From contig NC_092575.1 in NCBI RefSeq assembly GCF_037975245.1, positions 16,826,310 through 16,890,309 on the forward strand: a stretch of 64,000 nt of DNA, read 5' to 3'. The translations under genes and the position numbers were made by a program. Positions 1-64,000 of the stretch are shown here, piece by piece. The DNA comes from Apostichopus japonicus. Taxonomy: Eukaryota > Echinodermata > Holothuroidea > Aspidochirotida > Stichopodidae. Position 1 is the stretch's first letter. Each line of letters opens with the position of its first letter. The notes below the pieces were generated by a model. It saw only the letters and a list, made by a program, of their open reading frames with translations, made no database searches and was not told where the DNA came from.

Positions 1-94
1 GAAGAAAATGTAACGGACCGCCAAGACGAAGATTAAGTCACCAAAGGCTTCAGCCCCACCAAGTTGGGGCTGACGCTTTCTCCCCTCCCCCCTA

Positions 95-708
95 TATGCC
101 TCAAACAATGCACTTTGTATGCTGTATACCTTAAACAATGCACTCTGTATGCTGCATGCCTCAAACAATGCACTCTGTATGCTGTATGCCTCAAACAATG
201 CACTCTGTATGCTGTATGCCTCAAACAATGCACCATGTGTACTGTATGCCTCAAACAATGTACTCTGTATGCTGTATACCAATGCACTCTGTATGCTGTA
301 TGCCTCAAACAATGCACTCTGTTTGCTGTTTGCCTCAAACAATGCACTCTGTCTGCTGTATGCCACAAACAATGCACCATGTATACTGTATGCCTCAAAC
401 AATGCACTCTGTATGCTGTATGCCTCAAACAATGCACTCTGTATGATGTATGCCTCAAACAAAGCACTCTGTACGCTGTATGCCTCAAACAATGCACTCT
501 GTATGATGTATGCCTCAAACAAAGCACTCTGTACGCTGTATGCCTCAAACAATGCACTATGTACGCTGTATGCCTCAAACAATGCACTCTGTATGCTGTA
601 TGCCTCAAACAATGCACTCTGTATGCTGTATGTCTTAAACAATGCACTCTGTATGCTGTATGCCTCAAACAATGCACATTGTATGATGTATGTCTTAAAC
701 AATGCACG
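95..708. repeat. 30-bp minisatellite, about 20 copies
   Basis: Head-to-tail repeat with unit close to tgcctcaaacaatgcactct followed by gtatgctgta. The 30-bp period is a multiple of three and the unit lacks stops in several frames, so long Cys-rich open frames appear on both strands; these are artefacts of the period. Some unit variants (for example the pair with 'aaagcactctgtacgctgta') recur two units apart, pointing to duplication of a 60-bp higher-order block. Confidence 0.95.
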
Positions 709-3700
709 CTTGATCTGACGTCATATGCAGTGTGTGTTATACCTTCTAAAGAAATGTCACAGAGAGAACTGTAAACAAAGAGAGGAAACACTTTAAGATC
801 TCTCCGGAGAAGTTAAAGTGCCTTTCTGATATGCTTCATGGCATTGGTGGGTTCTTTATTTGGGGGGGGGGGGGGTGGGCATGAATAGTCCCATTATCCC
901 ATGTAAATGCATTGCGCTTTATAGCGTGACTGGTGAAGTGTCAAATCTTTAAGAAAGAGTAAAAGTACATGATAAACAGTATTTCAGAACGTGTCCATGG
1001 CTATAAAAATCTTAAAAATTGATGAACAGGATTTTGAAAGTATATTCATTGCCAACTCGGTAAATATGTAAATAAAAATCCATGTGGGGTTGTAATCTTG
1101 AAGGGCGCCTAATCATTTTGGAATCTCAACCAATTGCAATCTAAGTTTGATTAATACTCGGTAAGACTGGTATATATATAAATTGATAGCAATAATTGGT
1201 CTCCAAAATACACAAACGTTGCATGCCTCATAACAAATTCGCTTACGTATCTAATTATACATCAGCGTATTACCACTATAGTTCTCCCCCCCCCCCCTCC
1301 CCCCGCCATTTTAGTGTATAGGTTTACCCACCTCTGAGGTGGTTAAATGAACTAGGAAATGTAAAACAATTCATCTTGCCTCTTGTGGGTTCTTTTGTCA
1401 GTTATGATATTGCTTTCATTTACACATCATTCGCGTGAAGTATAAGCAACATTCAGTCTTCGACTAACCTTGTCACTTTCCAATCTATCAAATTGAATAT
1501 GACACCAATCTGTTGCCGGTATAGATGGAAAAGTTTCACTTTCCAACCAGGTTGCAGATTTCTTTCTAATAAAGATAGACAGAACTTTAATCGGTTATTG
1601 TAATTGTAAAGTTAGCGATAGAGTCTATATTTCATAGATTGCATCGCGTGTCATGTGAGGAACAAATAATGCTTACTTGTTAAGTGCGTGTGACAATGTT
1701 AATTACTGATTGGGGTGCTACATCCATAACTGGGCCACTCATATAAAACTTAGCTGTTGAAACGTATAGGTTCGAAAGTTTGACACGTAAAGTTTGAATC
1801 AAACGATCGGAAATTGACCCCGGAAAATGGTTAAGGGCTCTTAACTTTAAATTATTTTGAAGTACACGGTAGGCACACGGAAGTATAATTTTACAAGAAA
1901 CTAGGGCAGTACACATGCCCTTCCCAAACAGCTGTAAAACTTCACTGCCCCCATGCACGATACCGTCAATGGTAGAATCAAATCAAGTCATTATTCCCAA
2001 TTTTGAGATATATCTTAAGGGATTAATGTGCGCGCGAAATCAATTCTGATATGTAAGTTAACAATTCAACACGATGATTAGACAATATCAGTGTACGTAA
2101 CACTTCCACGCCACGTTTAACCTTTTGAGAGAAAGATCAAGTATGACCCTTTAAAACGCTCATGAATCAACAAGGCGGATTTATCCACTATATAATTTAG
2201 AAAAAAAAAGGAAAAATACATATGATATTATTAGACTATTATTAATATCAGCTGTATATATATATAAATACGGAGTACTGTATTAGAAAATATAGTGGAA
2301 TTTTCGTTCCCCCTGGGTCCTTCGTTAGCAATACTTGACAGTGGAATGAAAAGTACAAAATCAGTATATTTAGCCCCACTCTGCTAAAGAAAATTGATGA
2401 AAAGTACCTTCTTAAATGTTTTTACGCTCTAATGTATTCCCATACATTACAGTGGGTTAGCTTGGACAAATTGAAATGTCTCCTTGAGGGAAAACGACTT
2501 CTCGTATGGCATTAAAAACGTTTTTGAAAATATGAACATGGTGACCATATTTTGGTTGACTTTCTAGCATATTTGGTGCGGCAATACTGATGACGTTTTA
2601 GACATACAGAATACATTGGAGAATTTCAAATTGACGGATTACTGTTCCATCTGGTGTAAATTGATCATGAAGGTATTCGATATAGTTTAGAATAAATCCA
2701 TCTCGGCGTAGACTGGATCCAAGCCGGTCTGCATTTATGTACAAATGATCCAATCACAGACAAAACAGTACTTTTTCAGAGACCACCCACACGAGTGGAG
2801 TTTTATCGAGTTATTATGTCATTTGTCGATCATGTTGGAAACTAACATTTTTTTTTGTCTACATTTTTTTTCAATCATTGGACTTAACTAGATTTATTAT
2901 AGACAACGTGGCAGAAATATGCGCACAGTATGCATGACGAAAGCGCTGGTATGCGGTCTATGCAATATACCGCGATAGGTTGTAGGCGTTGAGATGATTT
3001 CTAAGAGTCTAAGACGCTTTCTCATTAGAGTTTGACGTAAGTGTGAACAGGATGGGTGGGGAGTAAACTTTACGGTAGCACCGCTTACCGGTATATTCTG
3101 GTCATTCATTTTGGACTACGGCTTGCTCTTAGGCCCCAACCCCACCTCCCCTATCTAGCTAGTTCCTCTCCATGCATCTGTGTCTGCTATCCTACCGTAA
3201 TGAAAAGGTTACGCAAGGATACGAAGTTCCAATATGATGATATTGTTTCCGAGCAGTGTTTGCCAAAACTGGAAACTATCATTTCCCTCAATCTAGTACA
3301 AGAAACTTGCAGGACCTTCTATCGGTTAACCTCAGCTATAGCCGGTGTCCAATAAAGGTGTCCGATATTCCCACACTCCTCCCTCTGGAACGTTCTCTTT
3401 CCGACTCTGGGATCCGTGCGTGCGTCAAATACTATCAGTACGTACACTAGACTATAAACAACTTTCAATTGAACCCAATGCCCCCCCCCCCTTCTTACCC
3501 CCTTCCTCTTGCACTCCACCTCCCCATCGCATCTCCTCCCTCTCTCCAGCCCTCCAGGGGTCAATTTTCACTTGTAATTCCTAGATGATTACCCTCCCCA
3601 TTCACCCGATCCAGCCCTCCAGGATAAAGTTTCCCTAGTACCTTTTTGTTGACCATAGTCACCCAGAATACTGTTGCAATGATGTCATAATAAATTAACT

Positions 3701-3709
3701 ATGACTTAC
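709..3709. other. No supported gene; AT-rich DNA with homopolymers
   Basis: Nothing here matches a known protein. A minus-strand open frame at 1680-1958 (92 aa) has ordinary composition, but I found no convincing splice sites for it or homology. Long G or C runs lie near 860 and 1285, and 3480-3570 is C-rich. Any further exons of the minus-strand gene starting at 3903 should lie here, but none could be identified. Confidence 0.5.
2302..2328 (-). ncRNA. Degenerate hammerhead-like motif in a dispersed repeat
   Basis: The reverse complement reads CTAACGA, a short region able to fold, then GAAA, resembling the hammerhead core CUGANGA..GAAA with one change. The next 35 bp on the plus strand (caatacttgacagtggaatg and onward) are shared with a second copy at 50207-50270. 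It is probably a decayed retroelement terminus of the Penelope-like kind; ribozyme activity is not expected from this copy. Confidence 0.3.
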
Positions 3710-3903
3710 CTGTAGTTACTCTGAGGCACTGGTGGAGGATGATGATTGTACGGCAAGGCAGATGAGATTCCGTTTCCATAGGTCATCCCAGAGACCAATA
3801 AAGGCATCCAAAGTGATATAAATATTCCAAGAGTGAACCATCTCCATATTTCAGGTACATAACAACTGTGACATATTTCGTGATACTTCGTCGGGGAAGC
3901 CAT
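3710..3903 (-). CDS. First coding exon of an unidentified small membrane protein
   Basis: The ATG at 3903 has A at -3 and G at +4. It opens a 64-codon exon that ends in a consensus donor (ACAG|gtaagt, exon edge 3710, phase 2). The peptide begins MASPTKYHEICHSCYVPEIW. It has a CxxC pair near residues 9-12, a hydrophobic segment at about residues 19-36 that could span the membrane, and a Pro/His-rich stretch (NHHPPPVPQ) at the end. A TATA-like box lies about 120 bp upstream. I do not recognise the family, and downstream exons in 1-3700 could not be found. It could be a chance ORF, but the start context, donor and TATA box together favour a real exon. Confidence 0.5.
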
Positions 3904-4018
3904 GATATTTGCCAAACCTTATTGTTCAAGGTTGAGTTCCAGAGACAAATAGTAAACACCCAGTTTTGACGGGAAAATAGATAGTGTAGAAAAAGTGTAA
4001 GGATGTGTGAATTCCGAC

Positions 4019-4029
4019 TATTTATATAG
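4019..4029 (-). promoter_or_regulatory. TATA-like box for the minus-strand gene at 3903
   Basis: The minus strand reads TATATAAATAG about 120 bp upstream of the ATG at 3903, which leaves room for a 5' UTR of roughly 90 nt. Confidence 0.4.
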
Positions 4030-7000
4030 GCCTATACACTTGATCTCTTCAACACCTGTTGAGCTTTTTGGATAAACTGTACGTACGTTGAACTGCCAAG
4101 TAATAAATTTATTGACAGTGAATGACACTTTAACAAATTCGCTGTCGTTTGGAAATTTGTTAATAGAGACTATATAATTTTATCTTCAAAATGAGAGGTA
4201 CATTGATTGGTTAGACTCACACTGTGATTTTGTAACAACAGATAGCTCAAATCTCGAGGTTCCTCTGGCAACAGTGAAAGACATCAACAATTACTATCAA
4301 GAACAAGACATTGACGAAAAAGAAGTCCCAAGAACAGAAGAAGAAAACGGAACGAAATTTAAACCCTCAAGAGGTTACTGGCAGGGTACTTTGTTCTCAT
4401 TGACTGTGATAGATTCACGTCATTTCATCAATACTAACAGTTTCAATGAGATCATAAATCCAGCACTTGTAACGTGATAGTCAACCAATTGAATCAAAAC
4501 CGTCTCGTCTTGAAAAGAAATAGTGTAACGACTTGTAAACTTTCCATGAAAACTTGGAATTGCGCTGCAGGGAGACACTGTATGAATACCGTCGTTCTTC
4601 ACCGGTGAGTAAACGGTATTATAGAGAGTTATGCAGCATGCCCTTTCAAGATACGCTATTGGTTGTTTAAGTGTTCGGTGGTTGGTGTATAGTCAGTTCC
4701 ACGAGGGAGGCGAAAAGAATATGAGTTTATCGTTCCCGGTTGGTCCTCCTCACAGATGTTTCCTATTATTGTTTCCTTGTCGGATCTAACCCCCCTAATA
4801 TAACTAGCGATTGTTAATCAATTCAAAAGAGACGCATTATATATATACAAGTAAACACACAGACACACATATATATACAATACACTCACACACTACGTAG
4901 AGAAAGACGCGAATATCAAAACTTAATCAAAACGCAATGTATGACAACAGAGAAATTGTAAACTGCAAGAAAATAAATGAGGCAAAGCTGCCCACCGCTG
5001 TGTGACCAAAACCCAAGCAACAGCAAATTGAAAACCCGTAAAAGACGTGCCTTCGTATTCTACGAGTGAACTGAACAAAAATGCTGGTCTTGAACTAACC
5101 AGTAACACGATAAAATGGCAATCACGGAACGGCGATCGGTGTCGGTGAACATAGACCTGTCGTTGAAATATTGGGAACTAGACATGAGAGCTTTTGATCC
5201 CTCGTATTTGAACCCTCTCACCGTTTTTTTTTCTTTTCATTTTTTTATTATTATTATCTAATTGTGCATCTAAGATAGATTATGTGATTAAGATCAACAA
5301 CGAGTTTGGTTGGAAAAGGTTTCTCTGTCAATCAAAACTGTGATTGGTTTAAGATTCTGTTGGCTCGAGGCTCTCTCGGCCAATGGAAGCTCGAGTTTCC
5401 GAAGGGGTTGTATACTCGGTTGTATATACACAAATTGTATACCGAGTCTGTATGGTTAGATGAACCGTCTGCTTGCAGTCGATTGACATAAACAGTATTT
5501 AAATCGTAGCGTCAACTGCAGCGATTTATTACGCTAAATACTATACATTGCCCCAAAACGTTTCCTGCGATGATTTCCTTGAATGGGGGGGGGGTGACTA
5601 TGTAGAAGATTAAAGCAATATGATGAGTGTTTTTTTTTAGGAATTCATTGACACCGTCTAAAGATACATTCTTGTAGCTGAAGTTGTTTGCTTTAACACA
5701 TTTTGGGGAAATTTAGGTTCGAAATTACTCTCCGTATATAATTTGTATGTCAGAGAATTCCTATAATTTGGTGACATTTTACGAATGCCAACCGGCGACA
5801 GCAGAGTGACTGATATCGTCATGTTAATCGAACTGAAATTGTTTTTGTTTTCTTGATAACTAAAATCATTTTATCCCCAGAGGAAACTAATATTTCTACA
5901 AAGAGTTGCAATTTGATGAAACTCTAAATAGGCCTACCGAGAACATTGACAGCTACGCCAACATTCGATATGTATAACATAAATTAACATAAAGGATTAT
6001 ATAGAAAACTTTAAAAAAAAACTTCTGGCACCGGAATATCCCTTTAAGCACCTTCAGCGTTCTTATTCAACAATGGTTCTTGGCTACAACTTATAGGCTG
6101 CACATATATATTGAGATAATCAGGGCATTTTCGAAATGGTAGAGCAAATCAAACTGTGGATCCAAACTAGTATCCCCTCCCGCTCTCAGTTCGCCCCCCC
6201 CCCCGTCCCGCTCTTCCTTTCCCAACCCCTCCCGGACACACGAACAGCAACTTTACCCGCGATGGACTCAGACATCTAGTTTCAATTCAACCAATATCAT
6301 AAAATACCCTATATTCACATATTCGACATTGAAAAATGACAGATTAATCCGGGGATGACGTTGGTTTCCTCGTTACCGACCCGCAACATTCCCTCTCCCA
6401 TCCCCCCCCCCACCCAACCCACACACCTGGGAAAGGACTATTGAACAGCAATGACGTAGGTTGTATATATTTTAAAACTTCAGTCGGTTTCAAAATTGAT
6501 CAGTAATCGTTTTACTTTCCTTCATGGTAAGGTTGATTACACTGGCGTAAACAACAAGACCGAAATCGAATAATCTATATAGGTGTTGTCAGACAAACTA
6601 CATCCGTCAGCAGGTATGATGTTGAATGAAACGTTGTAGCTTAGTTTAGCTCTGATCAAAGTATATATCATTTATATCGTGCATATAGGTCTGACGGATT
6701 CTGACGGATTTTGCAGGAATCTCGGTACTAAGCCTAATTTAAAGTGAATCACTGTATATCACCTCCTCAAAATAATGTCAGGATGGTCGAACGTTGTAAT
6801 ATACTGTAACTTATTGCAGTACTGCATCCCTCAACTAATTGCTGCTACCCTCAGGTTAGGTTACCCCGTCCCTCCCACCCCTCCTCCACACACCACGTGA
6901 CCCCCCCCCCCATCCCGATACAATGCGGTGTTGTTAAACACTCCTAACTGCCGCGGCCCATGATATGACAGATATAACGACGTCAGTCATACAGATAAAT

Positions 7001-7645
7001 GTGTGAACATTTGAGCATGCGGTACCCTATAGAAGGGGCTGAGGGGAGGGGGGGGGGTAGGCGATATACATGCATGTTAGAGGATGTTTGAAGGGGGAGA
7101 GGGACTGTGGGGAGTTTAAGGTGGCAACACAGAGTAGGCTACGCTCTAAAGGAAGCCAGTATAAGTATATGTATTCCATTGGAATATGTTTGCGCCAGTA
7201 AGACGTCAGTGCGTCAGTACAACTGTTTGTTGCCTAGCGACCATTATATGAAAATAGTCCCCCAATACCGGTGACCTATGAGTACTATCTTATCCATCGA
7301 GGGAGTTTTTTAGGGTCCGCCGACCGTTAGGAGATCCGTGAAAATTGTGTCTCTCTCTCTCGTACTCTCTTATTCCTTTTCTTGTTCAGTGGGGGTGGTC
7401 CGTTGAGGGCACAAGGGTGCGCAAGGAGTCCGCGAGAAGGGAGTCCATAAAATGCCAAAGGGACAAGCTAACAGTTTAGTGACATATACCGTTATATACA
7501 GTGTAAATTCCGTGTGTCATCTCAGGGAAAGGAAACGACGTTTCCCCATCTCATCTCCAAGCACGGTCGTGATGAGGCCACTATAGTGATGCTCCCTTTT
7601 TCTATGGAGGGTTGTGAGTGAACACGTTTTTAAGTTCTCCCAACA
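4030..7645. other. Intergenic; no supported gene
   Basis: The interval contains only short open frames. Near 4230-4605 both strands hold exon-like frames: a plus-strand frame ending at a GTGAGT donor near 4604, and an overlapping minus-strand frame at 4420-4602. Neither could be linked to a family. Poly-C/G runs are frequent (for example 6196, 6405, 6900, 7050). Confidence 0.5.
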
Positions 7646-7955
7646 CAGGCGCGTAGCCAGGAATTTGCCAAGGGAGGGGCGAACCTGTAGGCAAACTATC
7701 AGAGCCGTAGATTCTGTATTGAAAACTATCTAAGCGTAGCGCCACCATAAGTTGGCGCTACGCGTACAAGAAAATTTTGGCTGAAAATGCCTCCCAGATC
7801 GCTGGAAATGGCACTTCCCAGGCCTTGTAAGTTGCATCTAAGCTTGAAATTACCAGCGATATCATAATATAACGTACAAACAAATATGCTCAAGGGGGGG
7901 GGGGCGGTCACCCCCTTCGCCCTCACCCACCCCCCATCCCTTGGCTAAGCGCCTG
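7646..7955. mobile_element. Short non-autonomous hAT-like element (MITE) with target duplication
   Basis: The ends form inverted repeats: CAGGCGCGTAGCCA at 7646 against the reverse complement of tggctaagcgcctg at 7942-7955 (13 of 14 match). The 8 bp on each side are tcccaaca and tcccaacg (7 of 8), an 8-bp target duplication as made by hAT transposases. The 310-bp element has no transposase. Its interior (7724-7838) is a copy of a module found in four other places in the window. Confidence 0.8.
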
Positions 7956-10900
7956 TCCCAACGGATGTGGGGGTGGGTCTTTATGGATGAAACAGAAAGT
8001 GCTTGAGAACCTAAGATCTATATATGACTACTCTCGTAGATTCTAAGAGGACCTACCATCCTTTAAGGCAAAATGACTGACGTATCTGGGATGTCGTTAG
8101 ACCTCCTGTCTATTTTCGAGACCCTTCTCTTAAGCTCACTGGAGATGTTTGGTAAACATTATTGCCTCTGTTTATAGTAAGAGGCCGCAAACCCGATGTA
8201 GAAACTTTTAGACAAAATGATTTATATCTGTGTTGCGTGAAAGCGATGACTTAACGGAGGTGGAAAAAAGTCGGTAAAAGAACCATGTTGCTTCGAAGTT
8301 GTATCAAAAGTTCAAACGATGGAATGTTTAAGGATGCCTTTAGGCAGAATTTAGTTTTGATATGTCATACGGTCGTCCAAGAAAAAAAGAACAGTTTTAG
8401 TGCTAACAAATGTTTTCATTGCTGTTCTGGCTTTCAATTTATTCAGCTGTGATGCTAAATCTCTACAATGCTCCTTTAAGCTTAAAATTGATGATGACGT
8501 CGGCACATCGATGCAGTCCTTTAATGTTAATGTTAACCAATAACTACTTAAATAAATGCTACACAACTCAACCAAAACATGTTCTTTCAATTGTTATAAA
8601 CAAAAAAACAGCAAGATTGATGATCAATTGTTCTGGACAAATATTTAATGCATGCATTGTAAAACACCCATTTGAGGCCATCGAAGTCTTTACGTTTTCC
8701 TGTTGCGTTTTGCAACTGAGGAAGTGGCCTAATTATCGGTGTCTTAAAACAAATTCATGAGCCTCAGATGTTTAAAGGGACACTCTCCTCAAAAATTACA
8801 AGATGTATAGAAATACAACCCGGACTGCTAGTGTTTTTATTTTACATGAATTGCCCATAAAGTCATCTCAGTTTTAAAGTACTGTTTATCTTAGACGATG
8901 GGACAAGGGGATTCGAAAATCAGCAAATCAACAGCTTGATTTTGGTACATTTTTTCGATAAACATGCCTACTTATACGTATTTCAGCCCAATAACTTGAA
9001 ATGTAGTTGATTAGCTTCACTTGCTGAAGTTTCATTTCAGAGTTATGAAGTTAAATTGAAACTATATAAGTTATTTTCCATTGTGTTTAACACTACTATG
9101 AAATGTGTCCAGTTGACGGAAATGTTAAAAAGGAAAATCGAATTAATTATTAAGTTTTAACATTAATTTATTATTAACATTCATTTTGGTGCAGGTTTTC
9201 GCAGTTTCATCTAATGGCAATCTCATTTTTTGAACATAACTTAGAAAAGTTGGGTTAGAAATATTTCACCTGTCTGCTTTAACTGTTACGTGGGTTTATT
9301 TCAATCAGAAGTTCCGTACCATTCTACCTGGTTGTATAAGTACAATTTACATTGTTTATCCATTCTCAGTGTCACGAATGGTTTGCAACGTCAGGGTCCC
9401 ATTACATATTAATTCCGATGGATTGAAGCCTCGATCGGAGTAAAGGCAGGATAGAATCCATGGCTGCAGTGTGGCGCTGGGATCGGAGAAGACCACTCTC
9501 TTGAAGGTGGCTCGGGAATCTTCCACCAGGGGGTGTGAGGGAGGGGGGAGTTGCCACTTGAGGTATATTGAGCCTATAAATTAGGTCTGAGTGCAAGATA
9601 CTATACTTTTAATATCTTCTTGAGGGTTGAGTGTGGGGATGCATACCCACCTAGCCCCCCCCCCACCCTGGAAGGATCGTTCTTCATGTCATGCCTCTGG
9701 GACGGAACAAGAATATTGACAGACATGACCAAACTAAACCTATCAGAACCAATGATGAATTACACATTTTTCATCGGTCTTACTCAACCGTGACTGAAAA
9801 ATATTCATTGGGCCGACAACTTAAAGTCAATGTCGTCTTCCGGGAAAACAAGGTTATCTGACCTTTTTTTTAGAACAAGAGGCAAATTACGGCGATTTAT
9901 TAACTCGACCCTGATTTGCGAGATGTACATTATAGTGGGGTGCAAAGCATATATGTTGTTAGCTTTAGTGTCGTAGCATGCATGAAAAGTTCCAAACCAT
10001 TTATGTTTCGTATATTTTTTACAGACAATGTCGTTGTATAACAGATGATCAGTGAAATTCACTGTTTCTCCATGCACCTTCAAAAGAATTCTGGGGGGGG
10101 GGGGGGTGTTGGTCATTTCAGCCCGTCGGAGACAGGCACGTATCCTGAACAGTGTCGGGATGATCTTTGCGTTCATTAGCCCATCTACTCAATCTACCTT
10201 AATTTGGAATGTAGTGTATAGCTTGCATTTCGTGTTGGCTTGTAATTTTCATCGTTACCGTATGACCCTGTCGTGTTACATAATCACATATGGGTACAGG
10301 AGCCAGGATTATAACAAGAAAAGGTGTGACTCAGAGACGTTGACAAAGACTCCCATGTTGGGGCGGGGGGGGGGTTGGGGGGTTGGGGTGCTCACCCAGA
10401 GAAGTTTGAATGAAATCTTAGACGTGGAAATGGAGCAATAATTAATTTCCAATTGTGTGTGTGTGTAGTGTGTGCTTGACGGGGGAGGTCGTAGGTCCAA
10501 CGTTTAATATATGCTGTGAGTGCAACTACTAATTGTTTTCACCACATTCACTACGATTTGACCTCGGGTCGGTCACCAAAAAAAAAAAAAAATAACCGGA
10601 TGATCGACTGAGAGCATATTGTTACTTCTATGGTAGTATGATACACAGGAAATGTTGTGTCCGGCTACAAAGTTAATTATGTTTAATAGCAAACCATTGA
10701 ATCAATTTATCATCGCAGATTATCTGTCACGATTTGTCTTGTTTTGTTCTGTTTAATTGTTCGTTTAAAGGCAGAGTATCGTTTTCACAAGGTTTTTACA
10801 AATTCAATGCTGTCAATGACGCAACTTGACATTCGTTACCTTTAAATCCATGGATTCACCTTGTCAAAGTTCATGGAATCGGAGTCGTTGTATCACCTTG

Positions 10901-12979
10901 TGGTTAATGCCTATTTTCTTGCCCATTGTCCTAATTGTCCACAGTTTTGACATCCATATGTTGCATTCCTATACAGGGCGTGTCTATCTTACCAAATGAC
11001 AAGTCTTACCAAATGACCATACCAAATGACCAAGGGGCCGGGCCATCTGACAATAGCCACTTGACATGTGTGTGTCATCCCCTTACTCCCTATATAAGTT
11101 TGCCTCTACAGAAGATCAACATGGCAACGTTGTTTGGTCTTTGATAAGTTGACTGTAGAATATCACTGCCTGCAAAATTGCAATAAGATTGATATAAGAA
11201 CGACCCCCCCCCCCCATCATTTTCTTCAACATAGAGAGTCATGTATAGTACAGAGGGAAATACTCTGTGTACGTATATAGAGTTATATTAATATTGGGAA
11301 ATGTGATATAGTGGTGATAAAACGCACGGGTTATTATTTTGTTAGTACAAACCTAGCAGCTCGGCATGTGTGATTGGGCAACTGGGTGGGACAGCACGCT
11401 CTCTCATAGCCGCAAGATGTCGGCTCAACGGGGTGTAGAATTGGCCAGACGGAAAAATTATTTGTCAAATGAATGTTTGCCAAAGTACTGTCGATTTGGC
11501 AATCAAAATGAAGTCAACCAGTACAATATAAAGTAGATTTTTTATTTCCGGTATTTTTTACAATATACGCAAAACGCACTTTCAGATTGAGCATATAGGC
11601 CTATGCGTTAGGATAGGATATATACTATTTGCATACGGGTCCGCATAAAGGCGTACAATGAGATAAGCAGGTTATTTAGGCGTACAACGCCTTATATGTA
11701 GACGTATATAATTATCCTACAGATATAGCATGTATGCCTTCATATATATATAGGCTAGAGCTTTCGTATATGACCTATAGATAGCCTACATGAGGAACTA
11801 ACTGCTGTTCAATACGAATGATCATCACTACAGGGACTAAGGTTACATAACTTTCACTACAGGTGCAGAATTGGGGAAGGAAACTATTATTGTTATTAAT
11901 TAAGTTTTTAACATCTGTAGCTTATGAAATCGGCACTGTTTGAGATCATAAATTAACACTGAATTGTGATTGGAAGGAAGTGTATTATATTGGCTAGGTT
12001 GTTATGAATGCTCTCAATCGTTTTAGGGGTGGGTCGTGGTCGGGAGGAGCGGTCGGGATGGCGCTAAATATAAACGGGAAACCAAATGGAACCATTCCGA
12101 ATTCAAGTGTGCCACATGAGTTAAAAGCAGACAGAATCCGATCGGTTTAGTGTATGTGTATGCGTATGAAGGTGTGTGTGTGCAGCGTTTGTATTTCGTT
12201 CGTTCTCAATTGACAAGTTATATTTTGATCTGCAGATCGCTGTGCAATAGAGTACGTCGACAATCCGTCCTTTTAACGGCTTAATAATAAATGGCGGCGC
12301 CATTGATTTAGCGTTTACTCGGCCAAATCTTCCATCTTGACTTTTCTTTAGCACTAAAATAAGTAACAAACATATTTTTGATCATCGTCAGATTCAAATC
12401 TCCCCTCCCCCTCCCCCTCCCCCTCCCCCTCCTCTCCCCCTCCCCTTCATGCCATCATTGCGATAAGGTACAATGTGTGATATATACCAAGTGATACGAT
12501 ACGGACCTGTCCTACGCATGGAACTGAAGACGTAGTCAAAATCTGTCTTTCAATTGGTTGGGTGCGCTATTTCGACATGACGTTGTCTTAGCTGTAACTT
12601 TCCGGAATGACAAAGGACAGGTACGGTATGTCATTTATAATGCTAAGCGTTAGACACATTTTGCCTGCTCGCGCTGCGGAATATTCTTGTTTCACCCAGG
12701 ATTTTCTAAAATGCCTTAAATCACCTTCAATCCTCCAGATTTATAGACCATTAGTAGCTTATTTCGTTCCCTTTAACATCCAAGCAAAAAAAAAAAAAGA
12801 ATAACGATGACTCAGAAATTGTACAAAACAAATCAACACAGTAGGTGGTCACTTAGGGGCTATGTTTCAACAATGGTTAGAACCTTTGAGGCGGACGGTG
12901 CACTTGATTCAAATTGTGGTGCGATACCTAGTCTCAGAGGGACACAAAAGTATACAGCAGACAATGTTCAGGGGCAGAG
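7956..12979. other. Intergenic; no supported gene
   Basis: No coding exon could be supported. A plus-strand frame at 8410-8760 and frames at 9805-10441 have no recognisable similarity. The stretch holds numerous C/G homopolymers and a TG-rich run near 10455. Confidence 0.5.
12401..12446. repeat. (CCCCTC)n microsatellite
   Basis: About seven repeats of a ctcccc hexamer, interrupted once, in an otherwise AT-rich interval. Confidence 0.9.
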
Positions 12980-13500
12980 GGAGGGGGCACAATTTTCGAC
13001 CTCTGAATGTCATCTATCTGATCTCTTGTGAGTCCAGTATGTTGGTGAAACTAAAACCATCACCCTCAAGAAGCGGTTCTATGGCCCCAGATCCACAGTC
13101 AACTCCATGAAGACTTAGACCCCGGTTTACATGACTAACCTTTCTTCTGCTCCCCCTTCCTTCTCCCCTCTGTTTACCCCCTCTGTCGGCCTCATCTCGT
13201 AGCTCTCTTCCACTCCCCCTTTTTTTCTCCACACTTTTCTGTCTTTGTCCTTCTCTAGTTTTCTCCCTACCCTCTTCCCTTAATCCTCTCTTTGTTCTTC
13301 CATAGTTTATCTCCTACCTCTCCTCTTCCCCTGTTGGATTCTTTCTTCTCTCCATCCGTTGTCTACTAATCCTTGCGTTCACCCTGCTTATTAACCTGTC
13401 TGTTTTCTGTGTGTGTATATTTGTTACTGTAACTTGTCATTCAGCCTCTGAAGAAGACCCTGGCAGGATCGAAACGTCGGGCCCTCTTACTTTTACATAT
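12980..13500 (+). mobile_element. 3' relic of a Penelope-like retroelement (GIY-YIG end)
   Basis: From 13006 one frame reads NVIYLISCE. From 13035 a second frame (shifted by two) continues with QYVGETKT and LKKRFYGPRSTVNSMKT before a TAG at 13116. The order ISC, YVGET, LKKRF.G.RS is the signature of the C-terminal GIY-YIG endonuclease of Penelope-like elements. The frameshift and stop show that the copy is dead. A pyrimidine-rich 3' part follows, then the hammerhead-like motif at 13448. Similar YVGET tails also occur in other elements with GIY-YIG domains, so the class is inferred. Confidence 0.65.
13448..13475 (+). ncRNA. Hammerhead-ribozyme-like core next to the Penelope-like relic
   Basis: The sequence CTGAAGA, then a hairpin gaccct-ggc-aggatc (five pairs and one mismatch), then GAAAC matches the hammerhead plan of CUGANGA, stem II and GAAAC. 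Penelope-like elements are known to carry hammerhead motifs in their terminal repeats, which fits the relic directly upstream. I did not resolve full stems I and III, so self-cleavage is not claimed. Confidence 0.5.
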
Positions 13501-16020
13501 TTAAATATGACTCAAAATCGATGTCTTATGAGCCTCGTCAAAATCCTTATATATTTTGTGTAAGACTATTAATGTCTTTTGTCGAAGTATGATCTGTTAG
13601 TTAAAGCAAATAAATTCACCGCAGATGAAGATTTCGCTACAATCCTGATGGTGCCAAATGCATCGGAAAAAAACTTCTTCAAATTTTACGTGGTTTTTTT
13701 CCACGATTAAACATTTTATTTAAAAGTAAAATCTACCACCAACCGGAAGATCCCTTGCTAGTACGTGGATAAACTTTGCACGGGAAAGACACATTTGCCT
13801 TTTACTTGCATTATTGCATAAGCATCCTATATCATGTGGAGGTATAGGCTGTGATGCATTGAGCGTATATTACTGCTGAAACAATATGCATTATGCTTAT
13901 TTTCTTTTAAATATCAATTACTTACATACCCTTGACAAAATGGCCCGACGATTGATTACTTTATAGCAATTAAAAATTGACTATAAACATTTGCACTAAT
14001 TGAAGTCCAATTGGGTGAAAACATAAACACCTGTACTATATAGATAACAATAATATTAATGATACAATTTATAAGCGAAAACTACAACAACAAAAAGTTC
14101 ATCAGCGCTGTACAAAGAAAATAGATTAACTCTCCTTTCTGAAATATGACCTACAAATTGCAGTCTGTTAAATATATCTCAGTGTATGAATGGAGAAACA
14201 CCACTGCTGAATAGTTGTGGTTTGACAACGTGAGTAATACATATATAACTACATATTTTCGTCGCGAAAGTAAGGGTAAATAATTCAAGTTGGCCCGGCC
14301 TTAATTATCATATGGTATCTTAGAAATGAAGTGTACGTCCCACGCAACAGAGTATTGCGGAACCGCCGGAATTTGAAAATGTTGCTACCCAAAGAGACAC
14401 AGAGAAAACAACTGCTGGAAACCTTGTCTCATCGCTATGAACATTCGATGTTCCCTTTACAGGTAAACATGAAACTCATGAAACAAACATAAGAAGTGAA
14501 CTGTGTGGGGCGGGGGGGGGGGGGGAGAAAATAAAAGAAACAAGCAAATACAGATGAAAACATAAATAGTTTCGCTACGGTATTGTGTGACAATCAAACA
14601 TATATAATTCTCCATTTTTGTTTTTGTACGAAGTATAGAGTTACATGTATCATTGACATAACTGAAATGGATTTTTTTTTAAACTTACAGCTGTCACTTG
14701 TTCGATCATTACTTACTATAATAGCATGTCCGGACAATCATGCAGAGATTCGCTATATATTATCAGGGAACTGTTCCCTGATATTATCTGTTTAAATTTG
14801 TTCATGTCAGTGAAAAACAAATCTTGTCCCATCATAAATAATATATTCAAGATAAAAGTGAAGTTTAATCCAATATTCAATTAACTTCACAGCACGTGGT
14901 TGTCGGTCTAAACGTTGAAGTATGTCAGCTTCCATGGAGTGTGGTCATAACGCACACTATAGGATTCTCTTTGTCAATTTTGCTGTTATAAATAGCAAAC
15001 ATAAAGCCAGTTTAAACAATATGTAAGTCACAGTCAAAGAGTCTGAATGAGGTTTCTCGTGTACGAATTTTGAATATTGCTGTTAAACTGTACATGGATG
15101 GATATTCAAATAGTTTGAAAATGTTGTGAATATGTGTGTGCGTGTTTGTGGATGGGAGGGGGCAGTGACTTGCACATGATGGTGTGGACATCGTAAATTC
15201 CCCTTACTGACCGCCGGGAAAGGGGCATAAACCTTTACGGAAGGGCTGCAGAGCAAAACGAACGATTTTCATAAAGGAACTTGGCGCTGTGGCCGGCTGA
15301 TGCCGACTCTCATGAAAGAGGTTCTGGGTTCAAAAAAAAATTACAAGTCAAGATGTTCAATAGTGCATCCTGATGCATACTTAGACTATAAATTAGGTCT
15401 ATAATTAGCTTGGCAACTTAATTACCCCTAAATTTCGAAGAGCATGGTCGAAACTTGAGGGTTAAAAAAAGAAAAGAAAGGAAAGTAACAAATCAGGAAA
15501 AGTTGACATGAAATTGAGATAAAATAGGCTAGCTATAGTCGTACTATTGGCATTAGGCTATTCGAAATACCATAAAATATCAAAATATCCAGCAAACTTT
15601 GTTTGAGACAATAGTCCGAACGTTTAGCATATATAGAAGCTATAGTCGAGATTTTCAGAAAAATACTCGATATTTCGACTTGTTCCTCGGAGTTTTGTAT
15701 CGACTAGTATAGGCCTTTGTCGAGATATAATTCAAGACAATGAAGGAGAAGCAGCTGCATGGGACTCATGTTGAAGAAAAATCGAAATTTCGAGAATCCA
15801 AATGTGAAAATCAGTTAACTTTTGAGATACAGGCCTAGTCGAAATTCTCGATAAAAATATATGATTAGAAGTTCTGTATAATAGGTCGAAAACTCGAAAA
15901 AAAAAAGCCGTTGAAATGATATTGAGAAAATCGTCTTATTTCCAACCTAGGGACGGTCTTCACTAAAATGTTTCACATATCTCCATCAAATGCAACCGCG
16001 ACCCCAAAGACATCCCTACT
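13501..16020. other. Intergenic; no supported gene
   Basis: AT-rich DNA with only short open frames. A decayed tRNA-like stretch near 15283-15335 (gcgctgtggccggctgatg, then gggttcaaa) may be a SINE remnant. Confidence 0.5.
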
Positions 16021-16024
16021 ATTC

Positions 16025-16300
16025 TGCAGATATTTGACACCCTGCACTTCCCTTTTCCCTGCCGCCTTCCCTTCGCTTTCCATCCGCGTTCCGTGTTTGC
16101 TCGATCCCTTCCCCTTCTCTACCCACTCCCATCCTCCTTTGGTCCCCTACCCCCTCTCTCTCCCCTTCCCAAGGCCCCTTCCTTTCCATTCCTCTCATTT
16201 TCCCATCCCTCCCCTTCCCCTTCTTTTCCATACCCTTCATATCCCCTCCTTTTTTTCCTTCACTTTCCCTTCCTTTCCGTTTTCTTCCCATTCTTTACAC
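16025..16300. repeat. Long pyrimidine (C/T) tract upstream of BRAP
   Basis: About 275 bp in which the plus strand is overwhelmingly C and T, with only scattered purines. It ends about 160 bp before the BRAP start codon. Strand asymmetry of this kind can form triplex (H-) DNA and is common in TATA-less promoters; a promoter role here is inferred from position alone. Confidence 0.7.
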
Positions 16301-16459
16301 AAGTTTTGCGTGATCGGTCTGTCAGTATTTGTCACCTGCATTATCAAAAGAAAGTAGGCTACATACATTTCGGTACACCAGGCGAGAATTGCACGTAAGC
16401 CAAGACAGAAAAGAATTATTATGCTGAAAATTTGACACGGACGCTGGATCAGTGCACTT

Positions 16460-16538
16460 ATGTCAATTTCTCATTGCGTTATTCGTTTAGAAATAGCAGA
16501 CGAATGTGATTTTCTCACAGACGTTGCATTTTCAAGCG
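16460..16538 (+). CDS. BRAP: BRAP coding exon 1 (N-terminus)
   Basis: Encodes [16 protein letters not shown] and 10 more residues, aligning with human MSVSLVVIRLELAE. The donor is gtaagt and the exon ends in phase 1. Confidence 0.88.
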
Positions 16539-19500
16539 GTAAGTCAAAATTTCAGTTATATATTGTGAATCTATTTTGAGTTTATGTTTTGATTTCTATT
16601 TGTCACGAAAATATAGTTTTATGTGTACTTGTAAGACATTGGTCCAGTTTAGCGACAAGAAAACATGACAAAGCATTAGGCGCTTGCGTGATGTAACATG
16701 TTCATTTTTTAATGAATGATCGTGTTAATTGAGTGAATGTTCGGCTTGTGACGTATTAAGCACTAACAAACATCATTGTTGCATTTATTTTCATATTAGG
16801 CAATATAACTATCCGAGATTAACAAGACTACCTAGGCCTAAGTCTAGGTTAGCCATAGCCTAGCCCAGCCATAATGTTAGACCTAGACTATACAATACGC
16901 ATACAGTATATAAAATGCTGTACTGTATTCCTTATTCACTGTATACCCCGACCCAAAATGGTCAAAGTTACAAAATTCTTAAGCCTACATAGCTTCCTGA
17001 TTGTATAAGTAATTTACTTAAGCCTATCATCCATTAATGATGTTATAGATCTTTGTGAATAGGAGAGACAATTACCTGGGTTTCATAACCTTACCTTTCG
17101 AAAACATTACACAACCTGTGTTATCCCAATAGCTGTCCCTAGTAGTATTACATCATAAACTGTTGACAATGGTTTCCGACCATTTGAAGCAAGAATATTC
17201 TTGACATAAACATTGCCATTCTGGCACATACAGACATTGCTCACTTTGAATTTTGTTCTCATTCTCTTTATTCTTTTGCTTTCCATTTCTGAGAGAATCA
17301 AGAATAAGAACAAGAAAGAACAAGAAGATGCTCTAGTAGTAACAACTCTGTACTATCCTTCCCTTCCCACCCAGCAATGCACTGGACTAAATGAATAGCT
17401 ATGATTTGTATTTCCTAATTATTGTAATCTCTTCAGAATGTAGAATGGCAGAAGCTGTTGAAAATACAGTGCCAGAGAAAGCTGATAAACGAAAACCTAC
17501 AAGTCCCCAGGCTTCAACTCCAGTTAACTCAGAGGATGTTAAAAGGATCCATGGAAAGAGAGAGCTGCGAGAAATCACTGTGGAAACTTTCAGCAGAATG
17601 GAAGGTATGAGTTTGTTGTGAAACCAATTCTGCAGCAATTTAACGAAAGGTTGGACTGTAGTTGTAAATACAGCAAAAAATTACATTTAGGCACACAGGG
17701 GCTCGACTAAACCGACCACATTTAAAGCTTTTGCCTTTGCTTAATATTACATATTTGTTTGTTTACTTTTACACAAAATTGCCACTGTGCCCCTCAAAAG
17801 CAAGAAGACAAAAAAAGAGGGACCCTAACAATGCCCTAAATTGCTGTAATGCCTTTTTGCTCATGCCAAAGTTTGAAACCATGTACTTGTTAAATCATAA
17901 AAGTTCTTTTTATCGCTATCATGAGAAAAATGATGTCTTATTTGTTTCTACTTTTGCTTCCTGCGTTTAGTTTTGCAAGTTTGGATTTTGGCATGTAGTA
18001 TAATGGTTAATGATGCAGCAGCATTCACTGTAGTACTTACTGCTTGCACATACTGTAACTACAAGTTTTGCATTTCCACAAAACTATATTCCAATACAAT
18101 CATGTATTTTTTGCTAATCTGATTGACATGCAGTCAGCTCCCAATTCACTGCAAATGGTTTGGCACTTCCACGATCAGTGAAATCTCTTCACCGAGCTTC
18201 AGTACAGCTGTTTCAATAGCAGTAGAGATAGATCTATGTCACATTTTTTTAGTTTATCCACAACCCCTGACACAAAATTTCACTTATACATGATACTGGA
18301 TTTTATATTTCAGACGATAAACCCATCAGCGAGTCCAAATGCCAAAATAAAGGTAAAAGCAAAAGGCATAAAGATTCCAGAAAGACGAGTTCAAGGAGTA
18401 GCTCAGAGTCAGATGTTACCAGCCCCATTCCAGTTTCTGGTGATTCCAGCATCTCTGTAACATTTGGCGATTTCGAACCTAGCGAAAACATTTCCAGACC
18501 TCTATCAAAGACGGAGTCTGACGGACAGGAGGAAGGTGATGGAGAAGCTCAATCTGATGAGAGCAAATCGAAACCTCCTGTCAATGATGACGCTGTTGAT
18601 GACCCAAAAGGTTTGAAAGAGGAAATTGGTCGACCGCTTAGTTCAAGGGAACTACCTTTCTTTTCGGGCAACCCCTCCGTGGAAGTCACCAAAGGCATTC
18701 TTCATCTCTTCAAAGAAAAGTGAGTTTTTGGATTGTCCAGTCTGACCATATCATTTTTCAGAGCAACATTCCTCACTTTATGTTTGTAGTGTATGGAAGT
18801 TGTGAATCCAGACTTTGGTTTTCTTTGAGTTCTGTGGTTGTTTCGTTTTGGAACCACAAATTTTTAAGGCTAAATTGAAATAGAGATTTAATACCTTAAC
18901 AATTACCCTGAGATGGCTAAACTATATCTTACATTACACAATAATAGTTCAATGCTTCATCCCACCACCACGCCCTAAGTAGTTTCGTAGTTGTTTTCCA
19001 TAAGGATCTTCTTGCTATGCGATACTGTAGTTCCATAACAATATGGCTCATTAAATTAGCTAGTCAACTTTCATGTCAAAGACTGAGAGAAAAGTTTTAA
19101 AAAAAAATCTTTAAAAATGTCTAATTTCATTAATGCCTGGTTTATAATCCTTCATTGATTGGATAATTTTAAGACAGTTTGCTAGCTGCAATCTTATTTG
19201 TTAATAATATTTGGTAGGTTTAGTCACTGTGGTGACCAAGTACAACCAGTTGTTTCCATATTATATCCTAGATCAGGGAAATTGTCAATTAGTAGGGGTA
19301 GACAATGACATTTGTTGCAGCAGAGGGCCAGGGATATAACCCAAATTTCACCTAATTTGAGTATTGTGCTGTGTAGGCTGGTTGGGTGCTCCAGCCAAAG
19401 GCTGTTAGGGCCAACATACCAGATTCATGCAAGGTCTTTGGGTCTTCTTTTTTCATGGGCCAGATTTAAAAGTTTTGTGGGCCGAAGTTGGGCCCGCAGG

Positions 19501-22500
19501 CCATCTATTGAGAACACCTGCCCTTGATTCTATAACCTTGAGTGGTGCCAAACCTGTCGTGGTGCATCCAATCAATTGTAGTAAAAATGTCTCAATTTGC
19601 TTGATCTTGGTACAAATTAATCATTCCTCTAGATGATAATTCTGTCGCAAGTTATGTAACGTAATTTATCCATTTCCTCAGTCACACCACCCCATTAGAC
19701 GATGAAGGTTCCCGTAGTGAGATGCTCTGCATGCTTGCAGTGCCGGCATCCATGACGTGCCATTCCCTCCTACAGTTCCTGGCCCCGTGCGGAGAAGGGC
19801 TACTGTACGTACGCATCATCAGAAACAACACGCCCAACGAATTTATGGTACTATTAAAATTTGTGGATCAGGTAAGTGGCTTTCCCAATCGGGACCTTAA
19901 AAAAAAGTTTTAAAATAAGAGAGAAGGTTATGGAAATTTTTCTTAGCCAAGAACTGGCTATTGAAGAGCAATGGTTGAGAATGGCATATATATGCGATGA
20001 TACTGTCTCTAACATCTTGGCTGTATACGTATAGCGAGCCATTCCTTCAAGTGGATATATGGTAGAACAAGTGGGAACACTAAATACATATTCCACAAGC
20101 TAGGTTAAAACCTAATCTTTAACTCTAAAATATGGTTGTCTGAACCTGACTCATTGTGGTCAGTTTCCCAGCATTTGTAACATGTTACACATGTTCAACA
20201 GTACAATTGTACGACTTGACGAAAAAATAGGAATGTTTGTGAAACATTTTGTTTTATTCATGACCAACGTGGCCAACTAGTCCATATCGGCCATGTTCTT
20301 GGCAAGTTTGATGTGTGGAATTAGCTTATAGCGGACGTACTCCGCAAACTGCTACAAGTGCTGACTGACAGGACATGATTTCTGTAAGCGATAAATGGTA
20401 CCTACATTCAATTAAATGTGAAAGGGTACTAGCAATACTAGGGTGCACCTGAGGTTCTCCAGGAACTGCATGATGTTGAGAGCATCATTGCAAACATTCT
20501 TCAAAAGGTACCATTTTACGTTCTCGTTATATTATAATATAATCCCAAACAATGTATGACTATTTGTTTCAATTGCTATTCTCGATGATCTGGAATGAAC
20601 ACATGGTCAGTTGTGTTGCTGCCATTCATTAACAGTGGATGATCAATACAATTAGAGAGGAAAAAAATGAAAATTTTAAGAATTGAGGTCAGCATGTATC
20701 CATTTCATACTCGATTGATTTCCAGCGAGCTGCAGACGAAGTTTACAAAGAATTTAACAATCAACCGTTCAACTCATTCGAAGATTCTTGCTGTCATCTT
20801 GTTTTCATATCCAGAGTAGAATGCATGAAGTCCAGTGAGGTGAGTTTATCCAACGAATTTTGACATTTATGTCACTGCCTCTCCCATTCCTGAGGCTTTT
20901 GCTCTCCTTTCAAGAACGCACAGATGAAGTTGTCATAAAATTTTATCATTTTTACTGGGAATAATTTTGTCTGGTATCACATAACAGAATACTCAACGCA
21001 AGCATCAGTGAATTACTAAGCAAATGCAAAGATACCTACGCCAGTTTTAGTACAGGAAACCATGTAGCGTTATCAGTATTTTGTAACAGACAAAACAGAG
21101 AAGTTTGACGGTTGCTATGCAAAGTGTAAACCTTAAATCATTCCCCGTATGATCGTCTGTCATTATCTTAGTCAATCCAACCACTTGAATATTTGATTTC
21201 CTTTTTTCAGGGGGCGTTTCTTCCTATGCCATACCACACAGAGCTGCCAACCTGTCATATATGCCTGGAGAGGATGGATGAATCTGTTGATGGTATTCTC
21301 ACCATTCTCTGTAACCATACCTTCCATGGTAGCTGCCTCACCAAGTGGGGAGATACCAGGTACCATTAACATTTTCATATGCTTTCGATGGCAGGAGGAG
21401 GTTGAGGAGGAGGATGAGGGAGAGGGCAAAGGTATCCTCATGCAATAGTTACTGCAGTATAACTGTACCACACACCGAGGTTTTGGAAACCAAAGGCAGA
21501 ATCGAAAACCCAAAAATCTCATTTCCGTATTCACAGACAAACATCAAAATCCAAATGCATTAATAACTACACAATTCAACTGGGCAACAGCAATTCTTCT
21601 GAATGAATTAGCGATCTCTCAACACCTAGGTGGCTTTGAACTGTGAACCTGATGCATTTTGGGGTGTGTTATAATTTGCAATCATTTAGCATATATGCAA
21701 ATGCAATCTATCCCTCTCTTATGTGGCTTATAATTGTGTCAAGGAGGACAATTGCAAGGTTTTCATAATTGGTTGTCGGTTTGTCTTTAACGAATATGGT
21801 CTTTAACGAATAGTCATCCAGGATATAAAAAAAAAACATCCGGTCTTTTCATTTTCATCTACTGGACCATTGTTGACGCAAATTTGACCTTAAAGGAGAA
21901 CTCAACCCCAAGTTGAACCCAAGTCATCATTGATCTGTGTTATGAACACATTTCATAATTAATTATTAAAGGGAATAAAACTTCATCTTCTTTGTATATC
22001 ACAATTTTAATGTTCTTTCTCAGACGTCACTGGAATCTAAACAAGTATGCTTGTAGTTTTAACCGATTTTCTGTGTGTTGTTTCACTGTTTATTTGCTGC
22101 AATGGAGATGACCCTTACATGATGATATAGGTTTCGGCATGCCAACGCTGCCACACTTTTACATAACAGATTTAAGATAATGGCCAACCACCAGATTCAA
22201 CTATCAAACTAGAAATTATTTACCAAACGGAGTAAGATTTGTCAGAGCTGTATCAGAGAGTTCATGTTCGACACAAAAATTATCAGCTTAAGAGGATAAG
22301 TTGGGTTTGCTTTCCCTTCCATATCTCAAAGTGTCTCGTCATTTTGTATCACAGAAAAAAATCAACTTCATATCGTGGATTAAGACGCTCTCATTATTAA
22401 ACTTGTAACTGATCCGAGATTTACAGAACCCTCCTCATCTGAATCCCTCATCTCTCTGTTTCTCTCGTCAGTTGTCCAATCTGTCGTCACAGCCAGACGC

Positions 22501-25500
22501 CGGAACAGGTGGAAGATAATTTCTGTTTCGAATGCAGATCGCAAGAGGTGAGAAGACGGCTTTCTTGAAAATTATTGACACAATTTTAAAGATTGTCTGA
22601 TGAAATGACTAATTTCTTGAACTCTGTTGACAGTGTACTGTCTGATTGCTTGCTTATTAACCTTTCTACTACCTGAATACTTAATAAATATACCTTGTAT
22701 TAATTCTTAACCACCTCCCCTCTCCCCCCCCCCCCACCTCTCTGTTCCTACCAGGACTCTCCAACATAGAAAAATCAAAACTAGTTGTTGCACACTCATT
22801 GTGATTCATTGAGTTAATATATGATTGTATTGAAAGTTAATCAAACCGTTGATAAACGATAAAATCATGAACCAAAAAGGTCTAAATTTTCATAATTTTT
22901 CATTGTTTCCTTTTGTATTTTGTATAAAATTTGTTGATTCTTCCTCTATAGTTGTAAAATTCTGATAAGAGTGGTTTATAGTATCTGTAGAGATATTTGC
23001 CACTTTTTTTAACTAAAACCAATTCTGTTTTCCCCTGTTTCTGTCTGTGTCCCTAGAACTTATGGATTTGCCTGGTATGTGGTCATATTGGCTGTGGTAG
23101 GTATGTTGAGACTCATGCATTCAGACATTTTGAGGAAACCCAGCACACGTATGCCATGCAGCTGGGCAATCATAGAGTCTGGGATTATGCAGGCGGTAAG
23201 TGTATGCTGTAAGGAAATATCAACAGTATTGCTAGTCACTATACTGTTTTTTTTTCCTTTGCAAAAAGCCTGAAAGATGGAAATGTCATGTAGAGAGATA
23301 AATTATTGAACTAGACAGTATTGGACTGAACAGTACTGGACTGACCAGTACTGGACAGAACAGTACTGGACAGAACAGTACTGGACAGAACAGTACTGGA
23401 CTGAACAGTACTGAACAGTATTGGTCTGAAAAGTACAGCACTGGACTGAACAGTACTGGACTGAAAAGTACTGGACTGAACAGTACTGGGCTGAACAGTA
23501 CTGGACTGAACAGAACAGCACAGGACTGAACATGACCCACTTGTAAGAGTTTGCCTAAAAATAAATTATCTTTAGACCTTTCATTGTTAGATTTCTATGG
23601 TAGAAGCTTTGGACCTTAACGCACCATAAATCCCACCCATCTAACAGACTTTAATTCATGTTTTTCTGTAACTAAACTTTATCCGTAAAACACTTTTCAT
23701 GATCTACACCCACGAAATGGACCTGTTATTGTTTACATCTCTGTCATAATGAACAAATTTATGAATGTTAGGCAATACTTCCACCCCCTAAAATGGTCAC
23801 CATTATTATGATTATATTATCATTATTTATATACATAATAAAGTAAACTGTATGTACATGCAATGATAGCATAAACTTACCATGCACTTAATGTGAAGGT
23901 GTGTTCCGTAAGGATTGGTCGGTGTGTTTTCAAGAAACATAGCAGACCAGGGTGGTACTTGTTAACAAACTGTCTTAATTAGCAAAATTAGTCTTTTGAT
24001 TTAACTATATTGCAGGAAATTTGGTAAGCAAAGAATATCTTTGCTTACCCTTTATCACCTAAAATAAGCATTCTATGCCATGGATATGCTATTATTACCT
24101 GTACTTTATATTAACAGACCCTTCCCACGACTAATAGAGTAATAAATGTATGCCATGCCCAAGTATTAGATTACGAGTCGAACGTATGAGGGAGGTATTT
24201 GTTAAATCTTGAATCCTGTTTATATATTTAACGACATATGCATACTTATAGCAAAGACCGCACCCTCTGAAACAGGCCATGTGCTAAATTTATCTTGTTT
24301 TTGTTGACAGATAACTATGTTCACAGACTTGTTCAAAACAAGGCAGATGGAAAACCAGTTGAGATGAATAATGGAAGCACGGTGGCACAGGATGAGAAAA
24401 TGGATTCCATCACGTTAGAGGTAGGAAATATTCTTAGAGAACTTTAAGAAATATTTCAAATAATATTAACTTTAATGTTGATCTACTCTCTTTGTGATTT
24501 TTCCACAGTAATGTTACATTGAAAAATCATTTCAAACAACTTCAGAAATGATGAGGGGGGGGGGGGGGGGGGGTGCTTTACCAATTTTGACCCATTTTTT
24601 AATTGGAATGGAAAACCCAGCAGAACAGAATAAGAAGAAACTGCCAGTTGCATCGTAAGAAGTTGCAAATCTCTTCACATTCTTCCTGTTGTTCATAAAT
24701 CTACATTAAGATACATACATATTAGACACTTATATAGCGCTGCTACATCGAGATCGTAGCGCTTTACAACTTAGCCTTGGTCATTGGTAACTTGTCACAC
24801 CTACACACCAAAGTGTGCGCAATTCAATCAATCTCTTTTGGGGCACCACAGTGCACCACAACCATATGTCCCCCGGGGGACTTCCCATAGGGTGCAGCCA
24901 CAAACCGGCGCACGCAACTATATTTACAAGTTACCTCGCAGGTCCCCATTTATACACCTGGGTGAAGAGAGGCAATGGAGATAAAGCACCTTGCCCAAGG
25001 ACACAACGCAATGATCTGGCCAGGGCTCGAACCTGTAATCCTTAGATCACCAGTCCACTGCCTTAACCACTTGACCACAATGCCCCCAGCCTATAAGAGA
25101 CAGTAGTTTCATTTCATCCTCCAGGAAACCTTTCAACTCCTTTGACTTTCAGTGTATGTGTGTTGGAGAAGTGGAGATTGAAGAGGGTGGTGGGGGGGGG
25201 GGGAGGTAGGATGGGGGAAGTATTGAACCCTAAGAGTGCAAGTGTTGGACACAATTCAGAAAGTAGCTGTCAGGTAGGGAGCTGAAGAGGTTGCACCAGA
25301 TTACCTTTGGTGCATCATATTTTCTACATATTTAATAAAAATATAGATATTTATAATTTTATATTTTAATGCCGGGTAATACTAGTATAATATCTGCTTC
25401 TTTTTTAGTTCAATTATTTACTGTCCAGCCAGTTGGATTCTCAGAGGAAGTACTTCGAACAGAAGATAGCAAGAGTGGAGGAAGATGCCCTTGTCAGGGT

Positions 25501-28294
25501 AAATTATGCCTGATATTTATTTTACTTGTCTAGAGCTGCAAATTTGTTTTCATGCCCTTGGTCTGTTAGAACTTAGATTATTTGCTGAATTGTTGCGTTC
25601 TCAGCAGTATCTTTTATGACAGTCACCCTAGCGCCATATTGGAATCTTGAGCACACGAACAGGAGTGTTAGTTTCCTTGGACCAGAGAGGAGTGACTGGC
25701 TTCACTTGGTGCAGCTCAGTACTCTCCAGTACTGTTCAGTTCAGTTTCATTCAGCATTGTTCAGTTCAATACTGTTCAGTGCAGCTCAGTATTACTAAGT
25801 TTAGTTCATTGATTTCACTACTGTTCAGTTCAGTTCAGTTTCATTCAGCATTGTTCAGTTCAATACTGTTCAGTACTGCTCAGTATTACTAAGTTTAGTT
25901 CATTTGATTTCACTACTGTTCAGTTCAGTTCAGTTTCATTCAGCATTGTTCAGTTCAATACTGTTCAGTGCTGCTCAGTATTACTAAGTTTAGTTCATTT
26001 GATTTCACTACTGTTCAGTTCAGTTCAGTTTCATTCAGCATTGTTCAGTTCAATACTGTTCAGTGCAGCTCAGTATTACAAAGTTTAGTTCATTTGATTT
26101 CACTACTTTTCAGTCAGTTTCATTCAGCATTGTCCAGTTCAATACTGTTCAGTGCAGCTCAGTATTACTAAGTTTAGTTCATTGATTTCACTACTGTTCA
26201 GTTCAGTTCAGTTTCATTCAGCATTGTTCAGTTCAATACTGTTCAGTGCTGCTCAGTATTACTAAGTTTAGTTCATTTGATTTCACTACTGTTCAGTTCA
26301 GTTCAGTTTCATTCAGCATTGTTCAGTTCAATACTGTTCATTGCAGCTCAGTATTACTAAGTTTAGTTCATTTGATTTCATTACTGTTCAGTTCAGTTTC
26401 ATTCAGCATTGTTCAGTTTAATACTGTTCATTGCAGCTCAGTATTACTAAGCTTATTTCACTTCATTTCACTACTGTTCAGTTCAGTTTCATTCAGCATT
26501 GTTCAGTTTAATACTGTTCATTGCAGCTCAGTATTACTAAGCTTATTTCACTTCATTTCACTACTGTTGAATTCAGATCCTTTGAGCCAGCTATGTTTCG
26601 TTCAGTGATACTAGTAAAATCAACTATATGAAGCGCAACTAGAAACAGTAACTGCTATCAAAGCTATCGATCATAGGAAAACAAAGGCTACCATAAACGT
26701 AAATGAAACTACTGAAAACTCCAATCTCCAATCTCTCAGGTATCAGAGGAGGGGAAAAGGTCAAAGAAGACCCTGGAGGAGAGAGACAGAGTAGAACAAC
26801 AACTCCAAGATCTGACAAAGGATAAGATAAGTTTGGAGAAGAAACTAAGCCAGATAAATGTAAAGCTGAAAAAGGTGTCGGCCGAACTGAAGGAAGAAAG
26901 AGAGGTAACCATACTCATAAATATTACTTTTTTGTACAGGATAACTGAATGTTCAAATTGAGCTAATCTACCAAAAATATCGAGGTTCTATCTTTTTTAT
27001 GTTGAGTATTTAAAATGTTTTGTGATGCTGGTACAGCAATATATTTTGTGCTGGTGTGACTGGAATATGTACACTGTGAATGGCCATTTTCTGAAGTTCC
27101 TTTAATGCTAGACAGTGATCCTTTCTGCTGACATCTTAGTCAACTTTGAGTTGAGGTATTCCAGAATAGAAAGTGGCAATGATTTTAATCAGCATATTGG
27201 TGATTTCTCAGAAGGTAGGTATCCATTTGCAGAAGTGCTGAAAAAATCGTAAGATCTGATAGCCAGGGTTTGAAAACTGACAAACTGCACGGACATATGA
27301 AATTTTGAAGTATGACAAGTTGCTGGCACAAAACAGTCTATTAGTGGTTGGAAATGTTTTAAACAAACCACAAATCTTCTTTGGTTGTGGCAGACACAGG
27401 ATCCAGACCGTACAAAATTTAACAATGCATTCTGGTTTGAATACCAACAGATAAACGGTTGTCTTCGGGAGAATCAGAAGCCATGGAAAGAGAAAGTCGT
27501 AAACTTAGAAAGATCATTGCAGGAATTAAAGCAATCGAAAGAAAAGGTTGGTAAATTTTTTGTATAGTATTTCAAACCTTATTGTATTATGGCCTACCTA
27601 TATAATGCAATGAAGAATCTTAAATTTAGTTGACAGTTCCTTACCACCCCTTCCCCAAACCTCCACCCCCCCCCTCCTGCACCATTAACCCCTCCAGCCC
27701 TTGCAAACCACACTTCATTCTCACCTGTTCTATATAGTTATGACAAGGATTATTTTTCTAAGAAGTTAAAAGAAATTAATTGATAACACGCTACTTGTAC
27801 TCTTGGATATCCTAAGTTCTTAGGCTATGCCTACCTTATGTTGGGCAGGCACCCCTCCTGCTGACTGCATTTATATGGTAACGCTACCAGTACAGTAGTC
27901 TAACAACATGTGCTCATTTCCTGTACGACATTTCCTGTTTTAAGCTGCATTCTCTCATTCCACACAGATTTGAATGTTGTTCCCTCATTTTGTGTGTTTA
28001 GTATAGTAACAACCTATGCCCTTCTTAATTACACTCCCTTTCATGGCTAGTTTACATTCATTACAGAGTGTTAGCTCTTAAGTTTTCATACGTTCCCTGT
28101 CTACACAGGAAATTCAAGATCTGAGAGAACAGCTGAGGGACGTCATGTTTTACTTAGAGGCTCAGAATACCATCAGCCAATCACCGGAGGATACCAGGCA
28201 GGAGATACAGGAAGGGCAGATCGTGATGGGGGCGACTGGCAGCACCCCGACTGGACGGTCTAGCAACAGAAGAGGAAGGAAGAAGGATAAATGA
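16460..28294 (+). CDS. BRAP: BRCA1-associated protein (BRAP/IMP), 13 coding exons, 655 aa
   Basis: E3 ubiquitin ligase of the cytoplasm. In mammals it restrains KSR1-dependent Ras-MAPK signalling and binds nuclear-localisation signals. Coding exons: 16460-16538, 17437-17604, 18314-18719, 19682-19871, 20726-20839, 21211-21359, 22472-22547, 23057-23195, 24311-24420, 25409-25498, 26740-26904, 27451-27546, 28109-28294; every junction has GT/AG and the phase is continuous. Domains: conserved N-terminus [13 protein letters not shown]; Ser/acidic linker at about 90-200; BRAP2/RRM-like domain at about 205-319; RING with C334, C337, C353, H355, H358, C361, C370, C373; UBP zinc finger at about 387-440 ([16 protein letters not shown]); coiled coil at about 478-620; basic C-terminus ending RRGRKKDK. 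Human BRAP is 592 aa; the extra length lies mostly in the exon-3 linker. The start has a weak Kozak context but aligns with the human start. Confidence 0.95.
17437..17604 (+). CDS. BRAP: BRAP coding exon 2
   Basis: Acceptor ctcttcag, donor gtatga. Encodes the segment ending [16 protein letters not shown], which corresponds to RREMTDVIIETMKS of the human protein. Residues 27-82. Confidence 0.9.
18314..18719 (+). CDS. BRAP: BRAP coding exon 3 (Ser/acidic linker)
   Basis: The longest exon (406 nt). It encodes a Ser-, Lys- and Glu/Asp-rich linker, then [20 protein letters not shown], which matches human [19 protein letters not shown] and opens the BRAP2 domain. The linker is about 60 residues longer than in human BRAP. 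Confidence 0.92.
19682..19871 (+). CDS. BRAP: BRAP coding exon 4 (BRAP2 domain)
   Basis: Encodes [20 protein letters not shown] and [17 protein letters not shown], near-identical in pattern to human MLCILTVPAAMTSHDLMKF and IIRDSTPNQYMVLIKF. Residues 218-281. Confidence 0.95.
20726..20839 (+). CDS. BRAP: BRAP coding exon 5 (end of BRAP2 domain)
   Basis: Encodes a 38-residue segment with [20 protein letters not shown], corresponding to NGRQFNSIEDDVCQLVYVER. In phase 0 at both ends. Confidence 0.93.
21211..21359 (+). CDS. BRAP: BRAP coding exon 6 (first part of RING)
   Basis: Encodes [20 protein letters not shown] and [12 protein letters not shown]: the first six zinc ligands of the RING finger (C334, C337, C353, H355, H358, C361). 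Confidence 0.95.
22472..22547 (+). CDS. BRAP: BRAP coding exon 7 (RING end, UBP finger start)
   Basis: Encodes [20 protein letters not shown] and onward: the last RING cysteines (C370, C373) and the first UBP-finger pair C387/C390. Confidence 0.94.
23057..23195 (+). CDS. BRAP: BRAP coding exon 8 (UBP zinc finger)
   Basis: Encodes [20 protein letters not shown] then [20 protein letters not shown], matching the human ZnF-UBP domain almost residue for residue. Confidence 0.96.
23316..23532. repeat. 15-bp minisatellite in BRAP intron 8
   Basis: About 14 imperfect copies of cagtactggactgaa. The period is a multiple of three, so long open frames run on the minus strand as an artefact. It begins about 120 bp after the exon 8 donor. 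Confidence 0.92.
24311..24420 (+). CDS. BRAP: BRAP coding exon 9
   Basis: Encodes [19 protein letters not shown], matching [19 protein letters not shown], the C-terminal edge of the UBP finger. The donor is gtagga. Confidence 0.93.
24714..25090 (-). mobile_element. tRNA-derived SINE in BRAP intron 9
   Basis: On the minus strand the head (about 25086 down to 25010) carries a pol III box A TGGTCAAGTGG and box B GGTTCGAGCC at tRNA-like spacing. A body of about 300 bp follows with the phrase ccttgcccaaggacacaacg on the plus strand, seen in many animal SINE-like repeats. No target duplication was found, so its edges are approximate. Confidence 0.65.
25409..25498 (+). CDS. BRAP: BRAP coding exon 10 (coiled coil)
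   Basis: Encodes [20 protein letters not shown] and 10 more residues, matching EYSYLLTSQLESQRIYWENKI: the start of the coiled coil. Confidence 0.93.
25718..26572. repeat. About 94-bp minisatellite, nine copies, in BRAP intron 10
   Basis: The word cagtttcattcagcattg recurs at 25742, 25836, 25931, 26026, 26115, 26209, 26304, 26394 and 26484. Spacings are 94, 95, 95, 89, 94, 95, 90 and 90. The 5-bp steps reflect gain or loss of a single ttcag pentamer within the unit. The first unit shares tccagtactgttcagt with the reverse complement of the array at 23316-23532. Confidence 0.95.
26740..26904 (+). CDS. BRAP: BRAP coding exon 11 (coiled coil)
   Basis: Encodes 55 residues of heptad-like Lys/Glu/Leu sequence ([20 protein letters not shown], then SAELKEERE). 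It corresponds to the human segment before EEQEMNKCLRANQ. Confidence 0.92.
27451..27546 (+). CDS. BRAP: BRAP coding exon 12 (coiled coil)
   Basis: Encodes [16 protein letters not shown] and onward, matching MNKCLRANQVLLQNKL. The acceptor is ataccaacag and the donor gttggt. Confidence 0.9.
28109..28294 (+). CDS. BRAP: BRAP terminal coding exon 13
   Basis: Encodes [20 protein letters not shown] then [14 protein letters not shown], matching [17 protein letters not shown] and [16 protein letters not shown]. It closes with a basic tail and TGA at 28292-28294. Confidence 0.95.
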   Translation, partial: EIQDLREQLRDVMFYLEAQNTISQSPEDTRQEIQEGQIVMGATGSTPTGRSSNRRGRKKDK

Positions 28295-30660
28295 AGGACA
28301 TATTTGTTAGGGAAGGCATACAAGCTTATGAGGAGTCCTTTCATTTTGAGTGCGGGGTGCTTCGTCAGTTCAGTTATCCTTCCAGTCTCTCTTCCAATGA
28401 CAATCGTTGCTCAGACTCGCTTACAAGAAGTGTTCGGTTTTTTTTCACTCGAGGAAGCTCACTGCATAGATAATGATCAGTACAGAGGTGGACACAGACC
28501 TGCGCATTGTACAGAAGTTGCTAACAGCTACTGTTATACATCAGGGGGTGAAGAAGATTTTTGGGGGGTAAATCTGTTCACCAACTTTCGACCAATCAGT
28601 CGCCTAGTTTTCGGGAACTTGTTGTGCTGTGGAAATTCAACTTTTTACGATGCAAATAATAAGCTAAGCTTTTCATCTCTTGCTCGGCATCAGAATGTGT
28701 TTGTTTGAGATTCTGTGTAGTAGTATCTGATCTTCTCCGAGATTTAGTTATACTACACTAGGGTGTCGTCATCTTGATTGTCACATGATCAGTCTGTTAG
28801 AATAACGTGACAAGCATCAATGAGGTTCTGGTGGTCGTCATCTTATTCTGGAGTGACCTCGCTCCTCTATGGCAAACAAATTGACATCATATAAATATCC
28901 TTATAAACATCTCTGTATATATGACAGCATTACAACAAATATGATTTATATAGTTTAGGGTAGGTGAATCCCTTTAGCGTTAACTTCCAAATCACAACTG
29001 TAGTCGTTTTAGTGCTGTGTAGGAACGCTAGAACTCCTACGGGTACCTGTGTTTGCTGATTCAAATTTACAGGAATTACAGTCGACATAAATTTAGTCAC
29101 AATTCTGCCGGGTAAGGAGTAGGTGAAGGAAGGCAGAATGCAGGAAAGTTTGTTCTTATAGTGATTTATAAATGCCTGACATTATTTGTCTATTGAGATC
29201 AAACATACCTGATAAACATCCTGTTCACAAACCATGCTTGTTGCATGTTAATTTGTTTAAGCGGTCATTGGTTAATGAAGACATATTCAAAAAAATAATA
29301 AAAATAAATAAATAAATAAATAAAAACCTAAAAAAAATGAAGGCATATTCAGGCTGACTTTTTCTTCTGTAGCTCTCTGTCTGTTTATGTATATGTGCAA
29401 TAAGTTAACAATACACATTATCAAAAGAAACATTAATATACTGCACTTTTGTCTTCATTCTCTATGAATATATCTTCAAAATCTGGTTGCTGATTCTCAA
29501 GGAATTTTTTTTTTTTTTTTAAAACACTTGGAAAATTGAGACTTGGCTTCAGGGGAAGTTAAATCATGTAAATTTTAACGGTCTCCTACAGGGACGTATG
29601 ATTACTTTTATCCCCATGATGGCAATTTCATTAATTTTGAAGCAAGTTCTGAACATATTACACACTGTTGATATATTGTTAGTATTTGTTTGTGTCAACA
29701 CAAAAATGGGTTTAATTTCCAAATGTTTTCTGGTAGAAGACCTTTCAAGCAAACTGAAAAACACCCAATATCACATTGCTTGAGACCCTATGAATATCAC
29801 TTAACGAAATTACCTTGTAAATGCAAATTAGGAGGCAGTCCCAGAATCCTGCTTGATATTACTTTGCGGGCTTGAAGAGGGTGTGTGCGGAGGGATGGAT
29901 AACAAGAGAAAGTGACTGAAATATCTTTGAAACCAATTCTGGTTGACTTTTTTTTCAGCTTTGTTCTGGGACATTTATTCCATTTCAATGAAAAAAGAAG
30001 AAAATTGATATTGGCATGATTAAAACACTATTGAATAGTGAGTCAAAACCTGAGCACTGTCTGTGCAAAGAGACTTCGGCTCTTTCGAAAATATACCACA
30101 AACAGAAGCTGAATCTGTGCTATGACCATTCTGGACACATTCTAATTTATTCCCTGACACAAGCACAGTATACCTTGACTAGCACCTTAATATTCCTTGC
30201 AAGGTGGTTAAAATATTCAACAAACCAAGACTGGCATACCAATTAAAAAAAAATTTACTTCATTTTCATGATTAAATAGTGATGCAAATTCAGTTGGGAC
30301 ACCCCCCCCCCCACCAAGCCATCTCTTTTATCCCCCATATACATTTATAACCTCTCCCTAAGACAAACATTCTAAGAATAACAAGCATGTTACAATAAAG
30401 AGATCCAAACAGCTTCTGGCTGTGCTAACTTTCCCTCCATTCTTCAAATCAAATTTGTTGACCTTATATGTCAAATTTAGGAAATGAGATGTAAATAGTT
30501 GTTGTCTTGGTTTTGTTTTATAATAAGATCTCAGTCAAATTCAGAGGTATATATCATAACAAGTCCAGTGCTTCATTTTCATTTGAGGTATCTCCAAGGA
30601 TGGGTAAACAGGCTCTCTCTTACGAGGTGGAATTTCCAATGTCTAGGTCAATTTCTAACG
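28295..30660. other. Convergent intergenic space: BRAP 3' UTR and GLE1 3' UTR
   Basis: The two stop codons face each other across 2.37 kb. AATAAA words lie in an ATAA-rich run near 29300 on the plus strand (candidate BRAP polyadenylation site). The minus strand has AATAAA at 30151-30146 (candidate GLE1 site, about 510 nt after its stop). No other coding sequence is supported. Confidence 0.5.
29291..29326. repeat. (AAAT)n microsatellite containing AATAAA words
   Basis: A short tetranucleotide run of aaataaataaat. Its AATAAA hexamers are the first seen after the BRAP stop codon and may serve as polyadenylation signals. Confidence 0.7.
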
Positions 30661-30732
30661 TCAATAAGTTCTCCAGAATGACGAGGAGAGTAGACCGGCG
30701 GGAGGAGGGAACTTATGCGATCCCAAGCAATT
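30661..30732 (-). CDS. GLE1: GLE1 terminal coding exon 16
   Basis: A strong acceptor (pyrimidine-rich tract ending ccctttccacag) is followed in phase 0 by NCLGSHKFPPPAGLLSSSFW then RTY and TGA. This aligns with human [22 protein letters not shown]. A 138-aa plus-strand open frame across this exon is its antisense shadow. Confidence 0.93.
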   Translation of the reverse strand, partial: NCLGSHKFPPPAGLLSSSFWRTY

Positions 30733-33700
30733 CTGTGGAAAGGGGGAAAAAAAGAGAGAATTCAGAAGCGGATATTCTACCACGACGTCCTCAAAATGAA
30801 TTACTCGGGTCGTCGAGATACCGTGGGCAGCACTCGAGTTGTCATGACTACCACCTCCCAGTTTACAAGATCAGTCCTTTCAGATTGTCGAGAAATGTCA
30901 GCTACTCTCTGATGAAAATGTGAATCCTGTTCTCTCCATAAATATAACACAATCGTATCGATTAGGCAACTCGTCCAATGCTATTTTAAATATATAACTT
31001 AAAATAAAATTGCTGCCGTAATTGCCTCACTAAGTTAAATACCAGCTAAATATCGGTGAAAAGAAAAACTTTGTAGCGTTTTAATACAATTTGCACAGAA
31101 CAATGCAGTAGTATAAATGTTATTAAATATAGAATTTGCACCTTTCTGTGACCTCTGATGACTGGTTTTGGTACATTCTCCGAAAATCATGCCGTTAAAG
31201 TGTACGTTAAAACAGTACTTGCATTTCTTACAACGTCCAAGACGAGTTGGGAAACGAGCAACGATTAAATTCTTGAAGAAAATTCCTTTTCCCTTCTTGT
31301 TGATCCGTCGTGTGAAACCCACTAATAATCCAAGCCTTGTTGAAACCAACTGTAGAAATCTGATGAATTGATCTCTTGTTCGCTGTATACCATGTCAGAA
31401 GCCACATAGAACATACACAAAAATTCACTAACAAAAATGATCAGTATTTGCGACAAGAAACCTACTTGTAAATAGGACTTTAACCTCATCACTGGGCCAC
31501 CGGAACCTTTTGGTGTTACAGCTTCTATCCTAAAGATTTACAGGAAAAAATAGAGCAAAACACTTAATAAGCATAGATCAATCTCTAGGGTGCATAGTTC
31601 ATCACATTTGAAAACTTCAAAAAATTATTATCTTTGACAGCACAGCTTTCATGGGCTTTATAATCACATATCATTTACGCAATTTCAGTTTTAATATATT
31701 AGATTTCTCTTGTCAAGTTAAAACAGATGGTGGTGTTTACATCCCCGCTTTACCAACTTTTTCTAATTTTACTGACTTTGTATTAAGGTCTATGCACTCA
31801 TTCTACACTATCTATTGCACATTGACTGATTTGATTGCAATCAAGTGCACAGTGACTGAAATTTATAGTCAACAACAAAACAAACAAATTTATAAAAAAA
31901 ATATTTAAAAGAGAAATTGGAAAACGAATTGCTGGGTGACAACAAAGAAGTTTCTGGTAGATTCTATCAGAGAAAAAAGACTGCCTAGAAATTTATTCTT
32001 TTTACAGTTAGCGAATAATTAAATGATGAGTCGATAAACCTACTTTGGAAAGTATCCATGGATGAGAACCTCTAGAAGCTTTAAAAACTGTTTGTTGTAA
32101 GTTTCAATGAGAGCAAAGCCACAGACCTGATGGAGAAGGAAATGTGAATCCCCATGTTTAGTTTAACTCAAAACCCCATGGTCATAAACAAAAAGTAAGA
32201 TTTTTCAAAACCAATTTTAAACATTCTATTAATGCCAAAATACATAACAGAACAAAAGATGACACAACACAACATGAAATAGTGTCTCATCACATATCAC
32301 AGCATTTCACAACATCAAATATCTTAACATTGCATATCATAACATAACATATCATAACATAAGATAGCATAACATTCATTCATTCATTTTCATAACACAG
32401 CATAACATACACATAGCATATTATACCATGGCCTAAGATTTATCATAGTATAGCATAACATAAAATCACATAAGTCATTGATACTGACCTCTAGAAAATC
32501 AAAGAGCATGGTGGCTGTGATATCTGGCTGTGGCTCTAGATTCAAGAGTCTGGATAACCATTGCCAAGCTCTCTCTCTACCAAATGGACTAATCTGCAAG
32601 GAGAGAAAGTTTACTTTAGGTCGGTATGGGGGGTGGGGGAGGGGGGGGAGTGTAAGTAGCAGGCATAAGCTTTTTTCCGCGAGTTCGCGGAATATCCGTG
32701 TTTTCTTTTCTACCTTGGGGACAAAAACTATTATCCTAACTAACTGTAGCATAATCAAACTGGAGCCTATACCGCAATTTTTGCAAAATTTTTTTTTACC
32801 CCAGGCTCATCCCTGAAGTAGAATAATCATAATTCAGCAAGAAGGTTTTTCAGGTATGTTCAGAATGTCACACCCTATATTGAAACATAGTTGCAAGCTA
32901 AGGCAAGAACATGAAGAGTGATTTCATGCTAACAAATATTTGCATTGTATATTTAAGAACAAAACCAGTCACATGAAATTTGAAAAAAAGAAGAGAAAAA
33001 TGCATTTAACATTCAATATTAGCTTAGACGGATTTCAGTCTTGTAATTCGTTAAAGATTCTGACTAGTTTTAAATCATGGAAGGTATTCCCCAAAGTTAT
33101 CCCGCCCCCCTCCCTCTCCCCACTCATCATCCCTGCAGACCAATTATGCCCATAAGTAAAAACTTTCACGTTAGTTGCAAACGACACAGTCAAGACATTT
33201 TAAAGTCTGCAAATGGTGCTAAGAATTTCCTGTTGCCAACGTACCTGACCGCATCCTGGTGGAGGAGACGAAACTAAGATGGCTGCGTAGAGTCTCGTGA
33301 AGCCTGACATTCTCTTCAGGTATTTGTCCTGCTTCTCGATGACACCTTCACTATCATACTGGTACCCTAGTAACCTTACAAATAAATTGTAGAACAAGAA
33401 GACAAAAGACATTATGTGTCTTCACGAATATGGCATGATATAGAAACTTGATCTTCTTTGTGTTTTGTGGCTCATGACCCAGTTGTGGTAAGAAATATTT
33501 TTCCTAATCATTGTAATTAGGAAAGCGTTTCTCTACTCAAGATATCGAAGCACCAATAATAGGATGGAGATACGACAGCAACTGAAGGGCATGCTTTCAA
33601 TAATTTGCTTCAAGTCTGGTACCAAACCTCTTTGCCAACTGCCTGCTAACGTATTGGTTCTTCAATCTTTTTACCACCCTCCACTGCTTCCCCACTTCAC

Positions 33701-36700
33701 AAAAAATATGACTATGGAGCCTTACCACATTTTAAGTCCTTATTACAGAGGTATTTATAAAGGCCACTGTACTGCTGTTTTGCTTGAAAAAGATACAGAT
33801 TTTCTTCCATATTAAAATTTTGTTTGTGGCACGGTGCCACTATGGTTAAACTTGCCCCTTTAATCCGTTGAGCAGATTCACTCTTTGCAACTGACTACTT
33901 CAGATGTGATCCAATCAAAGCTCCGAAAGCTAACTATATATCTTAATGTAATCGATGATTCCCAATTAATTTTCGTTGACACATTGGACAGTTGTGTAAA
34001 GAGTGTTCAGCATCGGCCAAAACTGAGCAGGAAATTGTTACTCTGAGAGGTTTTCAAGTAAGGTAGTAGGCGAAACCTATCCAGTGTAGTACAATGCATA
34101 AGTCGTGATGGATATTAAAGGACCGTACAACTCATAAATTTTGAGGTTAGGAAGATCACTGCTTTTTGCATGGGGAGGGTTGGGGATATGTTAAATTGCA
34201 ACTAAAATGATCGATGGTGCTTACTTGTAATATTCTTCGTTGGACTGGTTTTCCTGTTTCGATATGTGATAAGGCACCAAGAAGGGGCACTGTTGGTGGA
34301 AGTTAGCCAGTATCAGGTCGCCTACATCAGGGTATTTACACCACAAGCCTACTGCCAATGTAGCAAAAGGAAAGGCACTCTCATAATTGGACGATACCTG
34401 CTCGTGACCTTGTTTCTGTGGATCGGAAAGACAACAGTTTGGATGTTATAAGGTCATCTTCCGCAACCAACATGTCAAATAGTGAAACCATCACTGAGAG
34501 GAGTCGGGAACAGCAAGAGGTCAGCTGGATCACTGAGATATAAACAAAGGAGGTACTGAAGGAACACGAGGGAGATGAAGCAATGGTGTACAGAATGTAT
34601 ATTGACTCAAAAGAATGCGGATGCCCCCCCTGACGGACTCAAATGGGACTGCTGGCGGCCTTTTCAGCTTTTTACCACTTCTTACTTATTCGCGATTATT
34701 GACTTTTTCATTGCACTCTCATCTACCTATTGACTAATTTGTCGCATTATCTGCCATTGGATACAATGATGTGGACAATGACTGACTTGGATGTCAAAAT
34801 GGTCATTGGACATGATGATGCTCAACCGTATACATTCCACTGGCCTCATAAGATAGGGATGTGTCGTAACAATCGATGGCAAAGGAAGCCTCACACTCAA
34901 TAGCCTTTAAGTTTGAGAATACTTAAATCAAAACTTAAGTCATAGTTCATTCTTTGTTGTATGTAACGTCATCATGTCAGTCTTACTGTTGATGGTACTT
35001 GTATGGTTGCTCCTTGGAATTTCCAATTTCTTAACGTCAAGACTAGACAATGTTTCCACAGAGTACATTAACCTTGTCTCGGGGGGGGGGGGCGGGGGAG
35101 GGGTGGTCCAAGTAGGTTAGTGACACCTATCCTGTACCTGTATAGTACAATAGATAAGTTGTAATTGGAAATAACATATAAGAGTAAGACTCTCTAGGGC
35201 AAAATATATTGCAAAATCTTCCATAATCTGATAATTCTAACAGTGTCGGTTGTCTGTGAAAATGCTTATAATGACTAATTTCAGACTACAATTCTGAACC
35301 AGTGAATGCTAAAGGGGGACTCCCTGACAAAGGAATGAGATTTGGGGAGGGGTTAGGGGTGAGACCAATGCTAAGTGTTGCCTATAGGGGCACAAACCCT
35401 GTATGAAAATCATTATTCTGATGCCGATGGTTGGTAGGGGTCCCCTTCCCCTCCCAGTCAGAACTCACCACCAGCTTCTTAGCTAGAAGGTCTTTACAAA
35501 ATGCCATGCCAGCTGGATGAGTTGCAGCAGATACCATCTTTGATCCAGCCTCCACTGACTGTCCGTCTAACAGTTGCTGGAGCCTGCGTAGCTTGTCCAT
35601 GAAATGGGAGCCAGACTGGGATGAAATTGCGTTGATGGGTGTGTTGATGGCCTTCTGAATGTCAAAACAGTACTTCTTTAGCTACGAAAGGAAAGCAGTC
35701 AAATGAAAAGAAGAAAACGCATTTAAAATAAAAAAGATTTTTTTTCTTTTTTAAATATTTTTTACATACATTAACAGCAGGCAATGAAAAAAATCACTGA
35801 CCAGGGTTAAAAACTGTTAAAAGCTTAACAATACTGCACTTTACTATTTATAAAAAATAAATTGCAATATAATGTAATGTATGGTCCATGAAGATGACAC
35901 ACTAGTATAGATTTCAAAGGAATACTAGATTATCCAGCTTCTGTTTTCTGACTAGGGAAACTTCCAGACCAGGACAATCTAGCTTTTTACTGTATGGTAT
36001 ATGTCTAGGTAAACCCACAAAATAAGCCTAAGGTACAAAGACCATTGGAGATTTGTGTCTAGGGTACTCTCATGGTATGTATCATGGGAGACTGTCTGTT
36101 AAACTCAAGTGTGACTAACTTTATCGTTTTGTTATTGCCATGGAAACCGTAACCGTAGCAATTTTGTGGGTGTTTAAGCTTCAGTACTTCACCACTGACA
36201 TTGGATATTCTCTATCTCTTTTAATTTTAAGGTAACTTTTCGATAAGTTTGATTGCCAACATCCACACACAGATTTCCACACTTCATGAATATTCATAGG
36301 AAGAAAACAATACCCTATTTCTTTTCTATTCTTTAAACTTTGCCAACGAAATATTCTTCACATTAGAAATGATCACAAAGTTTCTGCCTAATCGTATGAA
36401 ATGAGACTTGACTTCAGATTAACTGTTCTGTTATGCGACTTAAAGTGTCCAATCGTGCCAAAAACTTGGTACCCATATCAAACAATTTACATGCCGCAAT
36501 TTATCTCTTTTTTTTTAAATTAAATTCCATAAAGAAGTTCTTCTTTACATACACGTGCCAATTACCCTACATTACATACTAGTCTGTAAAGGTATGGTGA
36601 TAAGCTGAACGTTCACTCACCTCCTTATTTTTCGACTGTTTCAGTTCCAGGAAAGCTTTGCGAACATTTCCTAGATTCTCCTGTAGCTTGTTGTATTCTT

Positions 36701-39700
36701 GAAGACTGTCTGGTTGGGCAGACTCATTCAGGACACCTATGAATGCCGAACATAATCATAGGTGCTAGTAGCATGCTTTGTAGTCACATAGATATCACAT
36801 TAAAATATCTACAAAAGGACCGCCGCACCAATTGCTTGCAGGCATACTACCTCAATAAACATCCTGAAAACTATTTTTTAGCTATTTGACATTAAAAAGA
36901 AAAAAAATTACAAAGGCAACTTAAGGCAAACATTTTGTGATTTATCCAACAGGAAGGAGAACATATTGACCACAACATCAATCTGTATCAAGTTTCATTT
37001 TAACAGATATTTCTTTAAATTTATGTTAAATATAGCAAGCAACTGGAGTGAAGTTGAAGTGAATTTGAAGTTTGCAATTCGATAATACAGCTTTCTGTTC
37101 TCGACTTGTTTCTGTCTAGATTTTGAAGTTTTTTTATTGTTTCAATTAGACATTTTTTATTTGGTGGTTGGGTGTTTGGACTTTAACCTAGGAACATACA
37201 TACATTCAGAGGGCGGGGCACAAAAGACCACACACCTTTGATATTTGAGGAGTTAGCTGCTATGCTAGACTAGGAACATACATTCAGAGTGTGGGGAAGC
37301 AAGAGACCACACACCTTTGATATTTGAGGAGTAAGCTGCTATGCTAGAGGAGGAACATACATTCAGAGGGCAGGGAAGCAAGAGACCACACACCTTTGAT
37401 ATTTGAGGAGTTAGCTGCTACGCTAGAGGAGGAACATACATTCAGAGGGCGGGGAAGCAAGAGACCACACACCTTTGATATTTGAGGAGTTAGCTGCTAT
37501 GCTAGACGAGCCAAGGCTACTTGCCATCAATACTGAACTCTTTGTAGCAGCAGCAGCAGCAGCTTTTGTAGCTTCTTCTTTAGCTTTTGCTGCCAATACC
37601 TTTCGCTCCTCAGCAGCAAGAAGCCCTGCTTTCTCTGCCTCAGCTAGATAGAAATGATGGAAAGAAAAAACCAAAACGATTGTCCTCATAGGTTGGATTT
37701 ATCAAGGATGATAGAGATTCCATCGGAATCGAAATATCAATGAGCAAAAGGAAAAACGGTGATGTATACAATCCCGGCGAAGTGCCTTCACATCAACCGA
37801 CATTCTTTAGCTATTGTACCAAGCTAAACGAAAAGTTTGTAAACAACACCGACCGTCGCCACGTATGACAAAGAAAACTCCCATGTGTATAGCACATGTA
37901 AAGGGCAAACCATTTTACACATTTAATTCCCGTTGGTATTGGTTGTTGCCGACAATCGGCTTACGATTGAAACAGGCATCAAGTTCAACAACAAGCTGCC
38001 AATGTTACCGACCTTTGAACACATCTATGATAAACCATTAATAATCTTATTGGGGTAATTCTTGCCAACTTACCCCGGTTTATGATTGTTCTAATTTGTC
38101 AGCATTTCTTTGCCAGGCATATGTCATCACCATCATAATTTTTTTTTATTATCACCATTATTATTTCATTATTGTTATTACTACTAATATTTTTTTTTAT
38201 TTAATCTTGTATTCTTTGAGGGAAAATCATATTTATAATGATTTCAATATGTACAGAAAAAAATGTTTTGAAAGCTTTGTTAACTCATTGGAGGAAAGAA
38301 TGATATTAATAGTCAGTTTTTGCACGCACAGTATAGCTTCCCCAATATTCAACAGAAAATATTATAATTTGAAACAAAAGGTAGAGAAAAAGTCATACAT
38401 AAAAATATAGTATAATTTGGGTAATGATTTCTTAAGACACTTTACTTCCTTTTATTTATTCCTCCATTTTGTCAATAAAAGAGGTCACAAGATGGCAACA
38501 TTCTTTTTCTTGTCTTTCCTTGTCTTTCATTTTAAATTGTTCAAAGCTTTTGTCTGTAATTCTGTTGTTAATTGACAATAGCAATCTGGTCTTTGTTTGT
38601 AAAAACAGAGCAAATCAAACACCTCTTGCTAATACAAAGGTTGTTTGCAGCAATTCTTCTGCTATAATAAGCCCCTCTGCCTCAGATGCAACAACTCCAT
38701 TTTAGATCACACAACAACAATATCAATAATAACAACAACAACAACAGCACAATGAGAAAGGATTCAGCAATGTCTAAAACTGACCAATTGCATGGCTGGA
38801 TAGGTTATTAATATCCATTAACTTCTGTATCAGGACTGTCATGACGTGGAATGGTTCCTCCGATGGCTTGGAACCTTGGGCGTTAACCACTACTTGATCT
38901 GACGGGGGATTAAACGATGAGAAATGATATTAACCAGACATGACTGCATTAATCGTCAAACAATATTGTGGTACCATACCCCACCACTTTAGGTAAAGGG
39001 ACAGGCACCTGGAAACAAAACCTGTTACTTTCAAGCAAGGACACAATTATCCGGTATTCGCTTCATGTGTGAAAAAAATTAAAAATTGATCAGATTGCCT
39101 TCACAAGTGCAAACTAGACATTTCTACGCTAAATATTTGGAAAATTATCTATAAAAGCTTACTCTTAAAATGTGCGACCAAAGGCTTCTTTTTCCTCATT
39201 TGGAAACACATGCTTCATTAAATGGAGTTTAACAGTGATAAAGATCTTCTATTAAATCACATTAAACAATTCAAATAACACTTTTACATATTTGCAGTAG
39301 ATAAGTACAATGAGATGATGAAAAATGTTTTCAATAAACTTTTAAAAATTCTTTTTTTTGTAAAATATCACAAACCAGATTTTGCCTGCAGTCGCTTGAT
39401 CACCGCCTTGATTTCGTTTCCTTTCGGTGCGAGTTGCTCCTGATGAGGGCAGGCTTCTAAAGCTTCTATCATCCTTGTAGCTTGTTCATCAATCTGACCT
39501 CTCACCTTTACTAAACTATCCAAGAATGACTTCAGTTCAGCTTGCTTTCTGTATGAGATATAAAACGATATATTTAAATTAAATACCGCATGTTCGTAAA
39601 TCGTCTCGCAAAAGCCATGATTTGCTAAATTTTACTAAACTGACATTATTTATTACTTCAAAATCAACATTTCTTTGACCAGACTGTGAAGTGTGTACAT

Positions 39701-42700
39701 TGCTAGAAAGTTATCAGATTATGCAACAATTGGTAGATAGGAGTGCAAAAATATGACAGGTGTGTTGTCAGACTAGTAGACATAAGTGAAGTACATACAC
39801 AACTTCCCATATTCCAACAATTTAATCATAAAAATAATCAAGCAGTTACTTGTATGACGCTTAAGCGACCACACCGGGCGGCTTCCAAATCAACATTTTA
39901 ACTCAAATTTGGGATCTTTTCAATTTAGAAAGCTATTTCAGATGGGAATATCGTAGATTGCTCTTGGATGAAAAACCCACCTCACTATGACTCGGCAGTG
40001 GATTGAACCCAGAAATGCCACCGCCTTCATCCACTCAGCCACAGCACCAATATGTGTTAACATGGTATGTGTTAGTTAATATGGTATGTGTTAATATGTG
40101 TTAAAGTCTCAATACCTGTTTGCTGATGAATTTCGAAAAACAAACTTCCTAAGTAGATTCAATGTTTCTTAGTCAAAATGCACTCCGACCAGGTGGGTTT
40201 AATGGAGAAATGCTGTCGCAATCGAAAGAAAGAAATTTATTTTCTGTTGCCCTCGTGGCGCAAACAATTTACTATAAAATCACTGCGACCGCCCATATCA
40301 GCATGTAAATCACACAAATGTAAACGAAATAGTCTACACTTGCGACCGGATCAAGATTTTAACGCAGTCCTATACTCGTTTCGTCCACTTTTTTTTACCC
40401 AATTCCACCACAGACGTCCATCACAGACGTCTGAAAACACCTGTTGATTCATTGCAATGGAAGGAAATGACACAATTTTGCAAGCTACATCAGTAAGACA
40501 GAGAGAAAGATACTATTCAACAGAAGGGACCTTACACAGGACAGCCACAAAAATGACAGTAGTGTTAGGCCTAACGGTCGTAAACAAAACAGAGAGATTT
40601 GATTGGCGTATTATCTCTTGGGCGGGGCTTGACAATTTTGATTGAAGTTTGTAGAATCTACGGACTCGCTAATAAATCTGACGCATTTTATTGAGCTCAA
40701 AATGTTTAAAAACAGATAACTCAATAAAAATATGGAATATTGTTATGAAAATTGCATAGAATGGTGTCAGTTTCACTGAGCTATTAGTAACTAGTATTAA
40801 GTCTGGAAATGGTCCAAGTTAAAATTTGGCAAGCAAGTACTGAAACTTTAATATGTTAATATTGACCTAGCAGCATATATGACATTATTAAAGTTACTTC
40901 TGTGCAAACATTTCTTAGAAATTATATTAGTTCAAAATGCCATGATAAACAACAAAAACTATTGGAATATTAGTTTTTTTTTCTTTTTTTTTTCCAATGG
41001 TCAAAATTGTCACCTGCTTCGAAACATGTGGGAAATATTAGTCACCCAGTTCAAATATACTGCACTGCTGCAGGTATGGGTTGTACAAATGCCTATCTCA
41101 CTAAGTAGTGTACAGACTTTAACAACATGTGTAACTGCACAAACTTGCTTGCATGCGTCATAAAGCAGACTTTTCATATCACAGCGTTACAGAGATAACT
41201 TTCACATGTACAGTGTAGACTATAGATATCAGTGGCAGAGAAACAGGGGGGGTTGGGGGGGGTTTTTAACCCCCCACTTTTTGAAGAGGGGGGTTGGCCC
41301 ACACAATCAACCCCCCTTGTTTTTGCCAGTAATGTTCTTTTATAGCCTATGTTATGTGTTCCAAATGGCATAATAAATCAAATTATTAAATTTGAAATTG
41401 TTAAAGTCATTTCAACCTTTTACCTGGTAGGCTACATCAACAATTAACGACCGAAAACCGAGTTAGAATTGACCCACACATTATTTCTAGCCCCTTTCCC
41501 CACCTTGCCCATTGGAACTTGTAGCTCATTGCGCTAACTTCACCCCACAACAGACATACACAAAATAACGTTTTGTTGCTGTTGAATAGCTTTGGAACTG
41601 TATACACTTACCAACTTCAACAAGGTGAAGGAAGGAAAAGAAAAAGAAGAAAGAAAGAAAAGGAGAAAAGGATGGAGTAGAAAATACGGCAAGAAAACGG
41701 GAAGAGAAAGAGGAACAGCGACAAAATTATTCGAATTTGTAAAGCAAACAGCAGATATCACATCATATCAGTGAGCTTGAAAATGGCGTTCCACGATAAA
41801 CAGCCTCCAAACCATGGGCGCAGATCCTGGTGAGGACAGCGGGACGCGTCCCCACCAACTTTTTTAGTAGTGGGGACATGATATACTGTGGCCCCACCAA
41901 TTTGTCTTGACCAATAGCTGCATTTCAAGTTCCCCTGTATTGAACTTTAGCGCAGTTTGATCCAGCATCGTGCAAATCACATGCAGCAGTTCTCATTTTA
42001 TTGTATTTTATCCACAGTTGATAAATATAGGACGGAAATCGCATTTGCGGCAGTCTACCTGTATATTTGTTTTCTGGGAGAGGACCCCAGACCCATCGTA
42101 TATACAAAAGTCTACTTGGATTATTTGTCCCTGATTTTCTTTCTGCAGACGCCCATGTATTTCTCCAAACTAAATTTCTAAGCCATGAGATCTAAAACTT
42201 AAGGAGGTTTAGGAGCATCATTAGGTCTGGGAAGTGTTATTTCCGGCGATCTGGGAGGATTTTGCCCAAAAAATCGTACGCTACGCGCGAACCCATGGTC
42301 TCGCTCCGCTTAGATAGTGTCATAGAACAGACACGCGTCCCCACCATTATCCAAGACTGATCTGCGCCCGTGCTCAAAACTGTCGATGTGTGTAGTGTTC
42401 GGTTTCGGAAATATCTGGTATATTTTTATTTCCTTCAACGAAATTTTTTAGTAGCTCTCTGAATTTTCGAAAATTCCCTAACCAACATTCTTCATCATAC
42501 TTCATCATACTCGTGCAACTTTGACCCGTCTGTTAGGGTTTGAAGGAGGTTTTTCTATATCGGTTGTCCATAGATGATATTTTGTGCAACATTATGGGTA
42601 TGTTTTGAAGTGAATTTATTCACGAGAATTGTGAATTTTCAAATTCTGAACAGTGGGGCTGACGGATATTGTGGGCCGAGATGAAGAATCACCTACAAAA

Positions 42701-45700
42701 GCAATGATCCACAGGATATGTGATGAAGTCGAACATGATGTGTGACTGGTGACAATCTTCAAAAAGGTTATAGATGAGAAAAAAGTATTTGGAAAAATCT
42801 TGGTTCTCAGGCAAAAGTGTACATATGGTTGGTCAGTTTCAAGCCCGAGAAGTGGCATTTCCGGTGATCTGGGGGTACCAAAACCAGAAATTTGCTTGTA
42901 CGCTGCGCGCCAACCAATGGTGGCGCTCCGCTTAGATAGTAATACGCGCCCCCCGGGTTAGAAAATCCTGCATACGCCCCTGGTTAAATGCAGCTTTTCA
43001 AGGCCTGGGCAGTGCCATTTACTGCAATCTGGGAGGCAATATTTGCCAAAAAATTCTTGTGCACTTCGCCCCAACTTATGGTGGCGCTCCACTTAGATAG
43101 TGAGCCAGCAGTTATGACTTGTTATTTCATCAATGGCCTGCAACCCCCCCACTTCTGACAAGAAATCTCCGCCACTGATAGATATCCAGAAAGTCAAAAT
43201 TGTTACACCTTTTCTGTTTTTCCATCTCGGCAAGTTCTTTTTGCTGAAGGGCTGCTTTCATCTTAGCATCTAGTTTCTGAAAACAAAAACCGAAAAGAAA
43301 TGTTGAGATCTTCAAAGAACTGTCGACTACGGTACACAGAGGAGAAGAGCAACGAACCGCAGCCATGCAGAAAATAGAGAAACATTAATAAATTTGAACT
43401 TGGGGGAATTTTGGCCCTTAAAAGTGTATTGGCAACTTACTTCTGCCCTACCCAACGCAACCCAGCCATCTCTTAAACATAAAACAAGAAAGAGGAAACT
43501 ATCAAACCAACCAAACTGAAGTGTCAATGATCACTGTCATTATGACTTTGAATCCCTGTTTGAGTCCAGCCATAGGCTTACATTGTCCTTTCTATGACTC
43601 TCATTTTCCAGTTTTTACGTTGGTTTATGTTCATCCTTAGTCATCTCGGTAAAAAATCAGAAGCTCTTCCTTATCGTATAAGAAATAAAAGACGTGACAA
43701 GGCAAGGTTAACAAACTGTTTCTGTGATTTCAGTATTGGATTAAATTCTCACAGTCAAAAGTGCAGTAGTGTCACTTTAAAAAGAGATAACCCCCCCCCC
43801 CCCGGCCCCCTTCCTCACAACCCTCACCTACCTTTTCAGCTCAACATCAGGTCAGAGCAGTTAACCATCCTTATATAGTCTAGAGTTCACTGATGGGAGC
43901 AGGCAAATAGTTATCAAGTGTCCTGAGGCATCCAAAATCTGCATTTCCTGTGATACCAACCCCTTTTTCCTGCCAAACTCCCCTTAAACTCATCACATCT
44001 CTAAACCGTTACACAAACCTTCAGATGAAGACGGTGTCTCTCCTGTTGGTGAAGCAGACGCCTCTCCCGGTTCTCTTCACTCTCCGTGTTGACATCGTTG
44101 ATTTTTTGCCAGTGCGCCCTCTGCCTGAGCTCCATACGCTGCTGGACTAGGCTGATGTTTTGTCTCGCATCTTGTTCTAACTGCTGTGAAAACTCTGCAT
44201 GCTGCTTTTTCCTGACCTCCACTCTATCCTTTTTCAGGATAAAAAATCCATTAAAATTACAACTAGATCCATAGAGGTATAACTAGTAAGGCTTTGCAGA
44301 GATAGTAATCAGGACTGGGGTTTATATTCTCATGAACTTTTCAGGTGAATTACTGGCTTATATTCACCATTCTGAACAAAAGCAAGACTTTTATATAAAG
44401 TTGATACAGAAAGCAATGCTAGTAACTGCATAGAATTTTATGGAAATGGAATGTGGCTATGAAATAGTAGCCGACTCCTTCAGACCATACAGCTGCTATA
44501 TATTCTACTTGGATGGGCAAATTTCCACAAAAGTAATCTGATGGGGGACTAAAATTATATTATTAGGTACCATGTTTGTAACACAAAAAAAAACAGGTTT
44601 TAAACAGGTACATATGATCACGTTTTCAAAATGTTGGTGATTTACTTTCAGGTTCACTTAAGAATACCAATCATGAAACAAATGGCTGGCTGTTAAGAGC
44701 TTTAGATTCACATTTTTAATGACATGATGTGTTACAAGCAACTTCTTCCACTCCCAGTGGGCAAACGTTTGAAGCACGATACTGTCATGTCCAACTTCAA
44801 AGCACTAGTACTGACAGTATAAACAGTATGGATGATAATGGGCAGCTATCCTGTTCTATCAGATAAAATTTTGGAACTGTTCATATTGTCAGCATAAGTG
44901 CTTTGAAGGAGGATAGGGGAGGACAGTATCTAGTATGTATGTATGTATGTATTTTAGATCCTCCTGCAAGCAGAAACTCGCAAAGAAGCCTCATTGGCTT
45001 ATCAAAGCCGCAAGCTGACCAAAGTCAGTCTCTTACATTCGTATTTCACGTCCATGATTATGAATGTCAATTGTCAACAACTCTGTAACTGGACCACATA
45101 CATTAATCTTGGAGTAACTCGAATTTGGAGTGAATCTAGTGATATAAGAAGCATTCAGAAATTCCCCCAACCGGCTGGTAACTGTACTTTAGATTTGCAC
45201 GTTGCATATTCATGATCAATCCTTACCTTTGCTTCTCTAGTTATTTCTACTTCATGTAAATGTAAAGCTACTTGTATTTTGGCAGCATTCTTGTCTAAAG
45301 CACAATTCAAATCATCATTGTAGGAAGACTTTGATCTGTCGGTAATAAGAGGAATAAAACAGCCAATTACTTGAGCCATTGTGAAACAGAGATAGATGTA
45401 TCAGATATCATTCTTCTTTTCTATTTAAATTTCATATTTCCTTTTTAAATTTCATACAATAGTTAGTAAAGCTGTAACAGAAATGGCACTTTATCTCAGA
45501 AACTGGTGTGTGTTAAAATTAATCAATTACAGTGTGGGCAAATTTGAAGGTGTCATTTAACTGTTTTTTTTTAACTTAAAAAGTGAGTGGTTATCACTTA
45601 ACTTTTCAACATATTTAAATACTATTACTTGATAACATTCATTAACGAAGCTCAATAGTTAAAAGTGAAACTTCCGACTACTATTGTTTAGAACTCATTC

Positions 45701-46649
45701 ATGATTCAGCCCAGTGGGTTCAAAATATCGGCTGGACTCACCCAACAGTATCCAGGACTTTACAATCTCTATGGCTTTCATTCTCTTCATTATCACTCTC
45801 CTCAGGTGAGCTGTGGTCAGTAAAACTGTTCTTAAGCTCATTCTGATCAGCAGACAGTTGCAACTTTTGTAAGGAATGAGTTATTAGTTCCGGAGAAAGG
45901 GGTGGCGGGGATGACGTTATCTGGATAATGTCCTGTGAGAGAGAAACACCAAATTACAGACAGACCTCCTAACTGACCAACTGACCTATGACAGACTGAC
46001 TGGCTCAATGATTCACTAACTGACTCCCTCACTCAATCTATCACGTAATTCTTGTACCAACAAGAGAACCCCCAACCCTTTAGTAAATGATTTGACTTGT
46101 GTCATTGATTTATCAATATTATTCTTTCCATTCTTTTCCATAAAAATTTTAAATTCAATAACAATTTCGTACTTGTAAGGAAAAGAGCCCATATATCTAA
46201 CTTCTTATTTTCCAAAAAGTTTGATCTGAAACAAGGTCTGTGAAATCAAATCTGTTCTTATAATGGGTTTGTTCAAATGGAAACAGCATCTTTACATATT
46301 TAATGAGGAGAGATGTTTCAATGGAAAGATATGGTTTCTTTTTTATACTTCAAATACTATTGTAAGTGTGTAACGGTAACACCAAGAAAGTCACATGGTT
46401 GGACCTGTTACTTGGGAAGGACTCCAATAATATTATATCAATTAATGAGGACAATGCACTGATGAGTTTTCAACTATCATAAATTTGATTCAGTAATACA
46501 TTGCTTAACATTATGCATAAATATTCTAGTTTTTAGTTAAAACATATATAGGCTACCTGCAAATGTCCATCAGTATGCCAGGTGGCATCATACTTTAACT
46601 GTCCCCTTCGAGAATTCCGCAATGCTTCCAAGACAACAACACGGCTCAT
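30661..46649 (-). CDS. GLE1: Nucleoporin GLE1, mRNA export mediator, 16 coding exons, 700 aa
   Basis: GLE1 binds InsP6 at the cytoplasmic face of the nuclear pore and activates the helicase DDX19/Dbp5, releasing exported mRNPs. Exons in coding order: 46557-46649, 45742-45932, 45227-45335, 44019-44228, 43209-43276, 39376-39548, 38785-38898, 37473-37643, 36621-36736, 35469-35681, 34225-34415, 33245-33374, 32489-32593, 32044-32126, 31466-31529, 30661-30732. Phase is continuous and all sites are GT/AG. N-terminus VLEALRNSRRGQLKYDATWH aligns with human TLKALRSSDKGRLCYYRDW; coiled coil at about 132-285; Ala-rich linker at about 320-376; GLE1 core at about 400-700, with RMSGFTRLYAAI, ITATMLFDFLEVCG and C-terminus PPPAGLLSSSFWRTY. 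The human protein has 698 aa, so length agrees. The ATG context has A at -3. Confidence 0.95.
31466..31529 (-). CDS. GLE1: GLE1 coding exon 15
   Basis: Encodes KIEAVTPKGSGGPVMRLKSY then LQ, corresponding to [21 protein letters not shown]. The donor is gtaggt. Confidence 0.9.
32044..32126 (-). CDS. GLE1: GLE1 coding exon 14
   Basis: Encodes VCGFALIETYNKQFLKLLEV then LIHGYFPK, matching [28 protein letters not shown]. Confidence 0.92.
32225..32470. repeat. Degenerate cataaca/catatca repeat in GLE1 intron 13
   Basis: Loosely tandem short words cataacat, catatcat and cataacac, with a cattcattcatt interruption at about 32370. There is no clear fixed period; it probably decayed from an AT-rich minisatellite. 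Confidence 0.7.
32489..32593 (-). CDS. GLE1: GLE1 coding exon 13
   Basis: Encodes ISPFGRERAWQWLSRLLNLE then PQPDITATMLFDFLE, matching [35 protein letters not shown]. This is the best-conserved part of GLE1. Confidence 0.96.
33245..33374 (-). CDS. GLE1: GLE1 coding exon 12
   Basis: Encodes LLGYQYDSEGVIEKQDKYLK then RMSGFTRLYAAI, matching [31 protein letters not shown]. The donor used is gtacgt; an upstream gtcagg is a weaker alternative that would break phase. Confidence 0.94.
34225..34415 (-). CDS. GLE1: GLE1 coding exon 11
   Basis: Encodes KQGHEQVSSNYESAFPFATL then VGDLILANFHQQCPFLVPY, matching [20 protein letters not shown] and VGDLILAHLHKKCPYSVPF. Confidence 0.95.
34609..34765. mobile_element. 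Partial copy of the 53.6-kb MITE in GLE1 intron 10
   Basis: About 150 bp (gacggactcaaatgg, cttttcagctttttaccac, attcgcgattattgacttt) matches the reverse complement of the right half of the element at 53625-53998 at roughly 85 percent by eye. No intact ends or duplication were found. Confidence 0.75.
35469..35681 (-). CDS. GLE1: GLE1 coding exon 10
   Basis: Encodes FDIQKAINTPINAISSQSGS, then MDKLRRLQQLLDGQSV and THPAGMAFCKDLLAKKLV, matching MDLQKAATIPVSQIS, FDKIHSLLSGKPV and LNPQGLDFVQYKLAEKFV. Confidence 0.93.
36621..36736 (-). CDS. GLE1: GLE1 coding exon 9
   Basis: Encodes EYNKLQENLGNVRKAFLELK, equivalent to the human WYQQLQDASMQCVLTFEGL region that opens the GLE1 core. The donor is gtgagt. 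Confidence 0.88.
37188..37507. repeat. 79-bp minisatellite, four copies, spanning the GLE1 exon 8 splice donor
   Basis: The word cctttgatatttgaggag recurs at 37235, 37314, 37393 and 37472, exactly 79 bp apart. The copy at 37472 is the real 3' edge of GLE1 exon 8. Each of the other three therefore carries a duplicate of the last 30 or so exon bases and of the gtgtgtggtc donor. Confidence 0.95.
37473..37643 (-). CDS. GLE1: GLE1 coding exon 8 (Ala-rich linker)
   Basis: Encodes EAEKAGLLAAEERKVLAAKA then KEEATKAAAAAATKSSV: a charged helix with a six-alanine run coded by a (GCT)n tract. It ends IKG at a gtgtgt donor, phase 1. This linker is poorly conserved across animals; the call rests on phase and position. 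Confidence 0.82.
38785..38898 (-). CDS. GLE1: GLE1 coding exon 7
   Basis: Encodes DQVVVNAQGSKPSEEPFHVM then TVLIQKLMDINNLSSHAIA. Weakly conserved, but the splice sites and phases fit exons 6 and 8 exactly. Confidence 0.8.
39376..39548 (-). CDS. GLE1: GLE1 coding exon 6
   Basis: Encodes KQAELKSFLDSLVKVRGQID then ALEACPHQEQLAPKGNEIKA, in the position of human [20 protein letters not shown]. It is the tail of the coiled-coil region. Confidence 0.85.
39995..40048 (-). mobile_element. tRNA-like SINE head in GLE1 intron 5
   Basis: On the minus strand, from 40048, a box A TGGCTGAGTGG and a box B GGTTCAATCC lie about 30 nt apart, a serine-tRNA-like arrangement. The body of the element was not delimited. 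It differs from the SINE at 24714-25090. Confidence 0.5.
41230..43177. mobile_element. 1.95-kb non-autonomous hAT-like element with perfect 8-bp target duplication
   Basis: The ends CAGTGGCAGAGA (41230) and tctccgccactg (to 43177) are inverted repeats with one mismatch in 12. They are flanked by atagatat on both sides (41222-41229 and 43178-43185), identical in 8 of 8. The element holds two copies of the shared MITE module (42840-42940, 42998-43102) and a nested element at 41813-42372. No transposase frame is present. Its right edge lies 31 nt from GLE1 exon 5. Confidence 0.88.
41813..42372. mobile_element. Nested 560-bp hAT-like element
   Basis: The ends catgggcgcagatc (41813) and gatctgcgcccgtg (to 42372) are inverted repeats matching at 13 of 14. 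Flanks ctccaaac and ctcaaaac match at 7 of 8, giving an 8-bp target duplication. It carries one copy of the shared module (42222-42319) and lies wholly within the element 41230-43177, so it inserted later. Confidence 0.82.
43209..43276 (-). CDS. GLE1: GLE1 coding exon 5 (coiled coil)
   Basis: Encodes KLDAKMKAALQQKELAEMEK then QKR. The donor gtgtaa lies only 23 nt from the target duplication of a transposon. Confidence 0.85.
44019..44228 (-). CDS. GLE1: GLE1 coding exon 4 (coiled coil)
   Basis: Encodes 70 residues, DRVEVRKKQHAEFSQQLEQD through ENRERRLLHQQERHRLHLK, a highly charged helix. It corresponds to the human coiled coil used for GLE1 self-association. Confidence 0.88.
44933..45123 (+). 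repeat. Dispersed repeat, copy 1 (GLE1 intron 3)
   Basis: A (GTAT)n run, then ttttagatcctcctgcaagc, gcctcattggcttatcaaag, caacaactctgtaactgga and a box-B-like actcgaa. A second copy in the same orientation is at 57717-57911. Confidence 0.85.
45227..45335 (-). CDS. GLE1: GLE1 coding exon 3
   Basis: Encodes SKSSYNDDLNCALDKNAAKI then QVALHLHEVEITREAK. Joins exon 2 through a split Gly codon; donor gtaagg. Confidence 0.83.
45742..45932 (-). CDS. GLE1: GLE1 coding exon 2
   Basis: Encodes DIIQITSSPPPLSPELITHS and an acidic stretch PEESDNEENESH. This disordered region also varies in other GLE1 proteins. The acceptor is tctctctcacag and the donor gtgagt. Confidence 0.83.
46557..46649 (-). CDS. GLE1: GLE1 coding exon 1 (start)
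   Basis: Encodes MSRVVVLEALRNSRRGQLKY then DATWHTDGHLQ, 31 codons. It aligns with the human N-terminus, the Nup155-binding region. The donor is gtagcc. Confidence 0.88.
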
Positions 46650-49600
46650 TGTCAGTTCCTTAGAGACAAAGAAGTGTTTGATGTTTTACGTAAATGCATT
46701 CAGTGAAACTTGCATATGGAATAGTCTCCTTGTAACCTTATATTCACGAACATGTTTTATTCAAATTTGAGGAAAGGTTCATAGAATAATATTAAATTCA
46801 TCAGAATGTCTAAGTTGGTACGGCTCACATGAATGAGCTACAAGATTGAGGTACAATGCAAGCACTGAATTATTAAATGTATAATTGTACCATATGCAAA
46901 TTCTACATCCATGATTTAATAAACTCAAGGTATAATCAAGTTGCACTAGGTTCTGGATTTGCAAAATTCTTGGATGCTCTCTGGCAGGCCTATATGAAAA
47001 TCATTCACCCAGTGAGAAAATGATATATATTGTTAGTCTCACAAACAAGTCGCAAAGTGTAGCAGAGTGAAATTAGAACATTGACATTACAAGGTGCCCT
47101 ACGGAACATTCCAAATGTAGGGTATCATATTTCACGGTCACATCAACTATAAGTTATAGAACAGAGGGAAAGCTTGAATACTACTCATAATTTAATCTTC
47201 AACGACCACGTACACATTTACATAGCCGACTCATTTTAACACAAGCCCTTGTTCTGCAATTGACTCTAATGTGAGGGTAAACAACTATAGTCCTGAAAAT
47301 AGTTCATTTCATGTAATATCTGAATCTGAACGGGTTAAGTCGGCAAAAATCCTACTAAAGGACATAATAGCCAACCGAGCGCTGCAAAGTATGGGTAAGA
47401 GTATAAGATATTAGATCACAAAACAAGAGTTAGTTTAGTAAGCTAGTATTAGAGGCCAAGGCCTAGGCTAGGTCATACATTTGAACGTAATACCTAATGG
47501 TATGAAATTGATAGGCTATGGTAAGTTAAACTATGCCGGCCGAGGCAGTCCATCGGAAAGTATCATTCACTTAAAGCTAAATTAGATTAAGCATGAACCA
47601 CGTATTGTTGTATACCTGTAGCTTGAATAAAATTTGTGACTAAAATAAATCATAATTGCTGGAATCTCCACGTTGTATTTCTTCAACTTCTACTAAGTTT
47701 GTATTTTGTTATCGTCTGTCTCATGCTATTGGACGCCGTTTAGAATTTACCGTAGACCATACAAAGTGCCGTAGACATACTGAACTGCGAATGTCGTTTC
47801 AACTCTATTTATATGGATATTAACCGTAGAATTGAACTATTTTTCTATGATATTTACTTAAGATTTTCAATATTGAGTGTACTTCTAATGCTCATTAGTT
47901 TTAAGAAAAAACCTGTAAATAAAATGACTTTCACGCGGAACATTTTTGAACTCCGTGGGTTTTTGAGCAAGATGACCAATCGAATCGCTTTTCCTATAGG
48001 GTCATTCCGTGTCAAATCAAGGATGGCTGTTGATGGACCCTCTCCGAAAATGACCACCCTCGTTTAAGGCACCGTGAAATAAGCATATTCTGAAAATTTC
48101 AGTTGCATTGCTTCACAATTGGTCGATTTATTACACTTGGCATCGTGGCATTTTCTTGATTTTTTAGGTCTGATTTCTACCTATTACCTTTCTGTTACAG
48201 AAGCCTATAGACTCGATCCCATAGAATGGGGGGGGGGGGAGGAGGGGGATAGGCTAATCAACATTGTCTTGTGGCGTAAGGTCAACTTAAAATTGCCAAA
48301 ATATTCAACTTGGTATTTTTCGCTAAAAATTGTGTGACTTTTATTGATCAATTGCTCCTGTTGCAACACTTTGGCCCGTTGAGTCGTGACTATAGGGTTA
48401 ATCCATGTCAACTTTTGTTAAGTAATTACCCCTCTCATTCACAGCAATCAACCATATACCATTTTCCAACTCTTTATTCGATCATTTTTTCTGTTTCTGA
48501 CTATAATTCCTTGTTTTAAATGTTCCGTAAGGACAAAAAAATGAAGTAAAATAGTTAACTAATATTTCACTGAGGAGTATTTATAATCTTCCCTCCCTAT
48601 ACTCCCAAAAAAAGCGAAAATAGTAGAGCAGTCACGTCATTATCAATTAAATAATTTTCAGATTATTGGAACAGACTAAAGATCTTGACTTTGAAAACCA
48701 ACTTGGTAGCATGACCTCTATTCAATTTCACTTCCGTTTATACAAATTATACTGGACTATGTTAGCCAGTTGAATCCTTCAGTATTTATATATTAAACTC
48801 TATTGAAAGTGCCCCTGATATATACACATGAGACAACCGTCTTAACAGTATAGGTGATTGTTTGCATCGAACAAATTACGTCATCAACTCTTCTATCATA
48901 AAAACGGGGAATACAGACAGAGCTACCAAATAAGGTTATATGGTTGGTAAGTCTGTAAGGGTTAATCCATCTACCTCAAATGTTTACTTATGCGTGACTA
49001 CTGCCTTTGTTAGTATGGAATTACAATTTACAAAAAGGTCCTCTCCCTCCGATGTGGTCAGCACGCATCACCACCTCACGCTATTCATTAAGCTTGTACC
49101 TCTTTATTGTTACACATTTCTCCAAGGAGAGTTTACCAAAATAGGGATGAAGGTATAATATGGTGTTGGTATCCTCTCCTTTTTTACACTTAAGAGCATC
49201 AAATAGGGCTTGAACAAGACAAAATATTGTTGTTTTATAGCAGTTAGATATGTTATACCTTAAAGAAACTTTTAAGGCATGGAATATTCTTCTTTAAATT
49301 CAGGTGAAATGGTGCCTCTCCCCTGCAAGGAAAGTGGATCATTCCTATCGACTTTCTTAATAATGAATGTGCAGACAAATAAACAGTAAGCAAAAGAATA
49401 GCATGTGCATCACTGCTACATGTGGTGTAATAAACAGCCGTAAATAAAGCCTACAGTATAGGATAAACACATTTAAGGTGACCATAACAAATAAAGTATA
49501 CAGGACACGTTGGTTTGAAAGGCTCTTGTCACCGCGCGAGAAAAATAAAAAGGATACCAACTTGGTCAATTTGTGTTCACATTTACTGTCTCTTACAACG

Positions 49601-49764
49601 TAATGATAGTTTTGCTGTTTCATCGTACAATAGGAAACTGAACGTGCTAAACAAACGCGTATCACGGTCTTGCTTTCTTTTCTTTGCTTTCTTGTTTACT
49701 GGATTTTTGCTATTTTCAAAAACACCTTTACGGGAAACGCCTGGTGTTAAAATTGGAATAAAAT
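46650..49764. other. GLE1 upstream region and intergenic DNA
   Basis: No coding exon is supported. Non-coding 5' exons of GLE1 or of the CUB gene may lie here. A G run near 48230 and a short tract of ordinary AT-rich DNA are the only notable features. Confidence 0.5.
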
Positions 49765-49834
49765 ATGAGTTTAATCTTGGAATATACGTTTACTTTACTT
49801 TTCATCGTAACGGTCAAAGTTTTACATATTTGTG
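49765..49834 (+). CDS. CUB gene exon 1: signal peptide
   Basis: 23 codons of hydrophobic leader ending VLHIC; A at -3 of the ATG; donor gtaagt in phase 1, matching the phase-1 acceptor of the first CUB exon. Confidence 0.8.
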
Positions 49835-52010
49835 GTAAGTATAGTTCTATTTGCAAATCAACATGAATCCAAACTCAACTTAATAGTATAGAACTATGTG
49901 AATATGTGCAGTTAAGGGGAACTCGGGCGAAAATCTGAATTTTTACTAACTTGCAATTGGCCTACTTATGTGTAGTATCTGTTCCCTTTCGAGGGGAATG
50001 GTGATGCACACCTGACCACGATCACACAGTCACAGTCCCGATGCAAGGGGACTGGGGTTGGAAGCGGGTCAGTCGTTCGGTAGTTTGGTTTTCGTGCCCA
50101 GGTTCTTTCCTGGGCGACTTTTTCTTAAAAAGTATTTGCAATAGGCCTACTTATACTAATCATGAGAATAATCAAGGAATGCTGTCTTAGGAAATATATT
50201 GCAAATTTTCGGTCGCCCAGGGACCTTCGTCAGCAACGCTAGACAATGGAATGAGAAATACAAAATGTAACACAATGAAAGTATGACGCTATAATTATGT
50301 ATGAGTGGTATTGCTGGAATTAAAACCAAATAAACCATGACTATATATATATACAGGAAGCGGATTAAGGAACAAAGAATCTGTAACTACACGTAAACGA
50401 AAAGAAATCGATTGGATCTTTGTATCACCAGCCTCACCAAAAGACTTGGGACCCCCTTAAGCAACTACCAGTTCCATAAAGAAAGTTCCATAAACATATC
50501 TTAATATATAACATAAGTAAATATTTATGCCATATTGCTACTGGTTTATTACCTTCACTAATTAGTTCTAAATCTGTTTGTGTAGTAAATGCCTGTTTCG
50601 GGGTCTCTTTAAACAGCTGCGACATGCAGTCATGAAGTATTTACGCAAGACCAGAGTATTATTACCTCACCAAACTTTCCAATGCCATACGATGACGACA
50701 CATCGTGTACCTATTTGATTCGTGCTCCGCAAGGAAAAATAGTGCGACTCTCATTTCTATACATTGACATCGAGCGTGCTTTTGGCTGTGTTTACGATGC
50801 TTTACAGGTGAGAAATGAAAATGCAAACATACAATACTTATAGAGACCTAGAGTTCCGTCAATAAAGTGACTGAACTTCTTACTGTATAGGCTTTACATT
50901 ATTAGGACACCACCTGAAAAGTACAAAAAAACTGGCAGGGAAATCATAAACTTCATTTAAAAGAGCAGTGGGAAAAAAAAAGACTTTTGTCCAAAACTGA
51001 GTTAGAGTATTAATGCAGTACTATATATTGATAAAGAAAATCAATGAAGTGAACTGACCTCCTGTTTTATAACGTTGTTTTTAATGTCTGCCTTTGTTTT
51101 CTTCTCATATTTATATAATTATGCTATCAAAGTAATTGAAAGTTCAAGAATCGAAATCTATAAAGCAAGCCTACCACCATAACAACAACAACAACAAAAG
51201 TATATTATCCAGTTCTCTCAAAGAATTGTGTATATTAAAATGTTTCATCCTGTAATATTTTCCCGAATTTATATAGGTTTTCGACGGCGATTCGGAAGAT
51301 GGATTGTTGCTTGCCTGGGTTTGTGGATCCGATGTGACGCACACTCCAATCTACAGCTCAAACAGAAAAATGTTTCTGAAATTTGATACTGATTCAATGA
51401 CTTCGAACAGTGCAGGCTTTCAACTACAAGCTGATTTCCTTACCGATGGACCAGATTGTGAGTATATTCACAAAGTCCACGGTGCTGGTTGCGTCACTAT
51501 GAAGTATGAAACAGATTTGAGTACGCGTATATGCACGTTCTCTAGTATAGCTACATATGTACTCGTGTATACAACCTATTTTAGATTTGTACTCGGTCTG
51601 GCGGAAATACATAGAGCAAGATTAAGTTTAACCGTGAACTTGCCGGGAAAGTGGATCCAGGGGTGTATGCACAAGGGGGCACGGGACATCTCGGTTTGGT
51701 GAAGTAACAACAAAGGCGGTCTCTTTCATAAATTTCAAGTACCCGTGTTTAGTGGTAACTAATAAAAGGCCCCTTTTTGCCATGTTGCTGAAAAAGATTA
51801 GAGAAAAAGAAATTAAAATGTGCTCTTTTGTTGGAAACATTCATATTCCACGAATATACTGGCATACTTGTGGTACGGCATTCTCTGAGGATCCATTTAA
51901 TTGCAAGGTTTTGAGGTAACTGTGGCAATTTTTGTTCTACTCAAAGTCAAATGTCATCCTGCCCCTCAATGGACCCACGATCCTGCCCCCCCCCCACACC
52001 CGGCGGATCT

Positions 52011-52058
<48 letters not shown>

Positions 52059-53477
52059 TATATATATGTGTGTGTATATATATACTCCGATACCCGTAAG
52101 TATTCCAATGGAAATTCCACTTGTCCTCATATACTGCAGCTGTTGTTTTCGTACTGCATGTCAGTCGTTTATGACGAGAATGTTCCATTTAAAATTCATA
52201 TCAAGTTGTATTTTTCACAATGATTCTTGGTTGCGTATGCATAACGTATATAAAAAAGGAGGGGGGTAAGGGCAAGCACGTGGTGTCTTAATTAAGGCGT
52301 CAGAATTGTCGCATATACGTCATTGCTCCTATATATCATGTTCATACCCGTCTTTTGCAGTCACGGCTTGCGACGACATTACCATCACTACAGACGGTAC
52401 GGTACTTACCTCGCCGGATTATCCTGGTTCATACGGAGCTAATTTGGATTGTGTCTACAATGTAATTGCGCCACAAGGAATGATCGTTGCCCTAAACTTT
52501 AGTCACTTCAGCGTTGAATATCATACAAGTTGCTTCTTTGATCGACTTTTGGTAAGTCAAAATATCTAAAGTAATGAAAATATCACACGTGAATTGTATC
52601 CCGTATATTCAAGGCCCCGACAATGTAGGGCCTATAGGGAGGCAGTTTGAGCAATCATTGAAATATAGCCAGATTCTTATAACCCTCACCCTCCCTCCCT
52701 CCCCTTCAATCTTCAATCACAGGACAATGCACTGGTATTCTAATGACAGGAAGTTTACGAATTGAGGCAAGATCCGTCACGTTTTGTAGCCCTAATACTA
52801 ATCTTTGAGTATTCTCCACTTTATTTTGCCTCAAACTTTCCCTCCCTTTCCTTCCCCTAAATATGCGATGTTTTCTATTTCTTCTCTTCTTTGTTAATTC
52901 GCATCTACAAGAATCCAGACAGGTTTTCTACCACGTATACAAAGTTGAGAGTTAAAAACGCTGGATCCCGTTCCAAAGTAAATGCCATAGTGTAGATGAT
53001 TCAGGCTATCAAAATGTAAAGGTAAATCCCTGCAGTGTCACACAATATGTTGTACATTGAACTATATATGAACCTATTCATTGTACCGTATAGGCCTACA
53101 ACAGTTCTTCGAGATGTATATAGATACTGACAGGGTCGAGCTCTCCCCTCCCATCCTCATACCCCACCCCCACCCCTACCCCGTCCCTCTTCCATATACA
53201 ATTATTCACGCAAATGTTTCATTTTCTTCTCTGTAAAAAGGTATATGATGGAGCCACTACTTCTCATCCTCAATTGCTTAGAATATGTGGCACTGGAATC
53301 CCTAATAAAATATACAGCACAACCAACCTCCTGACGGTTCGATTTCAAAGTGACGATACGTACACTGATGCAGGTTTCCGTGCTTACGTTAGTTTCATTG
53401 CCGAGTCAGATGCTGCAGCTAATGAAAATGATGGTATGTATAACGATCATTATTACATTTATTTCACGCTGGTTTAG
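49765..53477 (+). CDS. Secreted protein with signal peptide and two CUB domains
   Basis: CDS exons: 49765-49834, 50617-50807, 51277-51457, 52361-52551, 53241-53433 (or to the in-frame stop at 53477). Exon 1 encodes a classic signal peptide (MSLILEYTFTLLFIVTVKVL). CUB1 (about residues 27-146) begins with a Cys and shows TSPNFPMPYDDDTSCTYLI and KMFLKFDTDSM. CUB2 (about 150-265) shows LTSPDYPGSYGANLDCVYNV and LLTVRFQSDDT. Each CUB has four cysteines and is split by a central phase-0 intron with phase-1 edges. If exon 5 reads through, the protein has 289 aa and ends MYNDHYYIYFTLV, with AATAAA at 54070. If the gtatgt donor at 53434 is used, the gene continues, possibly into the EGF exons downstream. 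Role unknown; CUB domains bind proteins and glycans outside the cell. Confidence 0.85.
50207..50233 (-). ncRNA. Hammerhead-like core in a dispersed repeat (CUB gene intron 1)
   Basis: The minus strand reads CTGACGA, then aggtccctgggcgacc (ggtc can pair with gacc), then GAAA: an exact hammerhead core, CUGANGA with stem II and GAAA. The adjacent 35 bp match the copy at 2302-2365. It is likely a Penelope-like terminal remnant. Confidence 0.45.
50617..50807 (+). CDS. CUB gene exon 2: first half of CUB1
   Basis: Encodes ATCSHEVFTQDQSIITSPNF then PYDDDTSCTYLIRAPQGKIV. Enters in phase 1 and leaves in phase 0. Confidence 0.9.
51277..51457 (+). CDS. CUB gene exon 3: second half of CUB1
   Basis: Encodes VFDGDSEDGLLLAWVCGSDV then NSAGFQLQADFLTDGPD, the typical CUB ending. 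Leaves in phase 1 at gtgagt. Confidence 0.92.
52013..52084. repeat. (TA)n microsatellite with a short (TG)n core
   Basis: About 70 bp of alternating TA, interrupted by gata and tgtgtg, in the intron between the two CUB domains. Confidence 0.95.
52361..52551 (+). CDS. CUB gene exon 4: first half of CUB2
   Basis: Encodes TACDDITITTDGTVLTSPDY then GANLDCVYNVIAPQGMIVAL. Same length (191 nt) and phases as exon 2, as expected for a duplicated module. Confidence 0.93.
53241..53433 (+). CDS. CUB gene exon 5: second half of CUB2
   Basis: Encodes VYDGATTSHPQLLRICGTGI then TVRFQSDDTYTDAGFRAYVS. The donor gtatgt follows in phase 1; otherwise translation runs 14 codons further to a stop at 53477. Confidence 0.9.
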
Positions 53478-53624
53478 TGTCACAATGAATACATTGAGAA
53501 CAAGTCCGAGTGAACCATCTAGGGTAAAGATAAATGTTCTCGCTTCAGCCAAATATGGAGATCGTTGGTGATATGATCCTTATATTCTTAAGGAGTCCCT
53601 GCATGGATGGTAAACACTAAAACA

Positions 53625-53998
53625 CAGTGGCGGAGCTAGGGGTATTGGCCAGGGGGTCGAGAATGGTCTGTATAGGGCGCGTTCGACGCTATCTAAGCGG
53701 AGCGCCACCACAGGTTGGCGCGGAACGTACAGAAATTTTTTGAGTAAAGATACTCCCTAGATCGCCGGAAATTACCCTTTCCGGGCCTTGCTAATTTGCA
53801 GATAAAAGAAGAATAAATAGGTGTCATTGCCAACAAAATGTGACAAATGTCAATAGGTAGATGAGAGCGCAATAAAAAAAGTCAATAATCGCGAGTAAGT
53901 AAAAAGTGGTAAAAAGCTGAAAAGGGCGCCAGCAGTCCATTTGAGTCCGTCAGGCCTGGGAGCATCCGCCCCCTGACTGTATGGACGCTCCGCCACTG
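53625..53998. mobile_element. 374-bp hAT-like MITE
   Basis: Perfect 12-bp terminal inverted repeats CAGTGGCGGAGC / gctccgccactg. The 8 bp on each side, ctaaaaca and ggtaaaca, share only their last five bases, a decayed or absent duplication. The left part (53687-53792) is the shared module in minus orientation; the right part reappears at 34609-34765. Confidence 0.85.
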
Positions 53999-54274
53999 GG
54001 TAAACAGTTATGGAAAGTAATGTTTAGTTGTTAATTTTGCCTAATTTCTGACTACTTTGAAAATTGTTCAATAAAGAATTCTTATTGTTCGTTGTTGTCG
54101 TCTTCCAATTTTTTTCTTCAGTTTATTTGTTTGTAAATCAACAACGGTTTATTTGTTCGAAATGTATGTGTGTTGTTAAAAAAAATATATAGCGTATTAG
54201 TCACTGAATAATGCACAAGACCAGCAACTCAACACCAAATGGAGCATTATCGCTTGTAAACACCATGTGATCCC

Positions 54275-54330
54275 AAACGGGATTCGAACGGCCTTTCAGA
54301 GACGTGCCGACCCGACTGTTATAGTGTTTA
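54275..54330 (-). mobile_element. Possible tRNA-derived SINE remnant
   Basis: The minus strand holds a box-B-like CCGTTCGAATCCCG preceded by GTCGGGTCGGCACGTC. A clear box A is not visible, so this is a tentative call. Confidence 0.3.
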
Positions 54331-57005
54331 TATTGTTCTGGTTTGTCTAATTGTAACAATACATATACCTATACATACTACTTGTACATATAGCCTACCG
54401 TATGGTTACAATTCACCATGTTGTTATTCTCAACGAAATTCTCCACACTAATTGCGGTATATAGTGATAGGCACATGTCCATTCAGCTTACAATGCACAC
54501 ATCTATTTGACTTGACTGGCTTCTCCGCGGTCCACGAGGTCGCGGGAATGTTTTGGCCCTTCTTCTATAGCATTTTCTTTTGTCCAGATTCAGTAACTAT
54601 TTACAAATGCCGTCTCATGCACCCCTTGACGGTCCTTCATAAGGTACTCCATGATGGACTAATGCACACATATTAGGAGGCCCAGATTATAGATACGCGA
54701 ACGAGATTTGAAGGCTACATCCCATCCTCTTCCACTTCTCCCATCCTACCCACCCACCCACCCCCCCCCTTCCCCAATTGACAAGAAAACAATATGGTTT
54801 CAAATTTAGAGCTTTCCTCTCTTCCAGCAAATTTATTTAAACGTTCAATTTTTGACGCGATTTTACCAACAGGCTGTGTTATTCCCGAGTTCCTTCAAAT
54901 TTGTTTCGTCAATACACATAATCGGATATACAATTATAAAGACACATTAAAGTACACCGCGGGGTAACTGTGTTTGGGCGGTTGGAGGGCGGTGGGGGTG
55001 GATAAATTTGCGATTTTGCTAACTTAGAACTATCCTCATTAAAAGTAGTGCCGTTTTTCTAGTTTAATGTGTGGATTATATCTGAAAGTCACGTGATTCG
55101 TTTTTTTTTCAGGAGTCACAGATACCGTCGTGTGTTTATAATAAAAATATGAACAATAGAAAGTAGAAAATAGAAAGAATATTTGGGAGATATTTTTTAT
55201 CATGATTTTTGTTGTAGTGAACACACGCAATATCAGTTGGTTGATTTGAGCATCACTCGACACAAACACACACAAAACCTGAATAGCTACCAGTAGGTGA
55301 CAGTCTTACGTTTGCAATATTAACATTTTTTTTTTACTTTTTGTAATATATAACACACACTTGCCATAGCACGTTTCCAGTGAGGCTTGCTTTGTGCTAT
55401 AATGGCAAAATTATGAAATGCGCCATAATTGGTACCGCGCGATATTAAGTTATCTATAGGCTATGTAATACACCACATTAAAGTATAAAACAAATCCATA
55501 ACACGAAATTTATAAGAACGATTTTCAAACCGGGGTTTTTCTGTGAAATGATACAATATTCTGTTAACCACCCAAAGAGTGTGAACGCGTGGAACATGAC
55601 TTGGCATTTCGCACTTGGGTCGGTTAACCGAAAGAGCGTTTGAAGAATAGCTTTGTTAGTCATCTTTAGATCGAAGTATTGATGAATTAGTATACATAGA
55701 TGAACACTGCATTAGAAAATGCAGCATCATTATGAGTAACTTTTTGGTCATATCCCTTAATTCAAGCGGTTATCAGACACTTCGATAAATATTACGTCTA
55801 AACACAATGAATGATTACTTCACAAGAACGCTCTTTCAAAGAGATCTTTTAATCCGACTTTGTTTGCTTAAAGTGTCACGTAAAGTTCAACTGACTCAGT
55901 AACTAGTGGGAATATCTTCAGCTGCACACAACAATATTTCAAGTTTTCAAGAAAAAGTAGATAGTTCAATGGTATTTGGAAAGTGAAAGCCGTTAATCCC
56001 TACAGCAAACCAAGTCTTCGAAAACCCTTTCTCCTATACCTGTATATACAAAGGTATACAAACCGTATCGGTAATTACCATATACAGAACCGATAACTCT
56101 TAAGAGCAAGCAAGGTGACGTCGTTCGAAGATTCTGTAGATGCTCTTAGCCACTGTACGGTGACGCAAGTGCTTGGAAACCTATTGAAAATGGTTATTGG
56201 TGCGTATCGGGATCATATACGTGTGGATGTGGAAAACTAGTTTACTTCTGTATCGGCTGTATGGTTGAACTGCAAGGAGGGGCTTAAAAGATGCTCGCCC
56301 TATTCTATGGAGTTAACAAATAGCAACAATAGTCACACTATTGTCGAATCAATCCGTATTTTGCAACACTTTACCAGGTTAACAAGCCTTGAAGGGATGC
56401 AGTAGGCTCTGATCTCGTTTTTACAGTTTATGTTGTTTGAAGAAACCAAGGCTTCTATGTGTGTCTTGCTACAGTGTAGCAGAATGTTCTTGCGTGTTCG
56501 ACCTGCACAGTAGATTACGTAAAAAAAAACAAAAAAACAGCAAGGGTAGAAAAGGAGCATATAAGAGGCGATACCGAAAAAATAGTGAACGAATCGAACT
56601 ATAGATTAATCACTGCGTACAAATTTGATCCTATAAGTATACTTATGATCCTTCTGTTTGACATCATGAAAAGTTGTATCCGTATATGGTAAAGAAAATA
56701 CCATAAAGTTGATACCGTCTAAATTCGACTCCGGGCTTTTCTGTGACTGGATGGATCATCGGAATCAAAACAACAGTCTTATGGACCTATACATACAGCT
56801 TGCATTTATTTGAGTCTGTTATGAGATTCGCAGCAAACCGAAGAGGAATTTGAACTTTTTGTTTGTGTTTTTTTTTACCGCTGGATTATTGGATTGTTTT
56901 CTATATTTCACGACTGATTCATAAAGCAGAAGACGAGACTCATTAAAAACAAATAATTTATTCATTATAATTGTCCTTTTAGTCCACTGGAGTAGTGCAG
57001 GTCGT

Positions 57006-57016
57006 TATATATAAGA
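57006..57016 (+). promoter_or_regulatory. TATA-like box of the EGF gene
   Basis: The sequence ttatatataag lies about 70 bp upstream of the ATG at 57081, compatible with a transcription start near 57040 and a short 5' UTR. Confidence 0.45.
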
Positions 57017-57080
57017 TTCATATAATCCCGTCGGATATTATATAGGCACTACTTCGGTCATTCGTGTCCAGTTCGCAATC

Positions 57081-57222
57081 ATGAATTTCATATCAATTTG
57101 TTCCTCGAGGATCGTGCAATTTTTCGCCTTGGTGTTGGTTATATCGCCCGATCTCTTAGCATATGTTAGTTGCACAACGCATGCAGGCAGTGGATCAAGT
57201 TACTCCTATATAGAAGAGTCTT
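57081..57222 (+). CDS. EGF gene exon 1: signal peptide
   Basis: Encodes MNFISICSSRIVQFFALVLV then ISPDLLAYVSC and a Ser/Tyr-rich stretch. The ATG has A at -3, and the donor gtaagt follows in phase 1. Read-through gives a stop after 39 more codons with several Cys, but the perfect donor and phase favour splicing. Confidence 0.75.
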
Positions 57223-60200
57223 GTAAGTTTAATGGAAGAATATACACTTTGACAATGTCACAATGCTATAGACCGGGAAGGAAAAGTGTAGGGGTTAGGT
57301 CTTTACACTCCAACTTCACACATGTTAAATGCCCATGCTAGGCTATAACAGTGTAACTGTTACCCCTTCCTTTTCACAACTTCAATCTTGCATAACTTCA
57401 TGGTCCGATATTTTTGATCATGATTTTAATTTCTACTCCTTTTAAAAAAAAAACCGCATGGGTTATTCCATATTACGTTAGGGTAGTAATATAAATTGAT
57501 TGATTTTGTCATTCTCGAAGAGCTCAGTTAATGAAGGGATCACAAAGCATGACACATATTTTATGCTTATTCTAACTTATCATATTTAATACTGTATGAA
57601 TACAAAATTGAAACAGATTTGAGAAACGTTCAGAAAATGACATTATCACTAATTATTATAAGCTGTTATACAGTATATCCCTTGTATGTATGTCTTTATG
57701 TATGTGTTTTAGATCCGTATGTATGTATTTTAGATCCTCCTGCAAGCAGGAACTCGCGAAGAAGCCTCATTGGCTTATCAAAGCCGCAAGCTGACCGAAG
57801 TCAGTCTCTTATATATTTAACGTCCATGATTGTGAATTGTGAATTGTCAACAACTCTGTAACTGGACGACATACATTAATCTGGGAGTGACTCGAACCGG
57901 GGACTCGAACCTTGTATTGATATGAAATTTTAATAGTCGTCGTGCGGCGATGCAGCCAACCTGTTCAATTTCACCAATAATGTCAATATGACATTTTATG
58001 TATATAGAATCATGTTTCTTTTGTTCATTCCAGATTTCTTACTATGTGATTACACACCTTGCTTTAATGGTGGAACGTGTACGGATTTATCAGATGGAGG
58101 TTATGAATGCGAATGTCCGGACCAAGTATTCGGCAATAACTGCGAACACGGTACTGTACATCTCTGAACATGTATATCTCTGTCTGTCATCAAATCTGTC
58201 ATGTTGTCTATAGGTCTCTTTACATTCTACATAATTAAACGTTCTCCATAACTACGCCTTTGATTCATTTGACCTAACCCCCCCCCCCACCCCCCTCCCA
58301 TAAAAAGAGGGGGAAAATAGCCATGCACTGTCCATGCATGTGGTTATTGGAGCATATATAGATAAATGTGTTCTATTGCTAAACGTATACGCTGTAAGTA
58401 ATAATCATTTCATATTTATACTGGAATGAATGAATTAATGAAGGAAGTAATAAAATAATATATACTACATTAAAGGCGATTGGTTGGTACTATAACATCA
58501 CTTGCAAGTTTCCATACCGGAACAGTTAAGATATTGGAATCATGTCCCATGGGTCGCCAGTTTTTTTTTTTATTGCGGAATTTACCATTCGATAATAGGT
58601 TAGGGATTAATATATTGAGCTAAACAAGGAGAAAGTTTAGCTTAGTAGTTTCCTCCCCTTGCTTTCGATAAAAACACTCTCCCCATAACCCAAGCATAAG
58701 AAAGTTAATAAGTTGATGATTTATACATGTTACATCTAAAACTTCCCCCCTCCTCCCCTCCCCTACCAAGAAAAAATAAATGAATAAAAGGGGTTAGTCA
58801 AGAGTGTTTTCAAGCAAAAATAAATTAAGAAGAAGGGGGGTAGTCAAGAGTATTTTTGGAATGTAGATTAACTGATGTAAAGTAAGGGGCGCCATCCAGA
58901 TTGCATTTTCGATCTTGTACCTAATTATATATATTTCCAGCCTTTCAAAGAACTGTGACGGGCTTTTACCACCGTGAGTAATAATAAACAACTTTAGCTA
59001 TTCTTCACGATGGATAAATGACCATTCCATATGACGAAAACAAGCATGTACTGCTAACTGCAATATGTTAGTTAAAACTTATGTGGTATAACATCACTGA
59101 TGAGATACTGAGGTCTAAACAAAATAATAATAATATATTTTACTTTTTCGTTTTTACAGATTTAAGACTTGATTGCACTCCTAACCCTTGTGAAAATGGA
59201 GGCAGTTGCTTTAACCTGAATGTTAACATTTGTGTATGCCAAGTAGGTTATACAGGAAGACTGTGCGAATTCAGTAAGTATCGTGTGCCCACCTCGCCCC
59301 CCCTACCCCTACCCCAAACACACACACACTACACGAGACTAGATTGCTTGGCTTAGCTGTGGCACAGAGATTTCCCCATGTGAGGGTGGTGCCAGTGCTT
59401 AAGGGGAGGGATCGGTGTTCATTGTAAGGATTGCTGATGTACTAGTGTAGTGCATCAGACATGCCATGTGTTGGTTGTACATTTTGTCCCTTTCGGCGTT
59501 CGTTGCTGTACCATTACACATTATAATTGATACGAACAAAAGACATATTAACGCCATGTAGTTTCAAATGTAGAGTTTATTACCGAATTAAGATGTCGCT
59601 TTTCAGACGTGGTTGATGGAAACCACGTGAAGGTGCTGCACCGTCCTTTTTGTACTTGTAGTTTTTGACATAATCTCGAACATGCTAAGTGAGAGAAGAT
59701 AAAATAAACAACTTGGCCACCAGAACAAGCGATGGTAGTCATCATAGCACTATCTCCTTCCTATGTATTGCCTGCGTATCCTCACATAAGGATTGCTGAT
59801 AAGAAGTTAATCCGCATCAATGAGGTGCTCGGTATTCGTTAAATGCGTCTACTTTTAAGTCACCATAATATAAACCGTTCCTGGGTTGAAGTTGAAGGAT
59901 GAATTTATAGGTAGAAATTCCTCGACAAACCATAGTCAACATGATGGATGTGCATGGTAAGTTTCTCGGTGCGAGTGCGCAGAGCGGGAAAGAGTTGAAA
60001 GAGGGGAGGATATTTTTTTTTATTTATTTTTTTTTATACAAGCTAGAGTGAACAATAGCCCATGAAGATTGACATAAGTCAAGAGCTAATATAGGCTGTG
60101 AGGCACTATAAAATAAATCAACATGGGCCAATCATGGGTCAAGCAGCTTAGGAAATACTGATGGGTGGGGGGTTGCTGCCCCCTCACCCCAGAAGCACAC

Positions 60201-63200
60201 CTAAGCGGTGCGGTGGGAGGTGTGCACTATACATGACCTAAACTGAAAGCATCCAGAGATTCAGAACAGTTCGGGCATCCAAATGGCATGTGAACACCTC
60301 TCGGTCAAAGATTGGGTGATCAGTGCCTATAAAATACACCACCCACTCCCCTTACATATATGTCAGGCAAATTCAATGTCCATATGAACCCCTGATTTCA
60401 CCACAACTTACAATATCTTTTTGTTTGATCATTTAAAAATGGAACAAAGAGGATGATGTTTAGTTGCGGAAATGTTTCTGTATGCAAGCAAGTTATATGT
60501 CACTTTTGGCACCCCATAGAGTATACCGTGTCATAAAAACAGTTTATGTTAATTACAGTTTAATACTTTGTATTGTTTCGTATATGATAATAATTAGTCG
60601 AACCCATTTTAATCTGTGTTGTTATTCACAGCTTCATCTGAGACCAGCAATGAATGTACGACCTTTACCAATCCATGCTTAAACGGCGGTCAATGTACGG
60701 CAGTTTGGGATCAATACTTTTGTTCATGTCCTTCTGAATATCGAGGACCTGTTTGTGAATACGGTAAAATTTTTTAATTTGATCAATGTGGTTTCTGTCT
60801 CATGCACTTAGTGCATGTTCAGCGCATTAAGTGCACTCCTGTATATCGAATGACTCTTTTCTTTTCTGTTAATATTTAATATCATCGACCAAATGGTCAA
60901 TACGGCACATTGTGAACTTGCTTCCATCTTAAAACAAAGTCTGTAAATTACAATAGAGCCTTATACTTACATATCTCCTCATATTGGTTCACATAGCAAT
61001 CAAATTCCCTCCATATTCATGCTCGGTGCATTCATTTAACTTTCTTTTTCTTTACATATTTTTTTCCATTCAGGAATACTATACTCTCTTTACTTTATTA
61101 ATCCTTCCTTCATATACTTCGTTAAAAAGAAACTTTCATTCGCGGTATTCATTCAGTGTAGTAAATACTATAACGTCATATGAGCTGGGATGACGTATTA
61201 ACGGTAATACGTATCAATACATTTTCTTCCCTTTCCTTACACAGAGGTTGGTTCTACCAACAATCCATGCTTGAATGTTTATTGCACCAATAGCGGTCTT
61301 TGTCTGGTAATTGGAGGTGAACCCACCTGCCTATGTCATGAAGACGACCAGGGCATTACCTGCGAAATTGACAGTAAGTTAGTAAAAGTTGTACTACCAC
61401 GTTGTACTACCCCCCCCCCCCCCGCACACATACCTTACTTCTCCCCACCACCAGCACATTTTGGGAAAGTCAAAATGTTAAGCGTTTCCACAGTCCTTTC
61501 CTTGAATACCTCCAATATATATTTCGAAACTATTGTTATGTATATATACTCGTCAAATTATATGCCTTACCCTCCCCCCCCCCCCCCCATATGCACTCCA
61601 CCTCATCCTCTCCTATATAAACCCACCTCTTTCCGCTATAATCTATGTCAGTACTCTCGTTACCTACCGTGCCTTTCATTGAGACAGGGTGAGTTACAGA
61701 AGTCATAACTCCTTAAAGGCATCGAAGACTCGCCCCAAAACCGCGTACCTGAAAAAGTTAACTTTCCGTTGCTTGCAAGTGAAGTTTGTTTTCGTGTCGC
61801 TACAAAATGCAGACAGTAATTAAACGTGATACCTTGTTATCTTTTATCTAGACATGAGATGTCCATCGCTGCTATGTACACTCATGTGTTGTGGGTATTG
61901 ACCGTAGCTGTATGTATTGACTGTGTACTAGTGTCTAATAACCGACGGTAGCAAGCTGTGTGTGTATTTTCTGGGATCGATGGGGTGTCTCACACTTATA
62001 TTACACCTCATTCGAAACTAGGTCAGATTACCGGCATGAGACGTTTCTTTGTGCGCGAGTCTTCAATGCCTTTAACCATCTATCAATCGTGTACATTTCC
62101 TATTATCTCTTACAGATAATTTACCATGCGCTTCTAATCCTTGCGAAAACGGCGGACAGTGTCATTATTATAATGATGGTTATAGTTATGATGGTTGGTA
62201 TTGTGTTTGCTTACAAGGATATTCTGGCTTTACCTGCTCAGAAGGTAAGTCCAAACATGTAATAAAAGGATTTATATACAAATAAAAGATCAAATGAATA
62301 GTATATTTGTTATTTAATATACAGTCAAGTAGAATTGCGTTTTTTCCCCACTTTATTCCTTACAATGTCCTCTTATAATCTTCCACTGTAATTTCCTTTC
62401 ATACATACGGTTTCTGAATCCAATCTTTAACAATGTTTGTTTCACTATTATACCTTTTTAAACATGAATATATATTTAATACACTAGTTATAATTCAATA
62501 CTATATGCAATACAATTATAGTTTTTATAACAACCTTATTCAAATATTATACCACCGTATCGATGAAAACGTACAAAAGTATTATTAAACATATGATTAA
62601 ACTAATTTATTTGTTAACCTGTACTGGATAATAATCTTAATTGTTATATTACAGAAATTGATTATTGTGCGCAATTCAACCCTTGTGTGTCCGGGATATA
62701 GTCTTCACACCCTTTAGCAACTAAACAGGTTCTCGAAAAAAAATCTAACCTAGTCAATTTCGCCTTTAAAAACTCCAAATACCGTAACCATATTTCCAAA
62801 ATTAATCTTTTCAACACCTCAATCACTGCTTCTCCTAATGCAACCTTCCTCGGTACAACTTTCGATAGCAAATTATCGTTTAATCTACACTGTAACAGAA
62901 CTGCAGGACGCTGCTGGTCCCACCTTAATTCTATTCAAATCCTTTCACACAAATATAACTTCCCTCCGAAAACCATTATCTAAATCTATAAATCCAAAGT
63001 TAGTCCGATACTCGGTTACGGGAGCATCATTCTAATGCCAATAAACAAATTTGAAACAGAATCCACACCACATCTTATCGACTTGTTCTCAAAATCCCTT
63101 CCTATATTGCTACTTTGCACGTTCTCCGTGCAGGAAACACAAAATCTATTTTCACCCTACTTGAAGAATTCAACACCAAGTTATACAAAAACAACGTCGA

Positions 63201-63716
63201 GAACGACCCATTCATTGGAAAAAAACTATTTTTCTACTTAGTTGCTCATATTTAATACAGTATACCGTAGAACACATGTTATAAACTTGGACTCACTCAG
63301 TCTTGTACGACACAAATGTATTTAAAATAAATGGAAACTATTGCAACCATTTTGCATCTATAGCTCCTCTTATACCCAAATAGAAATTCCTCAAAAGGGA
63401 CGGGACACCCTTTTAGATCGATTCTCGTTACGGACATTTAACCTACGTTTCGCCCCCCCCCCCTCCCCGGCCCACTCTCTTGGGGGTATAGACTATAAAG
63501 TTTAACTTTAACATTCCATTTGATTAATGGTAGCAAAATTTCACGTTTGATGTATTGTACCACAAGATTCCTCACCCCCCCCTTTTTTCCCCATTCCAGA
63601 AATTTTCAACCCTTGTTCTGGATCTAATTTCCTGTGTCTCTATGGGTCTTGTGCTGTTTCAAATAATGTCGCAATATGTACGTGTTACTATGGATGGAAG
63701 GGTGATAACTGTGACG
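57081..63716 (+). CDS. Secreted multi-EGF-domain protein, 5' part (continues past the window)
   Basis: Exons: 57081-57222 (signal peptide), 58034-58150, 59160-59273, 60632-60763, 61245-61373, 62116-62244, 63600-63716; all junctions are phase 1 with GT/AG. Each internal exon encodes one six-cysteine EGF domain, with typical words such as NPCENGGSCF, NPCLNGGQC and YTGRLCEF. The reading so far is 293 aa and still open at the last donor (gtgagt). A seventh EGF exon between 62244 and 63600 is broken by retroelement sequence and must be skipped, which the phases allow. Proteins of this plan are secreted or membrane-anchored matrix, adhesion or Notch-like factors. The family cannot be named from the N-terminal part, and a fusion with the upstream CUB exons is possible. 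Confidence 0.85.
57717..57911 (+). repeat. Dispersed repeat, copy 2 (EGF gene intron 1)
   Basis: Begins with gtatgtatgtattttagatc, then ctcctgcaagcaggaactcg. It ends ggactcgaacc, a box-B-like word. Highly similar to 44933-45123 over about 190 bp; a short internal duplication of the tatgta/ttttagatcc start precedes it. Confidence 0.88.
58034..58150 (+). CDS. EGF gene exon 2: EGF domain 1
   Basis: Encodes LCDYTPCFNGGTCTDLSDGG then YECECPDQVFGNNCEH: six cysteines in EGF spacing, with the aromatic-Gly turn partly replaced (VFGNNC). Confidence 0.92.
59160..59273 (+). CDS. EGF gene exon 3: EGF domain 2
   Basis: Encodes DCTPNPCENGGSCFNLNVNI then CVCQVGYTGRLCEF, a canonical EGF domain ending in GYTGxxC. 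Confidence 0.95.
59425..59800. repeat. 14-bp direct repeat flanking 348 bp in EGF gene intron 3
   Basis: taaggattgctgat occurs at 59425-59438 and again at 59787-59800. The length suits the target duplication of a LINE or SINE insertion, but the enclosed sequence has no recognised tail or coding capacity. Confidence 0.45.
60632..60763 (+). CDS. EGF gene exon 4: EGF domain 3
   Basis: Encodes NECTTFTNPCLNGGQCTAVW then YFCSCPSEYRGPVCEY; preceded by a short Ser/Thr linker TSSETS. Confidence 0.95.
61245..61373 (+). CDS. EGF gene exon 5: EGF-like domain 4 (divergent)
   Basis: Encodes NPCLNVYCTNSGLCLVIGGE then PTCLCHEDDQGITCEID. Six cysteines, but the NGG motif and the GYxG turn are lost, making it the most divergent repeat. 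Confidence 0.9.
62116..62244 (+). CDS. EGF gene exon 6: EGF domain 5
   Basis: Encodes NLPCASNPCENGGQCHYYND then WYCVCLQGYSGFTCSE, with a Tyr/Gly-rich insert between Cys3 and Cys4. Confidence 0.94.
62655..62701 (+). pseudogene. Broken EGF exon interrupted by a retroelement
   Basis: After a proper acceptor (tgttatattacag) the phase-1 frame reads EIDYCAQFNPCVSGI and hits a TAG at 62699-62701. The first 14 residues match the start of an EGF exon up to Cys2, then homology switches to retroelement sequence. Including this exon would truncate the protein; skipping it keeps the frame. Confidence 0.8.
62701..63330 (+). mobile_element. Fragment of a non-LTR retrotransposon reverse transcriptase
   Basis: One frame (about 62736-62890) reads SNLVNFAFKNSKYRNHISKI then ATFLGTTFDSKLSFNLH. 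A shifted frame further on gives GRCWSHLNSIQ and PILGYGSII. The order FLG..D.KL.F..H, then P.L.YGS is that of the region after the catalytic core of LINE reverse transcriptases. Frameshifts and stops show that it is dead. The exact clade (CR1-, RTE- or Jockey-like) cannot be told. Confidence 0.7.
63600..63716 (+). CDS. EGF gene exon 8: EGF domain 6
   Basis: Encodes NPCSGSNFLCLYGSCAVSNN then AICTCYYGWKGDNCD, six cysteines with a GWxGxxC ending. Donor gtgagt in phase 1, so the gene goes on past 64000. Confidence 0.93.
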
Positions 63717-63985
63717 GTGAGTTAGAACTTATTACCTTCGTCGATGGAAGTTTGGAACAACTTTTGAGTTGTTTTTGTAATTTGTAATTTCACTTGTCAG
63801 GATTTCATTTAGAATAATGAACTCCAAGTGAAATTCGAAATAACGAGTTTCCAGTTTGTTATAATTTACACATACATGAGAAAAGTGTCAGGGTGACGAA
63901 ATACTAAGGAGTCAAATCTAATGCAATATATTTATAATCCCTGAATTAACACTAATCTGGTGAATAATGTAATGTTCAAACTACA

Positions 63986-64000
63986 ATATCTATCTATCTA
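63986..64000. repeat. (ATCT)n microsatellite at the window edge
   Basis: The window ends inside a tetranucleotide run tatctatctatcta of unknown full length. Confidence 0.8.

What the first reader, a model, noticed from the sequence alone, without database searches (positions are those of the whole stretch)
7724..53792. One 100-bp module shared by four hAT-like elements with different ends
Near-identical blocks (ggcctgg.aagtgccatttcc, gatctgggagg, and tggtggcgctccgcttagat) occur at 7724-7838 (minus), 42222-42319, 42840-42940, 42998-43102 (plus) and 53687-53792 (minus). They are inside elements whose terminal repeats differ (CAGGCGCG, CATGGGCG, CAGTGGCr). One internal core appears to have been captured by, or recombined among, several MITE families, and in one element it is present twice. 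The module may carry something useful to the elements, such as a transposase-binding or replication-prone motif.
Basis: partly seen in the sequence, partly recalled or inferred. Interest (0 to 1): 0.7.

Follow-up and report, generated by a model that had tools for sequence, protein, structure and literature searches.

The report
Shared 100-bp block in hAT mini-transposons
Five small, decayed jumping genes in this stretch of an animal-like genome share one 100-letter non-coding block next to the same one of their two ends, which looks more like an inherited part of that end than a piece captured separately by unrelated elements.

Summary
The elements are non-autonomous hAT-type transposons. A blind search for 8-bp target duplications plus terminal repeats found three elements in 64 kb (0 of 60 simulated windows gave three), and all three carry the block. 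A fourth (E) has hAT-like ends but a weak duplication. A fifth (C) shows one end only.

Two corrections. The block is not "twice in one element": elements B and C lie inside the 1.95-kb element D, so three copies are stacked by nesting. And the block's place is not random: all five copies lie 41-79 bp from one terminus, in the same orientation. The ends do differ (TIRs 37% different between elements, 12.5% within), but are variants of one hAT-like scheme. The module-bearing right ends resemble each other somewhat more than the left ends do.

Best reading: an inherited, conserved part of the right subterminal region of one hAT lineage, probably cis-acting, while bodies and left ends were replaced. 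Coral CMITEs are a published parallel. Function is untested; genome-wide clustering was impossible (no genome held).

The parts
7646..7955 (-). Element A, 310 bp, hAT-type; TIR CAGGCGCGTAGCCA/CAGGCGCTTAGCCA (13/14), TSD TCCCAACA/TCCCAACG (7/8)
   Evidence: blind scan; sequence
7725..7829 (-). Module copy A; 79 bp from the element's module-side terminus
41230..43177 (+). Element D, 1948 bp including nested B and C; TIR CAGTGGCAGAG/CAGTGGCGGAG (11/14 over 14 bp), TSD ATAGATAT twice (8/8)
41813..42372 (+). Element B, 560 bp, nested in D; TIR CAYGGGCGCAGATC (13/14), TSD CTCCAAAC/CTCAAAAC (7/8)
42220..42319 (+). Module copy B; 53 bp from B's right terminus
42839..42982 (+). Element C, right part only: module copy C (42839-42941) and right end CAGGGGCGTATGCAGG (reverse complement) at 42982; putative right TSD GTTAAATG; left end not found
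42998..43102 (+). Module copy D; 75 bp from D's right terminus; C's right end lies 15 bp upstream
53625..53998 (-). Element E, 374 bp; TIR CAGTGGCGGAG (12/14 over 14 bp); TSD weak, CTAAAACA/GGTAAACA (5/8)
53687..53791 (-). Module copy E; 62 bp from the module-side terminus
42333..42340 (+). ACGCGTCC box between module and right end of B; same box at 42944 (+) in C and 53682 (-) in E; palindromic form at 41842-41851 in B's left end
   Evidence: these five hits (both strands) are all in the window
34617..34769 (+). Fragment of the body of an E-like element (89.7% over 136 columns for 34617-34748; a looser alignment reaches 34769), without TIR, TSD or module

Best explanation
The five copies are parts of decayed, non-autonomous hAT-type transposons of one broad lineage. 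The ~100-bp module is an ancestral, conserved part of the right subterminal region, inherited with that end. Bodies and left ends were replaced, and the TIRs drifted together as matched pairs. Most likely (inferred) the module persisted because it helps the element move, as a subterminal binding or assembly region for hAT transposase or a host factor, used on one side only. Shown: location, orientation, nesting of B (and of C's right end) in D, TSDs of A, B, D, TIRs of A, B, D, E, lack of a conserved reading frame. Inferred: common descent of the right end, and cis-function.
For: Blind TSD+TIR scan finds 3 elements, all with the module; 60 simulated windows gave 0 (46), 1 (13) or 2 (1) hits (first run with 5 simulations). 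Five of five copies are 41-79 bp from one terminus in one orientation; for the four elements with both ends the chance is about 1e-4 under uniform placement, with the cut-off chosen after seeing the data. Right ends over 45 bp: mean z 2.73 (10 pairs), against 0.85 for left-left (6 pairs) and 1.25 for left-right between elements (16 pairs). The ACGCGYCC box occurs only 3' of modules B, C, E and in B's left end. A and D share 82% over 118 columns including sequence upstream of the core. 14-bp TIRs match best within their own element (rank 1 of 24 pairings). No conserved reading frame: variable gap-free columns by position 20/20/15, length changes of 1-3 nt, a stop in 13 of 15 frame translations; no ORF of 100 aa or more in any element; no Pfam family at cut-off for two module translations. 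hAT transposases (Herves, Ac, Tol2, Tag1) bind subterminal motifs, often with differences between the two ends (PMC3143072, passages and Discussion read).
Against: Between module and TIR the sequences do not align beyond chance once the last 14 bp are removed (all 10 pairs z 1.3 or less; a 15-45 bp comparison gives right-right mean z 1.16, against 0.25 with sd 1.04 for G-rich background pairs). A simple master element drifting neutrally should have kept that stretch alignable. D-right and E-left match better than any right-right pair (z 6.4), so the right-left contrast is not clean. Over 45 bp the true left-right pairing ranks only 2 of 24, and 4 of 24 without the TIR. E's ends are weak taken alone: they are one of 135 end pairs with at most 2 TIR mismatches within 3 kb; 6 of the 135, E included, have a duplication of 5/8 or better, and three of those are neither A, B nor E. 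Only five copies from one window; no autonomous partner or transposase seen. Known hAT binding motifs are short repeats, not a 100-bp block.
Confidence: 0.6

Rival explanations
1. Capture and spread: an unrelated sequence (host DNA or another mobile element, such as a SINE conserved domain) was taken up once by a hAT mini-element and then moved between families with different ends by nested insertion, recombination or template switching.
For: Module is sharply bounded and far more alike than its surroundings; TIRs differ more than modules; nesting of B and C inside D shows how ends could be re-paired. Published parallels: V domain of a SINE carried by the MER6 MITE (PMC6887750, abstract and passages) and the unexplained internal region of coral CMITEs (PMC2872659).
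Against: Same side, orientation and 41-79 bp distance in 5 of 5; right ends somewhat more alike than left ends; no free-standing copy of the module in 64 kb; no Rfam match at gathering score.
Confidence: 0.22
2. Plain old-family remnant: five ancient subfamilies of one hAT family kept a recognisable stretch by chance and mutation-rate variation; the module has no function.
For: Copies are old (TSD mismatches 5 of 32 positions, or 2 of 24 if E's doubtful duplication is left out; TIR left-right mismatches 7 of 56); all ends fit one loose hAT-like scheme; the TIR-versus-module difference is only modestly significant (3.0% of random samples; 12 of 82 contiguous blocks).
Against: If within-element decay is roughly 8-16%, modules in the source elements differed by only about 10-15% while tails and bodies were already unalignable; uniform neutral decay does not give that contrast (inference).
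Confidence: 0.15
3. The module is a structured RNA or DNA hairpin (replication-prone motif), selected for its fold.
For: Two dyads, GGAA...TTCC and GCGCCAACC...GGTGGCGC; copy A folds far better than shuffles (z -4.7 DNA, -5.3 RNA) and copy E somewhat as DNA (-2.6); 3 of 18 tested pairs change on both sides (22 of 500 shuffles reach this).
Against: As RNA on the module strand the other four copies give z -0.9 to +0.5, and on the opposite strand -1.7 to +1.0; as DNA B, C and D give +0.2 to -1.1. In the long hairpin 3 of 11 pairs form in only one or two of the five copies. RNAalifold finds 2 of 28 pairs with changes on both sides and an unfavourable covariation term (+0.76).
Confidence: 0.03

Closest known systems
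CMITE elements of Acropora corals (PMC2872659; abstract, first of four parts of the text, first of two parts of Results, and Discussion read)
   Same: Several MITE families with different TIRs share an internal region that is more conserved between families than the TIRs; origin of the region unknown; a role in transposition proposed there.
   Different: CMITEs are piggyBac-type (TTAA target duplication), about 100 bp, and the conserved 75 bp is most of the element. Here: hAT-type, 8-bp duplications, 310-1948 bp, block near one end only, bodies not alignable.
hAT elements with subterminal transposase sites that differ between ends (Herves, Ac, Tol2, Tag1; PMC3143072, passages and Discussion read)
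   Same: Cis-acting sequence inside the TIR, with differences between the two ends; in Herves within the first ~90 bp.
   Different: Known sites are short repeated motifs; here a non-repetitive ~100-bp block beginning 41-79 bp from the terminus; no binding data.
MER6 MITE with the SINE V domain (PMC6887750, abstract and passages read)
   Same: A conserved non-coding domain (~120 bp) carried inside a DNA mini-transposon.

Membership tests
hAT superfamily (non-autonomous) | 8-bp target site duplication | tested here: met
   A 7/8, B 7/8, D 8/8; E only 5/8; C left side not found
hAT superfamily (non-autonomous) | Short TIRs beginning CA (typical CAGNG-type consensus, recalled) | tested here: met
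   14-bp TIRs matched 13, 13, 11, 12 of 14 in A, B, D, E; the CA[GT]NGGCG motif alone is not enriched in the window (6 found, 4.4 expected)
hAT superfamily (non-autonomous) | Mobilised by a hAT transposase / related autonomous element | not testable with these tools
   no genome held; no ORF of 100 aa or more in the elements
MITE | Short, non-coding, with TIR and TSD, high copy number | tested here: inconclusive
   size and lack of long ORFs met for A, B, E; D is 1948 bp with nested insertions; copy number could not be measured
CMITE-like organisation | Internal block more conserved between families than TIRs | tested here: met
   24.1% against 37.1% difference; five copies only, modest significance
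CMITE (piggyBac) family proper | TTAA target duplication | tested here: not met
   8-bp duplications that are not TTAA
SINE highly conserved domain | Sequence match to a named domain (V, CORE, Deu and others) | not tested
   no domain sequences available; Rfam gives no match at gathering score
Protein-coding remnant of hAT transposase | Conserved reading frame | tested here: not met
   no codon periodicity on gap-free columns, a stop in 13 of 15 frame translations; no Pfam family at cut-off for two module translations

The most novel reading that the evidence does not exclude
The module plus right end is a portable cis-acting cassette for hAT mini-transposons. It is kept while bodies, left ends and TIR variants are exchanged (nesting of one carrier in another supplies new end pairs), so that elements with different ends stay mobilisable. 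This would be the hAT counterpart of the conserved region in coral CMITEs and of conserved domains in SINEs.
Probability: 0.3. Interest if true: 0.55.

Novelty: new member of a known kind. Interest (0 to 1): 0.35.

Why it matters
MITE families are normally defined by their ends. If a subterminal block is better conserved than the ends across families, it points to a cis requirement that could be tested in an excision assay, and it would tie elements with different TIRs to one source. If it is only a remnant, it is routine repeat annotation, useful for merging several hAT families of this genome.

Tried and rejected
Coding origin: rejected; the codon-position count used gap-free columns, so its register is approximate. 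Known RNA family: none at gathering score in the whole window; with a loose threshold, run only on 41200-43200, six sub-threshold matches (E 0.28-3.4), all in the G-rich left end of D. tRNA: none. RNA/DNA structure as the main reason for conservation: not supported beyond copy A, and weakly E. Copies elsewhere: a 17-base exact pattern hit one viral contig and two prokaryote contigs, but the profile matched these three places only over 17-29 model positions at 8-12 bits, taken as chance; four further patterns in viral contigs found nothing. These collections are not meant to hold animal genomes, so absence there says little. Literature: module strings in full text, 0 papers; eight topical searches gave CMITE, Herves and MER6 as the three papers that I opened. 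Left end of C: no convincing TSD+TIR candidate within 6 kb, local alignment weak. TIR motif alone: CA[GT]NGGCG occurs 6 times against 4.4 expected, so the motif by itself is no evidence; the TSD+TIR pairing is. Second end-like site in B at 42157: no matching left end; left unexplained. In one search the left end of A was taken one base too far out (7956 for 7955), which spoils A's left-end rows there; searches use the right boundary. Repbase and Dfam were not available, so whether these families are already catalogued is unknown.
Full report
What was checked. The five blocks named in the finding were read, aligned (50 of 159 columns invariant although flanks were included) and searched for again with a profile made from them. 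Five copies were found and no more: A 7725-7829 (-), B 42220-42319 (+), C 42839-42941 (+), D 42998-43102 (+), E 53687-53791 (-). All 10 pairs score z 11.7-17.4 against dinucleotide shuffles. Mean pairwise difference in the core is 24.1%, range 16.8-29.0%.

The elements. Without using the module or any TIR motif, I scanned the window for an 8-bp duplication (at most 1 mismatch), CA...TG and 14-bp inverted ends (at most 3 mismatches), 80 bp to 3 kb. Three elements were found: A 7646-7955, B 41813-42372 and D 41230-43177. Of 60 windows simulated from the same dinucleotide frequencies, 46 gave none, 13 gave one, one gave two (an earlier run of 5 gave 0, 0, 0, 1, 1). All three elements carry the module. 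E therefore rests on its CAGTGGCGGAG ends, the same type as D's, not on the duplication. C has a hAT-like right end at 42982; its left end was not found. No ORF of 100 aa or more lies in any of the elements. They are best described as non-autonomous hAT-type elements; the link of CAGNG-type ends to hAT is recalled, the 8-bp duplication is measured.

Nesting. B lies wholly inside D with its own duplication, and C's right end lies 15 bp before D's own module. Three of the five copies are thus stacked inside one 1.95-kb element. This replaces the statement that one element holds the module twice.

Position. The distance from the module's 3' edge to the nearer terminus is 79 (A), 53 (B), 41 (C), 75 (D) and 62 bp (E), always in the same orientation. 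For A, B, D and E uniform placement gives about 9e-4, or 1e-4 with orientation (cut-off 79 bp; 78 bp); the cut-off was chosen after seeing the data.

Ends. Between-element TIR difference is 37.1%, within-element 7 of 56 (12.5%); duplications mismatch at 5 of 32 positions, or 2 of 24 without E. True left-right pairing of the 14-bp TIRs scores best of all 24 pairings, but over 45 bp it ranks 2 of 24 and without the TIR 4 of 24. Over 45 bp, right ends resemble each other (mean z 2.73, 10 pairs) more than left ends do (0.85, 6 pairs) or left-right pairs between elements (1.25, 16 pairs); but one left-right pair (D right, E left) is the best of all at 6.4, and without the TIR the right-right mean drops to 1.16 against a background of 0.25 with sd 1.04. 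An ACGCGYCC box follows the modules of B, C and E within 2-13 bp and occurs otherwise only as a palindrome in B's left end. Beyond these signals, tails and bodies are not alignable: module-to-TIR tails without the last 14 bp give z 1.3 or less for all 10 pairs, with the TIR up to 3.3 (A-C).

What follows. If 8-16% is the decay since insertion, the modules of the source elements differed by about 10-15%, while their tails and bodies were already unrelated (inference from few positions). That contrast asks for either constraint on the module or its later spread. Fixed side, orientation and distance, and the faint likeness of the right ends, favour an inherited right-end unit over independent capture; the data do not settle it.

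Function. The module shows no conserved reading frame (a stop in 13 of 15 frame translations; no Pfam family at cut-off for the two translations tested) and no Rfam family at gathering score. Conserved columns are mildly clustered (p 0.027). It holds two dyads, but only copy A folds clearly better than shuffles as RNA, and A and to a lesser degree E as DNA; three of 18 tested pairs change on both sides, and RNAalifold's covariation term is unfavourable. hAT transposases bind subterminal motifs, often with differences between the two ends (PMC3143072), so a one-sided transposase or host-factor region is the most likely role. This is inference; nothing here measures binding.

Known parallels. 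Coral CMITEs (PMC2872659) show the same odd pattern in piggyBac-type elements, and the authors left its cause open. The MER6 MITE carries a SINE domain (PMC6887750), which shows that capture of such a domain is possible. So the general phenomenon is known; this would be a hAT example with a one-sided block. Whether Repbase already lists these families could not be checked.

Limits. One window, five copies, no genome held. The host is taken to be a eukaryote because of a CUB-domain coding stretch and the make-up of the window; its species was not determined.

Noticed in passing
34617-34769: 89.7% copy (136 columns) of the body of element E (53837-53969) without TIR, TSD or module: a truncated relative, or a source of E's body.
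   Followed up: partly
44941-45123 and 57717-57896: Another dispersed repeat pair, 91.8% identical over 184 columns; sequence near 57884-57905 looks like a tRNA B-box on the other strand (by eye, recalled motif), so perhaps a SINE; ARAGORN finds no tRNA.
   Followed up: partly
23315-23513 and 25734-26576: Two minisatellites (15-bp and 95-bp periods) match each other in opposite orientation at 64-76% identity.
   Followed up: no
37198-37510: 79-bp tandem repeat, four copies, 93% matches.
   Followed up: no
42157-42170: Inside B, a second CATGGGCG-type end on the minus strand at 42157; the 8-mer of B's left duplication (CTCCAAAC) recurs just after it at 42163-42170; chance or an older insertion.
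   Followed up: partly
51310-51426 and 53244-53432: CUB-domain coding sequence: the second is clear (Pfam E 1.9e-8), the first below cut-off (E 0.057); element E begins about 190 bp after the second.
   Followed up: partly
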